Assembly: GCA_017417055.1 (NCBI GenBank)
Contig: JAFPZX010000102.1
Coordinates: 1 to 54,507, forward strand
Reading direction: 5' to 3'
Source: Anaerolineaceae bacterium
GTDB lineage: Bacteria > Chloroflexota > Anaerolineae > Anaerolineales > Anaerolineaceae
Length of the DNA stretch: 54,507 nucleotides
The translations under genes and the position numbers were made by a program. Position 1 is the stretch's first letter. Each line of letters starts with the position of its first letter. Below are positions 1 through 54,507 of the stretch, in pieces. The notes under the pieces were generated by a model. It did not search any database. It saw nothing but the letters and a program-made list of their open reading frames with translations, and was not told the DNA's origin.

Positions 1-199
1 CTTTGTTGATTTTGTTAAGCTAAAATAATTATCTCACAAAAGAGCTTCTTTTTCTTCCCTTTGGCTCATTTCTATTCAATTGTCAAGGTTCTTTGTTTTT
101 ACGAGTTTTATCTCGTAGTTTTAACTGTCAAGTTTAAGTTTATTATATAAAGAAAAAACTCTGTTCTCGGATAATTGGTGTTATTATTCGGAAGCCATT
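1..199. other. AT-rich non-coding left edge
   Basis: No gene is seen. A short hairpin lies at 100-117 (TACGAG paired with CTCGTA around a T-rich loop). The minus strand carries two CTTGACA motifs, at about 82-88 and 127-133, that look like -35 boxes pointing out of the window. No convincing matching -10 box was found, so a promoter is only a possibility. Confidence 0.35.
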
Positions 200-1624
200 T
201 TGTATAATCAGATAATTTTCAGCTTTCTTTTTAATTTTTTTGATGGATGGGCAAACGTCAGATTTTTTGGGACTTGTCTTATTCAATTAATATATTTGCT
301 TTCTTTCGTGTATATGATGTCTCAAAGTGGATTAAGGAGAGATGCTCAATTACTGGGGGCCGTATTAATTATGCTGCCCTTTTGTGTTTCTTATGGAAGA
401 TTATTTTTGTATCATTGTTTTTACATTCCTAAACTTGCCCCCGGATTTTTGATAATCGGAGTGTTTTTTTCTTTTTTGAAAAATGATAAATCCGGAAGAT
501 TTCCGCAAATATTTCGATTAATCATCTTATCTGTTCTGATTTTCCTGAATTGTGCTCTTTTTGTACGTCAGATGGTTGTTTCTATATTTCCCGTTATCGG
601 ATGTTTGTTTTTCTATTTGCTTGCTCAATCCGGATCTGATGGTACTCCTTACGGAAAATGGATGCTGATCCCGATAATAATGGCTCTGATTGGATTAGCG
701 GGTTTTTATTTTAATTCAAAAATTGTTATTCCGGCTCTAAGTTTATACGGGCAATCGGGGCAGAAACTGAATTTATTGCATCCTCAGTTTTGGGAACCGA
801 TTCTTCAGGCATTCCTGTACCAATTCGGTTTTCGTTCACAGGTTTTAATTTTCAGTCCGGTTGGAATTTTATCTATTGGTGGATTATTTTGTGCTGTTGT
901 ATTTATCATCTGGTCGGTTCAAAACCTGGTTCATGCGGGAAAAGATTTTCGCTTATTTGTTCTTGGAGCAATGATGCCTGTTTCGATGATCATCAACATA
1001 TTTGTTTTTATTTTTGGTGAGGTTCCCTTTCGTTTGCAAATGGATTATTCAAGATATCTGGCTCAGGCTTCTGTATGGTGTGTGCCGCTGCTTTGCTGCA
1101 GAGTTCATTCAAGGGAAAAGTTTCCTTCAATTCGAAAATTTATATACATTCTTTGTTTGACAATTTTTGTTTTGAACAGTTTTTATAATGGTTTTTCTTT
1201 TCTTCATCCGGAAAATTTTGACCAATTGTATGATGGCCTGGCGTATACAAACCCTCATCTGGTGAAGGATCTGCAATCTGCCATTGAGTATATAAAGATA
1301 CACGACTATTCATATGGCTATGCCTTTGCCGGAGAAGCCAATACGATGGTTGAGGTAATGAATGGTTTGCCGGTTGTTTCTTTGCGACGCACACCTGATC
1401 GGGTTTTGGAATATACAAATTGGCTGAGTGTGAAAAGTTACAAAACAATACAATTTGACAGGGCTTTCTTTTTGATGACTGCCAACGACGAAATTTATTA
1501 TCAGGATACATTGGAAGAAATCGGCATTGAAAAGGTTTATTTTGATGATAATGGATATGTGATTTATGATGTTTCCAATATTGATTCATTTCGTAAGTTT
1601 ATTCGGGAACCGATAGTTGAATGA
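200..1624 (+). CDS. Polytopic membrane protein, surface-glycan type
   Basis: The 474-residue product has about nine or ten hydrophobic segments over residues 1-330, then a soluble tail of about 130 residues. This layout resembles the membrane glycosyltransferase (GT-C-like) or glucosyltransferase proteins of polysaccharide loci, but no catalytic motif could be pinned down. The only usable start is TTG at 200 with a poor ribosome binding site. The frame stays open upstream to 125 without an ATG, so the gene may be 5'-truncated or may use the TTG. Its low GC matches the exopolysaccharide genes at 49-54 kb rather than the metabolic genes next to it. Function beyond 'membrane protein of cell-surface glycan metabolism' is a guess. 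Confidence 0.6.
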   Translation: MYNQIIFSFLFNFFDGWANVRFFGTCLIQLIYLLSFVYMMSQSGLRRDAQLLGAVLIMLPFCVSYGRLFLYHCFYIPKLAPGFLIIGVFFSFLKNDKSGRFPQIFRLIILSVLIFLNCALFVRQMVVSIFPVIGCLFFYLLAQSGSDGTPYGKWMLIPIIMALIGLAGFYFNSKIVIPALSLYGQSGQKLNLLHPQFWEPILQAFLYQFGFRSQVLIFSPVGILSIGGLFCAVVFIIWSVQNLVHAGKDFRLFVLGAMMPVSMIINIFVFIFGEVPFRLQMDYSRYLAQASVWCVPLLCCRVHSREKFPSIRKFIYILCLTIFVLNSFYNGFSFLHPENFDQLYDGLAYTNPHLVKDLQSAIEYIKIHDYSYGYAFAGEANTMVEVMNGLPVVSLRRTPDRVLEYTNWLSVKSYKTIQFDRAFFLMTANDEIYYQDTLEEIGIEKVYFDDNGYVIYDVSNIDSFRKFIREPIVE

Positions 1625-1767
1625 ATCGTAGTTTGCAGCTGTTCAATGACCGGCGCTGTGTTTCAGGTTGATAGAAATTCTTTTCCCCCTGTTTTTTTCC
1701 GGGAGCGAGATAAATAGACTTCATCGACATGGAAGTTCGTGATCAGACCTTTGAAATACATAAATTG

Positions 1768-1802
1768 AACGCCGGGGCTTATGAACTGTAAGCCCCGGCG
1801 TT
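1768..1802. terminator. Rho-independent terminator, bidirectional
   Basis: A perfect 14-bp GC-rich stem (1768-1781 with 1789-1802) has a 7-nt loop and T-rich sequence on both sides. It sits just past the stop of the minus-strand GH32 gene and about 150 bp past the stop of the plus-strand membrane gene, so it can end both transcripts. Confidence 0.85.
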
Positions 1803-1807
1803 TTGAA

Positions 1808-3313
1808 TCAATTGGTCTGCTCTTTCAGTTCTGTAAAGCTTACGCTGTTATTCTCCGAGAAAAACCGGATGGGTTTCCCGCTGACGCCGTAAAGACGGAC
1901 AGTAAGCGATGACTCCCCGTCGAGATAAAACACGCCCACAGAACCTTCCTGAATATATGTGAAGCTGTATGTTTTCCCAGGTTCCAGTACAGCTGCTGTT
2001 TCGGTAATGAGATTCTCACCTCCGCCAAAGCGCAGTTCCAGTTTGTCTGCTGCGGGATCCATCCAGATGAGCTTGTCTTCTTCCTGCTTGTTTTGGAAAT
2101 CAAATGCCAATCCAAAGGATCCGGTGCCGGTGAAGCTGAATTTTCCGCTGATCAGAAACCGTTCATAGGCGGTGAACGCTTCTGTGTATGTGCGTGCAGA
2201 GGTCGATTCTACAGTACAGTTGTCTTTTTTTATAATCAGCGGACGTTTTTTAGCGAATGAATCGGCAATTGCTTTCGGGGTTTCCAGCCACAGGCTGCCA
2301 TCGCTCTTTTGTCCGACCTGCTGGACAAGCAGGTTGCCGCCCCATCCGGTAATCGGACCGGACGAGAGCAGCGATTCCGAACGGCGGGCCCATCCTACCA
2401 TATAGACTTTACCCGCGTTTTCAACGTGTTTGGCCGCGTAAAAGAGCTTATCGTCGATCCGTGTGGGTTCTGAATAAGGTCCGTAACGCCCGTCGGAAAC
2501 CGCGTACCAGAGCGTGTCATCCTGCCCGGAGTAAGTCAGATAGCAGTGACCGTTCAGACAGAAGGTGTCGCTGCATTCCAGGTTCCAGAAATCTCCGGTG
2601 GGGTCTGTAAAGATGATCCCGTCGTAGACCGCGTCTGACAAATCAGGCGACAGTGTGAATTTCAGGATTCTCGCAATGCCGTCCTGTGCCGCAGTGACCG
2701 TCAGCACAATGCTGTCGGTTTCAGCGTCATAATATGCCTGCGGATCACGGAAATCGTTCTTCTGTCCCAGACTTTCCGGCGGAATCAATTCCCACCCTTC
2801 GATTTTTTCAAAAGCGGTCGGTGAATTGCCTTTGGCTGCCCTGATGGTTTCCTTAAATTCGAAATTGCCTGCGGAGGCATGGGCGGTGTAGAAGAAGTAA
2901 TACTCTTTTCCGACTTTGACTACGGATCCTGTTCCGATCCACCCATCCTGGCCGCCATCGTAGTTTGCTTCCAAAATCGGGTCTTCAACCTCCGAATAGC
3001 TCACAAAATCCTTTGTTGTGGTCAGATAAATGGAATGGTTGAAGGATCCGCCGGCTTCTTTGAGATAATAAATATAGTATGTGCCGTCTTCAAAATAGGG
3101 CATCGTGTCGCCCACATAACCCGACATCAGTCCGTAGGGTTTGGGTTGGAAAAAGAGCTTGTAGTCATAAGCTTCTTCCTGGTCGAACGGGTCAAGCCCC
3201 TCGAAGGTTTTGTCCGTATCGGTAAAGATTTTCTGCTGTGGCGAACATCCGCAAAGCAGAATGATCATGACGATAAAAAGTGCTGCCAATATCTTACCTG
3301 GATTCTTTATCAT
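1808..3313 (-). CDS. GH32-family lipoprotein (fructan hydrolase-like)
   Basis: The 501-residue product begins with a lipoprotein signal: a basic start, a hydrophobic core and a lipobox ending at Cys23 (L-C-G-C). This predicts an anchored exo-enzyme on the outer face of the membrane. GH32 landmarks follow in order. The nucleophile region is YVGDTMPYF with Asp69, replacing the usual W-N-D-P-N-G. An RDP motif lies at 189-191, and the acid/base motif WNLEC has Glu246-Cys247. A C-terminal beta-sandwich of about 150 residues follows, as in levanases and inulinases. The altered nucleophile motif suggests a divergent subfamily, so fructan specificity is inferred. RBS AGGAG precedes the ATG at 3313. 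The gene stands alone with its own terminator and no sugar transporter beside it. Confidence 0.8.
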   Translation of the reverse strand: MIKNPGKILAALFIVMIILLCGCSPQQKIFTDTDKTFEGLDPFDQEEAYDYKLFFQPKPYGLMSGYVGDTMPYFEDGTYYIYYLKEAGGSFNHSIYLTTTKDFVSYSEVEDPILEANYDGGQDGWIGTGSVVKVGKEYYFFYTAHASAGNFEFKETIRAAKGNSPTAFEKIEGWELIPPESLGQKNDFRDPQAYYDAETDSIVLTVTAAQDGIARILKFTLSPDLSDAVYDGIIFTDPTGDFWNLECSDTFCLNGHCYLTYSGQDDTLWYAVSDGRYGPYSEPTRIDDKLFYAAKHVENAGKVYMVGWARRSESLLSSGPITGWGGNLLVQQVGQKSDGSLWLETPKAIADSFAKKRPLIIKKDNCTVESTSARTYTEAFTAYERFLISGKFSFTGTGSFGLAFDFQNKQEEDKLIWMDPAADKLELRFGGGENLITETAAVLEPGKTYSFTYIQEGSVGVFYLDGESSLTVRLYGVSGKPIRFFSENNSVSFTELKEQTN

Positions 3314-3475
3314 TGCTTTCTCCTGTTTTGATGGAGCATATCAGGGACTGGCACCGAACGCCGCGGCAGCAGGCTTGAGTGTGCCAATACCCGATGTGCG
3401 TCTTTCGTGGTTTGAACCGTTGAAAAAAATACATCATTGTTATTTTTAATCGTATTATGTATTACTATTTCTGTT

Positions 3476-3499
3476 ATTGATTATAAAGTATAAATCAAT
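3476..3499. promoter_or_regulatory. Inverted repeat upstream of GH32 gene
   Basis: ATTGATT and AATCAAT form a perfect 7-bp inverted repeat around a 10-bp A/T core. On the minus strand the core contains TATAAT, a plausible -10 box for the GH32 gene, so the palindrome could be an operator. No good -35 box was found at the right distance. Confidence 0.4.
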
Positions 3500-3555
3500 G
3501 CAACACAGATATAAAACTATCGTTTTTGAATAACAATAGCTGTTCAGAAAACAAA

Positions 3556-3590
3556 TCGCCGCACATGGAATTTGTAACTATGCGCGGCGA
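3556..3590 (-). terminator. Terminator of the TetR operon
   Basis: An 11-bp stem with one mismatch (3556-3566 with 3580-3590) is followed on the minus strand by TTTGTTTTC. It lies about 105 bp past the last gene of the operon. Confidence 0.75.
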
Positions 3591-3695
3591 TAAATATAAG
3601 AAGAAATTCTAAGATGAATTATATATTATCTGGAGGGGAGCTGCTGTAAAAGCTGCATAACGGAGTTAACCTTGATACAATCTAAATAAGAAACG

Positions 3696-4229
3696 TTACA
3701 AACGAAACCCCAGTTTATAGGCCTGTTCGGGATAGTCACTTCGTTTGGTCATCGAAGGACTGCCGCAGCCATATCCCAGCACGATACCTTTGTCTTCAAA
3801 ATTGATATAGCGGACGAGTGTCCGGTAATGAGCTGTCAGCGCGTCGAAGGTCCAGTCATCAGCATTCCATGCCACGGTCAGCAGCGCGGATTTCAGATGT
3901 CTGTGGTTCAGGCTGCTGTTATAGGCGCAGAAGCGGTCGACGACCATTTTCAGCTGCGCGCTCATGCCATAATAGTAAAGCGGCGTCGCGAAAACGACCA
4001 TATCGCATTGGAGCAGCTTTTGCCTGATCATTTCTACATCATCTTTCTGCACACATGGCCCTTCATACCCGCATTTGATGCATCCGATGCATGGATGAAT
4101 ATTGGCGTGACAAACATCGATCCTTTCGACCTGATGACCTTTTGCTTGTGCGCCTTTGGTGAATTCATCTGCGAGAATCCCGGTCGAACCATTGGGATTC
4201 GGACTGCCAAATAAGATTACGATTTTCAT
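3696..4229 (-). CDS. Flavodoxin-fold NAD(P)H-dependent reductase
   Basis: The 177-residue product starts with a flavodoxin-type phosphate-binding loop (GSPNPNGSTG, residues 8-17), the FMN-binding signature of NADPH-dependent FMN reductases. It carries CIGCIKCGYEGPC near residue 47, spaced like the [4Fe-4S] motif of iron-sulfur flavoproteins (C-x2-C-x2-C-x5-C). A later PLYYYG motif is typical of the flavin-contact loop. It is the last gene of the TetR-controlled operon, 6 bp after the CMD-cupin gene, with a weak ribosome binding site. It probably supplies electrons from NAD(P)H to a small quinone or other electrophile, in line with the aldo/keto reductases encoded upstream. The substrate cannot be read from sequence. 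Confidence 0.8.
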   Translation of the reverse strand: MKIVILFGSPNPNGSTGILADEFTKGAQAKGHQVERIDVCHANIHPCIGCIKCGYEGPCVQKDDVEMIRQKLLQCDMVVFATPLYYYGMSAQLKMVVDRFCAYNSSLNHRHLKSALLTVAWNADDWTFDALTAHYRTLVRYINFEDKGIVLGYGCGSPSMTKRSDYPEQAYKLGFRL

Positions 4230-4235
4230 AAGATT

Positions 4236-4994
4236 TTACTTAAGTTTCCCGTATGTTTCCGCGTCGACCGCTTCAAGCCATTCAGCGCTCGGGTTTTCGC
4301 CCGGAACTTCGATGGCCAGATGGGAGAACCATGAATCCGGGGCTGCGCCATGCCAATGCTTTACATTGGGCGGAATATTGATGACGGTTCCGGGTGTCAT
4401 CGGGACGGCTTCTTTGCACCATTCCTGATAATATCCCCGTCCGCCGACACAGACCAGCATCTGTCCGCCGTTCTTTTGCGCATGGTGGATATGCCAGTTG
4501 TTCCGGCAGCCCGGTTCAAATGTCACGTTGAAAATCGGCACCTGTGTCGTCGACAGCGGTGCGAGGTAGCTTTGCCCGACAAAATATTGAGCATATCCGT
4601 CATTCGGGGCGCCGATCGGGAAGAAGATGGTATTCTGATATTTATCCTTTTCGGAAAGTTCCGGGACCTCTTCATTCCAAATTTCTTTGGCAAGGCGGAA
4701 GACAGCCCAGCCTTTCGGCCAGCCCACATACATCGCCGCATGGGTAATAATCGCGGCAATCTCTTCCTTTGTCACGCCATGCGCTTTAGCATTTTGAAGA
4801 TGGTACCCAAGAGAAGAATCAGTGATCCCTGAAGCCATCAACGAAACGACGGTGATGATGCATTTTGTCTTGACATCAATCGCGCTTTCGTTCCAGACTT
4901 CTCCGAACAGAACATCATCATTCAGGTGGGCAAATGTCGGTGCAAACGTTCCGAGCTGATCTCTTCCGGCTGTTTGGACGATTTTTTCACTCAT
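4236..4994 (-). CDS. Carboxymuconolactone decarboxylase-cupin fusion
   Basis: The 252-residue product joins two domains. Residues about 20-110 match the carboxymuconolactone decarboxylase (CMD/AhpD-like) fold: conserved sequence around SLMASG and THAAMYVGWPKG, but no AhpD C-x-x-C pair, so a peroxiredoxin-partner role is unlikely. Residues about 150-240 form a cupin with metal-ligand histidines in WHIHHAQ and KHWHG. Such fusions often sit beside aldo/keto reductases and flavin reductases in TetR- or MerR-controlled detoxification operons. Their reaction is mostly unproven. RBS AGGAG overlaps the end of the preceding aldo/keto reductase gene, which stops 2 bp upstream, so the two are probably translationally coupled. 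Confidence 0.8.
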   Translation of the reverse strand: MSEKIVQTAGRDQLGTFAPTFAHLNDDVLFGEVWNESAIDVKTKCIITVVSLMASGITDSSLGYHLQNAKAHGVTKEEIAAIITHAAMYVGWPKGWAVFRLAKEIWNEEVPELSEKDKYQNTIFFPIGAPNDGYAQYFVGQSYLAPLSTTQVPIFNVTFEPGCRNNWHIHHAQKNGGQMLVCVGGRGYYQEWCKEAVPMTPGTVINIPPNVKHWHGAAPDSWFSHLAIEVPGENPSAEWLEAVDAETYGKLK

Positions 4995-4995
4995 A

Positions 4996-6048
4996 TTATT
5001 TTGTCTCCTTTATTTTCTGATCGCCTGTAGACCAGACGTGTTTTTCACTGGCGTTTGTACGCTTGTTTTGCGCCATCACGCCCGCAAGCGGATGCGGTAC
5101 GTACGGCTCTTCCAGATATGCGGTTTCCTCTGCAGAAAGATCGAGATCGACCGCCTTGGCTGCTCCCTCAATGTGGTGAAGTTTGGTTGCCCCGACGACG
5201 GGTGATGTGACTTTCGTCAGCAGCCAGGCGAGGGAAACTTCTGTCATCGTTACGCCTCTTTTCTCTGCGATTTCAGCAGCCCGGCTGATGATGACGGCAT
5301 CCTGAGCTGCGGTTGCGTCATATTTGAACTTCGCGTAGCTATCTTCAATAGATCGTTTTGTGCTCATTTCTCCGGGTTTTCGGGAAAGCCGTCCGCTGGC
5401 AAGGGCACTGTAGGGTGTGAGCGCAATGTTCTCTTCTTCACGATAGGGCACCATTTCCCGTTCTTCCTCACGGAAAATCAGATTGTAGTGTCCCTGGATG
5501 GAAACAAACTTCGCGAATCCTTCCTTTTCCGCGAGTGCGTTTGCCTTTGCGATTTGCCATGCGAAACAGTTGGAGATACCGATATACCGGGCTTTTCCGG
5601 CTTTGACAACCCGGCTCAGTCCGTCCATGATGTCATAAAGCGGTGTGTTCCAGTCCCACATGTGATAAATATACAAGTCGACATAATCCATCCCCAGATT
5701 TGCCAGGCTGGTGTTGATCATTTTTTCAATATGCTGCTGACCGCTGACACCGTTTGCGATTTCATCCGGTGTGCGGGGCAGGAACTTGGTGGCAATCACT
5801 ACCTCTTCCCGTTTGGCGAAGTCACGGATCGCTCTGCCGACATACTGTTCACTTGTTCCGCTCTGGTAGGCAATGGCTGTATCATAAAAATTCACGCCGA
5901 GGTCCAGTCCTCTTTTGATGATCTCGCGGGAATGTTCCTCATCAATTGTCCAGCTGTGCTGCCCTCTTGACGCGTCGCCGAACCCCATACATCCCATGCA
6001 AATGCGGGAAACGTTCAAATCTGAATTTCCGAGTTTTGTGTATTTCAT
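4996..6048 (-). CDS. Aldo/keto reductase
   Basis: The 350-residue cytoplasmic product is an NADPH-dependent carbonyl reductase with the full AKR tetrad in family context: Asp and Tyr in NFYDTAIAYQSG (near 57-63), Lys in VIATKF and His in YIYHMWDW. It follows the single-domain TIM-barrel length of the YajO/YghZ-like branch. RBS AGGGAG precedes the ATG at 6048. It is one of two AKR genes in the same operon, and the two are clearly different proteins rather than a recent duplicate. A role in aldehyde, ketone or quinone detoxification is inferred from family and neighbours. Confidence 0.88.
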   Translation of the reverse strand: MKYTKLGNSDLNVSRICMGCMGFGDASRGQHSWTIDEEHSREIIKRGLDLGVNFYDTAIAYQSGTSEQYVGRAIRDFAKREEVVIATKFLPRTPDEIANGVSGQQHIEKMINTSLANLGMDYVDLYIYHMWDWNTPLYDIMDGLSRVVKAGKARYIGISNCFAWQIAKANALAEKEGFAKFVSIQGHYNLIFREEEREMVPYREEENIALTPYSALASGRLSRKPGEMSTKRSIEDSYAKFKYDATAAQDAVIISRAAEIAEKRGVTMTEVSLAWLLTKVTSPVVGATKLHHIEGAAKAVDLDLSAEETAYLEEPYVPHPLAGVMAQNKRTNASEKHVWSTGDQKIKETK

Positions 6049-6074
6049 AGGTCTCCCTGAAAAATAATTCGCAG

Positions 6075-6162
6075 TTGTTCCGTTTACGTTCTGCGGAACA
6101 ATTCACACGTTCGCCAATATCGCAAAGTCGCACCTGGGGACTGACACGCCAGTGTCAGCCCC
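6075..6162. repeat. Two intergenic hairpins between AKR genes
   Basis: Two hairpins lie between the two AKR genes. The first is TTGTTCCG with CGGAACAA (6075-6082 and 6094-6101). The second is GGGG-A-CTGACAC with GTGTCAG-CCCC (6136-6162), which belongs to the GGGACTG-type family found elsewhere in the window. Neither has a U-tract, so they may be RNA stability elements or decayed repeats. TGAACAGTTAC follows at about 6175, as it also does after the 35.7-kb copy. Confidence 0.6.
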
Positions 6163-6190
6163 GCATGTGCTCCGTGAACAGTTACAATTT

Positions 6191-7126
6191 TTACTTCATC
6201 TCTTTTTCCCAGAAGCGGATGACGTTGAGTTTGAGACTTTCGGCAAGTTTCTCCAATGCGGCAGTTTCTTCCGCAGTGAGAGTGACATTGGCAGCCTTGA
6301 CAGCGTCTTCAACATGGGAGACTTTGGTTACACCGATAATCGGCAGTGTGCCCTTGGCAATTGCCCAGGCAACCGGGATCTGTGCTGTACCGACGTTGTA
6401 TTTTTCCGCGAGTTTTCCAAGCTCCGCGTTCAGCACTTCCAACTTGTCCAATACGGGGTTGTAGGTTTCCGCTCGGGCGGAGCCTGCCGGCATCGGGTGG
6501 GCAGTGTCGTATTTTCCGGAAAGGGCACCCTGTTCCAGTACCATGTAGGCAAAGAATGTGATCCCGTTTTCTTTGCAGTAATCGAGAATTCCGGAATCTT
6601 CCGAAGAGCGGTTTATCAGGCTGAAGTGATTCTGGACAGCAGACAATTTCAGTCCGTGAGCTTTCAGGATCTCGTTGGCCTGCTTGATTTCAGCCAGGTT
6701 GTGATTGGAGACGCCGATGAGCGGGACGTTGTCCTTCCCTTCATAATATTTCGCCAGTTCTTCGGTCCATTTCGGCGCGTCCCATACATTGTGGATCCAG
6801 TAAATGTCAAAGAGGTCCAGCTCCATCAGGCTGAGCTGCATTTCGATCATGTCTTTCATCGCGGTGGGTGAGGACGCGTCCGCGCATTGTGGTGTGAATT
6901 TGTCTGAGATCAGATAGGATTCCCGCGGCAGCCCTTTCAGAAAGCCGGCAAGAACCTTTTCGGAGGTTCCCATCCCGTAGGCATAGGCAGTGTCCCACAG
7001 CTTCAGTCCGTTTTCCATCGCCTTGTCAAAAATCGGTTTCAGTGTATCGGCAGTGAAATTGCCGCCGAAAGTTCCATCATTGCCCCAAGCCCATGCGCCA
7101 AGCGCGATTTTCGGTAAAGTTTTCAT
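6191..7126 (-). CDS. Aldo/keto reductase
   Basis: The 311-residue TIM-barrel oxidoreductase has AKR catalytic residues in LWDTAYAYGMG (Asp, Tyr), LISDKF (Lys) and IYWIHNVWD (His). The frame is open to 7162, but the start is set at ATG 7126. That ATG has AAGGAG seven bases upstream, and the resulting N-terminus MKTLPKIALG matches the family, whereas the longer start would overlap the TetR gene. The gene begins 22 bp after the TetR stop. It probably reduces reactive carbonyls with NADPH; the specific substrate is not visible. Confidence 0.88.
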   Translation of the reverse strand: MKTLPKIALGAWAWGNDGTFGGNFTADTLKPIFDKAMENGLKLWDTAYAYGMGTSEKVLAGFLKGLPRESYLISDKFTPQCADASSPTAMKDMIEMQLSLMELDLFDIYWIHNVWDAPKWTEELAKYYEGKDNVPLIGVSNHNLAEIKQANEILKAHGLKLSAVQNHFSLINRSSEDSGILDYCKENGITFFAYMVLEQGALSGKYDTAHPMPAGSARAETYNPVLDKLEVLNAELGKLAEKYNVGTAQIPVAWAIAKGTLPIIGVTKVSHVEDAVKAANVTLTAEETAALEKLAESLKLNVIRFWEKEMK

Positions 7127-7148
7127 TATTTTCTCCTTGATATTGATT

Positions 7149-7778
7149 TTATGATACAGCATTCAGCAGCCGTATCAGACAGTTGTACGTAATTTCATAA
7201 ATAGATTGGTAAATAAATCCTACCTCTGCCTCTGTCATTGCCGTACGCTGTTTTTCCGTAACTTTTGTATATGGGTAGATCCCGAACATGAACGGGAAAA
7301 ATACATAAATGATATGATGAATTTCGGTTTTATCCATTTCCGGACAGAATTTTTCAAGGATCTTTTGGACATTTTTTATGGATTTTCCGTATGCTCTTTT
7401 GAAAGAAACCAAAAGTTCCTTCCGGCTGTTGGCTTCCATGTCAAAGTTATTCATGGAAAGAAGCTTGAGCAGTTGTTCTCGTCCCTGAAGAGAAAGCGCG
7501 ATTTCTTCTGCAATTTGCAGCCTTGTCAGCTTCTCGTTATTCTGAAGTATGGATTCCAGTTCAGTATTCCAACGGTCATATTCCCGTTCGAAAAGCGCAA
7601 GAAAGATCTCTTCTTTCGTTTCAAAATAGTTATATATGGTCGGACGGGAAAAGGAAGTTACATTACCGATTTCTTTAATCGTAATGTCGCGAAAACTCAT
7701 GTTCTGATACAGCTGTTCGCAGGCGTTGATGATCTCTTCCCTCCTGCCCGCAATCAGTTCAGGTGTTCCTTTGATCAT
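7149..7778 (-). CDS. TetR-family transcriptional regulator
   Basis: The 209-residue product has an N-terminal TetR helix-turn-helix: SFRDITIKEIGNVTSFSRPTIYNYF at about 29-53, with the diagnostic T-I-Y-N-Y-F end. A variable ligand-binding alpha-helical domain follows. RBS AAGGAGG lies upstream of the ATG. It is the first gene of its operon, and its promoter is overlapped by two similar palindromes, so autorepression is very likely. The ligand is probably a compound handled by the downstream reductases. Confidence 0.9.
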   Translation of the reverse strand: MIKGTPELIAGRREEIINACEQLYQNMSFRDITIKEIGNVTSFSRPTIYNYFETKEEIFLALFEREYDRWNTELESILQNNEKLTRLQIAEEIALSLQGREQLLKLLSMNNFDMEANSRKELLVSFKRAYGKSIKNVQKILEKFCPEMDKTEIHHIIYVFFPFMFGIYPYTKVTEKQRTAMTEAEVGFIYQSIYEITYNCLIRLLNAVS

Positions 7779-7879
7779 TTTTTACCTCCTTGTAAAATCT
7801 AAAAACGAAGCAAATAACGGCGGGTGCATTGTGTGTCACCTATATTCTGAACGGTATCTTGCTGTTTATTATCAGCAAG

Positions 7880-7896
7880 ACTGACATTGTGTCAGT
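7880..7896. promoter_or_regulatory. TetR operator candidate O2
   Basis: ACTGACATTGTGTCAGT is a 17-bp palindrome with one mismatch. It sits where transcription should start, 36 bp centre to centre from the second copy at 7916-7932. Half-site TGACAC is shared. Confidence 0.75.
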
Positions 7897-7902
7897 AAAA
7901 GT

Positions 7903-7931
7903 ATTTTATAACAAAATTGACACTGTGTCAA
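7903..7931 (-). promoter_or_regulatory. Sigma-70 promoter of TetR operon
   Basis: On the minus strand, TTGACA (7931-7926) is separated by 17 bp from TAAAAT (7908-7903). The -35 box lies inside operator O1, and the expected start point falls at the edge of O2. Repressor bound at either site would block polymerase. Confidence 0.75.
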
Positions 7932-7932
7932 T
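7916..7932. promoter_or_regulatory. TetR operator candidate O1
   Basis: ATTGACACTGTGTCAAT is a perfect palindrome around a central T. It covers the -35 box of the operon promoter and is the best-conserved binding-site candidate for the adjacent TetR protein. Confidence 0.8.
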
Positions 7933-7991
7933 AAAGAACGGCGGTTTATGACTTTTTGATTTTGAGCTGTTATCCCGTTTCCAAATCAAAA

Positions 7992-8015
7992 GGGACTGGC
8001 ACAAGGGCCAGTCCC
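7992..8015 (-). terminator. Terminator after the GGDEF gene
   Basis: A perfect 9-bp stem GGGACTGGC/GCCAGTCCC has a 6-nt loop and is followed on the minus strand by TTTTGATTTG. It lies 25 bp past the stop of the minus-strand gene. Its core also makes it a member of the GGGACTG hairpin family. Confidence 0.8.
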
Positions 8016-8039
8016 ACTGAATCTGATTGCCGGACTACC

Positions 8040-10154
8040 TCAGCTCTTTTTTCTTCGGTTTTTATTCTCATACATCCGTCTGTCAGCGCGGCGCACGGTA
8101 TCATTCACAGACTGATCATTCCGAGAGTCATATACAGCGATTCCCATCGAAGTATGAACCTCTTCCCAACTGTTTTCTGCGGAAGCTGAAATTTCTTCCG
8201 CTCTCTGCCGAAACTGCTCGGACAGTTTTTCCCGGTTTTGGTAATCTTCATTTTTCAGGATCACGGAAAACTCATCTCCGCCGATTCTGAACACAGGACT
8301 GTGCTGAAAGATATGGCAGATCAACTGGCTGGCAGTTTTTAGATAGATATCACCTTTGTCGTGACCATAGCGATCATTGATCTTCTTCAAATTGTCGCAG
8401 TCAAACACGCCGATAGCAAATTCAAACTCTTCACCCTTATCCAGTTGAGTCTGCATTTCCTGGATATAGGTGTCAAAAGCGCCTTTGTTCCGGACGGATG
8501 TGAGCGCGTCTACAAAAACGCGCTTGTTTAGATCCTGGATCTGGTGCTCTTCTTCCTGAGTCCGTTTTTCCAGACGGATTCCGTGCAGCAGAAGAACCAA
8601 AATGACAAAAAGGATCACCGCGATTGCCGCCAGGATAATGAACAGATTGTCTTTGACGATATCGGCAAAACTGGTCTTGACATCTTCTGTAGAATAATAG
8701 GTCAGCGCCGCGTTGATGGTAGAGTTGGGAACCACATTGGTAATTCTCGCAAGAATGGAATAAAGATCCGTGTTGCCTTCTTTGACTGCGAAGTAATAAT
8801 CCATATCCACACCGGTATAAACAGTGGAGAGATGCAGTTTTTCGCATTGTCTGGAAATATTATTGAACCGGTAATTGCTGATGATCACACAGTCCGCTTC
8901 CCCTCTGGCTACGGCTTCGAGTCCGGTCGGTGTATCTTCAAAATAAGCCCGCTGCCAATCGGGATAGTGATCGGCAAGGAAGATATCGTAATTCGTATTT
9001 CCCTGATTGACAGCCACGGTGACATTCTGTTTCCGGATAAATTCCTTCCGCTCCGATGAACGTACAACTGCATCCATTTCTGTGCGCATAATCGCGGGGG
9101 TCATGACGATTCCCAGATTTTCTCCGTCAAAGCTGGATAAATTTGCGGGAAACATGCAGTCAATTTCATCATTTTTCAGCGCTTCAATGGCGTCAGCAGC
9201 AGTGGGGTAAGCGATAGTCTGAAAATCCAGATGTGTGTTTTCCAACGCTGTTGAAGCATATTCAAGGTAGTCCTTCAATGCGCCGGTCAGTTCGCCTGTT
9301 TCCGGGTCAGACGCGCAGAAAGCCAGGTAATTATCCTGATATCCGACACGAATCGGACCATGATCTGAGAGCCATTTTCTTTCCCCGGAGCTCAAGTACA
9401 AATTCGTTTCGGTATTTTTCAGAAACTGCTCATTTAATTGCTGGCTGAAATATTTATCCTCGTCCTGGATCATATTCATCGCGGCATCCAGCTCGATAAG
9501 CAGGTCGGGCCGGGATTTGCTGACCGCGAAGAAGAATTCGGATGAGCCAATTTTGCAGACCGGGATTGCGGTTTTCGGGTTGCTTTGAACATCCATAGAA
9601 ACAAAGGCATCAAGGGTGCCGTCCTGCAGCATGAGCAGTGATTTGTCTTCCGGTGTGGTGAGCCCTATGATCTCCGGATGGATGTCATGATTCTCAGCCC
9701 ATCTGACAAAATATTCATATTGGATGCTGCCTTTGGCCGCTCCAATCTTTTTCCCGTTCAGCGTTGTATAATCATCTGCTGAGATTTCCGTGTTGTTCGG
9801 CGAAATAAAAACATAATATGATTCCGTACCCATCGGGAGCGAAGCGTACAGAATATCTTTTGTACGTTCTTCCAAATAAGATACATCGCTCAGCAGGTCG
9901 ATTTCACCGTCTTTCAGCATCTGCAGCAGTTCTGACCAGCTTCCCTCAACATATTCGTAAGTCCAGCCGGTATAGGCAGCAAGCTTGCGCTGAAATTCAT
10001 AAGAGTATCCGGTTCGCCGTCCAAACTGGTCAGTGATAAAGTACGGAGCTTCATGCCAGCCGACGCGGACTGTCTTTTGTTCAGCTTGTACAGAAATCGG
10101 CAACAAAAAAGCCGCAAGGATCAGGAAACAGAAAAATCCGGTAAGTTTTTTCAT
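8040..10154 (-). CDS. Diguanylate cyclase with tandem SBP sensor domains
   Basis: The 704-residue membrane protein has four parts. A signal peptide or first helix lies at 1-25. Two periplasmic solute-binding (SBP_bac_3) domains lie at about 28-245 and 255-490. A membrane helix is near 510-530, and a cytoplasmic GGDEF domain runs to the C-terminus with an intact FRIGGDEF motif. It should make c-di-GMP in response to an extracellular ligand, perhaps an amino acid. No RxxD inhibitory site is seen before GGDEF. ATG 10154 is preferred over the longer frame because GGAGG lies just upstream and a signal peptide follows. It starts 13 bp after the paralogous EAL gene ends, so both are likely co-transcribed. 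Confidence 0.9.
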   Translation of the reverse strand: MKKLTGFFCFLILAAFLLPISVQAEQKTVRVGWHEAPYFITDQFGRRTGYSYEFQRKLAAYTGWTYEYVEGSWSELLQMLKDGEIDLLSDVSYLEERTKDILYASLPMGTESYYVFISPNNTEISADDYTTLNGKKIGAAKGSIQYEYFVRWAENHDIHPEIIGLTTPEDKSLLMLQDGTLDAFVSMDVQSNPKTAIPVCKIGSSEFFFAVSKSRPDLLIELDAAMNMIQDEDKYFSQQLNEQFLKNTETNLYLSSGERKWLSDHGPIRVGYQDNYLAFCASDPETGELTGALKDYLEYASTALENTHLDFQTIAYPTAADAIEALKNDEIDCMFPANLSSFDGENLGIVMTPAIMRTEMDAVVRSSERKEFIRKQNVTVAVNQGNTNYDIFLADHYPDWQRAYFEDTPTGLEAVARGEADCVIISNYRFNNISRQCEKLHLSTVYTGVDMDYYFAVKEGNTDLYSILARITNVVPNSTINAALTYYSTEDVKTSFADIVKDNLFIILAAIAVILFVILVLLLHGIRLEKRTQEEEHQIQDLNKRVFVDALTSVRNKGAFDTYIQEMQTQLDKGEEFEFAIGVFDCDNLKKINDRYGHDKGDIYLKTASQLICHIFQHSPVFRIGGDEFSVILKNEDYQNREKLSEQFRQRAEEISASAENSWEEVHTSMGIAVYDSRNDQSVNDTVRRADRRMYENKNRRKKS

Positions 10155-10167
10155 TGCTGACCTCCGT

Positions 10168-13098
10168 TTATGCATTGATGTTTGTGGAAACACCCAGTAT
10201 CTTTTGTGCAAATTTTTCAGCCGGAAGCGGCCGTGAGAAATAATATCCCTGTACCAGGTCGCAGCCGGCATCTTTCAGCAAGGTCAGCTGTTTTTTCGTT
10301 TCCACACCTTCCGCGATCACGGGAACTTTGAGGTAGCGCGCAATATCGATGATCAATTCAACGAGCCGGAAATCCTTCTCGTTCCGTTCGATATTGCGGA
10401 TAAAGGCCATGTCCATTTTCAATACATCGATTGGCATGGAGGAAAGCATGTTCAATGACGAAAAACCGGAACCGAAATCATCCATTTCGATTTCATAGCC
10501 TTTCCACCGCAGCTGACCGATAACTGTGATCAGCTGATCCGCATTTTCGGTGTAGGCGGATTCTGTTACTTCCAGTTTCAGGTCTTTACTGCTTAAGCCA
10601 TACTTTTCCAGAAGACTGTCCAATTTTGAAATCAGTGCAGGGTCGAAAACATCGATTCGGGACAGATTGACGGATACAGGGAGTGTTATGCCATACTGAT
10701 CCCGCCATACCGCGATTTGGCGGGCAGTTTCCGCCCAGACGTAATGATCCAGATCACTGATTTGGCCGCTTTGTTCAAGCAGCGGGATAAACTCATCCGG
10801 ATGGATCAAACCTAATTCCGGATGGTTCCAGCGAACGAGTGCTTCCGCGCTGGAAAGCTTTGGTTTGTCTGATCGGATATCATATTTTGGCTGGTAGTAA
10901 ATTTCCAGTTCCTGCTGTTCCAGTGCACGGCTGAGATCATTCATTAACCTTTGATCGCGGTCTTCCCGTTGTTCCATGGCATCATCAAAAATCATGATCT
11001 GTGCCCTGAAATTCCCGCGGATCTTGTTACAGGCGATACGGGCACGATCTAATTGATGGACCGGTTCCATCCCTGCCTGCCAGGGTTTTACACCCATTCG
11101 CAAATGGATGTTGGGTCCGTGGGCAAGGTCATCGACACATTTTTGAAAGTGCTCAAGAACAGGTTTCCAATCTTCAATATGCCGGCTGTAAATTCCAAAG
11201 CGGTCCGCGTCAAAGCGTGATGCGATTCCATCACTTTCCTTGATATATTTCTCTATTTCTTCCCCCAGTGTACGCAAAACCCGATCTCCAAAATCTCGGC
11301 CATACAGGGCATTCACGGAATGGAACCGGTCGATGTTCATAACAACCGTGTCCATAGGTGTATTAGGATGTTCCCGGTAATGCCGGTTGGCGTAAACATA
11401 AAAGAAATTCCTGTTATACAGGTTTGTAAGGTGGTCGCGTTCTGCTTCAGAAATGATCTGTCGTCCTTCCGCAACCTTTGCGTCCGAATGTACATTTCTG
11501 AGTACCAGCAGCAGAATGATCACCGCGGTAACCGCAACTGTTGCGATAAAATAGATCCAATTGTCTCTGATATATTCAAGTAATGTGACTTTACTTTCAT
11601 TGAACCCGTAATTTGTAAGGGAAGAATTGATGGAAGTATCCGGGATGAGCCTCGTGATCTTGTTGAGAATCGAATAAAGATATTTGTTCTCGCGTCTGAC
11701 AGCGAAGGGCATGTCCATGATTTCACCGGTGGCAAGGACTGAAAGTTCATTCTTTTCAAACTTCTCGCTCAGAATGTTGATGCGGTAATTGCTCACCAGT
11801 CCGCAGTCAGCTTCGTCGGAAACCACAGCCTGAAAAACAGCGTCACTGTCCGGATAATAAGCGATTTTCCAGTTTGGGAAATAGTCCATCAGGAAAGTAT
11901 CATAATTGGGGTTCCCTTTGACAACAGCTGCAGTCATCTCGCGGTCTCGTGAGATGCCCTGATGATCCGCTGTTCTGACGATCGCGTACATTTCAGTGCT
12001 GACGAGAGGATCTGTAATGATAACACCGCGTTTTTCGCCGTCATAAGAGCTGAGACTCAGGGGAAATACGCAGTCGATTTCCCCATTTTCCATTGCCTTT
12101 AGTGCCGCTTCTGTGGTGGCAAACGCCTGTGATGTAAAGGAGATCTGCGCGTTTTTTTCACAGGTTTCACCAAAGGCCAGGTAATCTGCCAATGCTCCCG
12201 TCAGGACTTGTGTTTCATTGTTTAAATCACAGAACGGCAGGAAGTTATCCCGATAGCCTACACGGATCGTACCGTGGTTCGCAAGCCATTCTTTTTCTTC
12301 AGTGGTGAGAAAACTGTTGACGCTGCTTGCTTTGTTATACTTATCCGTCAGCTGTTGGTTAAAATCCCGGTTGTCTTCGATGAGCCGGTTCATGGCAACG
12401 TCCAGGTCCAGTTTCAGGTCGGGACGATTTTTGTTGATGCCGAAATATGACTCTGCAAAACCAACTTTCCATACGGGTACTACGTCAGCGGAATTGCCAT
12501 AAGTATCCAGTGTTACCAGTGCGTCAAAATCACCATTTGCAAGCATTTCCAGCAGAACCGGTGTTTTTTCTGTCGATTCAATAATTTCAGGAGTTACGCC
12601 ATGGTTCTTAGCCCATTCAATGAACATCTGTTCCTGAATACTGTTTTTGTTGACACCAACCCGCTTGCCGGATAATGACGAAAAATTATCCGGTCTGATT
12701 TCATTATTATTCGGAGAAATAAAAACATGATATCCTTCGGAGCCCATTGCCTCAGTGGAATAGAGAATTTTCTCCGCACGTTCTTGCGTGTAGGAAACGT
12801 CGCTCAGCAGGTCAATCTCCCCTGCAATCAGTTTTTCCAGAAGCTCTGACCAGCTGCCTTCGACATATTCGTAAGTCCAATCGGTATAAATGGCGATCCT
12901 TTGCTGATACTCATAGCCGTATCCGGACCGTCTTCCGAATTGGTCTGTGCTGTGAAAGGCGGATTCATACCAGCCGACTCGGACAACTTTTTGTCCGGAG
13001 TCCTGCGCGATGGCGGAAACTGTGATTGAAATGCTTATAAGTATCAGGACCAGAATAATCCTCGTCATTCGATTCAAATGCTTATAATCTTGCTTCAT
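10168..13098 (-). CDS. c-di-GMP phosphodiesterase: SBP-SBP-GGDEF(degenerate)-EAL
   Basis: The 976-residue product has the same periplasmic tandem SBP architecture as the next gene, and near-identical blocks such as TYEYVEGSWSELL. A membrane helix near 510-535 follows, then GGDEF and EAL domains. The GGDEF signature is lost (RFDADRFG instead of R-x-G-G-D-E-F), so cyclase activity is unlikely. The EAL domain keeps its catalytic set: EALVRW, the Asn in VNLSR, the Glu in EVTES, DDFGSG, the Lys in LKMD, and EGVE. It should hydrolyse c-di-GMP. Start ATG 13098 has GGAGG upstream. With the downstream cyclase it forms an opposing pair that probably arose by duplication. Confidence 0.9.
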   Translation of the reverse strand: MKQDYKHLNRMTRIILVLILISISITVSAIAQDSGQKVVRVGWYESAFHSTDQFGRRSGYGYEYQQRIAIYTDWTYEYVEGSWSELLEKLIAGEIDLLSDVSYTQERAEKILYSTEAMGSEGYHVFISPNNNEIRPDNFSSLSGKRVGVNKNSIQEQMFIEWAKNHGVTPEIIESTEKTPVLLEMLANGDFDALVTLDTYGNSADVVPVWKVGFAESYFGINKNRPDLKLDLDVAMNRLIEDNRDFNQQLTDKYNKASSVNSFLTTEEKEWLANHGTIRVGYRDNFLPFCDLNNETQVLTGALADYLAFGETCEKNAQISFTSQAFATTEAALKAMENGEIDCVFPLSLSSYDGEKRGVIITDPLVSTEMYAIVRTADHQGISRDREMTAAVVKGNPNYDTFLMDYFPNWKIAYYPDSDAVFQAVVSDEADCGLVSNYRINILSEKFEKNELSVLATGEIMDMPFAVRRENKYLYSILNKITRLIPDTSINSSLTNYGFNESKVTLLEYIRDNWIYFIATVAVTAVIILLLVLRNVHSDAKVAEGRQIISEAERDHLTNLYNRNFFYVYANRHYREHPNTPMDTVVMNIDRFHSVNALYGRDFGDRVLRTLGEEIEKYIKESDGIASRFDADRFGIYSRHIEDWKPVLEHFQKCVDDLAHGPNIHLRMGVKPWQAGMEPVHQLDRARIACNKIRGNFRAQIMIFDDAMEQREDRDQRLMNDLSRALEQQELEIYYQPKYDIRSDKPKLSSAEALVRWNHPELGLIHPDEFIPLLEQSGQISDLDHYVWAETARQIAVWRDQYGITLPVSVNLSRIDVFDPALISKLDSLLEKYGLSSKDLKLEVTESAYTENADQLITVIGQLRWKGYEIEMDDFGSGFSSLNMLSSMPIDVLKMDMAFIRNIERNEKDFRLVELIIDIARYLKVPVIAEGVETKKQLTLLKDAGCDLVQGYYFSRPLPAEKFAQKILGVSTNINA

Positions 13099-13332
13099 TA
13101 CACACCTCCGAAGGCCGTACCGGGTCATCTCTAATCTTTGTTACAGCGTGATTTGCTGCTTTCCTAAAACCATCAGAAATACTTGTCGGATGATTTGATG
13201 ATAATCGCTATTATTAGAAGTCTTTACCTTTTAAAGTAAAAAAGAGTATAACATAAACAAGGGCTAATTTCCAGAATCTGGAAGCTTCCGCGGAATATTT
13301 GCGTCTGCTGTTTACCAATCAAAGAATAAATT

Positions 13333-13361
13333 GAGGACTGTCCCTTTATGGGACTGTCCTC
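13333..13361. repeat. GGGACTG-type hairpin
   Basis: GAGGAC-T-GTCCC, a TTTAT loop and GGGAC-T-GTCCTC form an 11-bp stem with one T:T mismatch. The copy at 16435-16467 has the same architecture and nearly the same loop. Confidence 0.8.
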
Positions 13362-13366
13362 AGGTT

Positions 13367-13409
13367 CGGGGACGGTTCTCCCGAGAAACGAGGGAAATTG
13401 TCCTCCCGC
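13367..13409 (-). repeat. 43-bp repeat, left copy, inverted
   Basis: The reverse complement of this segment matches 14860-14902 with three mismatches in 43 bp by direct comparison. The two copies are in opposite orientation on either side of the OFA transporter gene. Confidence 0.8.
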
Positions 13410-13454
13410 CTTCACCGGAAGTAATCAGTGTTTCCTTTTATGAAATGATTGTTT

Positions 13455-14687
13455 TTATATCTGTTTTTTCTTCCGTGCGTCAAGAATCAGTACGAGAATG
13501 AATCCCAAGAGAGCCAATCCGGCAGAAACCAGAAATGCAGGTTGATATTTTCCGGAAGAGCTGTAAATCGAGTTCATGATCATCGGACCGAAAAGCCCTG
13601 CCAGTGCGAACCCGATAAACATGATCCCGTAATTGACGCTGTTATTTTTCCGACCGAACTGTCTGGCGGTGTAGCCGGGATAAATTCCCATAATGCTGCC
13701 AAAGCTGAACCCTACAACAGAAAGGCCGATATAAAACAGCGCTGTGCTGCCCGGATTGCAGAAAAACAACAAAACGCATGCTGCGATCGACATTGCGAAT
13801 GTAATTTTCATCGTTCCTTCTGAGCCTAATCGGTCGGAAAGCATTCCGGAAGCAAGTCTGCCTATCATATTGAAGCATGCCAGGATGGAAACGACTGCCG
13901 CTGCTGTCGACTGGCTGAATCCCATCATCCTTTGGGCGAGCGGTGAAGCCTGTGAGATGATCATCATCCCGCCGAAAGCCCCGCACATCAGCGTGACCAG
14001 CATCAGATAAAAACGGGATTCAGCAATCATTTGCCGCCATGTATAATCTCCGGATGCCGCGGCAGATTTGTTCTGCTGCTTTGCCCCGGCAGGACCGGAA
14101 ACGCTGAAATTCGGAGGGCAGGCCTCGATGACGAAGGATGAGAGTACGATAATGGCTCCCATCACAGCGCCCAGGATTTTGAAACAGGTCGTGATCTCAT
14201 ACTTTGTCAGCATCGCTGTGGCGATAATGGGGATTATGATGGAACTGCCGCCATAGCAGGCCGTTGTCAGCCCGCCCGCAAGGCCGGATTTATCGGGGAA
14301 AAACTTTACCGCGTTGGAAACAATCGTGCCGTAAACCATACCGACACCAAGCCCGACACCGAGCCCGTAGGAGATGATCAGCCCGGTCACGGATTTGACA
14401 AAGCCGGAACCGATCATTCCCGCACCGAACAGCAGTCCGCCGATGATCAGGATCCAGCGGGGGCCGATCCTGTCATTGATTGATCCGCCTGAAATCATGG
14501 TGATCGGGCCGACAGAATTCGCGACGGTGAAAACAATTGCCAGGCTGGCAATTTCCTTTCCTGTCAATGCGGACAAGTACGCTGCCATCGGCGTGGCGAA
14601 TACACTCCAGGCATACAAAGACCCTGCACACAAAGTAACCAGACAACTGGCGATGAGGATCAGCCAGCGTTTTTTCATAATGTCCAT
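13455..14687 (-). CDS. OFA-family MFS transporter (carboxylate antiporter-like)
   Basis: The 410-residue product has about 12 transmembrane helices and an OFA (oxalate/formate antiporter) signature, with CAGSLYAWSVF in the first helix and GGSINDRIGPRW in the loop 2-3 motif. Family members exchange or import small organic acids. It ends the large minus-strand cluster, so it may import the substrate or export an acid end product. RBS AGGGGG precedes ATG 14687. It is separated from the ACP-synthase gene by 238 bp of repeats and lies between inverted copies of a 43-bp repeat, which raises the chance that it was inserted as a cassette or has its own promoter. Confidence 0.85.
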   Translation of the reverse strand: MDIMKKRWLILIASCLVTLCAGSLYAWSVFATPMAAYLSALTGKEIASLAIVFTVANSVGPITMISGGSINDRIGPRWILIIGGLLFGAGMIGSGFVKSVTGLIISYGLGVGLGVGMVYGTIVSNAVKFFPDKSGLAGGLTTACYGGSSIIIPIIATAMLTKYEITTCFKILGAVMGAIIVLSSFVIEACPPNFSVSGPAGAKQQNKSAAASGDYTWRQMIAESRFYLMLVTLMCGAFGGMMIISQASPLAQRMMGFSQSTAAAVVSILACFNMIGRLASGMLSDRLGSEGTMKITFAMSIAACVLLFFCNPGSTALFYIGLSVVGFSFGSIMGIYPGYTARQFGRKNNSVNYGIMFIGFALAGLFGPMIMNSIYSSSGKYQPAFLVSAGLALLGFILVLILDARKKKQI

Positions 14688-14797
14688 TTATAATCCCCCT
14701 GGTTTGTTTGTTTAATTCCTGCGAAGGCGAGAGGGCGTAGCTCCCGCTCCGCATCCAATTCGAGCGCAGCTCGTACCTTACGGAGAGGGGGCTTTTG

Positions 14798-14902
14798 CAG
14801 TTTCCCTCGTTCCTTGGGAGAACCGTCCCCGTTAGGAAATAGGCGCTGATCCCTGCGGAGCGGGAGGACAGTTCCCCTCGTTCCTCGGGAGAACCGTCCC
14901 CG
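14798..14902 (+). repeat. 34-bp direct repeats; right 43-bp copy
   Basis: Two 34-bp direct repeats lie at 14798-14831 and 14869-14902 with about three mismatches. Both end in GGGAGAACCGTCCCCG. The second is extended at its left edge to 14860 by the sequence shared, inverted, with 13367-13409. No coding sequence is seen in 14688-14925. Confidence 0.8.
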
Positions 14903-14925
14903 AATCCTAACAAGTCAGTGTTTCC

Positions 14926-15327
14926 TTAAGTCTCACACTCGCTGACTGCTGTGACCTGGGCAAGCGCCCAATCTCCCTGATTGGTGATCGAAACCAGCAG
15001 CTTTGTGATACCCGCAGAATGTAGAATCCCGGAAAGCTCTTCCGTGATCACGATCTCGGGAGAGCCGTCCGGGTTTTTCTTTGTTTCAACGATTCTGAAA
15101 TCGAAAGTTTTTTCCGGTGTCAGGTGCGCAGCAGCCTTGAAGACTGCTTCCTTTACAGCAAACCGTCCGGCAAAAAAGCTGTATTTGTCGGACGATTTTT
15201 CAGCCTCAGCTTTTTCCATGGCTGAAAATGTCCGTTCCGTCAAAGCGCCTTTTGATTGTTTATCAAGTTCGGCAAACTGACTGATGGATACCAGGTCGAT
15301 CCCGATACCGGAAATTTTTTCGTACAT
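14926..15327 (-). CDS. acpS: Holo-acyl-carrier-protein synthase (first copy)
   Basis: The 133-residue product transfers 4'-phosphopantetheine from CoA to a serine of an acyl carrier protein. It shows both AcpS signatures: GIGIDLV near residues 7-13 (metal-binding Asp11) and FAGRFAVKEAVFKA (Glu of the active site). It follows the phosphotransacylase gene by 2 bp and lies close to a free ACP gene, its most likely client. AcpS is normally a single housekeeping gene next to alr or nnrD, so a copy in a catabolic-looking cluster argues that the cluster's carriers need dedicated activation. The ribosome binding site is weak, so translational coupling to the upstream gene is likely. Confidence 0.92.
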   Translation of the reverse strand: MYEKISGIGIDLVSISQFAELDKQSKGALTERTFSAMEKAEAEKSSDKYSFFAGRFAVKEAVFKAAAHLTPEKTFDFRIVETKKNPDGSPEIVITEELSGILHSAGITKLLVSITNQGDWALAQVTAVSECET

Positions 15328-15328
15328 T

Positions 15329-16333
15329 TCAGTTTTTCATCCCTGCCGCACGAACCGCGGAGATGACGATGTTGCCCTTGATCTCGGAAACCGGTGCGCC
15401 GCGGGAGCAGTCACAGACGATACTGTTGAATCCCTGGAGCATCGGGCCGTAAGCGTTCGCGTGTCCGAACTGCTGGATCAGTTTGACCGCGATGTTCCCT
15501 ACATTCAGGTCCGGCCAGATCAGGATGTTCGCTTTCCCGGCGACTTTGCTTTCCCGTTTGACCTTCTTGGCGGCAACTGCCGGAACGATGGCGGCATCCA
15601 GTTGGAATTCCCCGTCGATATTGAGGTCGGGACGCTTTTCCTGAGCGATCTGCAGCGCTTCTTTGACCTTGTCGATCAATTCACCCTGGCCGCTGCCCAG
15701 CGTGGAGTAGCAGACCATTGCGCAGCGCGGTTCCCAATCCAGCAGGTCATGAACCGTGTCACAGGCGGAAATGGCGATATCCGCCAGCTGTTCCGCATTC
15801 GGATTGGTGCAGACGCCGCTGTCACCGACTGCGAGCAAACTGCCTTCGCTGCCTTCATATCCAGGAATGTCGCACAGACCGATGGATGAGATGGTGCTGA
15901 TGCCCGGTTTGAGTCCGATGATCATCTGACCAGCAAGGAGCACGTCGCCTGTGGTGTAGTCGATACCGGCAAAGGTCACGTCGGCTTCTCCGACTTTTTG
16001 CATCGCCATGGCGTAGTAGAGCGGGTCTTCCATCCGGCGTCCGAGAGCTTTTTCCTTCAGCCGGGTGTCTTCCCGGGCGACGAATGCGGTGATGATCTTG
16101 TTTTTATATTCTTCTTCGTGAATGTCAACGATGGTGAAGACTGCGGGATCGTAGCCTCGTTCTTTCGCCGCTGCTTCAATTTCCGCGGCATTGCCGACCA
16201 TAATCGGGATGATGTATCCTTCTTTTCCCGCCTCAAAAGCAGCCTGCATCATCTTTTCGTTCAGCGCTTCCGGAAAAGCGACTTTCTGTGGATTTTGCTT
16301 TGCTTTTTCGTAAATTTTATCCAGTACGCTCAT
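15329..16333 (-). CDS. Phosphate acetyl/acyltransferase (first copy)
   Basis: The 334-residue product belongs to the Pta/Ptb fold family that interconverts acyl thioester and acyl phosphate. Family motifs include the substrate-site run EGSEGSLLAVGDSG, CYSTLGSGQG, and IDGEFQLDAAIVP followed by KANILIWPDLNVGN. Acetyl versus longer acyl use cannot be told from sequence. Start ATG 16333 is chosen over an upstream in-frame TTG because it gives MSVLDKIYEKA with GGAAAG upstream. It is the partner of the butyrate-kinase-like gene at 18744-19850: together they would make ATP from an acyl thioester. Neighbouring ACP and AcpS genes suggest the donor may be acyl-ACP rather than acyl-CoA, which is inference. 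Confidence 0.9.
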   Translation of the reverse strand: MSVLDKIYEKAKQNPQKVAFPEALNEKMMQAAFEAGKEGYIIPIMVGNAAEIEAAAKERGYDPAVFTIVDIHEEEYKNKIITAFVAREDTRLKEKALGRRMEDPLYYAMAMQKVGEADVTFAGIDYTTGDVLLAGQMIIGLKPGISTISSIGLCDIPGYEGSEGSLLAVGDSGVCTNPNAEQLADIAISACDTVHDLLDWEPRCAMVCYSTLGSGQGELIDKVKEALQIAQEKRPDLNIDGEFQLDAAIVPAVAAKKVKRESKVAGKANILIWPDLNVGNIAVKLIQQFGHANAYGPMLQGFNSIVCDCSRGAPVSEIKGNIVISAVRAAGMKN

Positions 16334-16434
16334 TTGTCTTTCCAATTCTTACTCAAATTACATCATGAATAGTTCTCGGTTAGTTATCAATCATTGAGTA
16401 ACAACCGGAGTCCAATATTATGGTCTCCAGCGAG

Positions 16435-16467
16435 CCGGGGACTGTCCCTTTGTGGGACTGTCCCCGG
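16435..16467. repeat. GGGACTG-type hairpin
   Basis: CCGGGGAC-T-GTCCC, a TTTGT loop and GGGAC-T-GTCCCCGG form a 14-bp stem with one T:T mismatch, between the ACP and phosphotransacylase genes. Downstream AGAACCGTCCC resembles the companion sequence of the 13.4- and 14.8-kb copies. Confidence 0.8.
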
Positions 16468-16518
16468 AAGTTTTGGGACACTTAAGAACCGTCCCTTACT
16501 GTCCCAATATACTGGAAG

Positions 16519-16752
16519 TTACAATTCCTGTTCAACCAGGTCGACAAGATCCTTGACGGTTGCGCAGGCAGAAGCGTCCTGGAGCATGATGACTGCGTCC
16601 AATTCGTTTTCGATTTCGGAAACCAGGGCAACCATCTGAACGGATGCACCCTTCAGGTCGGTCTTGAAGTTTGTATCCAGTGTCACATTGTCGGCCTTAT
16701 AAGCAACCGAAACCAGTTCAATGATTTTTTGTTCCAATTCTTTTCTATCCAT
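16519..16752 (-). CDS. Free acyl carrier protein
   Basis: The 77-residue acidic, helical protein has the ACP pattern. Ser37 in LKGASVQMVALVSEIE stands at the phosphopantetheine position, but the usual D-S-L is replaced by A-S-V. A typical recognition helix (ALVSEIENELD) follows, with a C-terminal VKDLVDLVEQEL helix. It is flanked by a phosphotransacylase, an AcpS, a thiolase and its DUF35 partner, not by fatty-acid synthesis genes. RBS AAGGAG. It probably holds the acyl chain cleaved by the thiolase pair. Divergence around the serine suggests it is a specialised carrier that the housekeeping AcpS might not modify well. Confidence 0.85.
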   Translation of the reverse strand: MDRKELEQKIIELVSVAYKADNVTLDTNFKTDLKGASVQMVALVSEIENELDAVIMLQDASACATVKDLVDLVEQEL

Positions 16753-16863
16753 TTTAAATTCTCCTTTTTATCCCGTATGATAATAATACGCATAGGGTTT
16801 TACTGTTTGAGCAGACAGTTAACAGCAGAAGTTTCACATTTGATGAGTCAGTGCTTTTAACTA

Positions 16864-16933
16864 CTGGCCATAGATTTGTGTACACTGGCCACAGGCTGCT
16901 GGCCACTAACCACTGACTCCTAACTCCTAACTA
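16864..16933. repeat. Heptanucleotide tract abutting a stop codon
   Basis: Ten successive 7-bp units stay in one register, for example CTGGCCA (three times), CTAACCA, CTAACTC and CTAACTA. The last unit ends on the complement of the TAG stop of the DUF35 gene. The 16753-16863 stretch next to it shows no gene. Confidence 0.75.
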
Positions 16934-17350
16934 TTGATCCTCGTCCAGATCAAAAACGACTGTCTTGAACCCCTGCTCGCGTTCAAAAATCGCGGCGTGA
17001 CAGGTGACGTTCGGCAGCTTGTCCATCAGCTCCTGGCGCTTCTTTTTATTGATCCCGCGCACAACAGCGTTCAGGTGAGCCCCTTCTTCCAGTTCGACTT
17101 CGCAGTAAGCGTATTTGCCGAGGTTCTTGTATTCCGGTTTGGAGGAAAGAGCCGCGGGCATGACGATGGAGTGGATGCGGGCTTTGCCGCTGATCTCGAC
17201 CCATTCCGTCTCATAATTGCCGCATTTGTTGCAGGCGTAAACAGGAGGAAATTCAACATTGCCGCAAACAGGACATTTGCGTCCGAGGATCTTCCCTTCT
17301 TCAAGAGCCTCGTAATAATGTTCAACAACTTTTTCTAATTTGATAGCCAT
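16931..17350 (-). CDS. DUF35 zinc-ribbon/OB-fold thiolase partner
   Basis: The 139-residue product starts with a zinc ribbon (CPVCG and CNKCG around residues 28-44) followed by an OB-fold with KARIHSIVMP and YAYCEVELEEGAHLNAVV. DUF35 proteins bind thiolase-superfamily enzymes and shape a channel for the acyl chain, as in BbsA-BbsB, ChsH2-Ltp2 and archaeal HMG-CoA synthase. The thiolase-like gene lies directly upstream, 21 bp away. Two ATGs are possible, 17359 and 17350. GGAGG sits only two bases from the first and ten from the second, so the second is preferred. Confidence 0.88.
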   Translation of the reverse strand: MAIKLEKVVEHYYEALEEGKILGRKCPVCGNVEFPPVYACNKCGNYETEWVEISGKARIHSIVMPAALSSKPEYKNLGKYAYCEVELEEGAHLNAVVRGINKKKRQELMDKLPNVTCHAAIFEREQGFKTVVFDLDEDQ

Positions 17351-17371
17351 CTCAGTCATTCCTCCTTCGCA

Positions 17372-18727
17372 TTAGGCTTTCTTTTCCAGAATGATCGCGG
17401 CAACGTTCTGGGCACCGCCGTAACCACGGAGCATGGCGGTTTTCGGATCCTTGATCTTGACCTGATGGTCGCCCATTTCGCCCCAAAGCTGTTTGCAGGC
17501 TTCATAAACGTCAGCCAGACCGGAAGCAGCGTGTGCATGACCGAAAGCGGTGCGTCCACCGTTGGAATTCAGCGGTTTGTCGCCATCCCAGGCAGTGCGT
17601 CCGTCAACGATATATTTCCAGCCTTCGCCAAAGGGCAGATACCCGGCGATTTCAGCGGAAATCAGCTGAGAGGTGATGATGAAGTCATTGGCATAGAACA
17701 AGTCAAGGTCATCACCGCTCTTGCCGGTCAGTTCATATACCTGCCGGACAGCTTCTTCGGTGGCACGGACTTCAAAGTGAGGGTTGGTGGCTTCCAGTGC
17801 GGAAGAACCGATGCCGAGAACTTCGATCGGAGCATGCTTGAGGTTCGGGGCAATTTGCGGGATCATGTCGGTCGCGCAGACGATGCAGGCCGCCGCGCCG
17901 TCGCATTTCAGCTCAACGCCTGCCGCGCGGAGGAAGTCGCCCATGCGCGGGTTGAACGGGGAGTTCATGTACTCTTCAACGGTCATGCCCTGTTCTTCAG
18001 CCAGCTCATCATAGGTCTTGATCGGGTTGTCGGTGGTCTTGGACCAGTTGAGGAGGCTCAGCGGTGTGGATGCTGCGTTTCTTCTGGCGGTGATGCCCAT
18101 CCAGTTCAGCGCGTCATTCATCTGATCCGCGGTGATCTTGCGGGTACGGACGTACCATTCCGCCGCGTCATCATAGATCATTTCCTGACCGGCCATCAGT
18201 GCGCGGGTATAGGTGCGGTCATAGAGCCACTGGGTGGTCTTGAGGAACTTTTCCATGGTCATCTTGTCGCGCTTGTAGGGGTGTTTGCGGCTCTCGACAT
18301 TGTCAGCCGGGGACGGGGTGCTGTCGCCGAATTCAACACAGGCGGTCAGGACACAGTCATATTTGCCGGACGCAATGGCGTTCACTGCCTGTTCAATGGC
18401 AAGGTAGCCGGTGCAGCAGGCTTCGGAATGGTGGATGGAGCCTTTGCCCTTCATGCCGAACCAGTTCCCGATTTGAATGTTTGGCACCAGGTAGTTGGAA
18501 CCGTTCAGCGGGCTGGCTTCGCCATGGAAATAATAGTCGATGTTCTGCGGATTCACGCCGGCATCTTCCATTGCCTTAAGCGCTGCATAGCCGAACATTT
18601 CACCTTCTGTAAGTCCGTTGGTTTCCGGACTGTCGACCGTGTACATAAAGGGCGTACAGCCGACGCCGATGATGGAAACGCTTCGTGAATATGGATGCAA
18701 TTTGGTTTTGTTTACGATTTGATCCAC
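17372..18727 (-). CDS. Thiolase-superfamily protein (SCP-x/BbsB-like)
   Basis: The 451-residue product has a thiolase fold. The nucleophile motif is SEACCTGYLAIEQA, with Cys104 by alignment to the family A-C-x-T-G. The C-terminal GHAHAASG carries the catalytic His in place of the common GHPxGATG. Together with the DUF35 partner it should cleave or form a carbon-carbon bond next to a beta-keto thioester. Because a free ACP, phosphotransacylase and acyl kinase follow, thiolytic cleavage feeding acyl phosphate is the simplest reading. A retro-aldol role, as for Ltp2, is possible. The start is GTG at 18727 with AAGGAT nine bases upstream. Confidence 0.88.
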   Translation of the reverse strand: MDQIVNKTKLHPYSRSVSIIGVGCTPFMYTVDSPETNGLTEGEMFGYAALKAMEDAGVNPQNIDYYFHGEASPLNGSNYLVPNIQIGNWFGMKGKGSIHHSEACCTGYLAIEQAVNAIASGKYDCVLTACVEFGDSTPSPADNVESRKHPYKRDKMTMEKFLKTTQWLYDRTYTRALMAGQEMIYDDAAEWYVRTRKITADQMNDALNWMGITARRNAASTPLSLLNWSKTTDNPIKTYDELAEEQGMTVEEYMNSPFNPRMGDFLRAAGVELKCDGAAACIVCATDMIPQIAPNLKHAPIEVLGIGSSALEATNPHFEVRATEEAVRQVYELTGKSGDDLDLFYANDFIITSQLISAEIAGYLPFGEGWKYIVDGRTAWDGDKPLNSNGGRTAFGHAHAASGLADVYEACKQLWGEMGDHQVKIKDPKTAMLRGYGGAQNVAAIILEKKA

Positions 18728-18743
18728 TTTAATTTATCCTTTC

Positions 18744-19850
18744 TTAATCCTCGATCTCGCTCGGGCTCCATCGCGGTTTGCCCGTGTACGTTTTCGGTTG
18801 TTCTTCGCCGCTCAGCACCCGGATCGCGCCGGCTGCCATGGCTTCCAGTTCAAATTCACCCGGATAGGCGGAAACAGGGGCGATCCAGCCGCATCCGTCT
18901 TCGATCGCTTTGACGAGGTCCTTGTTGTGGACCATACCGCCGCCGAGGAGAATGCCATCCACCTGCCCATGCAGGACGCCGGCCATCGCGCCGATATATT
19001 TGACGATTTGGTAGAGCATGGCATCCCAGACTAACTTCGCATAGGCGTTGCCGCTGTCTGCCATCGCGTTGACTTCGCGCGCGTCACTGGTGCCCAGGTG
19101 GCTCACAAATCCGCCGGTCTTCATACAGACGTTTTTGACTTCATTCAGATCTTCTGCCTTCATGCAGTATTTGATCATTTCAGCCGCGGGAATCGCGCCG
19201 CAGCGGGTTGGTGCCATCGGGCCTTCTCCGCCAACGATGTCGTTGCCGTCGATCATCTTGCCTTTGCGGTGGGCTGAAATAGAGATCCCGCCGCCGATGT
19301 GGCAGACGATGTAGTTTTTATCTTCATATTTCCAGCCGTGCGCGCTGCTGTGACGGATGGCGGTCTCTTTGAGATTCAGGGCATGCAGGTGAACATTGCG
19401 GTAAACGCCCTTCAACCCGGTCATCCGTGCTTCCAGTACCAGCTCATCGGTGTCCGGCGGGTTGACGACAAAGGCCGGTTTCCCGTATTGTGACGCAAAA
19501 CCATTGGCAAGCTGGGAACCCAGCTGTGCCGGATGCTGGACACCGTTGGCGCCGCGTTCCGCATGGTCCAGAAGAATATCGTTGACCGCATAGGTGCCGC
19601 CTTCCACAGCCAGCAGTCCGCCGCCTCTGCCGACAAAGGCATCGAAGGAAGAAAGATCGATGCCCTGTTCGTCAAGCGCATGGAGAATTGTTTCTTTCCG
19701 GTAGGGAAGCTGGTCGCTGACTGTGGCGAATTCCTTCAGCTTTTCCGCGTCATGCGACACATTGACGGAAAACAGTTCCTTTTCGCCTTCAAAAGCGCCT
19801 ACCTTGGTGGAGGTTGATCCGGGATTGATAACCAGAATTCTGTAAGTCAT
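18744..19850 (-). CDS. Butyrate-kinase-like acyl kinase (first copy)
   Basis: The 368-residue ASKHA-fold kinase transfers the acyl-phosphate phosphate to ADP. It has an N-terminal phosphate loop (INPGSTSTKVGAF), a central catalytic region ending CHIGGGISISAHRKG, and a C-terminal adenosine-binding LLGGGMVHN. Length and sequence match butyrate/branched-chain acyl kinases better than acetate kinase (about 400 residues). RBS GGAAGGA. It follows the iron-sulfur flavodoxin gene by 24 bp and pairs with the phosphotransacylase at 15.3 kb, closing an ATP-forming step. The true acyl chain is unknown; short straight, branched or aromatic acids are all possible. Confidence 0.9.
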   Translation of the reverse strand: MTYRILVINPGSTSTKVGAFEGEKELFSVNVSHDAEKLKEFATVSDQLPYRKETILHALDEQGIDLSSFDAFVGRGGGLLAVEGGTYAVNDILLDHAERGANGVQHPAQLGSQLANGFASQYGKPAFVVNPPDTDELVLEARMTGLKGVYRNVHLHALNLKETAIRHSSAHGWKYEDKNYIVCHIGGGISISAHRKGKMIDGNDIVGGEGPMAPTRCGAIPAAEMIKYCMKAEDLNEVKNVCMKTGGFVSHLGTSDAREVNAMADSGNAYAKLVWDAMLYQIVKYIGAMAGVLHGQVDGILLGGGMVHNKDLVKAIEDGCGWIAPVSAYPGEFELEAMAAGAIRVLSGEEQPKTYTGKPRWSPSEIED

Positions 19851-19874
19851 TTTATGATCATCCTTCCGGCGAAA

Positions 19875-20822
19875 TCAAACGGTGGGATATTTCTTCTGGA
19901 TGTACTTCTGCTTCTTTTCCATCGCCAGTTTCATGTTCTCCGGGTTGGCGTAGAACATGGCGCCCTGGGTGTAGCCGATCTCATCCAGATGCAGCTGACG
20001 GCCTTCGACTGTGGTTCTGTCCTTCAAGCGGCCGTTTTTCGGGTCGATGATGAACTTCCATTTGCCGTCCACCTTTTCCAGTGTACCGCCGCATCCGCAG
20101 ACCTGACATTCCACTTCGTAGCTGACGCCGTCCCACTGGGGTTCACCGAGAACGAGTGCGTTGGAATGGCAGTTCGGGCACCAGCCCATGTCTTCATCAC
20201 CCAGCCAGTGGCGTTCTTCCACTGGGGTTTGGATGGCGGTCATGATGTTTTCGCCCATTTTGTGTGCGCGGGCCATCAGCTCATCGTTCAGGACACACTG
20301 ACCGGCACCCGGGACGCGGGTGGCAAGGATCATGTCGACAACTTTCATATCGGTTGTGAACATGGCTGCCTGCATGGACTCCAGCGCCATGGACTGCCAT
20401 GCACGGGTGGAACCGCCGACCGCGATCAAACCGGCCAGGCGGGCTCTTCGTTCAATTGCGCCGATAGCTTCCAGGAAGCTGGTTTCGTAAGCAAGACTGC
20501 GCTGGCAGAAGCGGGTGAAAAGTGCGCAGGGCTGCAGGTCATACGTCGGTGCTGAATAGATCACCGCATCCTGATCCAGCATTACGTCCATGATGCGCTT
20601 TTTGTCATCCTTTTTGTCCAGAATACATCCGGCATTCTTTCCTTCGGACATCGCTTTTGTACAGGATGTGCATCCGGTGCAGTCCAGAATGTTGTAATCG
20701 GACAGGTTGACCATGATAATTTCGGCTCCGGCTTCTTCGCAAGCCATTAGCGCTTCTTTCAGCAGAATTTCACTGTTGCTGTTTTTTCTTCCGGCTGTTA
20801 TCCCCATTACTTTATATGCCAT
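19875..20822 (-). CDS. Iron-sulfur flavodoxin with zinc-ribbon tail (first copy)
   Basis: The 315-residue product has an N-terminal flavodoxin-like domain (ITAGRKNSNSEILL) and a cysteine cluster CTGCTSC plus a later Cys near residue 60, as in NADPH-dependent FMN reductase/ISF proteins. Its distal part adds CPNCHS and CQVCGCGG, a zinc-ribbon or rubredoxin-like tail absent from short family members. It shares this architecture with the gene at 21636-22577. It likely passes electrons to a substrate-reducing partner; NADPH use and substrate are inferred only from the family. Very strong RBS AGGAGG. The upstream terminator-like hairpin at 20860 may lower its read-through from the operon. Confidence 0.8.
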   Translation of the reverse strand: MAYKVMGITAGRKNSNSEILLKEALMACEEAGAEIIMVNLSDYNILDCTGCTSCTKAMSEGKNAGCILDKKDDKKRIMDVMLDQDAVIYSAPTYDLQPCALFTRFCQRSLAYETSFLEAIGAIERRARLAGLIAVGGSTRAWQSMALESMQAAMFTTDMKVVDMILATRVPGAGQCVLNDELMARAHKMGENIMTAIQTPVEERHWLGDEDMGWCPNCHSNALVLGEPQWDGVSYEVECQVCGCGGTLEKVDGKWKFIIDPKNGRLKDRTTVEGRQLHLDEIGYTQGAMFYANPENMKLAMEKKQKYIQKKYPTV

Positions 20823-20859
20823 AATTTCCTCCTAAAGCACAGAAAAAGATTTTGTTATG

Positions 20860-20887
20860 AAAAGTCCGACAAAACAGCCGGACTTTT
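20860..20887 (-). terminator. Terminator-like hairpin inside the cluster
   Basis: AAAAGTCCG pairs with CGGACTTTT (9 bp) around a 10-nt loop, just past the stop of the small membrane protein gene. On the minus strand it ends in TTTTC. It has the classical form of a Rho-independent terminator, in the middle of a same-strand cluster. Confidence 0.75.
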
Positions 20888-20892
20888 TGAAA

Positions 20893-21357
20893 TTATTTGA
20901 TGCCGCATGCGGCGTTGGCAGCTTTCATCGCGATCGGAGTCATGATGAAGGCAACAACATACAGGATGAGATAGAGCGGGAGGAAGGTGCTCATGAATGC
21001 ACCGAATACGGGCGGGCGGACTTCCGCCGGTACGCTGCGGAGGTTCCACCAGGTCAGCGGCAAACCGATACCGACAGTGAAGATCAGACAAACCGGCAGG
21101 CTGCCGACAAGATTTCCGGCAAGGCTGTGCGGATCCAGTTTGAACAGTTTCGCGAACCCTTCCTGGATTTTATTGATCGGCAGGATCACATTGATCAGGA
21201 ACGCCAGACAGAAACCGATCAGAATGTTGACCGGCAGGTTCGGTCCAAAAGCCGGCTGATGGTTCAGCAGGTTTGCTGAAATTGACATCACGATGGCCAT
21301 GGGCAGGTCAAGGACGATATTGAAAATGATGATCCATTTTGCGCTTGGTTTTTGCAT
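20893..21357 (-). CDS. Small four-helix membrane protein (DUF2798-like)
   Basis: The 154-residue product has about four hydrophobic helices. Start ATG 21357 (MQKPSAKW) is preferred over the longer open frame to 21474 because an AAGGGA site lies upstream and the extension is not membrane-like. It is paralogous to the 150-residue protein at 27711-28163. Both share a GFCLAFLINVILPI-like second helix, an F-A-x6-P-x2-L loop and a final helix starting near F-x-A-x-x-S-T. Function is unknown. The paired presence beside flavoproteins suggests a membrane anchor or a small transporter, which is speculation. Confidence 0.7.
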   Translation of the reverse strand: MQKPSAKWIIIFNIVLDLPMAIVMSISANLLNHQPAFGPNLPVNILIGFCLAFLINVILPINKIQEGFAKLFKLDPHSLAGNLVGSLPVCLIFTVGIGLPLTWWNLRSVPAEVRPPVFGAFMSTFLPLYLILYVVAFIMTPIAMKAANAACGIK

Positions 21358-21451
21358 TTGAATTTTCCCTTCTGTCGTTTCCTTAACGACATACAAGATC
21401 GTAAAATTGTTGATGTATCTGTTCAGGACGAAGCGCACGGGGACAATTAGC

Positions 21452-21496
21452 TTGTTGTCGCGAAGCCGACACAAGTGATTGCCCTCTGTGTTGCGC
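21452..21496. repeat. Dispersed repeat, copy 1
   Basis: TTGTTGTCGCGAAGCCGAC and the bases after it resemble 36975-37020, where the first 19 bp differ at one position and the rest is looser. Partial inverted symmetry (ACACA with TGTGT) suggests a weak hairpin. Confidence 0.5.
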
Positions 21497-21531
21497 CGCC
21501 GGGATCTGAATAGTTACATTTTGATTTTATC

Positions 21532-21560
21532 CTGCGTATCAGTTTTCAGCTGATACGCAG
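21532..21560. other. Intergenic hairpin, 11-bp perfect stem
   Basis: CTGCGTATCAG and CTGATACGCAG flank a 7-nt loop in the 278-bp gap between the second iron-sulfur flavodoxin and the small membrane protein. There is no U-tract on the minus strand, so an RNA-stability or processing role is more likely than termination. Confidence 0.65.
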
Positions 21561-21591
21561 GTTTGATGGTTCAGAAATTTGTCAGCATCGA

Positions 21592-21640
21592 GAATCAGGT
21601 CATTTGATTCCTGACACCTGATACCTGATACCTGATTACG
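21592..21640. repeat. Heptanucleotide tract abutting a stop codon
   Basis: Seven 7-bp units in one register include GATACCT twice and GACACCT. The last unit overlaps the TAA stop of the flavodoxin gene at 21636. Confidence 0.75.
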
Positions 21641-22577
21641 CTCTTTCCGGAACGGTCGGCTTGATGAAGTCGCGATACTTGGCCTTGCGGGCCTTGAACT
21701 CATCGCTGTTCTTCTGCAGATCGGCCAGACGTGCTTCATTGACCTGGATATCTTTACCGTGAGCCATCTTACCGGACATGGTGTCGTGTGCCTTGGCATA
21801 TTCTTCTTCAGCGTAAACGATGCGGATCGCGCCATCGACAACTTCCAGTTCACCTTCCATACCGCACAGGCCGCAGATCGCGTGAGTCGTGCCCGGGTTG
21901 ATATAGAAGTTGTTGGTGTGGCAGTGCGGGCAGACGCCTTCCGGACCCTGCCAGGTGGCGTGTTCGATGTCTTTCGCGGCATTTGCCAGGTTGATACCGA
22001 TCTGATGGGCACGGGCAAGCGCTGCGTCATCCATCAGGATGGTCTTGGACCACTGGAATTTATCATTGTCGATGATCTTCCACATCGGGCTCATCGCGAC
22101 CATGCCATGATCCATCTGAACCAGGGAACCCCAGTCGGAACCGCCGACGGCCATGAAGGAGATCACTTTGTCTTTCAGCAGTCTCGGGTCAACGCCCGGG
22201 CCGCCATGTTCCTTGGAAAGCATATCTGCAATCACCAGGTTGCCGCGGTCCATGGAAGGTCCGAAGCGGTCGCAGACGGTGTGGACGATGCCCGGAACGC
22301 CGTTTTCGAAGATCGGGGAGACCATCAGAATCCCATCGGCATCCAGCATTTTGTCCAGCAGCCAGAGAAAATCATCTTTGATGGCGCAGGTTCGTCCGCG
22401 GCCGCTCATGATGGATTTCACACAGGCGATGCATCCGGTACAATGTTTGATATCCAGTTTGTGCAGGTTGATGAATTCAATCTCTGCTCCGGCTTCCTGT
22501 GCACCCATCAAACCTTCTTTGCACATGGAATCGTTGGAACCATTCAGGGTTCCTGAAGAAATACCTAAAATTTTCAT
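21636..22577 (-). CDS. Iron-sulfur flavodoxin with zinc-ribbon tail (second copy)
   Basis: The 313-residue paralogue of the 19875-20822 product has a flavin loop GISSGTLNGSND, the cluster CTGCIAC plus a Cys about 12 residues later, and a C-terminal pair CPHCHT and CGLCG for a second metal. The N-terminal half matches the NADPH-dependent FMN reductase/ISF family, but the tail marks a distinct subfamily. RBS GAGGAG. It lies 84 bp after the NuoF-like gene, so it may receive electrons from that complex. Two copies in one cluster suggest either two reductive steps or a heterodimer. Confidence 0.8.
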   Translation of the reverse strand: MKILGISSGTLNGSNDSMCKEGLMGAQEAGAEIEFINLHKLDIKHCTGCIACVKSIMSGRGRTCAIKDDFLWLLDKMLDADGILMVSPIFENGVPGIVHTVCDRFGPSMDRGNLVIADMLSKEHGGPGVDPRLLKDKVISFMAVGGSDWGSLVQMDHGMVAMSPMWKIIDNDKFQWSKTILMDDAALARAHQIGINLANAAKDIEHATWQGPEGVCPHCHTNNFYINPGTTHAICGLCGMEGELEVVDGAIRIVYAEEEYAKAHDTMSGKMAHGKDIQVNEARLADLQKNSDEFKARKAKYRDFIKPTVPERA

Positions 22578-22661
22578 TACCTTCTCCTCGTTTTCAAATA
22601 ATTACAATAACTGTTCAAGCTATTTACAACCAACAATCATCTGACGGTTTGGGCCAGAATT

Positions 22662-23948
22662 CTAACTGAACGAACCGCAGCGGACCGGTTTCTTCGGCAC
22701 ACGGATGGTTCCGTCCTGTGGAACGATAGCCCCTTCCTCACAGACTTCTGCGCATTTCCCGCAGTTTTCGCACATATCCGGATCGATGATGTGGATGAAC
22801 TTCTTCTTTCCGGTGATGGCGTCTTCATCGCACACATCCAGACAATCGGTACAGCCTGTGCATTTCGCCGGGTCGATGACCGGTTTGCTGAAGGCTTTGC
22901 AGACTCCTGCCGGGCAGCTCTTTTTGACGAAATGGAGTTCCAGCTCCTTGCGGTTGGTGCGGACGGAAGAGACGAATACATTCGCCATTCCCTGCCCGAA
23001 ACTGCAGAATGAGCCGATATGGATCAGCGGACCGATGTCCTCGACCATGGCAAGGTCATCCTTTTTTGCCTTCCCTGCGGCGACCTGGTTGAAGATGTTT
23101 TCAAAATGCCAGGTACCCTCACGGCACAGCACGCATTTCTGACAGGTTTCAGTCCGGGCTCTCTTTGCGAGTTCTTCGGTCAGGTGAGCCATGCAGTCTT
23201 TAGACCCGTAAATCCCGACGTAATCCCACAACGCAGAAGTATCAACTTTGCAGCTGTCCAGCTCCGTGTTGTCCACAAAAGTGCCGGTCAATCCGCCAAG
23301 CAGGACGCTCTTTTCGGCTTTCGCCCCGGATTCAGCCACAATGTCTGCCAGGGATGTGCCGGTCTTGAATTCACCCAATTTTGTCCCGTTCGGAGTGCGG
23401 ACGGCGACCAGTTTGGTTTCTTCATATCCCGGCTGTGCGGCTGCATAAACACGAACAAGCGTTTCTGCATCCACCACAACGGTCGGTTTATCCTGAAGCC
23501 CTTCAGAGGGAAAATCTTTCGGAAGCGGAGCGCTGCGAAGTTCACCGCTCAGGATCATATGATACAGTGCAGATTCTTCCCGTAAAACCATTGATCTTTC
23601 TGCATTTACAGTTTTAACTCCGGAAAGTTCAAAATTGATTTCCGGTGTTTTCACCAGCCAGCATTCTGTGGCACCGGCGGCTTCTGCGACTGCTTTGAAA
23701 GCGGCCTTCAGTTTGTCCGCCTGTGTTTCAGCAAGGCAGGCACTGATGGGAGCATCCGCGTCATCGGCTGCCATGTTCAGAATAACGACGCCATTGCCTC
23801 TTTCGTGGACGTCTTTCAGCGTTTCCGTGAAGGGAATGGCATATTTCGCGGGAATGTTCAGGTTCAACACGGTCTGTGCGGAAATTTCTCCGGCATAAGG
23901 TGCAGTCAGGATTTCAGCCTGTGAGGCGGTTAAATTCATCTTTTCCAT
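22662..23948 (-). CDS. NuoF-like iron-sulfur protein lacking NADH/FMN motifs
   Basis: The 428-residue product aligns with the C-terminal half of NuoF/HydB subunits. It has a degenerate REESALYHM stretch where GEETAL would be, then KPTVVVDAETLV, an SLBB domain (about 185-250), the N3-type cluster CQKCVLCREGTW with a later CSFGQG, and two ferredoxin motifs at the C-terminus (CTGCTDCLDVC, CENCGKCAEVC). The N-terminal 125 residues lack the glycine-rich FMN/NADH motifs, so this subunit probably cannot oxidise NADH itself. It is encoded 2 bp after the NuoG-GltD fusion, whose flavin domain could supply that function. RBS GGAGG before ATG 23948. Confidence 0.85.
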   Translation of the reverse strand: MEKMNLTASQAEILTAPYAGEISAQTVLNLNIPAKYAIPFTETLKDVHERGNGVVILNMAADDADAPISACLAETQADKLKAAFKAVAEAAGATECWLVKTPEINFELSGVKTVNAERSMVLREESALYHMILSGELRSAPLPKDFPSEGLQDKPTVVVDAETLVRVYAAAQPGYEETKLVAVRTPNGTKLGEFKTGTSLADIVAESGAKAEKSVLLGGLTGTFVDNTELDSCKVDTSALWDYVGIYGSKDCMAHLTEELAKRARTETCQKCVLCREGTWHFENIFNQVAAGKAKKDDLAMVEDIGPLIHIGSFCSFGQGMANVFVSSVRTNRKELELHFVKKSCPAGVCKAFSKPVIDPAKCTGCTDCLDVCDEDAITGKKKFIHIIDPDMCENCGKCAEVCEEGAIVPQDGTIRVPKKPVRCGSFS

Positions 23949-23950
23949 CG

Positions 23951-26101
23951 TTATGCCTCCTCTCCGCTTTTTACGTAATCTCCCCAGAACTTTTGCGGGG
24001 CAAGGTCACACCGCAGGTCGCACTGCAGACACCGGCGGGCTTCGCATTTCGCCTTTTCTTCATCAAATCCCTGGTCCATCGGTCCGCAGGTCTTGTAATT
24101 GATGATGCGTTCCGGTACCGGGACGACGTTCGGTTCTGTGCGCGGCAGATCTCCAAAACCTTCGATGACGCCGATGTGAGGATCACGGAACTGATCCGGA
24201 GCCAGCTTTTCTTCGATGTTTCCATCACCGCCGAGATATTTGTCGATAGCGCTGGCAGCTTCCCGGGCAAAGGCGATGCCCTTGATGACTGACTGCGTAC
24301 CGGTCACAACGTCACCGGCAGCAAAAACGCCCGGAACGGATGTTTCGCCATGGTCGCCATGCGTGGCGATGTAATTGCCATGGGTCAGTTCCAGACCGAA
24401 TGCATTCGGATCCATCGGGATGGTGGGACGCTGTCCGACCGCGAAGATCACAGTGTCGGCAGGAAGGATTTCTTCGGAACCTTCTTCCAGCTCCAGATGG
24501 CTCTTGCGGTTTTCATCAAAATAGAAGCTCTTGATACCCTGGATCTTTACACCGTCAACGCAGCCGTTTCCGTCATCCAGAATTTCCAGGAAAGTCTTTT
24601 TGTTGTGGAGAATGACGCCCTCTTCCAAAGCCCAAGCACGTTCTTCATCGCTGGCTGTCATGGCGTCATAGGCTTCCAAACAGGCCATGTGGATCTCTTG
24701 CGCGCCGAGCCGTTTGGCAGCGCCGGCACAGTCGATCGCCACATTGCCGCCGCCCAGGACCACGACTTTTTCTCCGACTTTCGCGGTGCCTTCTTCAAAA
24801 GCCCGCAGGAACGCGGCATTGACCTGAACACCTTCCAGATCGTTGCCTTTCATCGGGAGTTTGGAACCCATGTGGTTGCCGAGCGCGACAAACACAGCAT
24901 CATATCCCTGCTGCAGCAGTTCCGGAGCATTTTGAATTTCGGTATTGCATTTTACGGTGATGTCACCGGCATCCAGAATGTCCTGAATTTCCTGATCCAA
25001 CACTTCACGGGGCAGGCGATAGTTCGGAATGCCGTAACGCAGCTGACCGCCCAGTTTGGCGCCGGCATCAAAAACGGTTATGGCATGGCCGAGTTTGGCC
25101 AGGTAATAAGCAGCAGTCAGTCCGGCAGGACCGCCGCCGATAATGGCGACCGCTTTCCCGGTTGCCGGTTTGTGGAAAGATTTTTCTTTCCAGGATCCGT
25201 CGTCATGTTCAGCGGCAAAGCGCTTCAGGTTGCGGATAGAAATCGGAGAATTCAGCTCCTGATGCTTACATTCCATTTCGCAGTTGTGTACGCATATATA
25301 ACCAAGACTGTGCGGGAAAGGAACCTTTTCGCGGACAACAGCAGTAGCAGCAGCGTAATTGCCTTCTTTGATGAAACGAATGTAGCGGGGTACATCGATA
25401 TGCGCCGGGCAGCCATAACGGCAGGGAACAAAGCCTTCTTCACGGGTCTTGCCGATCAATTTATCAGCCAGTTCCTTGTGTTCACGGATGGAGCCGGTCG
25501 GGCAGACTTCTACGCAGGCAGTGCAGAAGCGGCAGTTGGCGTTCTTCAGAGAATCACCGTTGATGACGACACGTTCTCTTCCGTCTACCTTCTGGAACTT
25601 GATCGCTCCGACGCCGCGCAGTTCTTCACAGACACGGACGCAGCGGCCGCAGAGAATACAGCGGTACATTTCATGCAGGATGATCGGGTTGGTCTCATCT
25701 GCCTTGACGCTGATGGTGTTGGCACGAAGTTTCCGTCCGGTATCTCCAACATATTGGGAAAGTGACTGGAGCTGGCACTTCCCGAATTTCGGACATCCGG
25801 TACATTCTGCCGGATGTGTTTTGAACATAAAGTCGCAGGCAAGTTTGCGGATAGCTTCCGCTGTTTCGCCTTTTGTGTTGATGACCATGCCTTCCTGTAC
25901 TTTTGTGATACAGGAGGTCACAACGCCTTCCACACCCTGCTGTTCCACGACGCACATGCGGCAGGAGCCGGTCGGGTGCAGATTCTCGTGAGAACAGAGG
26001 TGCGGGATATAGATCCCGTTGTCAAGCGCCGCGTTCAAAATGGTCTGGTTTGAATCCGCGGTAATTTTCTGGCCATCAATTATCAGATTTACGGTAGGCA
26101 T
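23951..26101 (-). CDS. NuoG-like/GltD fusion: FeS and NAD(P)H-flavin protein
   Basis: The 716-residue soluble electron-transfer protein has several parts. A plant-type [2Fe-2S] domain comes first (CSHENLHPTGSCRMC). A His-Cys cluster (HPAECTGCPKFGKC) and two [4Fe-4S] motifs (CILCGRCVRVC, CRFCTACVEVC) follow, as in NuoG and FeFe-hydrogenases. A GltD-type module starts near residue 228 with CRYGCPAH and CVHNCEMEC, an FAD loop (IIGGGPAGLTAAYYLA), an NAD(P)H loop (VVLGGGNVAIDCAGAA) and the closing PGVFAAGDV. The C-terminus adds CLQCDLRC. It probably oxidises NAD(P)H and sends electrons to the NuoF-like subunit and on to the flavoprotein reductase at 26.2 kb. RBS GAGGAG. Confidence 0.9.
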   Translation of the reverse strand: MPTVNLIIDGQKITADSNQTILNAALDNGIYIPHLCSHENLHPTGSCRMCVVEQQGVEGVVTSCITKVQEGMVINTKGETAEAIRKLACDFMFKTHPAECTGCPKFGKCQLQSLSQYVGDTGRKLRANTISVKADETNPIILHEMYRCILCGRCVRVCEELRGVGAIKFQKVDGRERVVINGDSLKNANCRFCTACVEVCPTGSIREHKELADKLIGKTREEGFVPCRYGCPAHIDVPRYIRFIKEGNYAAATAVVREKVPFPHSLGYICVHNCEMECKHQELNSPISIRNLKRFAAEHDDGSWKEKSFHKPATGKAVAIIGGGPAGLTAAYYLAKLGHAITVFDAGAKLGGQLRYGIPNYRLPREVLDQEIQDILDAGDITVKCNTEIQNAPELLQQGYDAVFVALGNHMGSKLPMKGNDLEGVQVNAAFLRAFEEGTAKVGEKVVVLGGGNVAIDCAGAAKRLGAQEIHMACLEAYDAMTASDEERAWALEEGVILHNKKTFLEILDDGNGCVDGVKIQGIKSFYFDENRKSHLELEEGSEEILPADTVIFAVGQRPTIPMDPNAFGLELTHGNYIATHGDHGETSVPGVFAAGDVVTGTQSVIKGIAFAREAASAIDKYLGGDGNIEEKLAPDQFRDPHIGVIEGFGDLPRTEPNVVPVPERIINYKTCGPMDQGFDEEKAKCEARRCLQCDLRCDLAPQKFWGDYVKSGEEA

Positions 26102-26131
26102 ACATTTCTCCTCATTTGTTCATGCCGGTTG

Positions 26132-26165
26132 ATCCGGCTGCATTTTTTGCGGGATGCAGCCGGAT
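26132..26165. other. Intergenic hairpin, 12-bp perfect stem
   Basis: ATCCGGCTGCAT pairs with ATGCAGCCGGAT around a 10-nt loop, between the FAD oxidoreductase and the NuoG-GltD gene. On the minus strand there is no U-tract, so it is more likely to affect RNA decay than to stop transcription. Confidence 0.7.
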
Positions 26166-26191
26166 TTGTTTTCTGATAAAAACGTGACGGA

Positions 26192-27652
26192 TCAGTCTTC
26201 CAGTTCGTTGACATAATCGGATGCGGAATCACCGGCAAAGCGGCCTGTGTTCACGCAATAGCCCATGGTGTTGCCCGGGAGCAGGAACATGTAGGAGTCA
26301 CCGTAGATGGTGCAGGTATCGGTACCGGCAGCAAAGAGGCCCGGAACCTTGTTCCAGTCATTATCAAGAACCTGAGCGAACTCGTTGATCTTGATGCCGC
26401 CCAGCGTACCATAAGCGCCGGGACGGAACTTGCCTGCGTAGAACGGGGCTTTTTCGATTGGCTTCATGTACTTCGCGTCCTTGTAGAACAGGGTGTCGCG
26501 GGATTCGCACATTTCGTTGTATTCATCGACCTGTTCGACCAGCGCATCCGGATCGATTCCCAGTTTTTCAGCCAGTTCTTCGATGGTGTCAGCTTTGACG
26601 ACATCCGGGTTGTCATTGGCAATAGAGGCTTCCACGGCATCGAGGAAATCGGAAACATCTTCCGGATGGTGGACGAAGTTGACCACATCCACGCCCTTCT
26701 TCATATACTGCTTGGCGATCTTGGAGTCGATGATGGAATAACCGATCGCACCTTTCTGGAAGGAGATCGCATTGCCGCAGAAGGTGGTGTTCTGCATTTC
26801 TTCTTCGTTGATGAAGCGTTTGCCCAGCTGGTTGACCATCAGGTTCGGCTGCATAAAGACAGACGGGATGCAGTCCGGACCGAAGTCGGAGTTCGGCAGG
26901 ATGTACATCATTTCAACATTCATTGGGGTGGTGGCTGCACCGGCTTCCATGGCCATGCGGATACCGTCGCCCTTCAAACCCGGGATGGCAAAGTTGAACA
27001 TGTTCTCGCGGAAGGTGTATCCGGTGCGTTCATGGATCATCGCCGGATTGTCGCCGGCGCCGCCGGTGGCCACGATGACTGCCTTGCAGCTGATCTGGAT
27101 TTCTTCACCGTCTTTGTCGGTGGCGAGAACGCCGCAGATCTTTCCTTCTTCGTCCTTCAAAATCTTCTTTGCAGGAGTTTCAAAGAGGATTTGAGCTCCG
27201 TTTTCCTGAGCGTAATCAGCCATGTGCTTATTCATGATGGCGCCGCCGTTGCGGCCGATGCCGCCGTTGACTGCCACGATGTGCCAGGTGGCTTCAGACT
27301 TCGGGAAGTATTTGTAAGCGCCGGCGAATTCTACGCCGCAGGTTTCTTCCAGCCATTTGATCGTGTCGCCGGAATTTTCAAAATAGCGCTTGACCAGACG
27401 TGCATCGGTGCGCCAGTGTGTATATTCTACGAATTTTTTGAAAGCACGTTCAACATCGATGTCGACCATCATGTCGCTCTGCTGTTTGGTTCCGATACCC
27501 AAAGGACCCATACCCATGTTTGCGGCACCGCCAACGACATTCGCCTTTTCCAACAAGATGACATTCATTCCATTTTCCGCGGACTGCGCGGTTGCGGCTA
27601 AACCGGAAGGACCACCGCCAATGACTACAACATCAGCTTCCATTGTTTTCAT
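26192..27652 (-). CDS. FAD-dependent oxidoreductase, fumarate-reductase type
   Basis: The 486-residue flavoprotein opens with the dinucleotide loop VVVIGGGPSGLAATAQSA (about 7-24) and ends with a GTDTCTIYGDSYMFLLPGN region typical of the FrdA/urocanate reductase/ketosteroid dehydrogenase superfamily. It has no signal peptide, heme domain or covalent FMN domain, so it is cytoplasmic and must receive electrons from a partner. The adjacent NuoG-GltD and NuoF-like proteins are the obvious donors. It likely reduces an activated C=C bond in the substrate. RBS GAGGAG. The 58-bp gap to the membrane protein gene upstream is compatible with one transcript. Confidence 0.88.
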   Translation of the reverse strand: MKTMEADVVVIGGGPSGLAATAQSAENGMNVILLEKANVVGGAANMGMGPLGIGTKQQSDMMVDIDVERAFKKFVEYTHWRTDARLVKRYFENSGDTIKWLEETCGVEFAGAYKYFPKSEATWHIVAVNGGIGRNGGAIMNKHMADYAQENGAQILFETPAKKILKDEEGKICGVLATDKDGEEIQISCKAVIVATGGAGDNPAMIHERTGYTFRENMFNFAIPGLKGDGIRMAMEAGAATTPMNVEMMYILPNSDFGPDCIPSVFMQPNLMVNQLGKRFINEEEMQNTTFCGNAISFQKGAIGYSIIDSKIAKQYMKKGVDVVNFVHHPEDVSDFLDAVEASIANDNPDVVKADTIEELAEKLGIDPDALVEQVDEYNEMCESRDTLFYKDAKYMKPIEKAPFYAGKFRPGAYGTLGGIKINEFAQVLDNDWNKVPGLFAAGTDTCTIYGDSYMFLLPGNTMGYCVNTGRFAGDSASDYVNELED

Positions 27653-27710
27653 ACTTAAAACATCTCCTCTTTTTTATATGAATCACAATCCTTGAATCTC
27701 ATCATTGTTT

Positions 27711-28163
27711 TCAAGGTTTGTTTGTACCATAACGATCACAAAACTTCTCGATCGGCTTTTCGATGATCGAAGCGCCGACGATCCCGACAATCAGCAGCTG
27801 GAAATATGTGGAAATCCAGGCCGGAAACAGATTCGGTCCGACACCGACATGGATCAGCGCCTGTCCGAAACTGACAATCGTAACAAAAATAAAATTGATA
27901 ACCAGGTTCCTTGCCAGCAGGTCCGCAAGGGTCCCCGGTTTTGTTTTACAAACTTCTCTGGCAAATTTCACACTAAGCGGACCCACCGGTATCAGGATTG
28001 CGGCAATCGTGTTGATCGTGAACGCGCAGCAGCAGCCGATCACCCAGCCCTGCAAGGTGTCACCGCCATTCAGGATGGTCGCTGCCGTGTTGATGATCAG
28101 CGCCATGCAGGTGTTTGTGATGATGTTCCATTTAAAGAACCATTCATTGTTATATTTCATCAT
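27711..28163 (-). CDS. Small four-helix membrane protein (paralogue)
   Basis: The 150-residue product has about four hydrophobic helices and is related to the protein at 20893-21357 (shared GCCCAFTINTIAAI-like second helix, F-A-x-E/K loop, ISTYFQLLIV final segment). It overlaps the end of the hydrolase gene by 4 bp (ATGA-type), a sign of translational coupling. The second codon is also ATG, so the start may be 28160. Function is unknown. A role near the FAD oxidoreductase, such as membrane docking or substrate exchange, would be consistent with its position. Confidence 0.72.
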   Translation of the reverse strand: MMKYNNEWFFKWNIITNTCMALIINTAATILNGGDTLQGWVIGCCCAFTINTIAAILIPVGPLSVKFAREVCKTKPGTLADLLARNLVINFIFVTIVSFGQALIHVGVGPNLFPAWISTYFQLLIVGIVGASIIEKPIEKFCDRYGTNKP

Positions 28164-29134
28164 TCAAATTTCTCTTTCAGAAATTCTTCTGTGAGTCGTA
28201 TCGCCTCATCAGCCTGTTCCCGGAAGGATGGGGCATGTGTTTTTCTCACTTCTTCGGGTGTTGCGAGATAGGCTTCTTCATTTGCGGCATCTTCCACATA
28301 GCCGTGGTGCATACCGGGCATGACATGGACTTTCGTTTCGACACCTGCTGCACGCAGATGTTCTGCGTAGAGCAGTCCTTCTTCCTTGAGGGAATCCCGT
28401 TCCGCAGGCAGGATCAATGCCGGTGCGGTCCCCCGAAGTTCTTCGGATGACGCACATACCGGTGAAACATAGGCATTGGAACGCTCTTCTTCTTTTGAAT
28501 AGAGCAGCGTGAATGCGCGCATCACATCATTAGCCATGTCGCAGTCATAATGCTTTTTTTCATTCGGCAGATGGACAGCGTCCAGATAAGGATAATGAAG
28601 CACCTGTGCTTTTAGTGAAAATTCGCCATTAAGTACAGTCTGCATCGCTGCCGCGGTGCTGAGTGTTGCACCAGCGGAATATCCCATCACGGCCATACGC
28701 TCCGGATCGATCCCGTATTCTGATGATTTCTGCCACATACGGCGGATAACCTGGTAGGCATCTTTTACTGCGGCAGGAAATGGATTTTCCGGAGCTAATC
28801 GGTAATTAACACCGATAACATGGATTCCGAGATCTCTTGCGATCCGTTCACACAGCCTGTCAGCTTTTTCCGCGTCGCCCATCATGAATCCGCCGCCATG
28901 AAATTCAAACAAGGCAGGACGAAGGCCGGAAAGCAAATTCCCCTGTGTGTCCTTAGCCTGATGGAAACAGATGCTGATCTTACGTCCCGGCAGAGCAAAT
29001 TCTGTCGTTTCGGCAAAACGCTTCTGCGACAGAACCATCTGACGGTTATAGGCGCGAAGATCCGGAAGCATGTCCAAAAAGCCCCTGAGCGCAGGATCTG
29101 TAATTTCAGGACAAAGCCGTTCCCGCCTTGCCAT
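28160..29134 (-). CDS. Alpha/beta-hydrolase, hormone-sensitive-lipase family
   Basis: The 324-residue esterase-like protein has the oxyanion motif HGGGFMMG (about 79-86), the nucleophile elbow MGYSAGAT (Ser in G-Y-S-A-G near residue 150), an Asp in PAERDSLKEE and a His in MPGMHHGY, completing the triad of HSL-family carboxylesterases. It would hydrolyse an ester, lactone or amide of a small acid. No signal peptide is seen. It starts 2 bp past the acyl kinase stop, with AAGGAG overlapping that gene's end, so it is firmly inside the operon. It is the second hydrolase of the cluster besides the ACP-CocE fusion. Confidence 0.88.
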   Translation of the reverse strand: MARRERLCPEITDPALRGFLDMLPDLRAYNRQMVLSQKRFAETTEFALPGRKISICFHQAKDTQGNLLSGLRPALFEFHGGGFMMGDAEKADRLCERIARDLGIHVIGVNYRLAPENPFPAAVKDAYQVIRRMWQKSSEYGIDPERMAVMGYSAGATLSTAAAMQTVLNGEFSLKAQVLHYPYLDAVHLPNEKKHYDCDMANDVMRAFTLLYSKEEERSNAYVSPVCASSEELRGTAPALILPAERDSLKEEGLLYAEHLRAAGVETKVHVMPGMHHGYVEDAANEEAYLATPEEVRKTHAPSFREQADEAIRLTEEFLKEKFE

Positions 29135-29136
29135 TC

Positions 29137-30249
29137 TTACTCCTTCGGTTCAAAATCAAAACCGGTCCATACCGGGACGCCGGTATATTCCTTGGTTTCT
29201 TCCTCACCGGTCAATGCGCGGATGGCGCCGGAGGCCAGGGCTTCCATTTCAAAGTCACCGCCATAGACGATGAACGGAGCCACCCAGCCGGCATACTTTT
29301 TGACATCGGCGATGAATTCTTTATCGTTGGAAACACCGCCGGTCATGACGACTGCGTTAACTTTTCCTTCCAGAACACAGGCATAGGAACCGATGTATTT
29401 CGCCAGCTGATAGGCAAAATTGTGGCAGACCAGCTCCGCCCATTTGTCGCCTTTGCTGATTCGTTCGCGGATCTCGAACATGTTGTCGGTGCCGAGCAGA
29501 CCCAGCAGACCGCCGGTCTTGGAGATCTTCTTTTTCATATCATCCAGGGTGTATTTCCCGGAAAAACACATCTTGACGACGGGCATGAGCGGCACATAAC
29601 CGCTGCGGTTCGGAGCCATCGGACCGTCACCGTTCAGCACGTCGTTGGCGTCTACGATGCGTCCGTGTTTCTGGGCAGTGATGGATGTGCCGCCGCCGAC
29701 ATGACACACGACGAAATTGCACTCTTCATATTTCTTCCCCAGCTCCTTCGCGGCCCGCATGGCGACTTCCTTCTGGTTCAGTACATGAACGTGGGACTCG
29801 CGGTAAATGCCTTTGATGCCGGTAACTCTGGCGACATCGTCGAATTCATCCACATCCGGCGGATTAACCAGATAAGCGGGTTTCCCTGTTTCCCTGGCGA
29901 ATGCATCGATGATTTGAGCACCGAGGATGGCCGGATGTTCCATCAGTCGGCCTGATGAGCAGTCGTCCAGGATCTTTTCATTGACCGGGAAAATGCCGCC
30001 CGGTGTGGAAACCAGACCGCCGGAATAGGCAGCAAAAGCATCCATATCGGAAATCTTGACACCGGCTTTTTCCAGTTCATCCAGAATGGTTTTTACCCGA
30101 TAGGGCTTTTGATCGCTGACACGGGCGAAGGTTTTCAATACTTCCGGATCATGCTGCACGTTTGCTTTGAATAAACGTTCTTCGCCGTCAAAAACAGCCA
30201 GTTTCGTTGAGGTCGAACCCGGGCTGAGTGTAAAAATCTTATATCCCAT
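29137..30249 (-). CDS. Butyrate-kinase-like acyl kinase (second copy)
   Basis: The 370-residue ASKHA kinase has LSPGSTSTKLAVF at the N-terminus, CHVGGGTSITAQKHG in the centre and VMTGGVSNDKEFI near the C-terminus. It is similar to but clearly diverged from the copy at 18744-19850. It directly follows the second phosphotransacylase gene by about 75 bp. Together they would turn an acyl thioester into free acid and ATP. The presence of two separate pairs suggests that the pathway yields two different acyl groups. RBS GGAG before ATG 30249. Confidence 0.9.
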   Translation of the reverse strand: MGYKIFTLSPGSTSTKLAVFDGEERLFKANVQHDPEVLKTFARVSDQKPYRVKTILDELEKAGVKISDMDAFAAYSGGLVSTPGGIFPVNEKILDDCSSGRLMEHPAILGAQIIDAFARETGKPAYLVNPPDVDEFDDVARVTGIKGIYRESHVHVLNQKEVAMRAAKELGKKYEECNFVVCHVGGGTSITAQKHGRIVDANDVLNGDGPMAPNRSGYVPLMPVVKMCFSGKYTLDDMKKKISKTGGLLGLLGTDNMFEIRERISKGDKWAELVCHNFAYQLAKYIGSYACVLEGKVNAVVMTGGVSNDKEFIADVKKYAGWVAPFIVYGGDFEMEALASGAIRALTGEEETKEYTGVPVWTGFDFEPKE

Positions 30250-30308
30250 CTCTTACAGTCTCCTGTATAAATTTAAAACACGTCTACTATTTAGTCTTTC
30301 ATTCAAAG

Positions 30309-30329
30309 ATCACTGACCACCGGCTACTG
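30309..30329. repeat. Short heptanucleotide tract at a stop codon
   Basis: Three 7-bp units (ATCACTG, ACCACCG, GCTACTG) cover the TAG stop of the second phosphotransacylase gene. This is the weakest of the six tracts. Confidence 0.4.
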
Positions 30330-31322
30330 AGCAGCAATAATAACCATGGCGATATCGCCGACGATCTCATCTACGGAAGAACCGCGGGATGAATCCGCGA
30401 CCGGTTTGTTGAAACCGGAGAGCGTATGTCCGTATCCCTTGCCGCCTGCGAAGATCTGGATCATCTTGATGCCGATGTTCGCAGCGCTCAGATCCGGGAA
30501 GATCAGGATGTTAGCCTTACCGGCAACGTCGCTATCCCTCTTTACTTTCTTTGCGGCCACAGCTGGGACGACAGCTGTATCCAGCTGAAATTCGCCGTCA
30601 ACCTTCAGGTCCGGACGGCGTTCTTTGACGATTCGTATCGCTTCATTGATCTTGTCGACGCTTTCAGCAGTGCCGCTGCCGAGAGTGGAGAAACTCAGGA
30701 ACGCACAGCGCGGTTCCCAGCCCATCAGCGCATGGACATTGTCACAGGTTGCGATGGCGATGGAGGCCAGGTCATCTGCTTTCGGTTCCGGGTTCAGACC
30801 GCAGTCCGCAAGGGCAAGCAGGCTGCCCTCGGATCCCTGGAAATTCGGGATTTCGGTGAGGGCAAAAATGGACGGGACATCGACGCCGTCCTGCATGCCG
30901 ATTGCCTGCATGGCTGTCATCAGCACGTCGCCGGTGGTGTTGACGTGTCCGCAGAAGGTACAGTCAACAAAGCCGGCCGCTTCCATGATCATGGCATAGT
31001 ACATGGGGTTGCCCATCTTGCGGCGGGCGCCTTTTTCGGAAAGCTGGCGTTTGTCAGCGGGATATTCCATATATTTCGCGATAACTTCCGCCTTGAAGGC
31101 TTCATCGGTAATATCAACGATTTCCATATCATCTACGCTGACGCCCACGCGGGCAGCGGTTTCGCGGATGACGGCGGGATCATTGACGAGAACCGGAATA
31201 CCGATTCCTTCGTCTTTGACGCGGCGGGCAGCGAGCAAGGTTTTGTCGGCTTCACATTCAGGAAGCGCGATACGTTTCGGGGATTGTTTGGCTTTTTCGA
31301 TCAGGGTTTCAATAAGTGACAT
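30324..31322 (-). CDS. Phosphate acyltransferase (second copy)
   Basis: The 332-residue Pta/Ptb-fold enzyme is paralogous to the copy at 15329-16333. It shares EGSEGSLLALADCG-type (here QGSEGSLLALADCG), SFSTLGSGTA and KANILIFPDLSAAN. RBS GAGGAAG. It lies 30 bp past the second AcpS and upstream of the second acyl kinase, repeating the AcpS-Pta association seen at 14.9-16.3 kb. The acyl donor could be the ACP domains of the hydrolase fusion encoded two genes upstream, which would make it an acyl-ACP:phosphate transferase; this is inference. PlsX does acyl-ACP to acyl phosphate but belongs to the same structural superfamily and is more distant in sequence. Confidence 0.9.
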   Translation of the reverse strand: MSLIETLIEKAKQSPKRIALPECEADKTLLAARRVKDEGIGIPVLVNDPAVIRETAARVGVSVDDMEIVDITDEAFKAEVIAKYMEYPADKRQLSEKGARRKMGNPMYYAMIMEAAGFVDCTFCGHVNTTGDVLMTAMQAIGMQDGVDVPSIFALTEIPNFQGSEGSLLALADCGLNPEPKADDLASIAIATCDNVHALMGWEPRCAFLSFSTLGSGTAESVDKINEAIRIVKERRPDLKVDGEFQLDTAVVPAVAAKKVKRDSDVAGKANILIFPDLSAANIGIKMIQIFAGGKGYGHTLSGFNKPVADSSRGSSVDEIVGDIAMVIIAAQ

Positions 31323-31352
31323 AGTTTACTTCCTCAATCCGGGGATTTGTGA

Positions 31353-31727
31353 TCATCCCTCGGAAATGGCAAAAGCCTGGGCATAACCATCGTCATAAGA
31401 GATGCTTATGTGGACGGTTTTTATTGCTTTTCCGGCAGCGTGCCGCAGCAGTGCACCGGATAATGTAACGTGAGGAGCGCCGGTGTCATCATCAAGAATT
31501 TCGATTTCATTGAGCCGGGCATGTTCCGGATCAGCCCCGAGCGCTTTGAAGACAGCTTCTTTCGCGGCATATCGGGTGCAGAAATATTCTCCGGGGAGTG
31601 AACGGTTTTTTGCCTGTTCCTGCTCCTTTTTTGTGAAGGTTTTCTCCCGGAAAGGGTCCCCGGGCTGAAGGACAGATTCCGGAATCCTTTCCATTTTCAA
31701 AAAATCAGTTCCGACCCCGATGATCAC
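31353..31727 (-). CDS. acpS: Holo-acyl-carrier-protein synthase (second copy)
   Basis: The 124-residue phosphopantetheinyl transferase has IIGVGTDFLKMERI at the N-terminus and YFCTRYAAKEAVFKALG in the centre (Asp and Glu metal/active-site positions). The start is GTG at 31727, with GAGGAG six bases upstream, giving the family-typical N-terminus (M)IIGVGTD. The upstream ATG at 31751 lacks a ribosome binding site and adds eight non-conserved residues. It lies between the tandem-ACP hydrolase and the second phosphotransacylase, so it probably arms the two fused carrier domains. Confidence 0.92.
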   Translation of the reverse strand: MIIGVGTDFLKMERIPESVLQPGDPFREKTFTKKEQEQAKNRSLPGEYFCTRYAAKEAVFKALGADPEHARLNEIEILDDDTGAPHVTLSGALLRHAAGKAIKTVHISISYDDGYAQAFAISEG

Positions 31728-31754
31728 AAAATGCTCCTCTGCAATACGCATTTA

Positions 31755-31784
31755 TGCCGGGACGGAAAAGAATCCGCCCCGGCA
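31755..31784. other. Intergenic hairpin after ACP-hydrolase gene
   Basis: TGCCGGG pairs with CCCGGCA, with an inner GGA/TCC pairing, directly past the stop of the ACP-CocE gene. There is no U-tract. It could protect the 3' end of the hydrolase message or reduce expression of downstream genes. Confidence 0.6.
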
Positions 31785-31791
31785 GATGATT

Positions 31792-34248
31792 TTAGCGATA
31801 GACGTAATCTCCGGCTTTGTACTTCGGAGGGATCACCGGTACCTGGATGAAGGACTGATACTGTCCGCCGGTATAAATGATCTGGCGGCCGTGGTTGTCT
31901 GTATCCCAGGCGAGCGGTTCGAACCAACCCTCACGGATATACCGTCCGGCGATCTGGACACGAAGCTTTTCACCCTTGTGCCAAGTGCGTGCGGACGGGA
32001 CGATTTCGATATCGACCGGGACGATCTCACCCGGCTGAACCTTGAGTTCACGGCGGTGGGCCATGACCGGCTGAACCATCAGACCCTTGATGGTCTGACA
32101 TTCTTTCGGATCCAGCTCGCGGTGGGAGATGCGGCATTTGCCCCAGGCGCCCGGATGCGGTTCATTCAGGGTGTACCACGGGATCCAGTTGCCGTTTTCG
32201 TCAGCTTTCTGGATGTTGATGAACATGTCCATATCGTTGTAGCTTTCCGGTGCTACGAACAGGTGCAGGTACATGTAGCCGGTGAGTTCAGTGTCTTCAT
32301 TGAAGGTCATATCGAATTCGACCTGACCGGTGTTGCCGTCATAAGCGACTGAACTTTCCACAGAAACCGGTTCGTCGCGCATTGTCAGGTTCTTTGGATC
32401 AGATGCGTCGAAGTAGAATTTCTTGTATTCCGTGCGCTTGAGCGGGAATTCATTTTCCGGGCGGCGGACCTGGTAGTCGCAGTCGTAGGCATCCATGATG
32501 TCCAGACGGACACGCGGGGTCATTTCCCAGCCATTGTGGATGTCCTTCAGATAGCGGTCATAGAAGCGTTTCAGGTCTTCGAGGTTTTCCGGCTGATAGG
32601 TATCCGGCCATTCAAAATCGCGGTGAGCGCGCAGCCATTTGAGCTTGGTCTTCGCTTTGCGGAAGGCCTGGACGGAACCGCGCAGATGGAAGTGTGAGAA
32701 ACCGGCTGTCTGATAGACCGGGCAGATGACCTTGGAGAAATCAGGCCGTTTGTCTTCCCAGTAACCGTTCATCAGCGGATATTTTACAGCCATATCGACC
32801 TGGCTGTCGACACCGCCGGTACCGGTGACCTGGGCGGAGATGAATTTGTTGAAGGAAAGGGCAGGAACGCCGCCTTCGTAGAAAGATTCGCGGTAAAGAT
32901 CGGTGGTGCATTCCCATGGTGCGATGCACTTCAAGTGCGGCGGCTGCATGGAGGCAATGCCCCATTGGTGCATGGCGACACCGGAGTTCCCCGCCATACC
33001 GACATTCCCGTTGCACCAGTGCTGTACGCCCAGCCATTCCACGAAGTCGTAGCCGTCTTCGCGGTCCTGATGGGTGAACATATGGACGTTGCCTTCAGAG
33101 TGACCGGCGCCGCGGACATCAACATTAGCCACAGCATAGCCCTGATAGCACCAGTACATCGGATCCGGTGATTCGAATTTCGCAAATTTGGAAACGGTGT
33201 GCGGCGGCACGCCCATGATCTGCCATTCGCTCATACCTTCGCCCGGGCGTTTGCCGAACCAGGACCAGGAGACAATGGCAGGATATTTCTGACTTTCATC
33301 TTTCGGACGATAGATATCGCAGTAGATGGTGACGCCATCGCGCATCTTGACCGGAACATCCTGTTCGCAGAGAATGCCGGGGGCACATTCATAAACGCGC
33401 TGGTTGAACGCCGGGCAGAAGCCCTGTCCCATACGGGCCATCGGGTCATCGGATTCGGACAGGTCAACACTCGGATCCACTGCGACCGGCTTGCGGGCAA
33501 CCATATAAATGGCGTCCAGTTCTTCGCCCTGGAAGGTTTCCCGCAGGGTGAAGCGTTCGCGCAGTGCCAGTTCATCATCATGATCGGATTTCGCGGAGGT
33601 TGCTCCCTCTTCCGCGGCAGGAGAGGCAGCCGGTGCTCCTGTCGGAGCTGAAGCCGGCGCAGCTGCCGGTACGGAGGCGGCTGAATCAGCTTCTTCACCA
33701 AGACATTCGGTCAGGACATAATCAACAGCCTCACCGAAGGTAGCCTGTCTGCGGAAAGACATAAACGGAATCTCTGTGTCAAATTCATCTTCGAGGAAGG
33801 TGGTAATTTGTGAATATTGGGTGGATTTGGCGTTGCAGTCTTCTACAAAGCGGGTGGCTTCGGAGAATTCTTCCGGCTTTTTCCCGAAGAGCTGGGATGC
33901 GCGCTCGACCAATTTATCCAGAATTTCCTTGCGGCGTCCGGTCGCAGGTGCAGCTGCCGGTGCGGCTGCCGGAGCCGGTGCTGCTGCAGTGTCTGCTTCT
34001 TCACCGAGACATTCGGTCAGCACATAATCAACGGCATCGCCGAAAGTAGCCTGACGGCGGAAGGACATAAAGGGAATTTCCGTGTCAAATTCATCCTCAA
34101 GAAATGTTGTGATCTGGGAGTACTGGGTCGATTTAGCGTTGCAGTCCTCCACGAATCGGGTATCTTCGGAAAACTCCGCAGGGCTCTTACCGAAAAGCTG
34201 GGAAGCCCGTTCGATGAGTTTTTCATAGATCTCCTGTCTGATACTCAT
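31792..34248 (-). CDS. Tandem acyl-carrier domains fused to CocE/NonD hydrolase
   Basis: The 818-residue product has three parts. Two acyl-carrier-like domains lie at about 3-86 and 105-188, repeated with a 102-residue period. Each has the candidate phosphopantetheine serine in DCNAKSTQYSQ (Ser40 and Ser142) and helix II TTFLEDEFDTEIPF. An Ala/Pro linker runs over 189-220. A CocE/NonD (peptidase S15-type) hydrolase fills the rest, with DVRGAGHSEG, the nucleophile elbow GMAGNSGVAM (Ser422) and a C-terminal jelly-roll. Such esterases cut acyl esters and amides. Fusion to carriers suggests the acyl group is passed to or held on the protein's own pantetheine arms. Start ATG 34248 has AGGAGG upstream; an in-frame start at 34284 lacks one. 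Confidence 0.9.
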   Translation of the reverse strand: MSIRQEIYEKLIERASQLFGKSPAEFSEDTRFVEDCNAKSTQYSQITTFLEDEFDTEIPFMSFRRQATFGDAVDYVLTECLGEEADTAAAPAPAAAPAAAPATGRRKEILDKLVERASQLFGKKPEEFSEATRFVEDCNAKSTQYSQITTFLEDEFDTEIPFMSFRRQATFGEAVDYVLTECLGEEADSAASVPAAAPASAPTGAPAASPAAEEGATSAKSDHDDELALRERFTLRETFQGEELDAIYMVARKPVAVDPSVDLSESDDPMARMGQGFCPAFNQRVYECAPGILCEQDVPVKMRDGVTIYCDIYRPKDESQKYPAIVSWSWFGKRPGEGMSEWQIMGVPPHTVSKFAKFESPDPMYWCYQGYAVANVDVRGAGHSEGNVHMFTHQDREDGYDFVEWLGVQHWCNGNVGMAGNSGVAMHQWGIASMQPPHLKCIAPWECTTDLYRESFYEGGVPALSFNKFISAQVTGTGGVDSQVDMAVKYPLMNGYWEDKRPDFSKVICPVYQTAGFSHFHLRGSVQAFRKAKTKLKWLRAHRDFEWPDTYQPENLEDLKRFYDRYLKDIHNGWEMTPRVRLDIMDAYDCDYQVRRPENEFPLKRTEYKKFYFDASDPKNLTMRDEPVSVESSVAYDGNTGQVEFDMTFNEDTELTGYMYLHLFVAPESYNDMDMFINIQKADENGNWIPWYTLNEPHPGAWGKCRISHRELDPKECQTIKGLMVQPVMAHRRELKVQPGEIVPVDIEIVPSARTWHKGEKLRVQIAGRYIREGWFEPLAWDTDNHGRQIIYTGGQYQSFIQVPVIPPKYKAGDYVYR

Positions 34249-34285
34249 AAATTTCCTCCTCGTAATGTAAATCTTTATAAACAAA

Positions 34286-34322
34286 AGCAGCTGTTCAGGA
34301 TCGATACCTCAGAACAGCTGCT
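34286..34322 (-). terminator. Terminator between transporter and ACP-hydrolase
   Basis: An 11-bp perfect stem AGCAGCTGTTC/GAACAGCTGCT with a 15-nt loop is followed on the minus strand by TTTTGTTTAT. It lies just past the transporter stop. It may attenuate transcription into the downstream genes or separate two transcripts. Confidence 0.8.
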
Positions 34323-34328
34323 GATATT

Positions 34329-35507
34329 TCATTTTTTGACCACGCCCAACATTTCCAAAACCATGCGGACCAGGAATGGAATCACAATGACCACGATGCA
34401 GGCGAATCCCAGATAACTGTAGCCTTTTCGTACCAGCGGCAACAGACCGAATTGAGCGATACCGAAGGTGAGCAGGGTGCAGGCCAGGGCAGTGATGCGG
34501 GTCCGCAGTGTTCGTTTTTTCTGCGCATCGGTTTCAGATTCGTTCTTTTCCAGTCCGGTCACGACCCGGTTGACGAAACCGGTGATCATGTTTACACCGG
34601 AAAACACGGAGCCGATGATGATCAGGATGGAAACCATCGGAGCCAGTACACCGGGTATTACGCCGCGCTGGGCAAACAAAAGGGTATAAACGGAATAGTT
34701 CGGCAGTTCCGGATTCATCGCGACTGCCAGCAGACCAAAATTGACCAGTGAAATCACGACAGCGTTGATGACAAAACCGTAAGCCATGCTGGTAAAGCAT
34801 TGCTTTTCTTTGGTGAACTTCTGCGCATGGGCCACATACAAGCCGATGGATGCGACATGGTAAGCCCCGTAAAGAATACAATTCCAAATTGCGGGACCGA
34901 ATCCGCCGGGACCGTCTGCTCCGACCGGCAGTGCGCCGGCGGACATCTGATGGATGGTATCCATAATGTCGCCCCATTCGGCGATGATGTTGGGAATGAA
35001 GACGATCAGCACGCCGACGATCAGTACATAGGAAACGATGGTAGCCGCTTTACGGATCATGTCTGTATTGAAGAGTGCAACGATATAAATAAGGATACCC
35101 ACGATCACGGTACAGATGATGTAGGGGATCCCCGTAAGTTCGTTCAGTGTTGACCCGCCTGTCGCAAAAGCGATCGAAGGAGCCAGCAGGATCAGCATCA
35201 GGTAAACGACTTCATAGGCATTGGAAAAAACAACACGGAATTTGCCGTAAAACTGATCACAGAAATCACGGTAATTCACGGTCTTATGTTCATAAGCAAA
35301 ACGCAGTGCGTACCATTGGAAAAAAGCCTGAAACAGCTGAGCGATAGCGGGCGTGGCAAGGCACCATATGCCAAAATTGATGAAATATTGATAAAGCTGG
35401 GTACCGGAGGCAAAGCCGCCGCCAAATTGACTTGTGAACCAAACAAAACCGACACCAAGTGCAACTGCAAGACTGCCCGGTGTTGTGTTTTTTTCATTTT
35501 TGGCCAT
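34329..35507 (-). CDS. YkvI-family (APC superfamily) membrane transporter
   Basis: The 392-residue product has about ten to eleven helices and a first-helix motif VGFVWFTSQFGGGFASGTQ, typical of YkvI-like members of the amino acid-polyamine-cation superfamily. These are poorly characterised secondary transporters. It is the first gene of the cluster downstream of the AraC divergence, so it probably brings in the pathway substrate. Start ATG 35507 (MAKNEKN) is preferred, with AGGGAG eight bases upstream, over the ATG at 35525. A strong terminator-like hairpin separates it from the ACP-hydrolase gene. Confidence 0.82.
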   Translation of the reverse strand: MAKNEKNTTPGSLAVALGVGFVWFTSQFGGGFASGTQLYQYFINFGIWCLATPAIAQLFQAFFQWYALRFAYEHKTVNYRDFCDQFYGKFRVVFSNAYEVVYLMLILLAPSIAFATGGSTLNELTGIPYIICTVIVGILIYIVALFNTDMIRKAATIVSYVLIVGVLIVFIPNIIAEWGDIMDTIHQMSAGALPVGADGPGGFGPAIWNCILYGAYHVASIGLYVAHAQKFTKEKQCFTSMAYGFVINAVVISLVNFGLLAVAMNPELPNYSVYTLLFAQRGVIPGVLAPMVSILIIIGSVFSGVNMITGFVNRVVTGLEKNESETDAQKKRTLRTRITALACTLLTFGIAQFGLLPLVRKGYSYLGFACIVVIVIPFLVRMVLEMLGVVKK

Positions 35508-35553
35508 GATGAATACTCCCTTCAAGCGGGTTTTCTTAAAAAATATCCTAAAA

Positions 35554-35605
35554 ACGACATAATGAAAAGGAGTGATAACGACATGAAAAGACGGTTTTGC
35601 GACAT
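35554..35605. promoter_or_regulatory. Three direct repeats, candidate AraC sites
   Basis: ACGACAT at 35554, ACGACAT at 35578 and GCGACAT at 35599 are spaced 24 and 21 bp apart, about two helical turns, between the AraC gene and the transporter. The first two are also followed by ATGAAAAG or GAAAAG. AraC-family regulators bind direct repeats with such spacing. Confidence 0.5.
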
Positions 35606-35669
35606 ATTTTGTTATGTTTGACTACCTATGGTTTTATAATATCATTGTCTGGTTATAATGATTTATAGA

Positions 35670-35762
35670 TAACTGTTCAGATCATATGCAGCTGAGAGAT
35701 TCGGACTGTCACCGCAGACTCATTCTTGAGTCGAAGGTGACAGTCCCGGTACTGAACAGTTA
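35670..35762. repeat. 93-bp MITE-like element with terminal inverted repeats
   Basis: TAACTGTTCAG at the left end and CTGAACAGTTA at the right end are perfect 11-bp terminal inverted repeats. Inside is a perfect 11-bp stem (GGACTGTCACC with GGTGACAGTCC) and within that a 6-bp stem (GACTCA with TGAGTC). No open reading frame is present. Confidence 0.7.
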
Positions 35763-35879
35763 CGATTTAAAGAATTTTTTTTTAGGTGCAGGATGAATTC
35801 TGAAATCCAATAGGTAAGTCTGGTTATTTGAAAAATCTTCCTAAAAGGAATTGCGTCACGGAACATCGGTTGGAGTCTT

Positions 35880-36923
35880 ATGCTGGAAGGGTTTAAAAAG
35901 AACAAAGAACAGATCCTGATTGAAAAACAGTTCCGTCATTATTTTGAACAGGCTGAAAATGATTATCATTGCCCTCATTCTTACCAATATTTTGAACCTG
36001 TGATCCTGCAGGCGATTTCTTTATTTCCTGATTCACTCACGCTGCAAAATTGTGCAGCAACCTTGGATGAGGAAGTCTTTATTGAAAGCGGTTCGGATGT
36101 GGCTTTTCATCGTCATCTGGCTTATTTCCCGCCGATTTGGCACACCAATCAGTTTTTTGTAGTCCAGATCGTCCTGGAAGGAGAGTTCATTTCCTATGTG
36201 GGCGACTGGAAATTGCATATGAAAAAAGGAAATATCTGCATCATCGCGCCGGAAGCAAGACATGCGCTTGGATGTTTTTCAGATTCAAATGTTTTATGTC
36301 TGCTGATCCGGAAAAGCACTTTTGAACAGGCGTTTCTGGAAATACTGCAGGACAGCGGCAGCGTTTTGTCGGATTTCTTCAGCCGGATTTTGTATGAAAT
36401 GAATCCGCATCCGTTTCTGCATTTTGAATCTGATTGGGACGAAAAACTGATGCAGATCCTTTACATGGCCTATTATGAAAGTCTTCAGAATGATCCCTAC
36501 AAGAACCGGATGCTGAATAGCTTGATCGACAATTTTTTCATTATGCTGCTCAGAAATCATGAAAAAGACGTGACCTTTGCGGAAAACAGTTCCGGCAGAC
36601 ATAACGCCAACCTGATCCTGATGATGAAGTACATCCAGGAAAATTACAAAACCGCCAATCTGAAAGAGCTTGCCGCCATGTTTAATTACAGCGAACGTCA
36701 GGTGCAGCGGATACTGAAGAATTATACCGGGATGAGCTTTACGGAAATGGTACAGAACGCGAAAATGAAGGAAGCCTCCCGGTTGCTCATGGAAACACAC
36801 TATCCGGTCTACAAGATTGCGGCTGAGCTTGGATATAACAATTTAGGGAATTTCCGTGAGATATTCCACAAAACTTACAATCTGTCACCGCTTGAGTACA
36901 GAAAATCGAGCCGAAATCGATAA
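35880..36923 (+). CDS. AraC-family transcriptional regulator
   Basis: The 347-residue regulator has an N-terminal cupin-like sensor domain (about 90-200, with VVQIVLEGEFISYVGDWKLHMKKG-type beta strands; the key part is MKKGNICIIAPEARH) and a C-terminal double helix-turn-helix: NLKELAAMFNYSERQVQRI and PVYKIAAELGYNN, ending LSPLEYRKSS. RBS GGAG before ATG 35880. It is divergent from the large minus-strand cluster and is the best candidate for its substrate-dependent activator. The GH36 gene on its other side is in convergent orientation. Confidence 0.9.
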   Translation: MLEGFKKNKEQILIEKQFRHYFEQAENDYHCPHSYQYFEPVILQAISLFPDSLTLQNCAATLDEEVFIESGSDVAFHRHLAYFPPIWHTNQFFVVQIVLEGEFISYVGDWKLHMKKGNICIIAPEARHALGCFSDSNVLCLLIRKSTFEQAFLEILQDSGSVLSDFFSRILYEMNPHPFLHFESDWDEKLMQILYMAYYESLQNDPYKNRMLNSLIDNFFIMLLRNHEKDVTFAENSSGRHNANLILMMKYIQENYKTANLKELAAMFNYSERQVQRILKNYTGMSFTEMVQNAKMKEASRLLMETHYPVYKIAAELGYNNLGNFREIFHKTYNLSPLEYRKSSRNR

Positions 36924-36974
36924 AAAATTCTTTCTAAATTACTGTGAATTTAAAACACACCAAGGTCTGCCTTT

Positions 36975-37020
36975 TTGTTGTCGCGCAGCCGACTCAAAAA
37001 GACTGCACTTTGTGTACGCG
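36975..37020. repeat. Dispersed repeat, copy 2
   Basis: TTGTTGTCGCGCAGCCGAC and following bases resemble 21452-21496. It lies in the AraC-GH36 convergent gap (36924-37148), which otherwise holds a small GCCT-TCGG-AGGC hairpin near 37042-37053 and no gene. Confidence 0.5.
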
Positions 37021-37148
37021 CTCCTAAATCCATTTATCGTGGTGCCTTCGGAGGCATGTTGAATTAATCAAAATTTCCTTATAAGTACACGGGCTCGTCC
37101 TGAAAAGGATTATACCGTGTTATATTTTAGAGCGCTGCGTATAGATAT

Positions 37149-38795
37149 TTACAATCCTTTACTGACTTCTTTCCAAACCTTTTCCCAAACAGAGGCATTG
37201 GCGCATCCGACACTCAATCCCCATGGTTCATACCAGTGGTAGGAAACATACTGCCCATCCAGCAGCCAATCCTGCGGCAGAGTAGTCTCCTGCCAGTCAA
37301 TGGGTTCTGCCGGGGTCCGTCGCATGGAATTCTCCCGCAGCATTTGGGCTAATTCTTCTTCCTGTTCCCGCGGCAATGTGTCCGGCTTCAGCGAATAGAA
37401 AAGCGAAGTGCCGCTTTTCCCCAACAGGTCACCCCATTGATGGTTATATTCCCAGGAAATTTTATCGGAGATCCCGATGCAGTCGGCATCGATATCAAAG
37501 AATGCTTCATGCTGGGGTAAACGGAAAGCCAGCGTATTCACGCCCATGCGAAGGGTTCGTTCCCACATAAGGCCGCTGGTGTCGTCGCCGGTTCGGTGCA
37601 TATGCATGAGTCCCGCTCCCAGATGTCCAATTGTATTGCATCCCAGAACCAGCATGCCGTATTTCCGGGCGGAGTCGAGAATGGCTTGATAAAGAGATAT
37701 GATGATTTCTGCAGAGGTTCGGCTCTTGTCGGCAAAATGCCAGCCGTCATCGGTCATTTCATTGAGCATGTCGCTCCCCCAGCGGTTCATCATGTCGAAG
37801 GTGGAAAAATCATGTTTGAGCAGTTTGAATCCCCATTGACCGATCCGTTCAACGGTTTTTTGGATGAATTTCAGTACATCCGGGATCGAGGGATCCAACA
37901 TTCCGGTGTGAGGGATACGCCATGAATCCTGAATTTCAGGGTCACGATCCTGCAGCAGGCGGATCCAAATGCCCGGCAGAACTCCCATATCCGTGATCTG
38001 ACGTGCCAGACTGCTCATATCACCAAACAGCTCATTGGGGAACCAGGGCCCTCCGTTGTAAGACTCTTCAAAAGTCCCGTCGGCGTGATAGCGCTCCTGC
38101 TGCCAGCAATCATCAATGACGAAATAGGGCCGGTTGCTGAGGCCTTTTGTGAGTTTGGCCAGATATGAGGCATCAGCCAGAATGTCTTTCGCGGAACTGT
38201 GCCCGTAGGCGTAGTACCAGTTATTGGCTCCGTAAACGGGAACTTCCGGCAGGATGGGATCGGTGCACATAACGCGGCAGAATTTCCGGGCGGCATCAAA
38301 AGGACGGATGCCATTGTATTCCCTGAAAACAACATCCGCGGCAGTGACTTTCCGTCCGTTTAGAAGAACACCATCGCCCCCGCAGCGCAGGTCCAGCCAG
38401 AGAGTCGCCCCTTCGGGATCGATCTGCCAGCTGCAAATAGCCGCGGGACGCACCTTTACCCCGTAACCGGCAGTGACGTCATCTCGGTTCACCAAAGCGT
38501 ACCAGGGCAGGGTTTGATAGGGTGTGACGTTCTGCCAGCCCAGGTCACCGTAGGAACGCTCCCAAGCGTCACCCAACACCTGCCCTTTCAGCCGGTCGGA
38601 AAAAAGCCAGCGCAGTCTTATTTTCTTCATCGGTGTGGTTAAGCTGGTCACGCTAACTGTCAGTCGGTCTTCGTGTTGGATTGTTTGAACGGAAACGTCA
38701 CCAAGAAAAAACATTCCCTCTGATCCGTTTTGCTGCGACGCTTGCTTCGTTTCTATCATTACCACATCGGGTGTTCTTTGTATATTTTCAAACAT
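37149..38795 (-). CDS. Alpha-galactosidase-like glycoside hydrolase (GH36/clan GH-D)
   Basis: The 548-residue cytoplasmic enzyme has an N-terminal beta-sandwich followed by a TIM barrel with clan GH-D motifs: VIDDCWQ, the nucleophile segment LLKHDFSTFD and the acid/base segment HRTGDDTSGL. It probably releases terminal alpha-linked sugars from imported oligosaccharides. It is shorter than the classical GH36 enzymes (about 700 residues) and the linkage specificity is not evident. Start ATG 38795 (MFENIQRT) has GGAG upstream; an in-frame ATG at 38819 does not. It stands alone between the AraC gene and the polysaccharide locus. Confidence 0.78.
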   Translation of the reverse strand: MFENIQRTPDVVMIETKQASQQNGSEGMFFLGDVSVQTIQHEDRLTVSVTSLTTPMKKIRLRWLFSDRLKGQVLGDAWERSYGDLGWQNVTPYQTLPWYALVNRDDVTAGYGVKVRPAAICSWQIDPEGATLWLDLRCGGDGVLLNGRKVTAADVVFREYNGIRPFDAARKFCRVMCTDPILPEVPVYGANNWYYAYGHSSAKDILADASYLAKLTKGLSNRPYFVIDDCWQQERYHADGTFEESYNGGPWFPNELFGDMSSLARQITDMGVLPGIWIRLLQDRDPEIQDSWRIPHTGMLDPSIPDVLKFIQKTVERIGQWGFKLLKHDFSTFDMMNRWGSDMLNEMTDDGWHFADKSRTSAEIIISLYQAILDSARKYGMLVLGCNTIGHLGAGLMHMHRTGDDTSGLMWERTLRMGVNTLAFRLPQHEAFFDIDADCIGISDKISWEYNHQWGDLLGKSGTSLFYSLKPDTLPREQEEELAQMLRENSMRRTPAEPIDWQETTLPQDWLLDGQYVSYHWYEPWGLSVGCANASVWEKVWKEVSKGL

Positions 38796-38820
38796 GGCTT
38801 TTCTCCTTTTGTCTATCATT

Positions 38821-38847
38821 ATAACGATATTACCCGTGCTACGTTAT
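38821..38847. promoter_or_regulatory. Inverted repeat upstream of GH36 gene
   Basis: ATAACG and CGTTAT are 15 bp apart, 26 bp before the GH36 start. A TATAAT on the minus strand lies next to it. This could be an operator for a sugar-responsive repressor, but the half-sites are short. Confidence 0.35.
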
Positions 38848-39198
38848 CATTTCCTGTTGAATTGTGTTCTTTTATTTTATAGATTATTATTAATTCAGAT
38901 TTGAATTGTAAATGGCATGTTTTATAAAAGAGGAATGAAAATAATTAAAAATAAGTGGTAAAATGTGGAAGGTTAATGGGAGATTGCCGCAGCTGATGTA
39001 TTTGGATTACAGAACTGATAAAGAAGGACGAGCTCATTAACAAAAAAATTATTCGATATTCTTCCTGATGCGATTACAAACTGGTTATGTTTATTAGAAA
39101 TTTATGATTCGCAGATGGGAAAAAAATGAAGCCGGACGCTGTTGCTTTTGTTGAGAATCTATTGCACAAGCTGAAGGTGGAGATATAAAGCGGAATTA
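38848..39198. other. Gene-poor AT-rich stretch
   Basis: No credible gene is present. Short open stretches, such as a 20-codon ATG frame at 39126-39188 (MKPDAVAFVENLL and onward), look like decayed remnants rather than genes. Confidence 0.4.
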
Positions 39199-39245
39199 TT
39201 TACACTGAATTTTTCGTGTGAATGGCATAGTTTGCTATGTGTAAA
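39199..39245 (+). promoter_or_regulatory. Leader hairpin upstream of LoaP/NusG-like gene
   Basis: TTTACAC and GTGTAAA (7 bp) enclose a smaller hairpin CATAG-TTTG-CTATG. It lies in the untranslated leader of the exopolysaccharide locus, 210 bp before the antiterminator gene. LoaP-type factors act through hairpins in such leaders, so this is a candidate recruitment or pause element. Confidence 0.4.
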
Positions 39246-39420
39246 ATTTCGTAAGGTTTGACGGATCAATGGTTCGTCAGGGACGAAGTTTGCCTGTTTT
39301 TAGATGTAAAGCGATTTTCTTTTTGTCTGATTATTGGTTTTTATCTAATTTTTGGTACAGACAGAAGGATGAATGAGATAACGAAAAAGGAGTAATAAAA
39401 ACAAAATGACTGAGAACCAG

Positions 39421-39455
39421 ACTTTACACTTTACATTCCTCATTTTACGCTGATT
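39421..39455. repeat. Heptanucleotide tract ending at a start codon
   Basis: Five 7-bp units (ACTTTAC twice, ATTCCTC, ATTTTAC, GCTGATT) end exactly at the ATG of the LoaP-like gene. No Shine-Dalgarno sequence lies within them. Confidence 0.75.
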
Positions 39456-39977
39456 ATGTGGTACGTACTCTGGACCAGTACCGGAAGGGAAGAAAGCGCC
39501 CGCCGGATGATACAAAATTATGTGGATCCTGCGCTTTATTCCCGCTGCATGATTCCTTACCGGCTTAAACGTCACTATTTTCGAGGTTCTTCCCGCATTG
39601 TAAAATTAATCCTCTTCCCGTCATATGTGTTTATAGAAACAGACAATATTAAAGAGTTTGTGAATAATATAAAATGGTTCCCCGGATTCAATGTCGTGCT
39701 GCATACAGATGATATGTATTGTCCGCTTTATAAGCATGAAGAGCTGCTGCTCCTCAAACTCGTCAATGACCATGACATCATTGATATCTCCGAAGGCTTT
39801 ATGGAGGGCGACAAGGTCCGCATAATTTCCGGTCCGCTGCTCGGTCAGGAAGGAAGTATCAAGAAAGTCAAACCCCGCCAGGGCGTCGCCATTCTCGAGA
39901 TGAACATCTTCAACCGCAAGACCGAAGTCTCCCTCGGCCTGGAACTGATCCGAAATAAGAAAACAGACGTCAGGTGA
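39456..39977 (+). CDS. LoaP/NusG-like transcription antiterminator
   Basis: The 173-residue product has an N-terminal NGN domain (MWYVLWTSTGREE and LILFPSYVFIET) and a C-terminal KOW motif (EGDKVRIISGPLLGQEGSI). This is the layout of the RfaH/LoaP branch of NusG factors, which load at one operon and suppress pausing and termination through long polysaccharide clusters. It is the first gene of the plus-strand exopolysaccharide locus. The start has no Shine-Dalgarno site; a heptanucleotide tract runs up to the ATG. A housekeeping NusG would sit near secE-rplK, which is not the context here. Confidence 0.85.
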   Translation: MWYVLWTSTGREESARRMIQNYVDPALYSRCMIPYRLKRHYFRGSSRIVKLILFPSYVFIETDNIKEFVNNIKWFPGFNVVLHTDDMYCPLYKHEELLLLKLVNDHDIIDISEGFMEGDKVRIISGPLLGQEGSIKKVKPRQGVAILEMNIFNRKTEVSLGLELIRNKKTDVR

Positions 39978-40094
39978 TAGACGTAAGACGTATGAGGATT
40001 GATAAACAAATTAACTTCACTCTTCATACATCTGATTTCTTAGTTATAAACTCTGAAACCTAAAATCTTAAACTAATAACCTGAAATCTTTTAA
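39969..40094. repeat. Long heptanucleotide tract between genes
   Basis: Eighteen consecutive 7-bp units keep one register from the stop codon of the LoaP-like gene to about 60 bp before the aminotransferase. Units drift but keep a pattern such as CTGAAAC, CTAAAAT, CTTAAAC and CTGAAAT. Confidence 0.75.
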
Positions 40095-40152
40095 CGAAAT
40101 ACTATATTTTTTACCTTTCCCGAAATCTTATCAATTGGAGAATTAACCTTAA

Positions 40153-41268
40153 ATGGATGAGATCAAAATCAATGTGACTCGCTCTTCAATGCCTCCGCTC
40201 GAGGAATATATTGAGGAAATCAAGCCGCTTTGGAAAAGCCGTTGGCTTTCCAATCATGGTGAAGTAGCGCAAAAACTCGAAGCAGAGCTGAAGGAACGCC
40301 TGGACGTAGTGGATATTTGTACCTTTGTCAATGGGCACATGGCATTGGAGGTTGCGATCCAAAGTCTTTCTCTTCCACAAGGTGCGGAAATTATTACAAC
40401 ACCGTATACGCATATCTCTACGACACATGCCATAACACGAAACGGTCTGACACCGGTTTTTGTGGATATCGAGCCGGTTCATTATACGCTTGAACCGGCT
40501 CGAATCGAGGAAGCAGTCACAGAAAAGACGGCTGCTATTGTTGCCACGCATGTGTATGGATTCCCTTGTGATGTGGAACGCATCGAGGGTATTGCGAAAA
40601 AGTATGGGCTGGTAGTAATTTATGACGAGGCACACGCTTTCAGTGTGAAATATAAAGGGATTGGTATCGGAAATTTTGGTGACTATTCCATGTTTTCCTG
40701 CCACGCCACCAAGGTTTTCCATACGATTGAAGGCGGATTGATCACCTGTAAACCGGAACATGCTTCTGAAATGAGGCGAATCCGGCAAATAGCGAACTTC
40801 GGCAATGTGAGCGAGGATGATATTTCGTATGTCGGTCCGAATGCCAAGATGAATGAGTTCGCAGCGGCCATGGGAATCTGCAATCTGCGCCACTTGGATG
40901 AAATGATTGCCCTGCGCCGTGCGGCAGATACCCGTTACTGCGAACGCCTGATGGATGTACCGGGTATTCACGTTCCCCGTCCGTCCGCAGAGACAGATTG
41001 GAATTATATTTATTTCCCGGTGGTCTTCGATGGAGTGCGCTTCAACCGCGATGCGGTGAAAGCAAAGTTGGATGCTCACGGCATCTATGCCCGCAAGTAT
41101 TTCTACCCTCTCACCAATATGGCACACTGCTACGCTCCGCAGTATGCCAATGCTGACCTCCCCGTCGCCCGCGAGGTATCCCAAAACGTCCTTACCCTCC
41201 CCATGTTCTCCGACCTGACTCCCGAGATGGTTGATGAAATCTGCGATGTTATTTTGAAAGAAGAGTGA
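40153..41268 (+). CDS. DegT/DnrJ/EryC1-family aminotransferase
   Basis: The 371-residue PLP-dependent sugar aminotransferase has FVNGHMALEVAIQSL near residue 58, VIYDEAHAFSVKYKG with the cofactor-binding Asp, and the Schiff-base lysine in SCHATKVFHTIEGG. It would add an amino group to a nucleotide-linked keto-sugar for the surface glycan. RBS TTGGAGAA lies upstream of ATG 40153. The two genes downstream are ATP-grasp ligases that could acylate the new amino group. Confidence 0.88.
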   Translation: MDEIKINVTRSSMPPLEEYIEEIKPLWKSRWLSNHGEVAQKLEAELKERLDVVDICTFVNGHMALEVAIQSLSLPQGAEIITTPYTHISTTHAITRNGLTPVFVDIEPVHYTLEPARIEEAVTEKTAAIVATHVYGFPCDVERIEGIAKKYGLVVIYDEAHAFSVKYKGIGIGNFGDYSMFSCHATKVFHTIEGGLITCKPEHASEMRRIRQIANFGNVSEDDISYVGPNAKMNEFAAAMGICNLRHLDEMIALRRAADTRYCERLMDVPGIHVPRPSAETDWNYIYFPVVFDGVRFNRDAVKAKLDAHGIYARKYFYPLTNMAHCYAPQYANADLPVAREVSQNVLTLPMFSDLTPEMVDEICDVILKEE

Positions 41269-41274
41269 ATCACG

Positions 41275-42480
41275 TTGAAAAAGATTCTTCTATTGGGTGG
41301 GTCAGCACAGCAAGTCGTTGCGATTGAGTCCGCCAAAAGACTTGGGTATTACACGGTTCTCTGTGATTACCTTCCTGACAATCCCGGTCAATATCATGCT
41401 GATGTGTTTCATCAGGTGAGCACTACCGATAAAGAAGCTGTTCTTGAAGTGGCCGTCAATGAAAAAATTGACGGTATTCTTGCGTATGCATCTGACCCGG
41501 CCGCTCCGACTGCTGCTTATGTTGCGGAAAAGCTGGGCTTGCCGGGGAATCCTTATAAATCGGTTAAAATCCTCTGCAACAAGGATTTATTCCGAAAATT
41601 TTTGGCTGAACATGGTTTCTGTACGCCGAAAGCAAAAGGGTATGGCAGCATAGCGGATGCGGAGTACGATTTGAAATCAGGATTGTTTTCATTTCCTGTG
41701 ATTGTAAAGCCGGTGGATTCCAGCGGCTCAAAAGGCGTGAGCCGGATTAATTCGACTGATGAGGTGGAAGAGAAGTTGGAATATGCGATGTCCTTCAGCC
41801 GTTCAAAACGGATCATCATCGAAGAATGGGTGGAAAAATATGGATATCAGATAGCGGGGGATGGGCTTTCGATTGATGGAAAGCTTGTTTTTCGATATTT
41901 TGCTAATGATCATTTTGATCCAAAATGCGTCAATCCTTTTGTCCCGATTTCTGCTTCCTTTCCCTATAACATGCCGGAAGATGTTCAGACCAAGATCCAT
42001 GATACGATACAGCGGCTGTTGACTGAGTTGGGAATGCGTACCTGTACTTATAATTTCGATATGCGCATTGATAAGGATTACAACGTCTACCTGATGGAGG
42101 TAGCTCCTCGTGATGGCGGGAACTACATTCCGGATGTAATCCGCTATGCGACCGGTGTTGATCTTGTGGAGTGTTCCGTGAAAGCGGCAATGGGTGATCC
42201 AATTGAACTGCCGGCAGATCATGATCCGAAAGGCTTTTGGTCCTATTATGCTGTTCACAGTTATAAGGATGGTGTTTTGGATGAAGTGAAGGTTCGCGAC
42301 GATGTGAAACCGATGATCATCGAAAACCATCTGATAAAACATCCCGGAGATCATATCGAAGCATTTCGCGGAGCGAATTCCACGCTCGGCTGCTTCGTGA
42401 TGAAATTCAATTCCATGGATCAGATGCTTCATATGATGGATCATTCCGAGGATTGGATCAATGCCAAGAACAGAAAATAG
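41275..42480 (+). CDS. ATP-grasp ligase (first of three)
   Basis: The 401-residue product has an N-terminal pre-ATP-grasp domain (KKILLLGGSAQQVVAIESAK), an ATP-binding loop around PVIVKPVDSSGSKGVSRI and a metal-binding stretch NVYLMEVAPRDGGNYIPD. It belongs to the carbamoyl-phosphate-synthase/carboxylate-amine ligase fold and should join a carboxylate to an amine with ATP. Position after an aminotransferase suggests it acylates an amino sugar. The start is TTG at 41275, six bases after the aminotransferase stop, with a weak AGAGTGA site. Confidence 0.85.
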   Translation: MKKILLLGGSAQQVVAIESAKRLGYYTVLCDYLPDNPGQYHADVFHQVSTTDKEAVLEVAVNEKIDGILAYASDPAAPTAAYVAEKLGLPGNPYKSVKILCNKDLFRKFLAEHGFCTPKAKGYGSIADAEYDLKSGLFSFPVIVKPVDSSGSKGVSRINSTDEVEEKLEYAMSFSRSKRIIIEEWVEKYGYQIAGDGLSIDGKLVFRYFANDHFDPKCVNPFVPISASFPYNMPEDVQTKIHDTIQRLLTELGMRTCTYNFDMRIDKDYNVYLMEVAPRDGGNYIPDVIRYATGVDLVECSVKAAMGDPIELPADHDPKGFWSYYAVHSYKDGVLDEVKVRDDVKPMIIENHLIKHPGDHIEAFRGANSTLGCFVMKFNSMDQMLHMMDHSEDWINAKNRK

Positions 42481-42486
42481 GTTTTT

Positions 42487-43569
42487 ATGAGATTAGAGAA
42501 AGCTGTAAATAAAAAATTCTTAAATTTTCAATCAGTTTTAGGGTTTTACCATTGGATGAAAGTTGTAAAGTCAAATTTATTTAGGCCAAGCAACTTATCA
42601 TTTTCTGACAGAATTTGGTCTGTTTGGCATGGTTTTGCGGTTTCAGATTTGAATATCTTTGGCAAAGAGAACCTCAGAGAAAACTATAAAGATTATCTTT
42701 CTACACGTGATTATTACAGATTGTTCCCTATTAATAAGGAATATTCATTCTGGATTGATGATAAGCTGACTACGAAAAATGTTTTCTCAAAATTTGATGA
42801 ATATCTGCCGGATTATTATTTTCAGCTTGAGAAAAACAGAATTTTTAAATTAGCGGATTGTCCGCCGGATTGCGGCGAGGATGTCGAAAGTATTATCCGG
42901 GTAATTAAAAGTAAGCATACTGTTGCCTGTAAGCGACTGTGGGGATCCGGTGGCGAAGGTTTTATCAGATTAGATTATGATGGGCAGAATTTCCTCATAA
43001 CAGGGGAAAAGGTCAGCGAAGTTGAGATGATGGATTTTATTAAATCTCTTCATTCTCATTTGATAATGGAATACGTAGTAAATCACCATTTGATTCGCAG
43101 TATTTGGCCGGAATCTCTCAATACACTTCGTGTTTTGGTTTCGAATTGTGATGGAAAAATAATTGTTATGAGGTCTTTTGTTCGTTTTGGAAATAAAAAT
43201 TCCCATGGTGTTGATAACGCTCATTCCGGAGGAATTGAAGCGATTGTTGACGAAGATACCGGGAAAATATTATTTACCCAATTACAGGATAAATGGGGAA
43301 CACCTACACGGATTCAGGTTCATCCTGATTCAGGTGTTTCTTTTGATATTGAAATTCCATATTGGAATGAGATTATCAGCAAACTGAATGTAATATGCTC
43401 TGCTTATCCTCAGCTGCGTTATTTAGGTTTTGATGTAGCTGTGACTGAGGATAGTTTCCGCATTATTGAGATTAATTCTCATTCCGGACTTATGGCGGCT
43501 CAAACGAAGTGTCCTCTTCTTCGTGATCCAAAAACAAGAGATGTTTATAGATTTTTTGGACTGAAATAG
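42487..43569 (+). CDS. Sugar-transfer-associated ATP-grasp protein
   Basis: The 360-residue product resembles the sugar-transfer-associated ATP-grasp family found in exopolysaccharide loci. It has ACKRLWGSGGEGFIRL in the ATP-binding region, STR-like SLNTLRVLVSN, NAHSGGIEAIVDEDTG and a metal-binding EINSHSG. Its acceptor is unknown. It follows the first ATP-grasp gene by 6 bp and has lower GC than that gene, which may reflect a separate origin. Confidence 0.8.
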   Translation: MRLEKAVNKKFLNFQSVLGFYHWMKVVKSNLFRPSNLSFSDRIWSVWHGFAVSDLNIFGKENLRENYKDYLSTRDYYRLFPINKEYSFWIDDKLTTKNVFSKFDEYLPDYYFQLEKNRIFKLADCPPDCGEDVESIIRVIKSKHTVACKRLWGSGGEGFIRLDYDGQNFLITGEKVSEVEMMDFIKSLHSHLIMEYVVNHHLIRSIWPESLNTLRVLVSNCDGKIIVMRSFVRFGNKNSHGVDNAHSGGIEAIVDEDTGKILFTQLQDKWGTPTRIQVHPDSGVSFDIEIPYWNEIISKLNVICSAYPQLRYLGFDVAVTEDSFRIIEINSHSGLMAAQTKCPLLRDPKTRDVYRFFGLK

Positions 43570-43588
43570 ATCATTTCTTACTCCTAAT

Positions 43589-43708
43589 ATGCGTGAAATC
43601 GGCGGATATATTGAATTTGAATATTTTCATGGCATGATGCTCCATGAGGATGGAATCAAATTAGACTGCGGCAGAAGTTGTCTTGCTTATTTGATCAAAG
43701 CCAAATAG
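43589..43708 (+). pseudogene. Truncated N-terminus of an EPS-locus protein
   Basis: A 39-residue frame reads MREIGGYIEFEYFHG and onward to a TAG. This resembles the first residues of a DegT-like protein of about 350 residues common in polysaccharide loci, whose N-terminus has I-G-G-Y-x-E-L-E and G-R-x-A-x-x-Y-I. Nothing homologous follows in the 54 bp before the next gene, so it appears to be a deletion remnant. Confidence 0.6.
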
Positions 43709-43771
43709 ATTCAAAAATATCTGTACAAAAGCCAAAATGTGTTTAATTCGTGATTTAAACAGGTGATTTTA

Positions 43772-44590
43772 ATGGCATTCGATCGAGAAAAATTAACGAA
43801 AAAAATGCGCTGGTATGTCGCGGATCGCCTTGCGGAAGATAGACTTTCGGAGATCAACAGCCATTTGGAAGATGTACATCCCAGAAAAACGTTTTATACT
43901 GAACATGGAAAAAGAATAATTGACATAATTGTGTCTTTGGTTGCATTGATAGTTACGGCACCAATTAATGTTTTCATTGCTATCGGAACACTAATCGATG
44001 TTGGAAGGCCATTACTTTTCCATCAGGAAAGATTGGGTAAGGATGGACGAATTTTTCATATCTCAAAATTTCGGAATATGAAAAACATACGGGATGCACG
44101 GGGCGAGCTTCTCCCCGCGTCTCAGCGTGTGACAAAATTCGGCAAAATGATGCGGAAAACATCTCTGGATGAATTGCTGAATTTCTGGTCGATCCTCAAA
44201 GGTGATATGTCTGTTATTGGACCACGTCCGCTTGTTCCGGAATATTATGGCAGATACAACAAGCGGCATAAAATGCGTATGGCAGTACGTCCGGGACTTG
44301 AATGTCCTCCGCGTGAAAATTTCGGACATGTCTGGACCTGGCAGGAACAATTTGATAATGATATCTGGTATGTGGAAAATGTCAGTTTTTTGACAGACAT
44401 CAAAATGTTATGGAACCTTGTCCGGTTCACATTTGATCGAAAGAGCAATACTGCGCGTGCGACTACTGCCCGCGGGACGTTTTTGGGATATAGCGAAGAC
44501 GGAAAAGCGATCACACTGGAAGAAGTTCCGCAATCTTATATTGATGAATGTGAAAAATTCCTTGTGGAGAACAATTCAGAGGATAAATGA
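43772..44590 (+). CDS. Undecaprenyl-phosphate sugar phosphotransferase
   Basis: The 272-residue bacterial sugar transferase has a membrane-inserted helix (IIVSLVALIVTAPINVFIAI, about 52-71) and the family core: HQERLGKDGRIFHISKFRNM, SLDELLNFWSILKGDMSVIGPRPL and RPGLECP. It transfers a sugar 1-phosphate to undecaprenyl phosphate to start the glycan repeat. The frame opens at GTG 43763, but ATG 43772 with AGGTGA six bases upstream is preferred. Four-base overlap with the next ATP-grasp gene. Confidence 0.9.
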   Translation: MAFDREKLTKKMRWYVADRLAEDRLSEINSHLEDVHPRKTFYTEHGKRIIDIIVSLVALIVTAPINVFIAIGTLIDVGRPLLFHQERLGKDGRIFHISKFRNMKNIRDARGELLPASQRVTKFGKMMRKTSLDELLNFWSILKGDMSVIGPRPLVPEYYGRYNKRHKMRMAVRPGLECPPRENFGHVWTWQEQFDNDIWYVENVSFLTDIKMLWNLVRFTFDRKSNTARATTARGTFLGYSEDGKAITLEEVPQSYIDECEKFLVENNSEDK

Positions 44591-45891
44591 ATTCCGGAAA
44601 ATTCATTGAAAAAAAGCTGCTTGTCTTAGGATCGAATATATACGCCCCTGAAATTGTTGATTATGCACACGAAAATGGTGCTTATGTTTTTGTGGCTGAT
44701 TATTATCCGCCTGAAAAATCGGCTGCAAAAAGACATGCGGATGAAGCAGTGGATATCAGTACGGCAGATATTGATGCCCTGAAATCATTTTGCCTCTCTC
44801 ACAAGATCGATGGTGTATTCAGCGGAATTTCTGAGTTCAATATTCTTTCCGCAATGCAGCTCAGCAAGGAACTCGGTCTTCGCTTTTACTGCAATAAAAG
44901 TCAATGGGACAGGGTTGAAAGAAAAGATAATTTCCGTAAACTTTGTCAGACACATAAAGTTCCCTGCCCTGAAGAATATTATTCCGGGCCTTCGGCAAAT
45001 CTGACTGAAGCGATAAAATCTTCAATACTTTATCCTGCTGTGGTCAAACCTGTTGACTGTGCGGCATCTACCGGGGTATCCTTTTGCTATAATCGTGATG
45101 AATTGGATAAAGCAGTTCAGGAAGCTGATTCCTGCTCTAAATCCCACTCGATTATCATTGAGCAGTACATTACGGGATATGAATTTACTGTTCATTATAC
45201 GATCTGCAAAGGAAAAGCCGCACTTGCCTGTATTGACAATCGTTATCCGGTGAAAGTTCATGAAGGAAACGTGACGACGATACCTGCGGCGAGGGTTTAT
45301 CCTGCTTTATTTCTTGATCAATATAAAGCTTCCGTAAACCCGCAGATGATCAGTTTATGTGAAAGTTTTGGGGTGGAATTTGGAATTCTTTTTGCGCAGG
45401 GCTTTTATGATCCGTCAAACGAAAGCTTTTCAATTTTCGAAGCCGGACTCCGCAGTGCCGCGGAATGTCCCTGCCGCTTTCTGGAAAGCGTTACCGGGCA
45501 AAATCATATCCATATGCTTGTGGATTATATCCTTACCGGTGAAAGTGATTATGATCTGAATCTGGAAGATCCGGACCTTCACGGGAAGACCTGCGGGATC
45601 GTTTCCTTTACTGCCATTGGCGGGAAAGTAGGAAGAATCGACGGGTTGGAAGAAACTCTCAGTAAAATGCCAAACATTATTCGTTTTGAAAACCGTTACC
45701 CGGTCGGTTCGATTGCTCCTGACGGAAACACGCTGCGTCAGCTGATGCTGCGCTTTATCATGGTCTGTGAGAGCAGAGAAGAGATGGTAAAAGATATCGC
45801 TTATCTCAATGACCATATCCATGTATATGACACAAACGGCAAAAACATGGTTGTAAAAATCGTTCCGGAACGGATTCTCGGATTGGAATAA
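44587..45891 (+). CDS. ATP-grasp ligase (third of three)
   Basis: The 434-residue product has a pre-ATP-grasp domain (KLLVLGSNIYAPEIVDYA), an ATP-binding PAVVKPVDCAASTGVSF region and a distal FSIFEAGLRSAAECPCRF metal site. It is related to, but much diverged from, the ligase at 41275-42480. It overlaps the sugar phosphotransferase stop by 4 bp (ATGA) and is translationally coupled to it. It probably forms an amide or ester between a carboxylate and a glycan precursor. Confidence 0.85.
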   Translation: MNSGKFIEKKLLVLGSNIYAPEIVDYAHENGAYVFVADYYPPEKSAAKRHADEAVDISTADIDALKSFCLSHKIDGVFSGISEFNILSAMQLSKELGLRFYCNKSQWDRVERKDNFRKLCQTHKVPCPEEYYSGPSANLTEAIKSSILYPAVVKPVDCAASTGVSFCYNRDELDKAVQEADSCSKSHSIIIEQYITGYEFTVHYTICKGKAALACIDNRYPVKVHEGNVTTIPAARVYPALFLDQYKASVNPQMISLCESFGVEFGILFAQGFYDPSNESFSIFEAGLRSAAECPCRFLESVTGQNHIHMLVDYILTGESDYDLNLEDPDLHGKTCGIVSFTAIGGKVGRIDGLEETLSKMPNIIRFENRYPVGSIAPDGNTLRQLMLRFIMVCESREEMVKDIAYLNDHIHVYDTNGKNMVVKIVPERILGLE

Positions 45892-45917
45892 AGATTAATC
45901 GTCCACAAGGAAAATGC

Positions 45918-45946
45918 TTGATTTACATTTCAAACTGTGATATGCT
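45918..45946 (+). promoter_or_regulatory. Possible promoter before AAA gene
   Basis: TTGATT (45918-45923) and TATGCT (45941-45946) are 17 bp apart, seven bases ahead of the ATG at 45953. The match is moderate, and the very short leader would make translation near-leaderless. Confidence 0.35.
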
Positions 45947-45952
45947 TAAATC

Positions 45953-47557
45953 ATGGAAATGGTGAACCCGGGCAGAAAACTTCCGATTGGCGTACAGAGC
46001 TTCGCGAGTGTTCGTGATGACGGATATCTTTACGCGGACAAAACTGATTATGTCTATCGGCTGATCAATGAGGGTAAGCAATATTTTCTCAGCCGTCCAA
46101 GACGTTTCGGGAAAAGCCTGCTGCTTTCCACTTTGCGAAATTACTGGGAAGGACGCAGAGAGCGTTTTCAAGGGCTTGCCATTGAAACTCTTTTGAGTGA
46201 AAATCCCGATGCTTGGCAGCTGTATCCGGTTTTTTACTTTGACTTCAATCGTGACAATTACCGAAATCCCGGTGCACTCGAAGGAGTACTTGAAGCTCAC
46301 CTGAAGGAATGGGAAAAGCTCTACGGTTGTGAAGATCCAGCTGCCTCGCTTTCGATCCGGTTCCAGAATCTGCTGCGCAGTGCCTGGAATATGACCGGAA
46401 AACGCGGGGTGATCCTCGTGGATGAGTATGATAAACCACTGCTGGATGTGATCGAATTTCCTGATATTGAGCAGCACAATAAAGCGGTTTTCAAGGGCTT
46501 TTTCAGTACGCTCAAGAGTTTCGACGAGTACATTCGTTTTGTTTTCATCACCGGCGTTACCCGTTTCAGCAAAGTAAGTATTTTCAGTGATCTAAACCAG
46601 TTGAAGGATATTTCCCTCAACGCGGGATACACCGGGATCTGTGGATTCACGGAAGCGGACCTGACTAAAAACTTCAGCCCGGAAATCCACTTGACGGCTG
46701 AGGCGCAGGGAATATCGTTCGATGCTTGTCTTGAACTGCTTCGAAAGACCTATGACGGGTACCGCTTTCATCAGAACGGTGAAGCGGTTTATAACCCCTT
46801 CAGCCTGCTGAATGCCCTTGCCGACCGGGAATTCCGATCCTACTGGTTTGAAAGCGGTACACCGACTTTTTTGATCAAGAAGCTCAAAGACATCAATTTT
46901 TCACTGCCAAAATTCACAGATCACAGTCTGTATGCTACGGAACAGATGCTTTCGGAATACAGCGAAAATCCGTCTGATCCGATTCCGCTGCTTTACCAGA
47001 CCGGTTATCTGACTATCGTGGATTATGACCCACGGGGAAGGGAATACACGCTCTCTTTCCCGAATGAAGAGGTGAAATACGGTTTTCTGAACAGTCTGAT
47101 GCCTCTTTATATCAATGCTTATGGGTCCGGTTCGGACAAGGATATCGCCACTTTCCGCCGTATGATCGAAGCCGGGGACACGGAAGGAATGAGAAGGTTT
47201 TTTACCGCGCTTTTTGCCAGTATCCCGTATACGGATCGGAATGTAGGATTTGAGCATGATTTCCAGACAGTGATCTATCTGGTATTTACACTGCTTGGAC
47301 AGTATGTACACAGTGAAGTTCACAGTGCTTTGGGCAAAGCAGACTGTGTTGTTGAAACAAAAAAGTTTGTTTATTTGTTTGAGTTCAAGAGGGATGTTCC
47401 CGCAGCAGAGGCACTGAACCAGATCGAAGAAAAGGTGTACGCTCTTCCCTATGCTTCCGATCCAAGATCAATCATCAAAATCGGTGTCAGCTTTGACTCC
47501 CAAACCCGCCTGCTTTCTGATTGGTGCTGTGACAATTCGAAAAAAGAATTTTCCTGA
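45953..47557 (+). CDS. AAA-ATPase/PD-(D/E)XK nuclease-like protein
   Basis: The 534-residue protein of a very common accessory family has the signature start LPIGVQSFASVRDDGYLYADKT-like (key run GYLYADKTDYV), a Walker A-like RPRRFGKSLLLS (near 49-60), Walker B VILVDEYDKPL and a C-terminal nuclease-type motif (VVETKKFVYLFEFKRD, with Asp/Glu-x-Lys). Such genes occur in many copies in anaerobe genomes and behave as mobile or defence-related passengers. Their role is unproven. It interrupts the polysaccharide genes together with the toxin-antitoxin pair. Confidence 0.88.
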   Translation: MEMVNPGRKLPIGVQSFASVRDDGYLYADKTDYVYRLINEGKQYFLSRPRRFGKSLLLSTLRNYWEGRRERFQGLAIETLLSENPDAWQLYPVFYFDFNRDNYRNPGALEGVLEAHLKEWEKLYGCEDPAASLSIRFQNLLRSAWNMTGKRGVILVDEYDKPLLDVIEFPDIEQHNKAVFKGFFSTLKSFDEYIRFVFITGVTRFSKVSIFSDLNQLKDISLNAGYTGICGFTEADLTKNFSPEIHLTAEAQGISFDACLELLRKTYDGYRFHQNGEAVYNPFSLLNALADREFRSYWFESGTPTFLIKKLKDINFSLPKFTDHSLYATEQMLSEYSENPSDPIPLLYQTGYLTIVDYDPRGREYTLSFPNEEVKYGFLNSLMPLYINAYGSGSDKDIATFRRMIEAGDTEGMRRFFTALFASIPYTDRNVGFEHDFQTVIYLVFTLLGQYVHSEVHSALGKADCVVETKKFVYLFEFKRDVPAAEALNQIEEKVYALPYASDPRSIIKIGVSFDSQTRLLSDWCCDNSKKEFS

Positions 47558-47561
47558 ATTG

Positions 47562-47570
47562 TGTTATAAT
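47562..47570 (+). promoter_or_regulatory. Extended -10 promoter of toxin-antitoxin operon
   Basis: TGTTATAAT is a perfect extended -10 box (TG-n-TATAAT), 34 bp before the antitoxin ATG and right after the AAA gene stop. No good -35 box is present, which extended -10 promoters do not need. Confidence 0.55.
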
Positions 47571-47604
47571 ATTGGTAGAAAATGGTTTATGAGGACGCCC
47601 GGAA

Positions 47605-47868
47605 ATGTTCGCAATCAAAACGAATGAAAATAAAGCAGCTGTTCTTGATGATACGATCAATATGCTGCATGAACTGGATCTGAATGAATTGGAAGCGGTT
47701 CGATCTGTGATCAATGTGATCGTACAAAAAGAAGACAATTTTTATAAACCGCTTACTGAAACAGAACTAATTGCAAGAGTTGATAAATCTCTCGCGCTTG
47801 AAAATGACGGACTTGCCATGGATGCCGAAGAATTCGGTCGACACATCATGGAAACCTATGGATTATGA
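47605..47868 (+). CDS. Antitoxin-like small protein
   Basis: The 87-residue acidic protein is recognised as an antitoxin mostly by position: its stop overlaps the start of a RelE/ParE-like toxin by 4 bp (ATGA). The sequence has two helical parts (LDDTINMLHELDLNELEAVRSV is the N-terminal one; the C-terminal part includes AEEFGRHIMETYGL). The DNA-binding fold cannot be assigned. RBS is weak (GAGGA 15 bases upstream). Confidence 0.7.
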   Translation: MFAIKTNENKAAVLDDTINMLHELDLNELEAVRSVINVIVQKEDNFYKPLTETELIARVDKSLALENDGLAMDAEEFGRHIMETYGL

Positions 47869-48182
47869 AGCAGTACAAAGTCATAATCCTTTCTGAAGCT
47901 CAAAGAGATCTTCAAAAGCGAATTGATTATATTGTTTTTGTACTGAAAAACAAACAGGCAGCGAAGAGAGTTATGCTTGATTATCATCAAACAATCAATA
48001 CGCTTTCACATATTGCCGGAAGTATCCGGATATCGGATAATGAACTGCTTCGTGAAAGAAATCTGAAACGACTGAATTTTCACAAGCACGATTATTACCT
48101 TCTTTTCAAGATAGAAGAAGATAAAGTAAAAGTGACCAACATTTTCCATGGATGGGAAGATGTTGAAGAAAAATTGAAATAA
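47865..48182 (+). CDS. RelE/ParE-family toxin
   Basis: The 105-residue protein has the RelE/ParE fold pattern: KVIILSEAQRDLQKRIDYI at the start, a central ISDNELLRERNLKRLNF and the closing strand HDYYLLFKIEEDKVKVTNIFH. The family either cleaves mRNA on the ribosome or blocks gyrase. It ends the two-gene toxin-antitoxin operon. Such pairs stabilise islands by addiction. Confidence 0.85.
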   Translation: MKQYKVIILSEAQRDLQKRIDYIVFVLKNKQAAKRVMLDYHQTINTLSHIAGSIRISDNELLRERNLKRLNFHKHDYYLLFKIEEDKVKVTNIFHGWEDVEEKLK

Positions 48183-48190
48183 CGGCTGTA

Positions 48191-48239
48191 TTTCTCACTA
48201 TCTCCTATCTCCTAACACCTATAACCTGAAACCTATGAC
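48191..48239. repeat. Heptanucleotide tract overlapping a start codon
   Basis: Seven 7-bp units (CTATCTC twice, CTAACAC, CTATAAC, CTGAAAC, and CTATGAC at the end) fill the gap between the toxin and the epimerase. The final unit contains the ATG of the epimerase at 48235, and no Shine-Dalgarno site is present. Confidence 0.8.
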
Positions 48240-49122
48240 GATTCTCCTCACCGGTGCCGGCGGTTTTCTCGGCAAACATCTGCTTGAAGTTCTGTTATCA
48301 CAGATGGATCATTCTGTTATCGCGCTGACGTCCCAGGGCAAAAACCTATGTGGGATGTTTCCCGCCGAGGAAAACCGGCTAACTGTTGTCCCGACGGAGC
48401 AGTTCACTTCTCTGCCGTTTGCGGAGATCGATGTGCTGGTGAATTGTGCTTTTCCCCGCAATGAGGATGGGACGAAAATGGCGGAAGGGCTGCGCTTTAT
48501 CGCGGAGATACTGAATGCGGCTGTTGATGGCGGCGTGGGTGCGGTTATCAATATTTCATCTCAGAGCGTTTACAGCCAGCAGCGGACCGAACCGGCTACG
48601 GAGGAAACGCCGCTGAACCTGGAAGGCAAGTATGCGGTAGGGAAGTATGCTGCGGAGCTTTTGACCAATACCCTCTGCGCTGCTGTTCCCCATACCAATC
48701 TGCGTCTTGCCAGTCTCATCGGTGCCGGGTTTGATCAGCGGGTACCGAATAAGCTGGTTGCCAAAGCACTTGCGGGTGAAGAGTTGAAAGTCCTGACCGG
48801 TCCGCAGTATTACGGATTTCTCGACGTCCGCGATGCCTCCGATGCCATCACTACGATGATCAAAAGCGATTCTGCCGCCTGGTCGGAAGTCTACAACCTC
48901 GGCACTAATGAATCTTATACCCTCGAAGATATTGTGAAAACGGTGGTGGAGATCTATAATCAAAAATTCTCAGCCAATATTACGTATAAAACCGAACTAT
49001 CCGAAAAACACTTCAATTCCGTGCTCAGCTGCCGGAAATTCAACGAAGATTTCCATTGGTCACCCCGATATTCGCTGATTGACACGATCCAATGGATATT
49101 TGAACAAAAGAAAGCCAAATGA
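48235..49122 (+). CDS. NAD-dependent epimerase/dehydratase
   Basis: The 295-residue extended short-chain dehydrogenase/reductase has the nucleotide loop TGAGGFLGKHLL (6-17), the active-site SSQSVYSQQ region and the YAVGKYAAE catalytic Tyr-x3-Lys. It would modify a nucleotide sugar for the glycan. The start overlaps a heptanucleotide tract and lacks a ribosome binding site. Its stop overlaps the glycosyltransferase start by 4 bp. Confidence 0.88.
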   Translation: MTILLTGAGGFLGKHLLEVLLSQMDHSVIALTSQGKNLCGMFPAEENRLTVVPTEQFTSLPFAEIDVLVNCAFPRNEDGTKMAEGLRFIAEILNAAVDGGVGAVINISSQSVYSQQRTEPATEETPLNLEGKYAVGKYAAELLTNTLCAAVPHTNLRLASLIGAGFDQRVPNKLVAKALAGEELKVLTGPQYYGFLDVRDASDAITTMIKSDSAAWSEVYNLGTNESYTLEDIVKTVVEIYNQKFSANITYKTELSEKHFNSVLSCRKFNEDFHWSPRYSLIDTIQWIFEQKKAK

Positions 49123-50261
49123 AGATATTTGTTGTAGGCAGGGCATTTCCTGAAAAATCTACGGGTATGATTGGACTGTTTGAATTCCAGCAGGCACAGG
49201 CATTGTCTGCCGCTGGAAATGATGTTCATTATATCTATTTTGACAGCAGATCCATCAAGGTTAACCGTACGATCAAAAGGACTGAAAAAGTCGTTGATAA
49301 TGTCAAAGTCCATGGATTTATTATGCCCTTGGGCGGTATTCCGGAACCTGTTTTTTCATCAATTAAGAGCTTTTTCTACAGAAAATTGATGGATCGTATA
49401 TTTGAAGAAAATGGTCTGCCTGATGTAATTCACTTCCATTTTCCACTTTTGACTGCAACTCTCAAAATTTGGGGATGGCTCATAAATCTTCGTGAACAGA
49501 ACAGATTTCATATTGTTGTAACCGAACATTGGAGCAGGGTTCTAAAGAAAACGCTCAATAAAAGACAAAATGTATTCCTTCGAAAGATCTATAAAGAAAC
49601 GAATGCTTTTCTCGCTGTAAGTAATAATCTAAAAACCAGTATTCAGGAAATTTGCGGTGGTGACAAAGAGATTGTTGTTGTTCCGAATATGGTTTCAGAT
49701 TTGTTTTGTTATAAAAAACGGGAAAAAACGGAAAACGCCCGTTTTGTTGCAATAGGACGGCTCGATCTGCTAAAGAGATTCGATTTTCTTATTGATGCTT
49801 TTGCTGAGGAATTTGCCGGTGATAAATCCATATCATTGACGATCATTGGTGGTGGAGCTCTTTACAACAGTCTCAAGCACCAGATCGAGAGTTTGAAAAT
49901 GGAAAAACAGATCTTTCTGACCGGCTATAAAGAACTGAGTGAAGTCGCAGAAATTCTTCATGAGATGGACATTTATGTTTCTGCCAGCAGGGTTGAAACA
50001 TTCGGAGTGCCGGTGATTGAAGCATGGATTTCCGGGCTACCGGCTATCGTTGCTGATAATTCTCCGTTAAACGATTATTTCACACCTCATAATGGTGTTT
50101 TATTTAAACTGGATGATAAGGAAAGTCTTCGCAGCAGCCTGAGATATGCTTCTGATCATATGGACAAATATGACCGGGAAGAAATTTCAAAAGTAGCTGT
50201 TGGTTTATTTTCATCGAAATGTGTTTCAAAACAATTAATGCAAATTTATTCAAATATATAG
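49119..50261 (+). CDS. Glycosyltransferase family 4-like
   Basis: The 380-residue GT-B enzyme has an N-terminal acceptor domain with HFHFPLL and TEHWSRV, and a C-terminal donor domain with AIGRLDLLKRFDFLIDAF, GGGALYNSLK and the nucleotide-sugar motif VSASRVETFGVPVIEAW. It adds one sugar to the lipid-linked repeat. Low GC. It is translationally coupled to the epimerase by a 4-bp overlap. Confidence 0.9.
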   Translation: MKIFVVGRAFPEKSTGMIGLFEFQQAQALSAAGNDVHYIYFDSRSIKVNRTIKRTEKVVDNVKVHGFIMPLGGIPEPVFSSIKSFFYRKLMDRIFEENGLPDVIHFHFPLLTATLKIWGWLINLREQNRFHIVVTEHWSRVLKKTLNKRQNVFLRKIYKETNAFLAVSNNLKTSIQEICGGDKEIVVVPNMVSDLFCYKKREKTENARFVAIGRLDLLKRFDFLIDAFAEEFAGDKSISLTIIGGGALYNSLKHQIESLKMEKQIFLTGYKELSEVAEILHEMDIYVSASRVETFGVPVIEAWISGLPAIVADNSPLNDYFTPHNGVLFKLDDKESLRSSLRYASDHMDKYDREEISKVAVGLFSSKCVSKQLMQIYSNI

Positions 50262-50363
50262 ATATATGAAGCATTGAAGAATTTTCGAATCCAATATTTT
50301 TGAAATATTAAAATATATTGAAATATTTACGCTAATCGAGAACTTATAATATAGGGAATATTT

Positions 50364-51437
50364 ATGGAAAAAGCCGGAATTTTAACTTTTCACAGAGCTT
50401 CAAATTACGGAGCTGTGCTGCAAGCGTATGCACTTCAAAGGACGATTGAACAAATTGGTTTTTCCTCTGAAATTATAGATTATCGTTCACCCGCTATTGA
50501 AGCAGCTCACAATCCGCTTCTGTTCAGTAAAAAATTTGGTGCCAAAAATATTTTGCTTGTTCCGGTCAAAATAATTAAACATAAAATATTTTCAGACTTT
50601 AGAAAAAGATATTTGCGGCTATCCGAAAAAGCAGATAATAAATCCATTGAAAGTATTATTTCGAATTACACAGTTCTGATAACAGGATCTGATCAGGTAT
50701 GGAATGACAAGATTTCCGGTCAGGATGTCAATTATTTTCTCCCCTATAATTTACCGGTTAGAAAATACAGTTATGCGGCAAGTTTAGGTGATTCATATAA
50801 TTCGGCATGGATAAGGGAAATGCTCGCGAAATTTGGGAGCAAGTTCAATACAATTTCTTTGAGAGAAAAATCAGTGCAGGATTATGTGTCTGAAGCTTCG
50901 TCGAAAAAATGCAGAGTTGATGTGGATCCCACGTTACTCCTCTGTAAAGGCGAGTGGTTGGAAATTGCTCAAAAGCCCAAATTTCAGGATCCATATATAT
51001 TGGTTTATACATTAGCGCCTGCGCCCGCTTTAATTAAGGCCGCGAAAGGAATGTCTGACAAGACCGGGATGAAAATAGTATTTTTAAATAACAGTTTTAC
51101 ATACGACCGTAACATAAAAAAAACACGATTCTCTACGCCGGAAGAATTTATCGGGTGGTTTTCAGAGGCAAGTTTTGTTTTTACAAATTCGTTTCACGGG
51201 ACAGTTTTTTCTATAATAATGAATAAACCTTTCCTGATCAGTAAAAATGCGGTTGTTGGATTAAATAAACGCAGTGCTGATTTGATTCAACTGCTTGAAA
51301 TTGAAAACAGGGTTTTGTCTGAAAAAGCGGATATGGAACATATCAGTGAAATTGACTGGGAAAAAACAAATTTGCTTTTATCGGAACAGGTGAGATATTC
51401 AAAAGCTTATCTGGTTTCCATGTTCCATGAAGAATAA
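50364..51437 (+). CDS. Polysaccharide pyruvyl transferase
   Basis: The 357-residue product has the pyruvyl transferase family pattern: FHRASNYGAVLQAYALQRTI at the start, GSDQVWN near residue 112 and the C-terminal FVFTNSFHGTVFS. It transfers pyruvate from phosphoenolpyruvate to glycan hydroxyls to form a ketal. These genes usually sit beside an F420-type iron-sulfur gene in Bacillota polysaccharide loci, as here at 52.8 kb. RBS AGGGAA. Confidence 0.88.
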   Translation: MEKAGILTFHRASNYGAVLQAYALQRTIEQIGFSSEIIDYRSPAIEAAHNPLLFSKKFGAKNILLVPVKIIKHKIFSDFRKRYLRLSEKADNKSIESIISNYTVLITGSDQVWNDKISGQDVNYFLPYNLPVRKYSYAASLGDSYNSAWIREMLAKFGSKFNTISLREKSVQDYVSEASSKKCRVDVDPTLLLCKGEWLEIAQKPKFQDPYILVYTLAPAPALIKAAKGMSDKTGMKIVFLNNSFTYDRNIKKTRFSTPEEFIGWFSEASFVFTNSFHGTVFSIIMNKPFLISKNAVVGLNKRSADLIQLLEIENRVLSEKADMEHISEIDWEKTNLLLSEQVRYSKAYLVSMFHEE

Positions 51438-51450
51438 ACGGTGAAAGATC

Positions 51451-52773
51451 ATGAATAATGTAAATCAAAGACGAAATAAATCCGACAGTTATGCTTTCAT
51501 CGCTGTTATTCTCTTTTTGCTTTATTCATTTTATTATTCGTTATTAGAACGTAATTACGTAATTCAAATAGTACTGATTGGTTTCAGTATTCTATTTGGT
51601 TTTTTTTCGATTTTAACAGAAAAAATATATTTGAATATTCAAAAGAGATTGTTGAAATTCATGGCCGGTTGGCTGTTAATAATTTTGTTTTTTCTTATTT
51701 TCAGAAACTGGTGGAGTGTAATTTCAACAATTAAATGGTGTTGGTCAATTTTTATTGTTTTTTGTATTTGCCAAAATAGCAGGCGGCTACGTGGAATTTA
51801 CAAAGCCGTTATCATAATTGGTTTCCCGCATGTGATAGCGACTTTATTTTTTTTCGTCTTTCAGAATTTATATCCCGTTATGTATAATGTATTTGGACGT
51901 TGGCCTGGAGGAACAAGAGACGGAAGATTGGGGTTTAGAGCGGGTATTTCTAACCATTATTCGTTAAACGGAATTTATATTGCAATTGTTTTCCTTTGTT
52001 GTTTTGCTTATACGTTTAATTCATATAAAAAAAGAAAAAAAGATCTTCCTATATTAGGAATGATTACTTTGATTGTATTTTTTTCTTTGATTTTAACGAT
52101 GAAAAGAGCTCATATTCTGTTTTCTATTATTGCAATTTTATTGGGAATAATTGTATTTGCTCAAAAAATTTCTGTGAGGCAGTTGATAAGTCTTCTATCA
52201 ATTGTTCTCATATTATGCGGAATATTTTTGTGGGCTTATCGAACTTTTCCCGAAATTGATTTGGCATTAAGGAGATTTGAAAATCTTGATGAGGATGGTA
52301 ACCTACAATACAGAATTAAAATGTGGGAGTATGCTTTACATATGTTCTCTGTCAATCCCTTTATAGGAATGGGATGGGGAAGTTTCAGACAGACCTCCGG
52401 TTATGGAATGAATGCTCATAATGTATATATACAGTTGTTAGCTGAAACAGGAATATTAGGTTTTAGTATTTATATGGTTACTTTACTTATTTTGGTTATC
52501 AATGCAATTCACGGCAGCAGATTAAATATAAAAAGATGCTGTTATGGCGAATTATTTTTTTCCTCATTTGCGTCTCTGTTGATTTTATTATTTTATATTT
52601 TCTATTCGTTCTCCGGAAATTGTTTATTTGATGGTACTTTTCGGTTTTTTATTTTTACAATTGCAACAACCTATTATTTGTTTCTGCCGAATGCGTGTGA
52701 GAATTCATCTGCTGTCAGTGAAAACAAAACAATCAATAATGATGAAAATCCTGTTCGGTTTGCTGCAATATAA
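51451..52773 (+). CDS. O-antigen ligase/polymerase-like membrane protein
   Basis: The 440-residue protein has about ten to twelve helices and the Wzy/WaaL loop signature NPFIGMGWGSFR followed by MNAHNVYIQLLAETG. It likely polymerises the repeat unit outside the membrane. AT-rich codon use, like its neighbours. It follows the pyruvyl transferase by 13 bp. Confidence 0.85.
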   Translation: MNNVNQRRNKSDSYAFIAVILFLLYSFYYSLLERNYVIQIVLIGFSILFGFFSILTEKIYLNIQKRLLKFMAGWLLIILFFLIFRNWWSVISTIKWCWSIFIVFCICQNSRRLRGIYKAVIIIGFPHVIATLFFFVFQNLYPVMYNVFGRWPGGTRDGRLGFRAGISNHYSLNGIYIAIVFLCCFAYTFNSYKKRKKDLPILGMITLIVFFSLILTMKRAHILFSIIAILLGIIVFAQKISVRQLISLLSIVLILCGIFLWAYRTFPEIDLALRRFENLDEDGNLQYRIKMWEYALHMFSVNPFIGMGWGSFRQTSGYGMNAHNVYIQLLAETGILGFSIYMVTLLILVINAIHGSRLNIKRCCYGELFFSSFASLLILLFYIFYSFSGNCLFDGTFRFFIFTIATTYYLFLPNACENSSAVSENKTINNDENPVRFAAI

Positions 52774-52845
52774 AAAGCAATGTGCTTTTGGGATTTATTC
52801 ATTGCAGGATAGCTCCCAATATTCAGAAAAATTTTAAAAGAAACT

Positions 52846-54021
52846 GTGATAAAAGAAATTCCCGTTTTATACAAAAGTAAAAGCGAATGCTGCGGATGCA
52901 CAGCCTGTTATTCAGTATGTCCGGTTCATGCAATTTCGATGAAACCGGATGATGAAGGCTTTTTGTATCCATCGATTGATCAGGAAAAATGTGTTTGCTG
53001 CTGTAAATGCCTTACAGTTTGTGATTATAAAAAAGAGAAACTGAAGACGGAAGAAGCTGAAGATGTTGAAAAAAACGGATATCTGCCGCAGCCTTTGATT
53101 TACGGAGCAAGGCTGAAAGACAGAACGGCTTTGATGGAATCCTCTTCCGGCGGAGCGTTTACGGCCTTGTCGGATATCTTTTTGTCTGATGGTAACGGCA
53201 TTGTTTGTTCCTCTTATAATTATGATTCTCATAAACAGCAATTTCATTTAATAACGGATAAAAGAGACAGGGACAATGCAAGAGGCTCAAAATATGTCCA
53301 GTCTGATCCGGGAAATGTTTTTACGGAAGGGGAACAATGGCTGAAAAGCAATCCGAATAAAAAGCTGTTATTTTTCGGCGTTGGATGCCAGGCTGCCGGG
53401 TTTAAATCTTTTATGGCGGCGAAGGGACTTTCTGACCGCGTTGTTATCGTGGACATCATATGTCACGGATCTCCAAGTCCCGAAATCTGGCGGAAATATA
53501 TAAAAAATGTCGAAGAAAAAAACGGAAAAATAGAATATATAAATCTTCGGGATAAACGAAAAGGATGGAATCGATCGATTGCAGTGGCAAAAATCGGCAG
53601 TAAAGAGGTATCCCTACAGGATTACAGGCGATTATATTCCGCTCGGCTCAATTATCGTTTATCCTGTAATGAGTGTCCATATACAAAAATAGACCGCTCT
53701 ACTGATATAACAATCGGCGATTTCTGGGGAATTGAGAAAACACATCCGGAACAATTCGATGAATTGGGCACATCTCTGATCATTATTCATTCTGAAAAAG
53801 GTGGTAAACTTTTCGACCGGGCAAGAACCAGTCTTGATTATTTTGAGTCAGACAGTAAAAAATGCCTGCAGCCCAATCTTGAAAGACCATCTGCCGTATC
53901 TTCTGCCAGAGAAAAATTCTGGAAAGATTACCGTACGCATGGCATAGATTATGTTATTGAAAAATATGGAAAAAAGTCATTAATTAGTAGAGCAAAAAAA
54001 ATATTGAAAAGAATATTTTAA
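52846..54021 (+). CDS. F420 hydrogenase/dehydrogenase beta-subunit-like protein
   Basis: The 391-residue product has two ferredoxin-type motifs at the N-terminus (CCGCTACYSVCP and CVCCCKCLTVC), then the FrhB-like C-terminal domain with GVGCQAAGFKSFM and VDIICHGSPSPEIW. In polysaccharide loci it is found with pyruvyl transferases, but its reaction there is unknown. The start is GTG 52846. The reading frame ends one base before the insertion sequence, with a family-like basic tail, so it appears intact. Confidence 0.82.
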   Translation: MIKEIPVLYKSKSECCGCTACYSVCPVHAISMKPDDEGFLYPSIDQEKCVCCCKCLTVCDYKKEKLKTEEAEDVEKNGYLPQPLIYGARLKDRTALMESSSGGAFTALSDIFLSDGNGIVCSSYNYDSHKQQFHLITDKRDRDNARGSKYVQSDPGNVFTEGEQWLKSNPNKKLLFFGVGCQAAGFKSFMAAKGLSDRVVIVDIICHGSPSPEIWRKYIKNVEEKNGKIEYINLRDKRKGWNRSIAVAKIGSKEVSLQDYRRLYSARLNYRLSCNECPYTKIDRSTDITIGDFWGIEKTHPEQFDELGTSLIIIHSEKGGKLFDRARTSLDYFESDSKKCLQPNLERPSAVSSAREKFWKDYRTHGIDYVIEKYGKKSLISRAKKILKRIF

Positions 54022-54507
54022 GGAAACGCTGATTAATTCAGCTTAGAGACAAAAGAAGCCGTCAGAAGTATAATAAAAGAAAAAAGGACGGTGAAAAATG
54101 GGACAACTTTCATTCACAGAAGCAGAATATTCAAACCGGAGAAGACGAACAAAACGAGAAGACTTTCTAGATCTGATGGATGAAATCATCCCATGGAAGG
54201 AGTGGGCAGAAATAATCCGTCCGTATTATTATCAGAATACACGGGGACGACGGGCAAAAGAAATAGAAACAATGCTGCGAATGTATCTGATGCAAAACTG
54301 GTTCCATCTGTCGGATGAAGGTGTGGAAGATGCCATATATGACAGTTACGCAATGAGGAAATTCATGCAATTGGACTTCCGCAAAGAGTCAGTACCGGAT
54401 GCAACAACGCTGACCAAGTTCCGACATATCCTGGAGGAGAATCATCTTGGCGAAAAAATCTTTGCAGATGTACGGGAACGTTTGGACAGAGGTGGAATGA
54501 TCATGCA
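54022..54507 (+). mobile_element. IS5-like insertion sequence, left part
   Basis: The element starts right after the preceding stop. GGAAACGCTGATTAATTCAGC at 54022-54042 has the look of a terminal inverted repeat, and a transposase gene in the same orientation begins 76 bp later. The right end lies outside the window. Confidence 0.75.
54098..54507 (+). CDS. IS5-family transposase, N-terminal part
   Basis: The partial frame of 136 codons runs off the window. The N-terminus MGQLSFTEAEYSNRRR, followed by WAEIIRPYYY, EIETMLRMYLMQNWF and PDATTLTKFRHILEE, matches the DUF772-type N-terminal domain of IS5-group DDE transposases. RBS AGGACGG. It appears intact as far as visible. No insertional damage to the upstream gene is evident. 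Confidence 0.88.
   Translation, partial: MGQLSFTEAEYSNRRRRTKREDFLDLMDEIIPWKEWAEIIRPYYYQNTRGRRAKEIETMLRMYLMQNWFHLSDEGVEDAIYDSYAMRKFMQLDFRKESVPDATTLTKFRHILEENHLGEKIFADVRERLDRGGMIM

What the first reader, a model, noticed from the sequence alone, without database searches (positions are those of the whole stretch)
14926..34248. Duplicated, ACP-linked acyl-phosphate catabolic cluster with no visible CoA-activating enzyme
Eighteen minus-strand genes include two AcpS, two phosphotransacylases, two butyrate-kinase-like enzymes, a free ACP, a hydrolase with two built-in ACP domains, a thiolase with its DUF35 partner, and a complete reductive flavoprotein set. ACPs normally serve biosynthesis. Here they sit with enzymes that make acyl phosphate and ATP, and no ketosynthase, acyltransferase, CoA ligase or CoA transferase is present. 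The simplest reading is catabolism of acyl groups on carrier proteins with two substrate-level phosphorylation exits. I know of no described pathway of this form.
Basis: partly seen in the sequence, partly recalled or inferred. Interest (0 to 1): 0.92.

Follow-up and report, generated by a model that had tools for sequence, protein, structure and literature searches.

The report
Carrier-protein ATP harvest from plant polyphenols
A gene cluster shared by many gut and rumen bacteria looks built to break plant polyphenol-type compounds, hold the freed acid on a small carrier protein instead of coenzyme A, and pass it on to make ATP; the parts are known but the combination seems undescribed, and no activity has yet been shown.

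Summary
In detail: 18 minus-strand genes with two AcpS, two Pta, two butyrate kinases, a free ACP and a CocE hydrolase carrying two ACP domains.

It is not an oddity of one genome. Thiolase-DUF35-ACP-Pta is consecutive in 59 of 67 testable relatives. A second module, CocE-ACP-Pta, occurs in cultured Lachnospiraceae. Fusions (CocE-ACP, DUF35-ACP, thiolase-DUF35) tie the parts together. Module Ptas form their own clade: 78 of 78 keep the catalytic Asp/Ser/Arg and none keeps the CoA-phosphate-binding arginine that 17 of 17 other Ptas keep. The ACP serine is kept in 80 of 80.

The substrate lead: window 21636-22577 is an orthologue of flavone reductase FLR (415 bits to PDB 7d38); a few relatives carry C-glycoside deglycosidase or phloretin/DAPG-hydrolase genes beside the module.

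Best reading: an acyl-enzyme (Cys thiolase or Ser CocE) cleaves reduced polyphenols such as dihydrochalcones, hands the acyl group to a dedicated ACP, and Pta plus kinase turn acyl-ACP into acid plus ATP. Function and direction are inferred; no activity is shown. The cluster is a Bacillota-like island in a Chloroflexota genome.

The parts
14926..15327 (-). AcpS1, holo-ACP synthase
   Evidence: Pfam ACPS 54.2 bits; NCBIfam TIGR00516 63 (59.8)
15329..16345 (-). Pta1, thiolase-module phosphotransacylase
   Evidence: PF01515 299.7 bits; module clade; Leu at the CoA beta-phosphate Arg position
16519..16752 (-). free ACP, Ser37 in KGASVQM
   Evidence: PP-binding 30.8 bits; Ser conserved
16931..17359 (-). 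DUF35 (zinc ribbon) partner of the thiolase
   Evidence: zf-ChsH2 31.9 bits
17372..18727 (-). thiolase-fold acyltransferase, Cys104, Asn347, His397
   Evidence: Thiolase_C_1 81.3 bits; model matches the DUF35-partnered group incl. PhlC; residues 81 of 81
18744..19850 (-). Buk1, butyrate-kinase family
   Evidence: NF002834 418.8 bits, cut-off 222
19875..20822 (-). FMNred1, distant FLR relative (flavodoxin-like reductase)
   Evidence: FMN_red 38.3 bits; 104.7 bits to FLR 7d38
20893..21474 (-). Mem193, small hydrophobic (probable membrane) protein
   Evidence: no family; 73% in G013; membrane nature read from sequence
21636..22577 (-). FMNred2, flavone reductase (FLR) orthologue
   Evidence: 415 bits, E 2e-123 to PDB 7d38; 7D38-7D3B are FLR
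22662..23948 (-). NuoF-like iron-sulfur subunit with 4Fe-4S domains
   Evidence: NADH_4Fe-4S 61.3 bits, Fer4
23951..26101 (-). NuoG-N/GltD-like NAD(P)H electron-input protein
   Evidence: Fer2_4, Fer4_20, Pyr_redox_2
26192..27652 (-). FAD_binding_2 reductase, nearest model vinyl phenol reductase but below cut-off
   Evidence: PF00890 182.3 bits; NF053717 323 of 600
27711..28163 (-). Mem150, small hydrophobic protein
   Evidence: no family; relative near the module in 11 of 80 loci
28160..29134 (-). alpha/beta hydrolase (esterase)
   Evidence: Abhydrolase_3 199.2 bits
29137..30249 (-). Buk2, butyrate-kinase family
   Evidence: NF002834 415.5 bits
30324..31322 (-). Pta2, CocE-module phosphotransacylase
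   Evidence: PF01515 289.7 bits; Met at the CoA Arg position
31353..31751 (-). AcpS2
   Evidence: ACPS 54.8 bits
31792..34248 (-). ACP-ACP-CocE fusion (ORF open to TTG 34284); nucleophile Ser434 (numbering of the 830-aa ORF) in GNSGV
   Evidence: CocE_NonD 210.2, ACP NF002150 73.6 bits in two stretches; Ser and His kept
13455..14687 (-). MFS transporter, probable end of the operon
   Evidence: MFS_1 132.7 bits; follows AcpS1 also in G013
34329..35525 (-). 398-aa hydrophobic protein, probable transporter
   Evidence: no family; 95% in G013 beside CocE-ACP
35880..36923 (+). AraC-type regulator, divergent
   Evidence: HTH_18 82.2 bits; relative (63%) inside the G013 cluster

Best explanation
Two parallel CoA-free, ATP-conserving acyl-cleavage modules inside a polyphenol-reducing pathway. 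(1) NAD(P)H electrons pass through the GltD/NuoF-like proteins to FLR-type and FAD reductases, which saturate enone bonds of a flavonoid-like substrate [FLR orthology shown by sequence; electron route inferred]. (2) The reduced aryl ketone, e.g. a dihydrochalcone of the phloretin type, is cleaved by the DUF35-partnered thiolase: Cys104 takes the acyl group and the phenol leaves, a reversed Friedel-Crafts acylation like that of PhlC [residues shown; reaction inferred]. The CocE protein does the same through a serine, on an ester or a C-acyl bond [inferred]. (3) The acyl group moves to the phosphopantetheine thiol of a dedicated ACP, charged by AcpS or an Sfp-type enzyme [serine and co-location shown]. 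(4) Pta, catalytic residues intact but CoA-phosphate arginines lost, phosphorolyses acyl-ACP to acyl phosphate [residues shown; activity inferred]. (5) Butyrate-kinase-type enzymes give free acid and ATP [family shown]. It would replace hydrolysis (as by phloretin hydrolase), which conserves no energy, with ATP recovery.
For: Order: thiolase-(DUF35)-ACP-Pta consecutive in 59 of 67 loci not near a contig end; Buk within 4.5 kb on the same strand in 67 of 80. Distant copies: G071, and thiolase-DUF35-ACP-Pta-kinase-AcpS in G209 (thiolase 31%). Second module: CocE+ACP+Pta in 5 of 10 CocE loci. Fusions: CocE-ACP (window, G013), DUF35-ACP in 4 proteins, thiolase-DUF35 in L073 and L078. Pta: Arg135-position Arg in 17/17 other Ptas, 0/78 module; Arg89 column 17/17 vs 0/78; catalytic Asp, Ser, Arg 78/78; 7 further Ptas agree on Arg135. 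ACP Ser 80/80. PPTase found in 22 of 80 loci. FLR orthologue; FLR-superfamily gene in 47 of 80 loci. Deglycosidase CGDB in 4 of 80 thiolase and 3 of 10 CocE loci. Phy-family gene between two thiolase-(DUF35-ACP) sets in G564. PhlC forms acyl-Cys from an acylphloroglucinol without CoA (passages of PMC6392133).
Against: No activity, mass or expression data. Arg89/Arg135 sit in CoA site 2, thought non-catalytic; their mutation costs P. gingivalis Pta only 58% and 21% of activity (passages of PMC6461089). No PPTase was found in 29 of 49 loci over 15 kb. FLR orthologues at 45% or more occur in only 3 of 80 thiolase loci (L035, L058, L076). CGDB in 4 of 80 is not far above what 0-8 copies per genome would give, and neither the window genome nor G013 has any. 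Four of ten CocE loci (L158-L161) lack ACP and Pta. Five of 67 thiolase loci have no Pta next to ACP. The thiolase matches CoA-using enzymes (6esq, BbsB) as well as PhlC. In G013 the GltD/NuoF/FAD-reductase trio is a different variant (36-51%). Direction cannot be read from sequence.
Confidence: 0.6

Rival explanations
1. Reverse flow: Buk and Pta are an activating system that loads a carboxylic acid (for example a cinnamate-like acid) onto ACP at the cost of ATP, for reduction on the carrier by the flavoproteins or for C-acylation by the PhlC-like thiolase.
For: All steps are reversible in principle; PlsX/Fak (recalled) link acid, acyl phosphate and ACP in that direction; the FAD reductase is nearest to vinyl phenol reductase, below its cut-off; a biosynthetic relative, PhlABC, exists.
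Against: FLR, C-glycoside deglycosidase, PucR or AraC regulators and MFS genes near the modules suggest catabolism; an acyl-ACP thioesterase and a Phy-family hydrolase sit near some module variants, which fits unloading.
Confidence: 0.17
2. Ordinary CoA metabolism: Pta uses acyl-CoA made elsewhere, and the ACPs are structural or regulatory partners.
For: Several DUF35-partnered thiolases nearest in structure use CoA; catalytic Pta residues are unchanged.
Against: ACP lies next to Pta in 59 of 67 loci and is fused to CocE or DUF35; Arg is gone from both CoA-phosphate positions in 78 of 78 module Ptas; ACP serine kept 80 of 80.
Confidence: 0.15
3. Same mechanism, other substrate: not a flavonoid but another ketone or ester (fatty acyl, terpenoid, drug-like), the FLR-type reductases serving other enones. 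(Overlaps with the mechanism of the best explanation.)
For: Most loci have only distant FLR relatives or none; the G209 locus has no match to the window's reductases in the 20 kb read.
Against: FLR orthologue at 415 bits in the window; deglycosidase and Phy neighbours in some relatives.
Confidence: 0.35
4. Artefact of binning or assembly: the cluster is a contaminating piece.
For: GC 52.7% against 45.7% and 41.7% in the flanks; codon usage and Pta1 closest to Lachnospiraceae.
Against: Both flanks match the genome's other contigs in codon usage (0.96-0.97); a second genome of the genus carries the same families on a 126-kb contig, 8 of 18 proteins at 93-97% and the others at 36-90%.
Confidence: 0.03

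Closest known systems
Pta-AckA / Ptb-Buk substrate-level phosphorylation
   Same: Pta and acetokinase-family enzymes, acyl phosphate, ATP
   Different: carrier is a dedicated ACP by inference; Pta clade separate and CoA-phosphate arginines lost
PlsX / FakAB acyl-ACP-acyl phosphate exchange (recalled)
   Same: interconverts acyl-ACP, acyl phosphate and acid
   Different: both Ptas here match PTA_PTB and no PlsX family was listed; context is not lipid synthesis
PhlABC, phloroglucinol Friedel-Crafts acyltransferase of Pseudomonas protegens
   Different: no PhlA-type subunit among the 18 genes; ACP, Pta and kinase follow
Flavonoid route FLR, CHI, EnoR or Fcr, phloretin hydrolase of gut bacteria (PMC7862272, PMC11170127, PMC11868195, passages)
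   Same: FLR orthologue; dihydrochalcone-type cleavage proposed
   Different: no Phy-family match in the (incomplete) genomes G000, G013 and G071; cleavage by acyl transfer, ATP kept
Citrate lyase and malonate decarboxylase (recalled)
   Same: catabolic use of an ACP thioester
   Different: lyase or decarboxylation cycle on a special prosthetic group, no acyl phosphate
Benzoylsuccinyl-CoA thiolase BbsAB
   Different: CoA thiolysis in toluene degradation (recalled)

Membership tests
Phosphotransacetylase (PF01515) | profile match and catalytic Asp/Ser/Arg (P. gingivalis 309/311/312) | tested here: met
   299.7 and 289.7 bits; 78 of 78 distinct module sequences
CoA-dependent housekeeping Pta | CoA-phosphate-binding Arg89 and Arg135 | tested here: not met
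   Arg in 17 of 17 other full-length Ptas, 0 of 78 module at both columns; another alignment puts window Arg91 at Arg89
PlsX | PlsX profile match | tested here: not met
   only PTA_PTB listed for both Ptas in Pfam and no PlsX in NCBIfam
Butyrate kinase | above curated cut-off | tested here: met
   418.8 and 415.5 against 222; substrate not tested
Acyl carrier protein | phosphopantetheine Ser in its motif | tested here: met
   80 of 80 module ACPs; modification itself not testable
DUF35-partnered thiolase/acyltransferase (PhlC, BbsB, archaeal AACT) | fold, nucleophilic Cys, GH-motif His, adjacent DUF35 | tested here: met
PhlABC acyltransferase | PhlA-type third subunit | tested here: not met
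   only one thiolase-family protein among the 18
PhlABC acyltransferase | C-acyl transfer to or from phloroglucinol | not testable with these tools
   needs assay
Flavone reductase FLR | full-length match to the characterised enzyme | tested here: met
   415 bits, query 1-312 of 313; activity not tested
Phloretin hydrolase / DAPG hydrolase (PF18089) | profile match in the window's genome | tested here: not met
   0 in G000 (85% complete), G013, G071; 4 of 28 genomes positive
CocE/NonD serine hydrolase | nucleophile Ser and catalytic His | tested here: met
   both columns kept in 14 of 14; the usual Asp position (recalled) is not Asp, read from the alignments

The most novel reading that the evidence does not exclude
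A CoA-free mode of energy conservation: covalent acyl-enzymes (Cys thiolase or Ser hydrolase) feed dedicated carrier proteins, and a carrier-protein-specific phosphotransacylase clade plus kinases turn C-C and ester bonds of dietary polyphenols into ATP, replacing hydrolysis in Lachnospiraceae, Oscillospiraceae and, by transfer, rumen Chloroflexota.
Probability: 0.5. Interest if true: 0.93.

Novelty: categorically new. Interest (0 to 1): 0.86.

Why it matters
If true, gut and rumen anaerobes gain ATP from a bond that the known enzyme (phloretin hydrolase) simply hydrolyses, which would explain why bacteria invest in flavonoid breakdown. It would add ACP to CoA as a carrier for substrate-level phosphorylation, give a function to a Pta clade that annotation would call phosphate acetyltransferase and to ACPs and AcpS that it would assign to lipid synthesis, and supply marker genes for polyphenol degraders that searches for Phy would miss.

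Tried and rejected
PlsX identity of the Ptas: no such match. A lipid or polyketide gene set: no FAS/PKS partner genes seen among the 18. Misbinning: rejected on flank codon usage and the G013 twin. Loss of the second thiolase Cys as a sign of non-thiolase chemistry: dropped, because the solved DUF35-partnered thiolases aligned show no Cys there either (read by eye). Lack of Phy as proof of replacement: dropped as proof, because the genomes were not drawn at random and the general rate of Phy in the family was not measured. The tally of two CocE_ACP loci is wrong by one: in L089 the hit is a second 79-aa ACP, not a CocE; L076 is a true CocE-ACP. Of the eight new Pta-like ORFs, seven were counted and agree; L175, a Ptb-like, very long-branched one (also without Arg there), was left out. 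Ptb rows (5 distinct) were left out of the Arg counts. The Pta trees are midpoint-rooted, and the tool warns of long branches that meet. Paper searches: nine were made; seven of them held 'acyl carrier protein' as a term (all but 39 and 63). Their listings (at most 10-20 titles and abstract starts each) showed no ACP-Pta-kinase catabolic module; most subscription papers and all preprints are outside the library, so this is not proof of absence. A tenth allowed search was not made.


Full report
WHAT IS THERE. In order of transcription: ACP-ACP-CocE, AcpS2, Pta2, Buk2, esterase, Mem150, FAD reductase, NuoG/GltD-like, NuoF-like, FMNred2, Mem193, FMNred1, Buk1, thiolase, DUF35, ACP, Pta1, AcpS1. 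An MFS gene follows, a 398-aa hydrophobic protein precedes, and an AraC regulator diverges. In the own genome the only two PTA_PTB matches are these, and one further AcpS lies elsewhere. In the genus (14 genomes) full-length PTA_PTB matches occur only here and in G013, two each; three others have one partial match each (112-123 bits).

CONSERVATION. A scan of one genome for each of 84,980 species with a five-row thiolase alignment gave 245 relatives, of which the best 80 were kept. In these 80 loci, several cut by contig ends, similarity to window genes called DUF35 in 74, ACP in 71, Buk in 70, Pta in 69, GltD-like in 40, NuoF-like in 36, FAD reductase in 35 and AcpS in 9 (thiolase 80 by construction). 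Of 67 loci not near a contig end, 59 have thiolase-(DUF35)-ACP-Pta consecutive on one strand. Eight do not: L065 has an extra small ORF, and in L066 and L084 my caller missed an ACP that is there, so these three fit on inspection; L029, L035, L061, L072 and L089 have no Pta next to ACP. Thirteen were too near an end. The hosts named are mostly Lachnospiraceae, with Oscillospiraceae, other Clostridia, Floccifex porci and a Chloroflexi MAG. Among 301 genomes of the window's own order, 4 including G000 had the thiolase at E<=1e-40. G071 has thiolase-DUF35-ACP-Pta-Buk-FAD reductase-GltD-NuoF with an Sfp-type PPTase nearby; G209 has thiolase-DUF35-ACP-Pta-kinase-AcpS with the thiolase at 31% and a 420-aa kinase that looks acetate-kinase-like by eye; G159 shows thiolase-DUF35-ACP-Pta up to its contig end. 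In a sample of 299 Lachnospiraceae genomes, 10 carry such thiolases at E<=1e-100, several as paralogues, so the trait is patchy.

SECOND MODULE. The window's CocE half is also modular. S. arabinosiphila (L141) has AcpS, TetR-like, CocE, a separate ACP, Pta, Buk and MFS; M. glycyrrhizinilyticus (L139) and C. citroniae (L140) have CocE, ACP and Pta, L140 with Buk. In a sample of 250 Lachnospiraceae genomes 8 carry CocE at E<=1e-80. Over the ten CocE loci read (L139-L141, L155-L161), ACP is present in six and Pta in five; L155 has ACP and AcpS, some 6 kb from CocE, without Pta; L158 has only Buk; L159-L161 have none of the three. In L157 CocE stands where thiolase-DUF35 stands in other operons (ACP, CocE, Pta, Buk, esterase, DUF1097, FLR orthologue, Mem193, FAD reductase, GltD). 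Fusions that join the parts: CocE with two ACPs in the window and G013; thiolase-DUF35 in L073 and L078 (DUF35 part 65% identical); DUF35 with one or two ACPs in L166, L167, L169, L177 (the zinc-ribbon model is just under its cut-off in L167 and L177).

PTA SIGNATURE. A tree of 121 rows (100 distinct) puts the module Ptas in one clade apart from the other Ptas of the same genomes (SH-aLRT 98 without G209/G159); a mixture-model tree of 42 rows gives 96/96 for the 23 module rows in it. Both are midpoint-rooted and the tool warns of long branches. All 16 genomes have a separate, higher-scoring Pta. Residues named in the P. gingivalis Pta paper (PMC6461089, passages only) were mapped through the alignment, allowing for an offset of 4 in the chain numbering. 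The Arg135 (CoA beta-phosphate) column is Arg in 17 of 17 other full-length Ptas and in 0 of 78 distinct module sequences; the Arg89 column (3'-phosphate) is 17 of 17 against 0 of 78; the catalytic Asp, Ser and Arg are 78 of 78. The pairwise alignment places window Arg91 against Arg89, so for Pta1 a neighbouring Arg may remain. Seven Ptas from further loci agree on the Arg135 loss. The caveat is that this CoA site is considered non-catalytic and its mutation is mild in the paper.

ACP AND PPTASE. The serine is present in 80 of 80 module ACPs plus one other own ACP (81 rows). The usual DSL motif (recalled) is replaced by GASVQM-like (thiolase type) or AKS/PKS-like (CocE type) motifs, which may be why dedicated PPTases travel along: AcpS in 9 and Sfp-type in 13 of 80 loci (22 in all; 20 of 49 loci over 15 kb). 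In 29 of those 49 none was found within the stretch held.

SUBSTRATE. FMNred2 matches PDB 7d38 over its residues 1-312 at 415 bits; 7D38-7D3B are the flavone reductase of Flavonifractor plautii (PMC7862272, passages). FMNred1 is a distant relative (104.7 bits). FLR-superfamily genes (28% or more over 250 aa) lie in 47 of 80 loci, close orthologues (45% or more) in 3 of 80 and in L157. C-glycoside deglycosidase beta subunits (PF19906, 125 and 133 bits in L155 and L156; 97.6 in L161's genome) occur in L155, L156, L161 and in thiolase loci L023, L066, L072, L081. These genes run at 0-8 copies per genome (21 of 28 genomes have one) and are absent from G000 and G013, so the thiolase association is suggestive only. 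L172 joins a deglycosidase-alpha relative (29%), Gfo/Idh, FAD reductase, GltD, NuoF, ACP, thiolase, DUF35, an FLR relative (34%) and an Sfp-type PPTase on one strand. In G564 a DAPG/phloretin-hydrolase-family gene (252.7 bits) lies between two thiolase-(DUF35-ACP) sets, with Pta and Buk. The published route (PMC11170127, PMC11868195, passages) ends with phloretin hydrolase; neither paper's text holds 'acyl carrier' or 'thiolase'.

MECHANISM. I therefore read the cluster as reduction of a flavonoid-like enone, cleavage by acyl-enzyme formation, transfer to ACP, phosphorolysis and ATP formation, done twice with two kinds of acyl-enzyme. Shown: families, order, fusions, residues, FLR orthology. 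Inferred: every reaction, the direction and the exact substrate. I put about 0.7 on ACP being the Pta substrate, 0.65 on a polyphenol pathway and 0.4 on dihydrochalcone cleavage itself; the 0.6 given to the best explanation is for it as the leading account of carrier, catabolic direction and substrate class, not for each step.

ORIGIN. The G013 twin is the contig titled as an uncultured Chloroflexi MAG, RUG13159 (the rumen origin is recalled from the RUG name). The twin has 8 of the 18 proteins at 93-97%, the others at 36-90%, the GltD/NuoF/FAD-reductase trio being a different variant. The cluster has GC 52.7% against 45.7% and 41.7% in the flanks; its codon usage correlates 0.93 with two Blautia loci and 0.70-0.85 with the flanks and own contigs, while the flanks correlate 0.96-0.97 with own contigs. 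Pta1 nests among Bacillota. This fits lateral transfer from Lachnospiraceae-like donors.

NOVELTY. Every enzyme family is known. The combination, a dedicated carrier protein between an acyl-enzyme and a Pta/kinase pair in a catabolic operon, was not seen in the listings of the seven library searches that held 'acyl carrier protein'. I rate it categorically new as a pathway design, on genomic evidence only.

Noticed in passing
13455-35525: Compositional island (cluster GC 52.7%, flanks 45.7 and 41.7%) with Lachnospiraceae-like codon usage inside a Chloroflexota genome; likely lateral transfer between phyla.
   Followed up: partly
L169 3380-4111 and L169 9319-11730: An acyl-ACP thioesterase (67.9 bits) lies in the same stretch as a Pta-Buk-MFS set and a thiolase-(DUF35-ACP) set, a possible hydrolytic exit.
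   Followed up: no
L166 15751-16752: URO-D-type protein (58.8 bits) beside a module variant; similar-looking ORFs in L167, L169 and L175 (by eye) may be O-demethylation methyltransferases for methoxylated aromatics.
   Followed up: no
L170 2986-11901: Two Ptas, a kinase and two tandem thiolase-DUF35 pairs in one stretch, with no ACP found by similarity to the window's free ACP.
   Followed up: partly
L089 5203-12000: Two complete ACP/thiolase/DUF35 sets, 49% and 71% thiolase, around one Buk-Pta pair.
   Followed up: no
L030 15543-16394: MBL-fold-like protein next to the Sfp-type PPTase; relatives in 16 of the stretches searched, in L041 in one ORF with the PPTase; role unknown.
   Followed up: no
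L028 14270-14824: DUF1097 membrane protein follows Buk in many modules (40 of the stretches searched, 38 of them among the 80 thiolase loci); candidate transporter.
   Followed up: partly
8040-13128: Two neighbouring proteins: 8040-10271 has a solute-binding family-3 and a GGDEF domain; 10168-13128 looks similar with an added EAL-like part, by eye only.
   Followed up: no
39456-52773: Exopolysaccharide-type cluster: NusG-like, DegT aminotransferase, several ATP-grasp proteins, sugar transferase, glycosyltransferase, Wzy; with an AAA-ATPase_like/PDDEXK_9 gene inside at 45953-47557.
   Followed up: no
1808-7778: GH32-like protein, small FMN reductase, carboxymuconolactone decarboxylase family protein, two aldo/keto reductases and a TetR regulator.
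   Followed up: no
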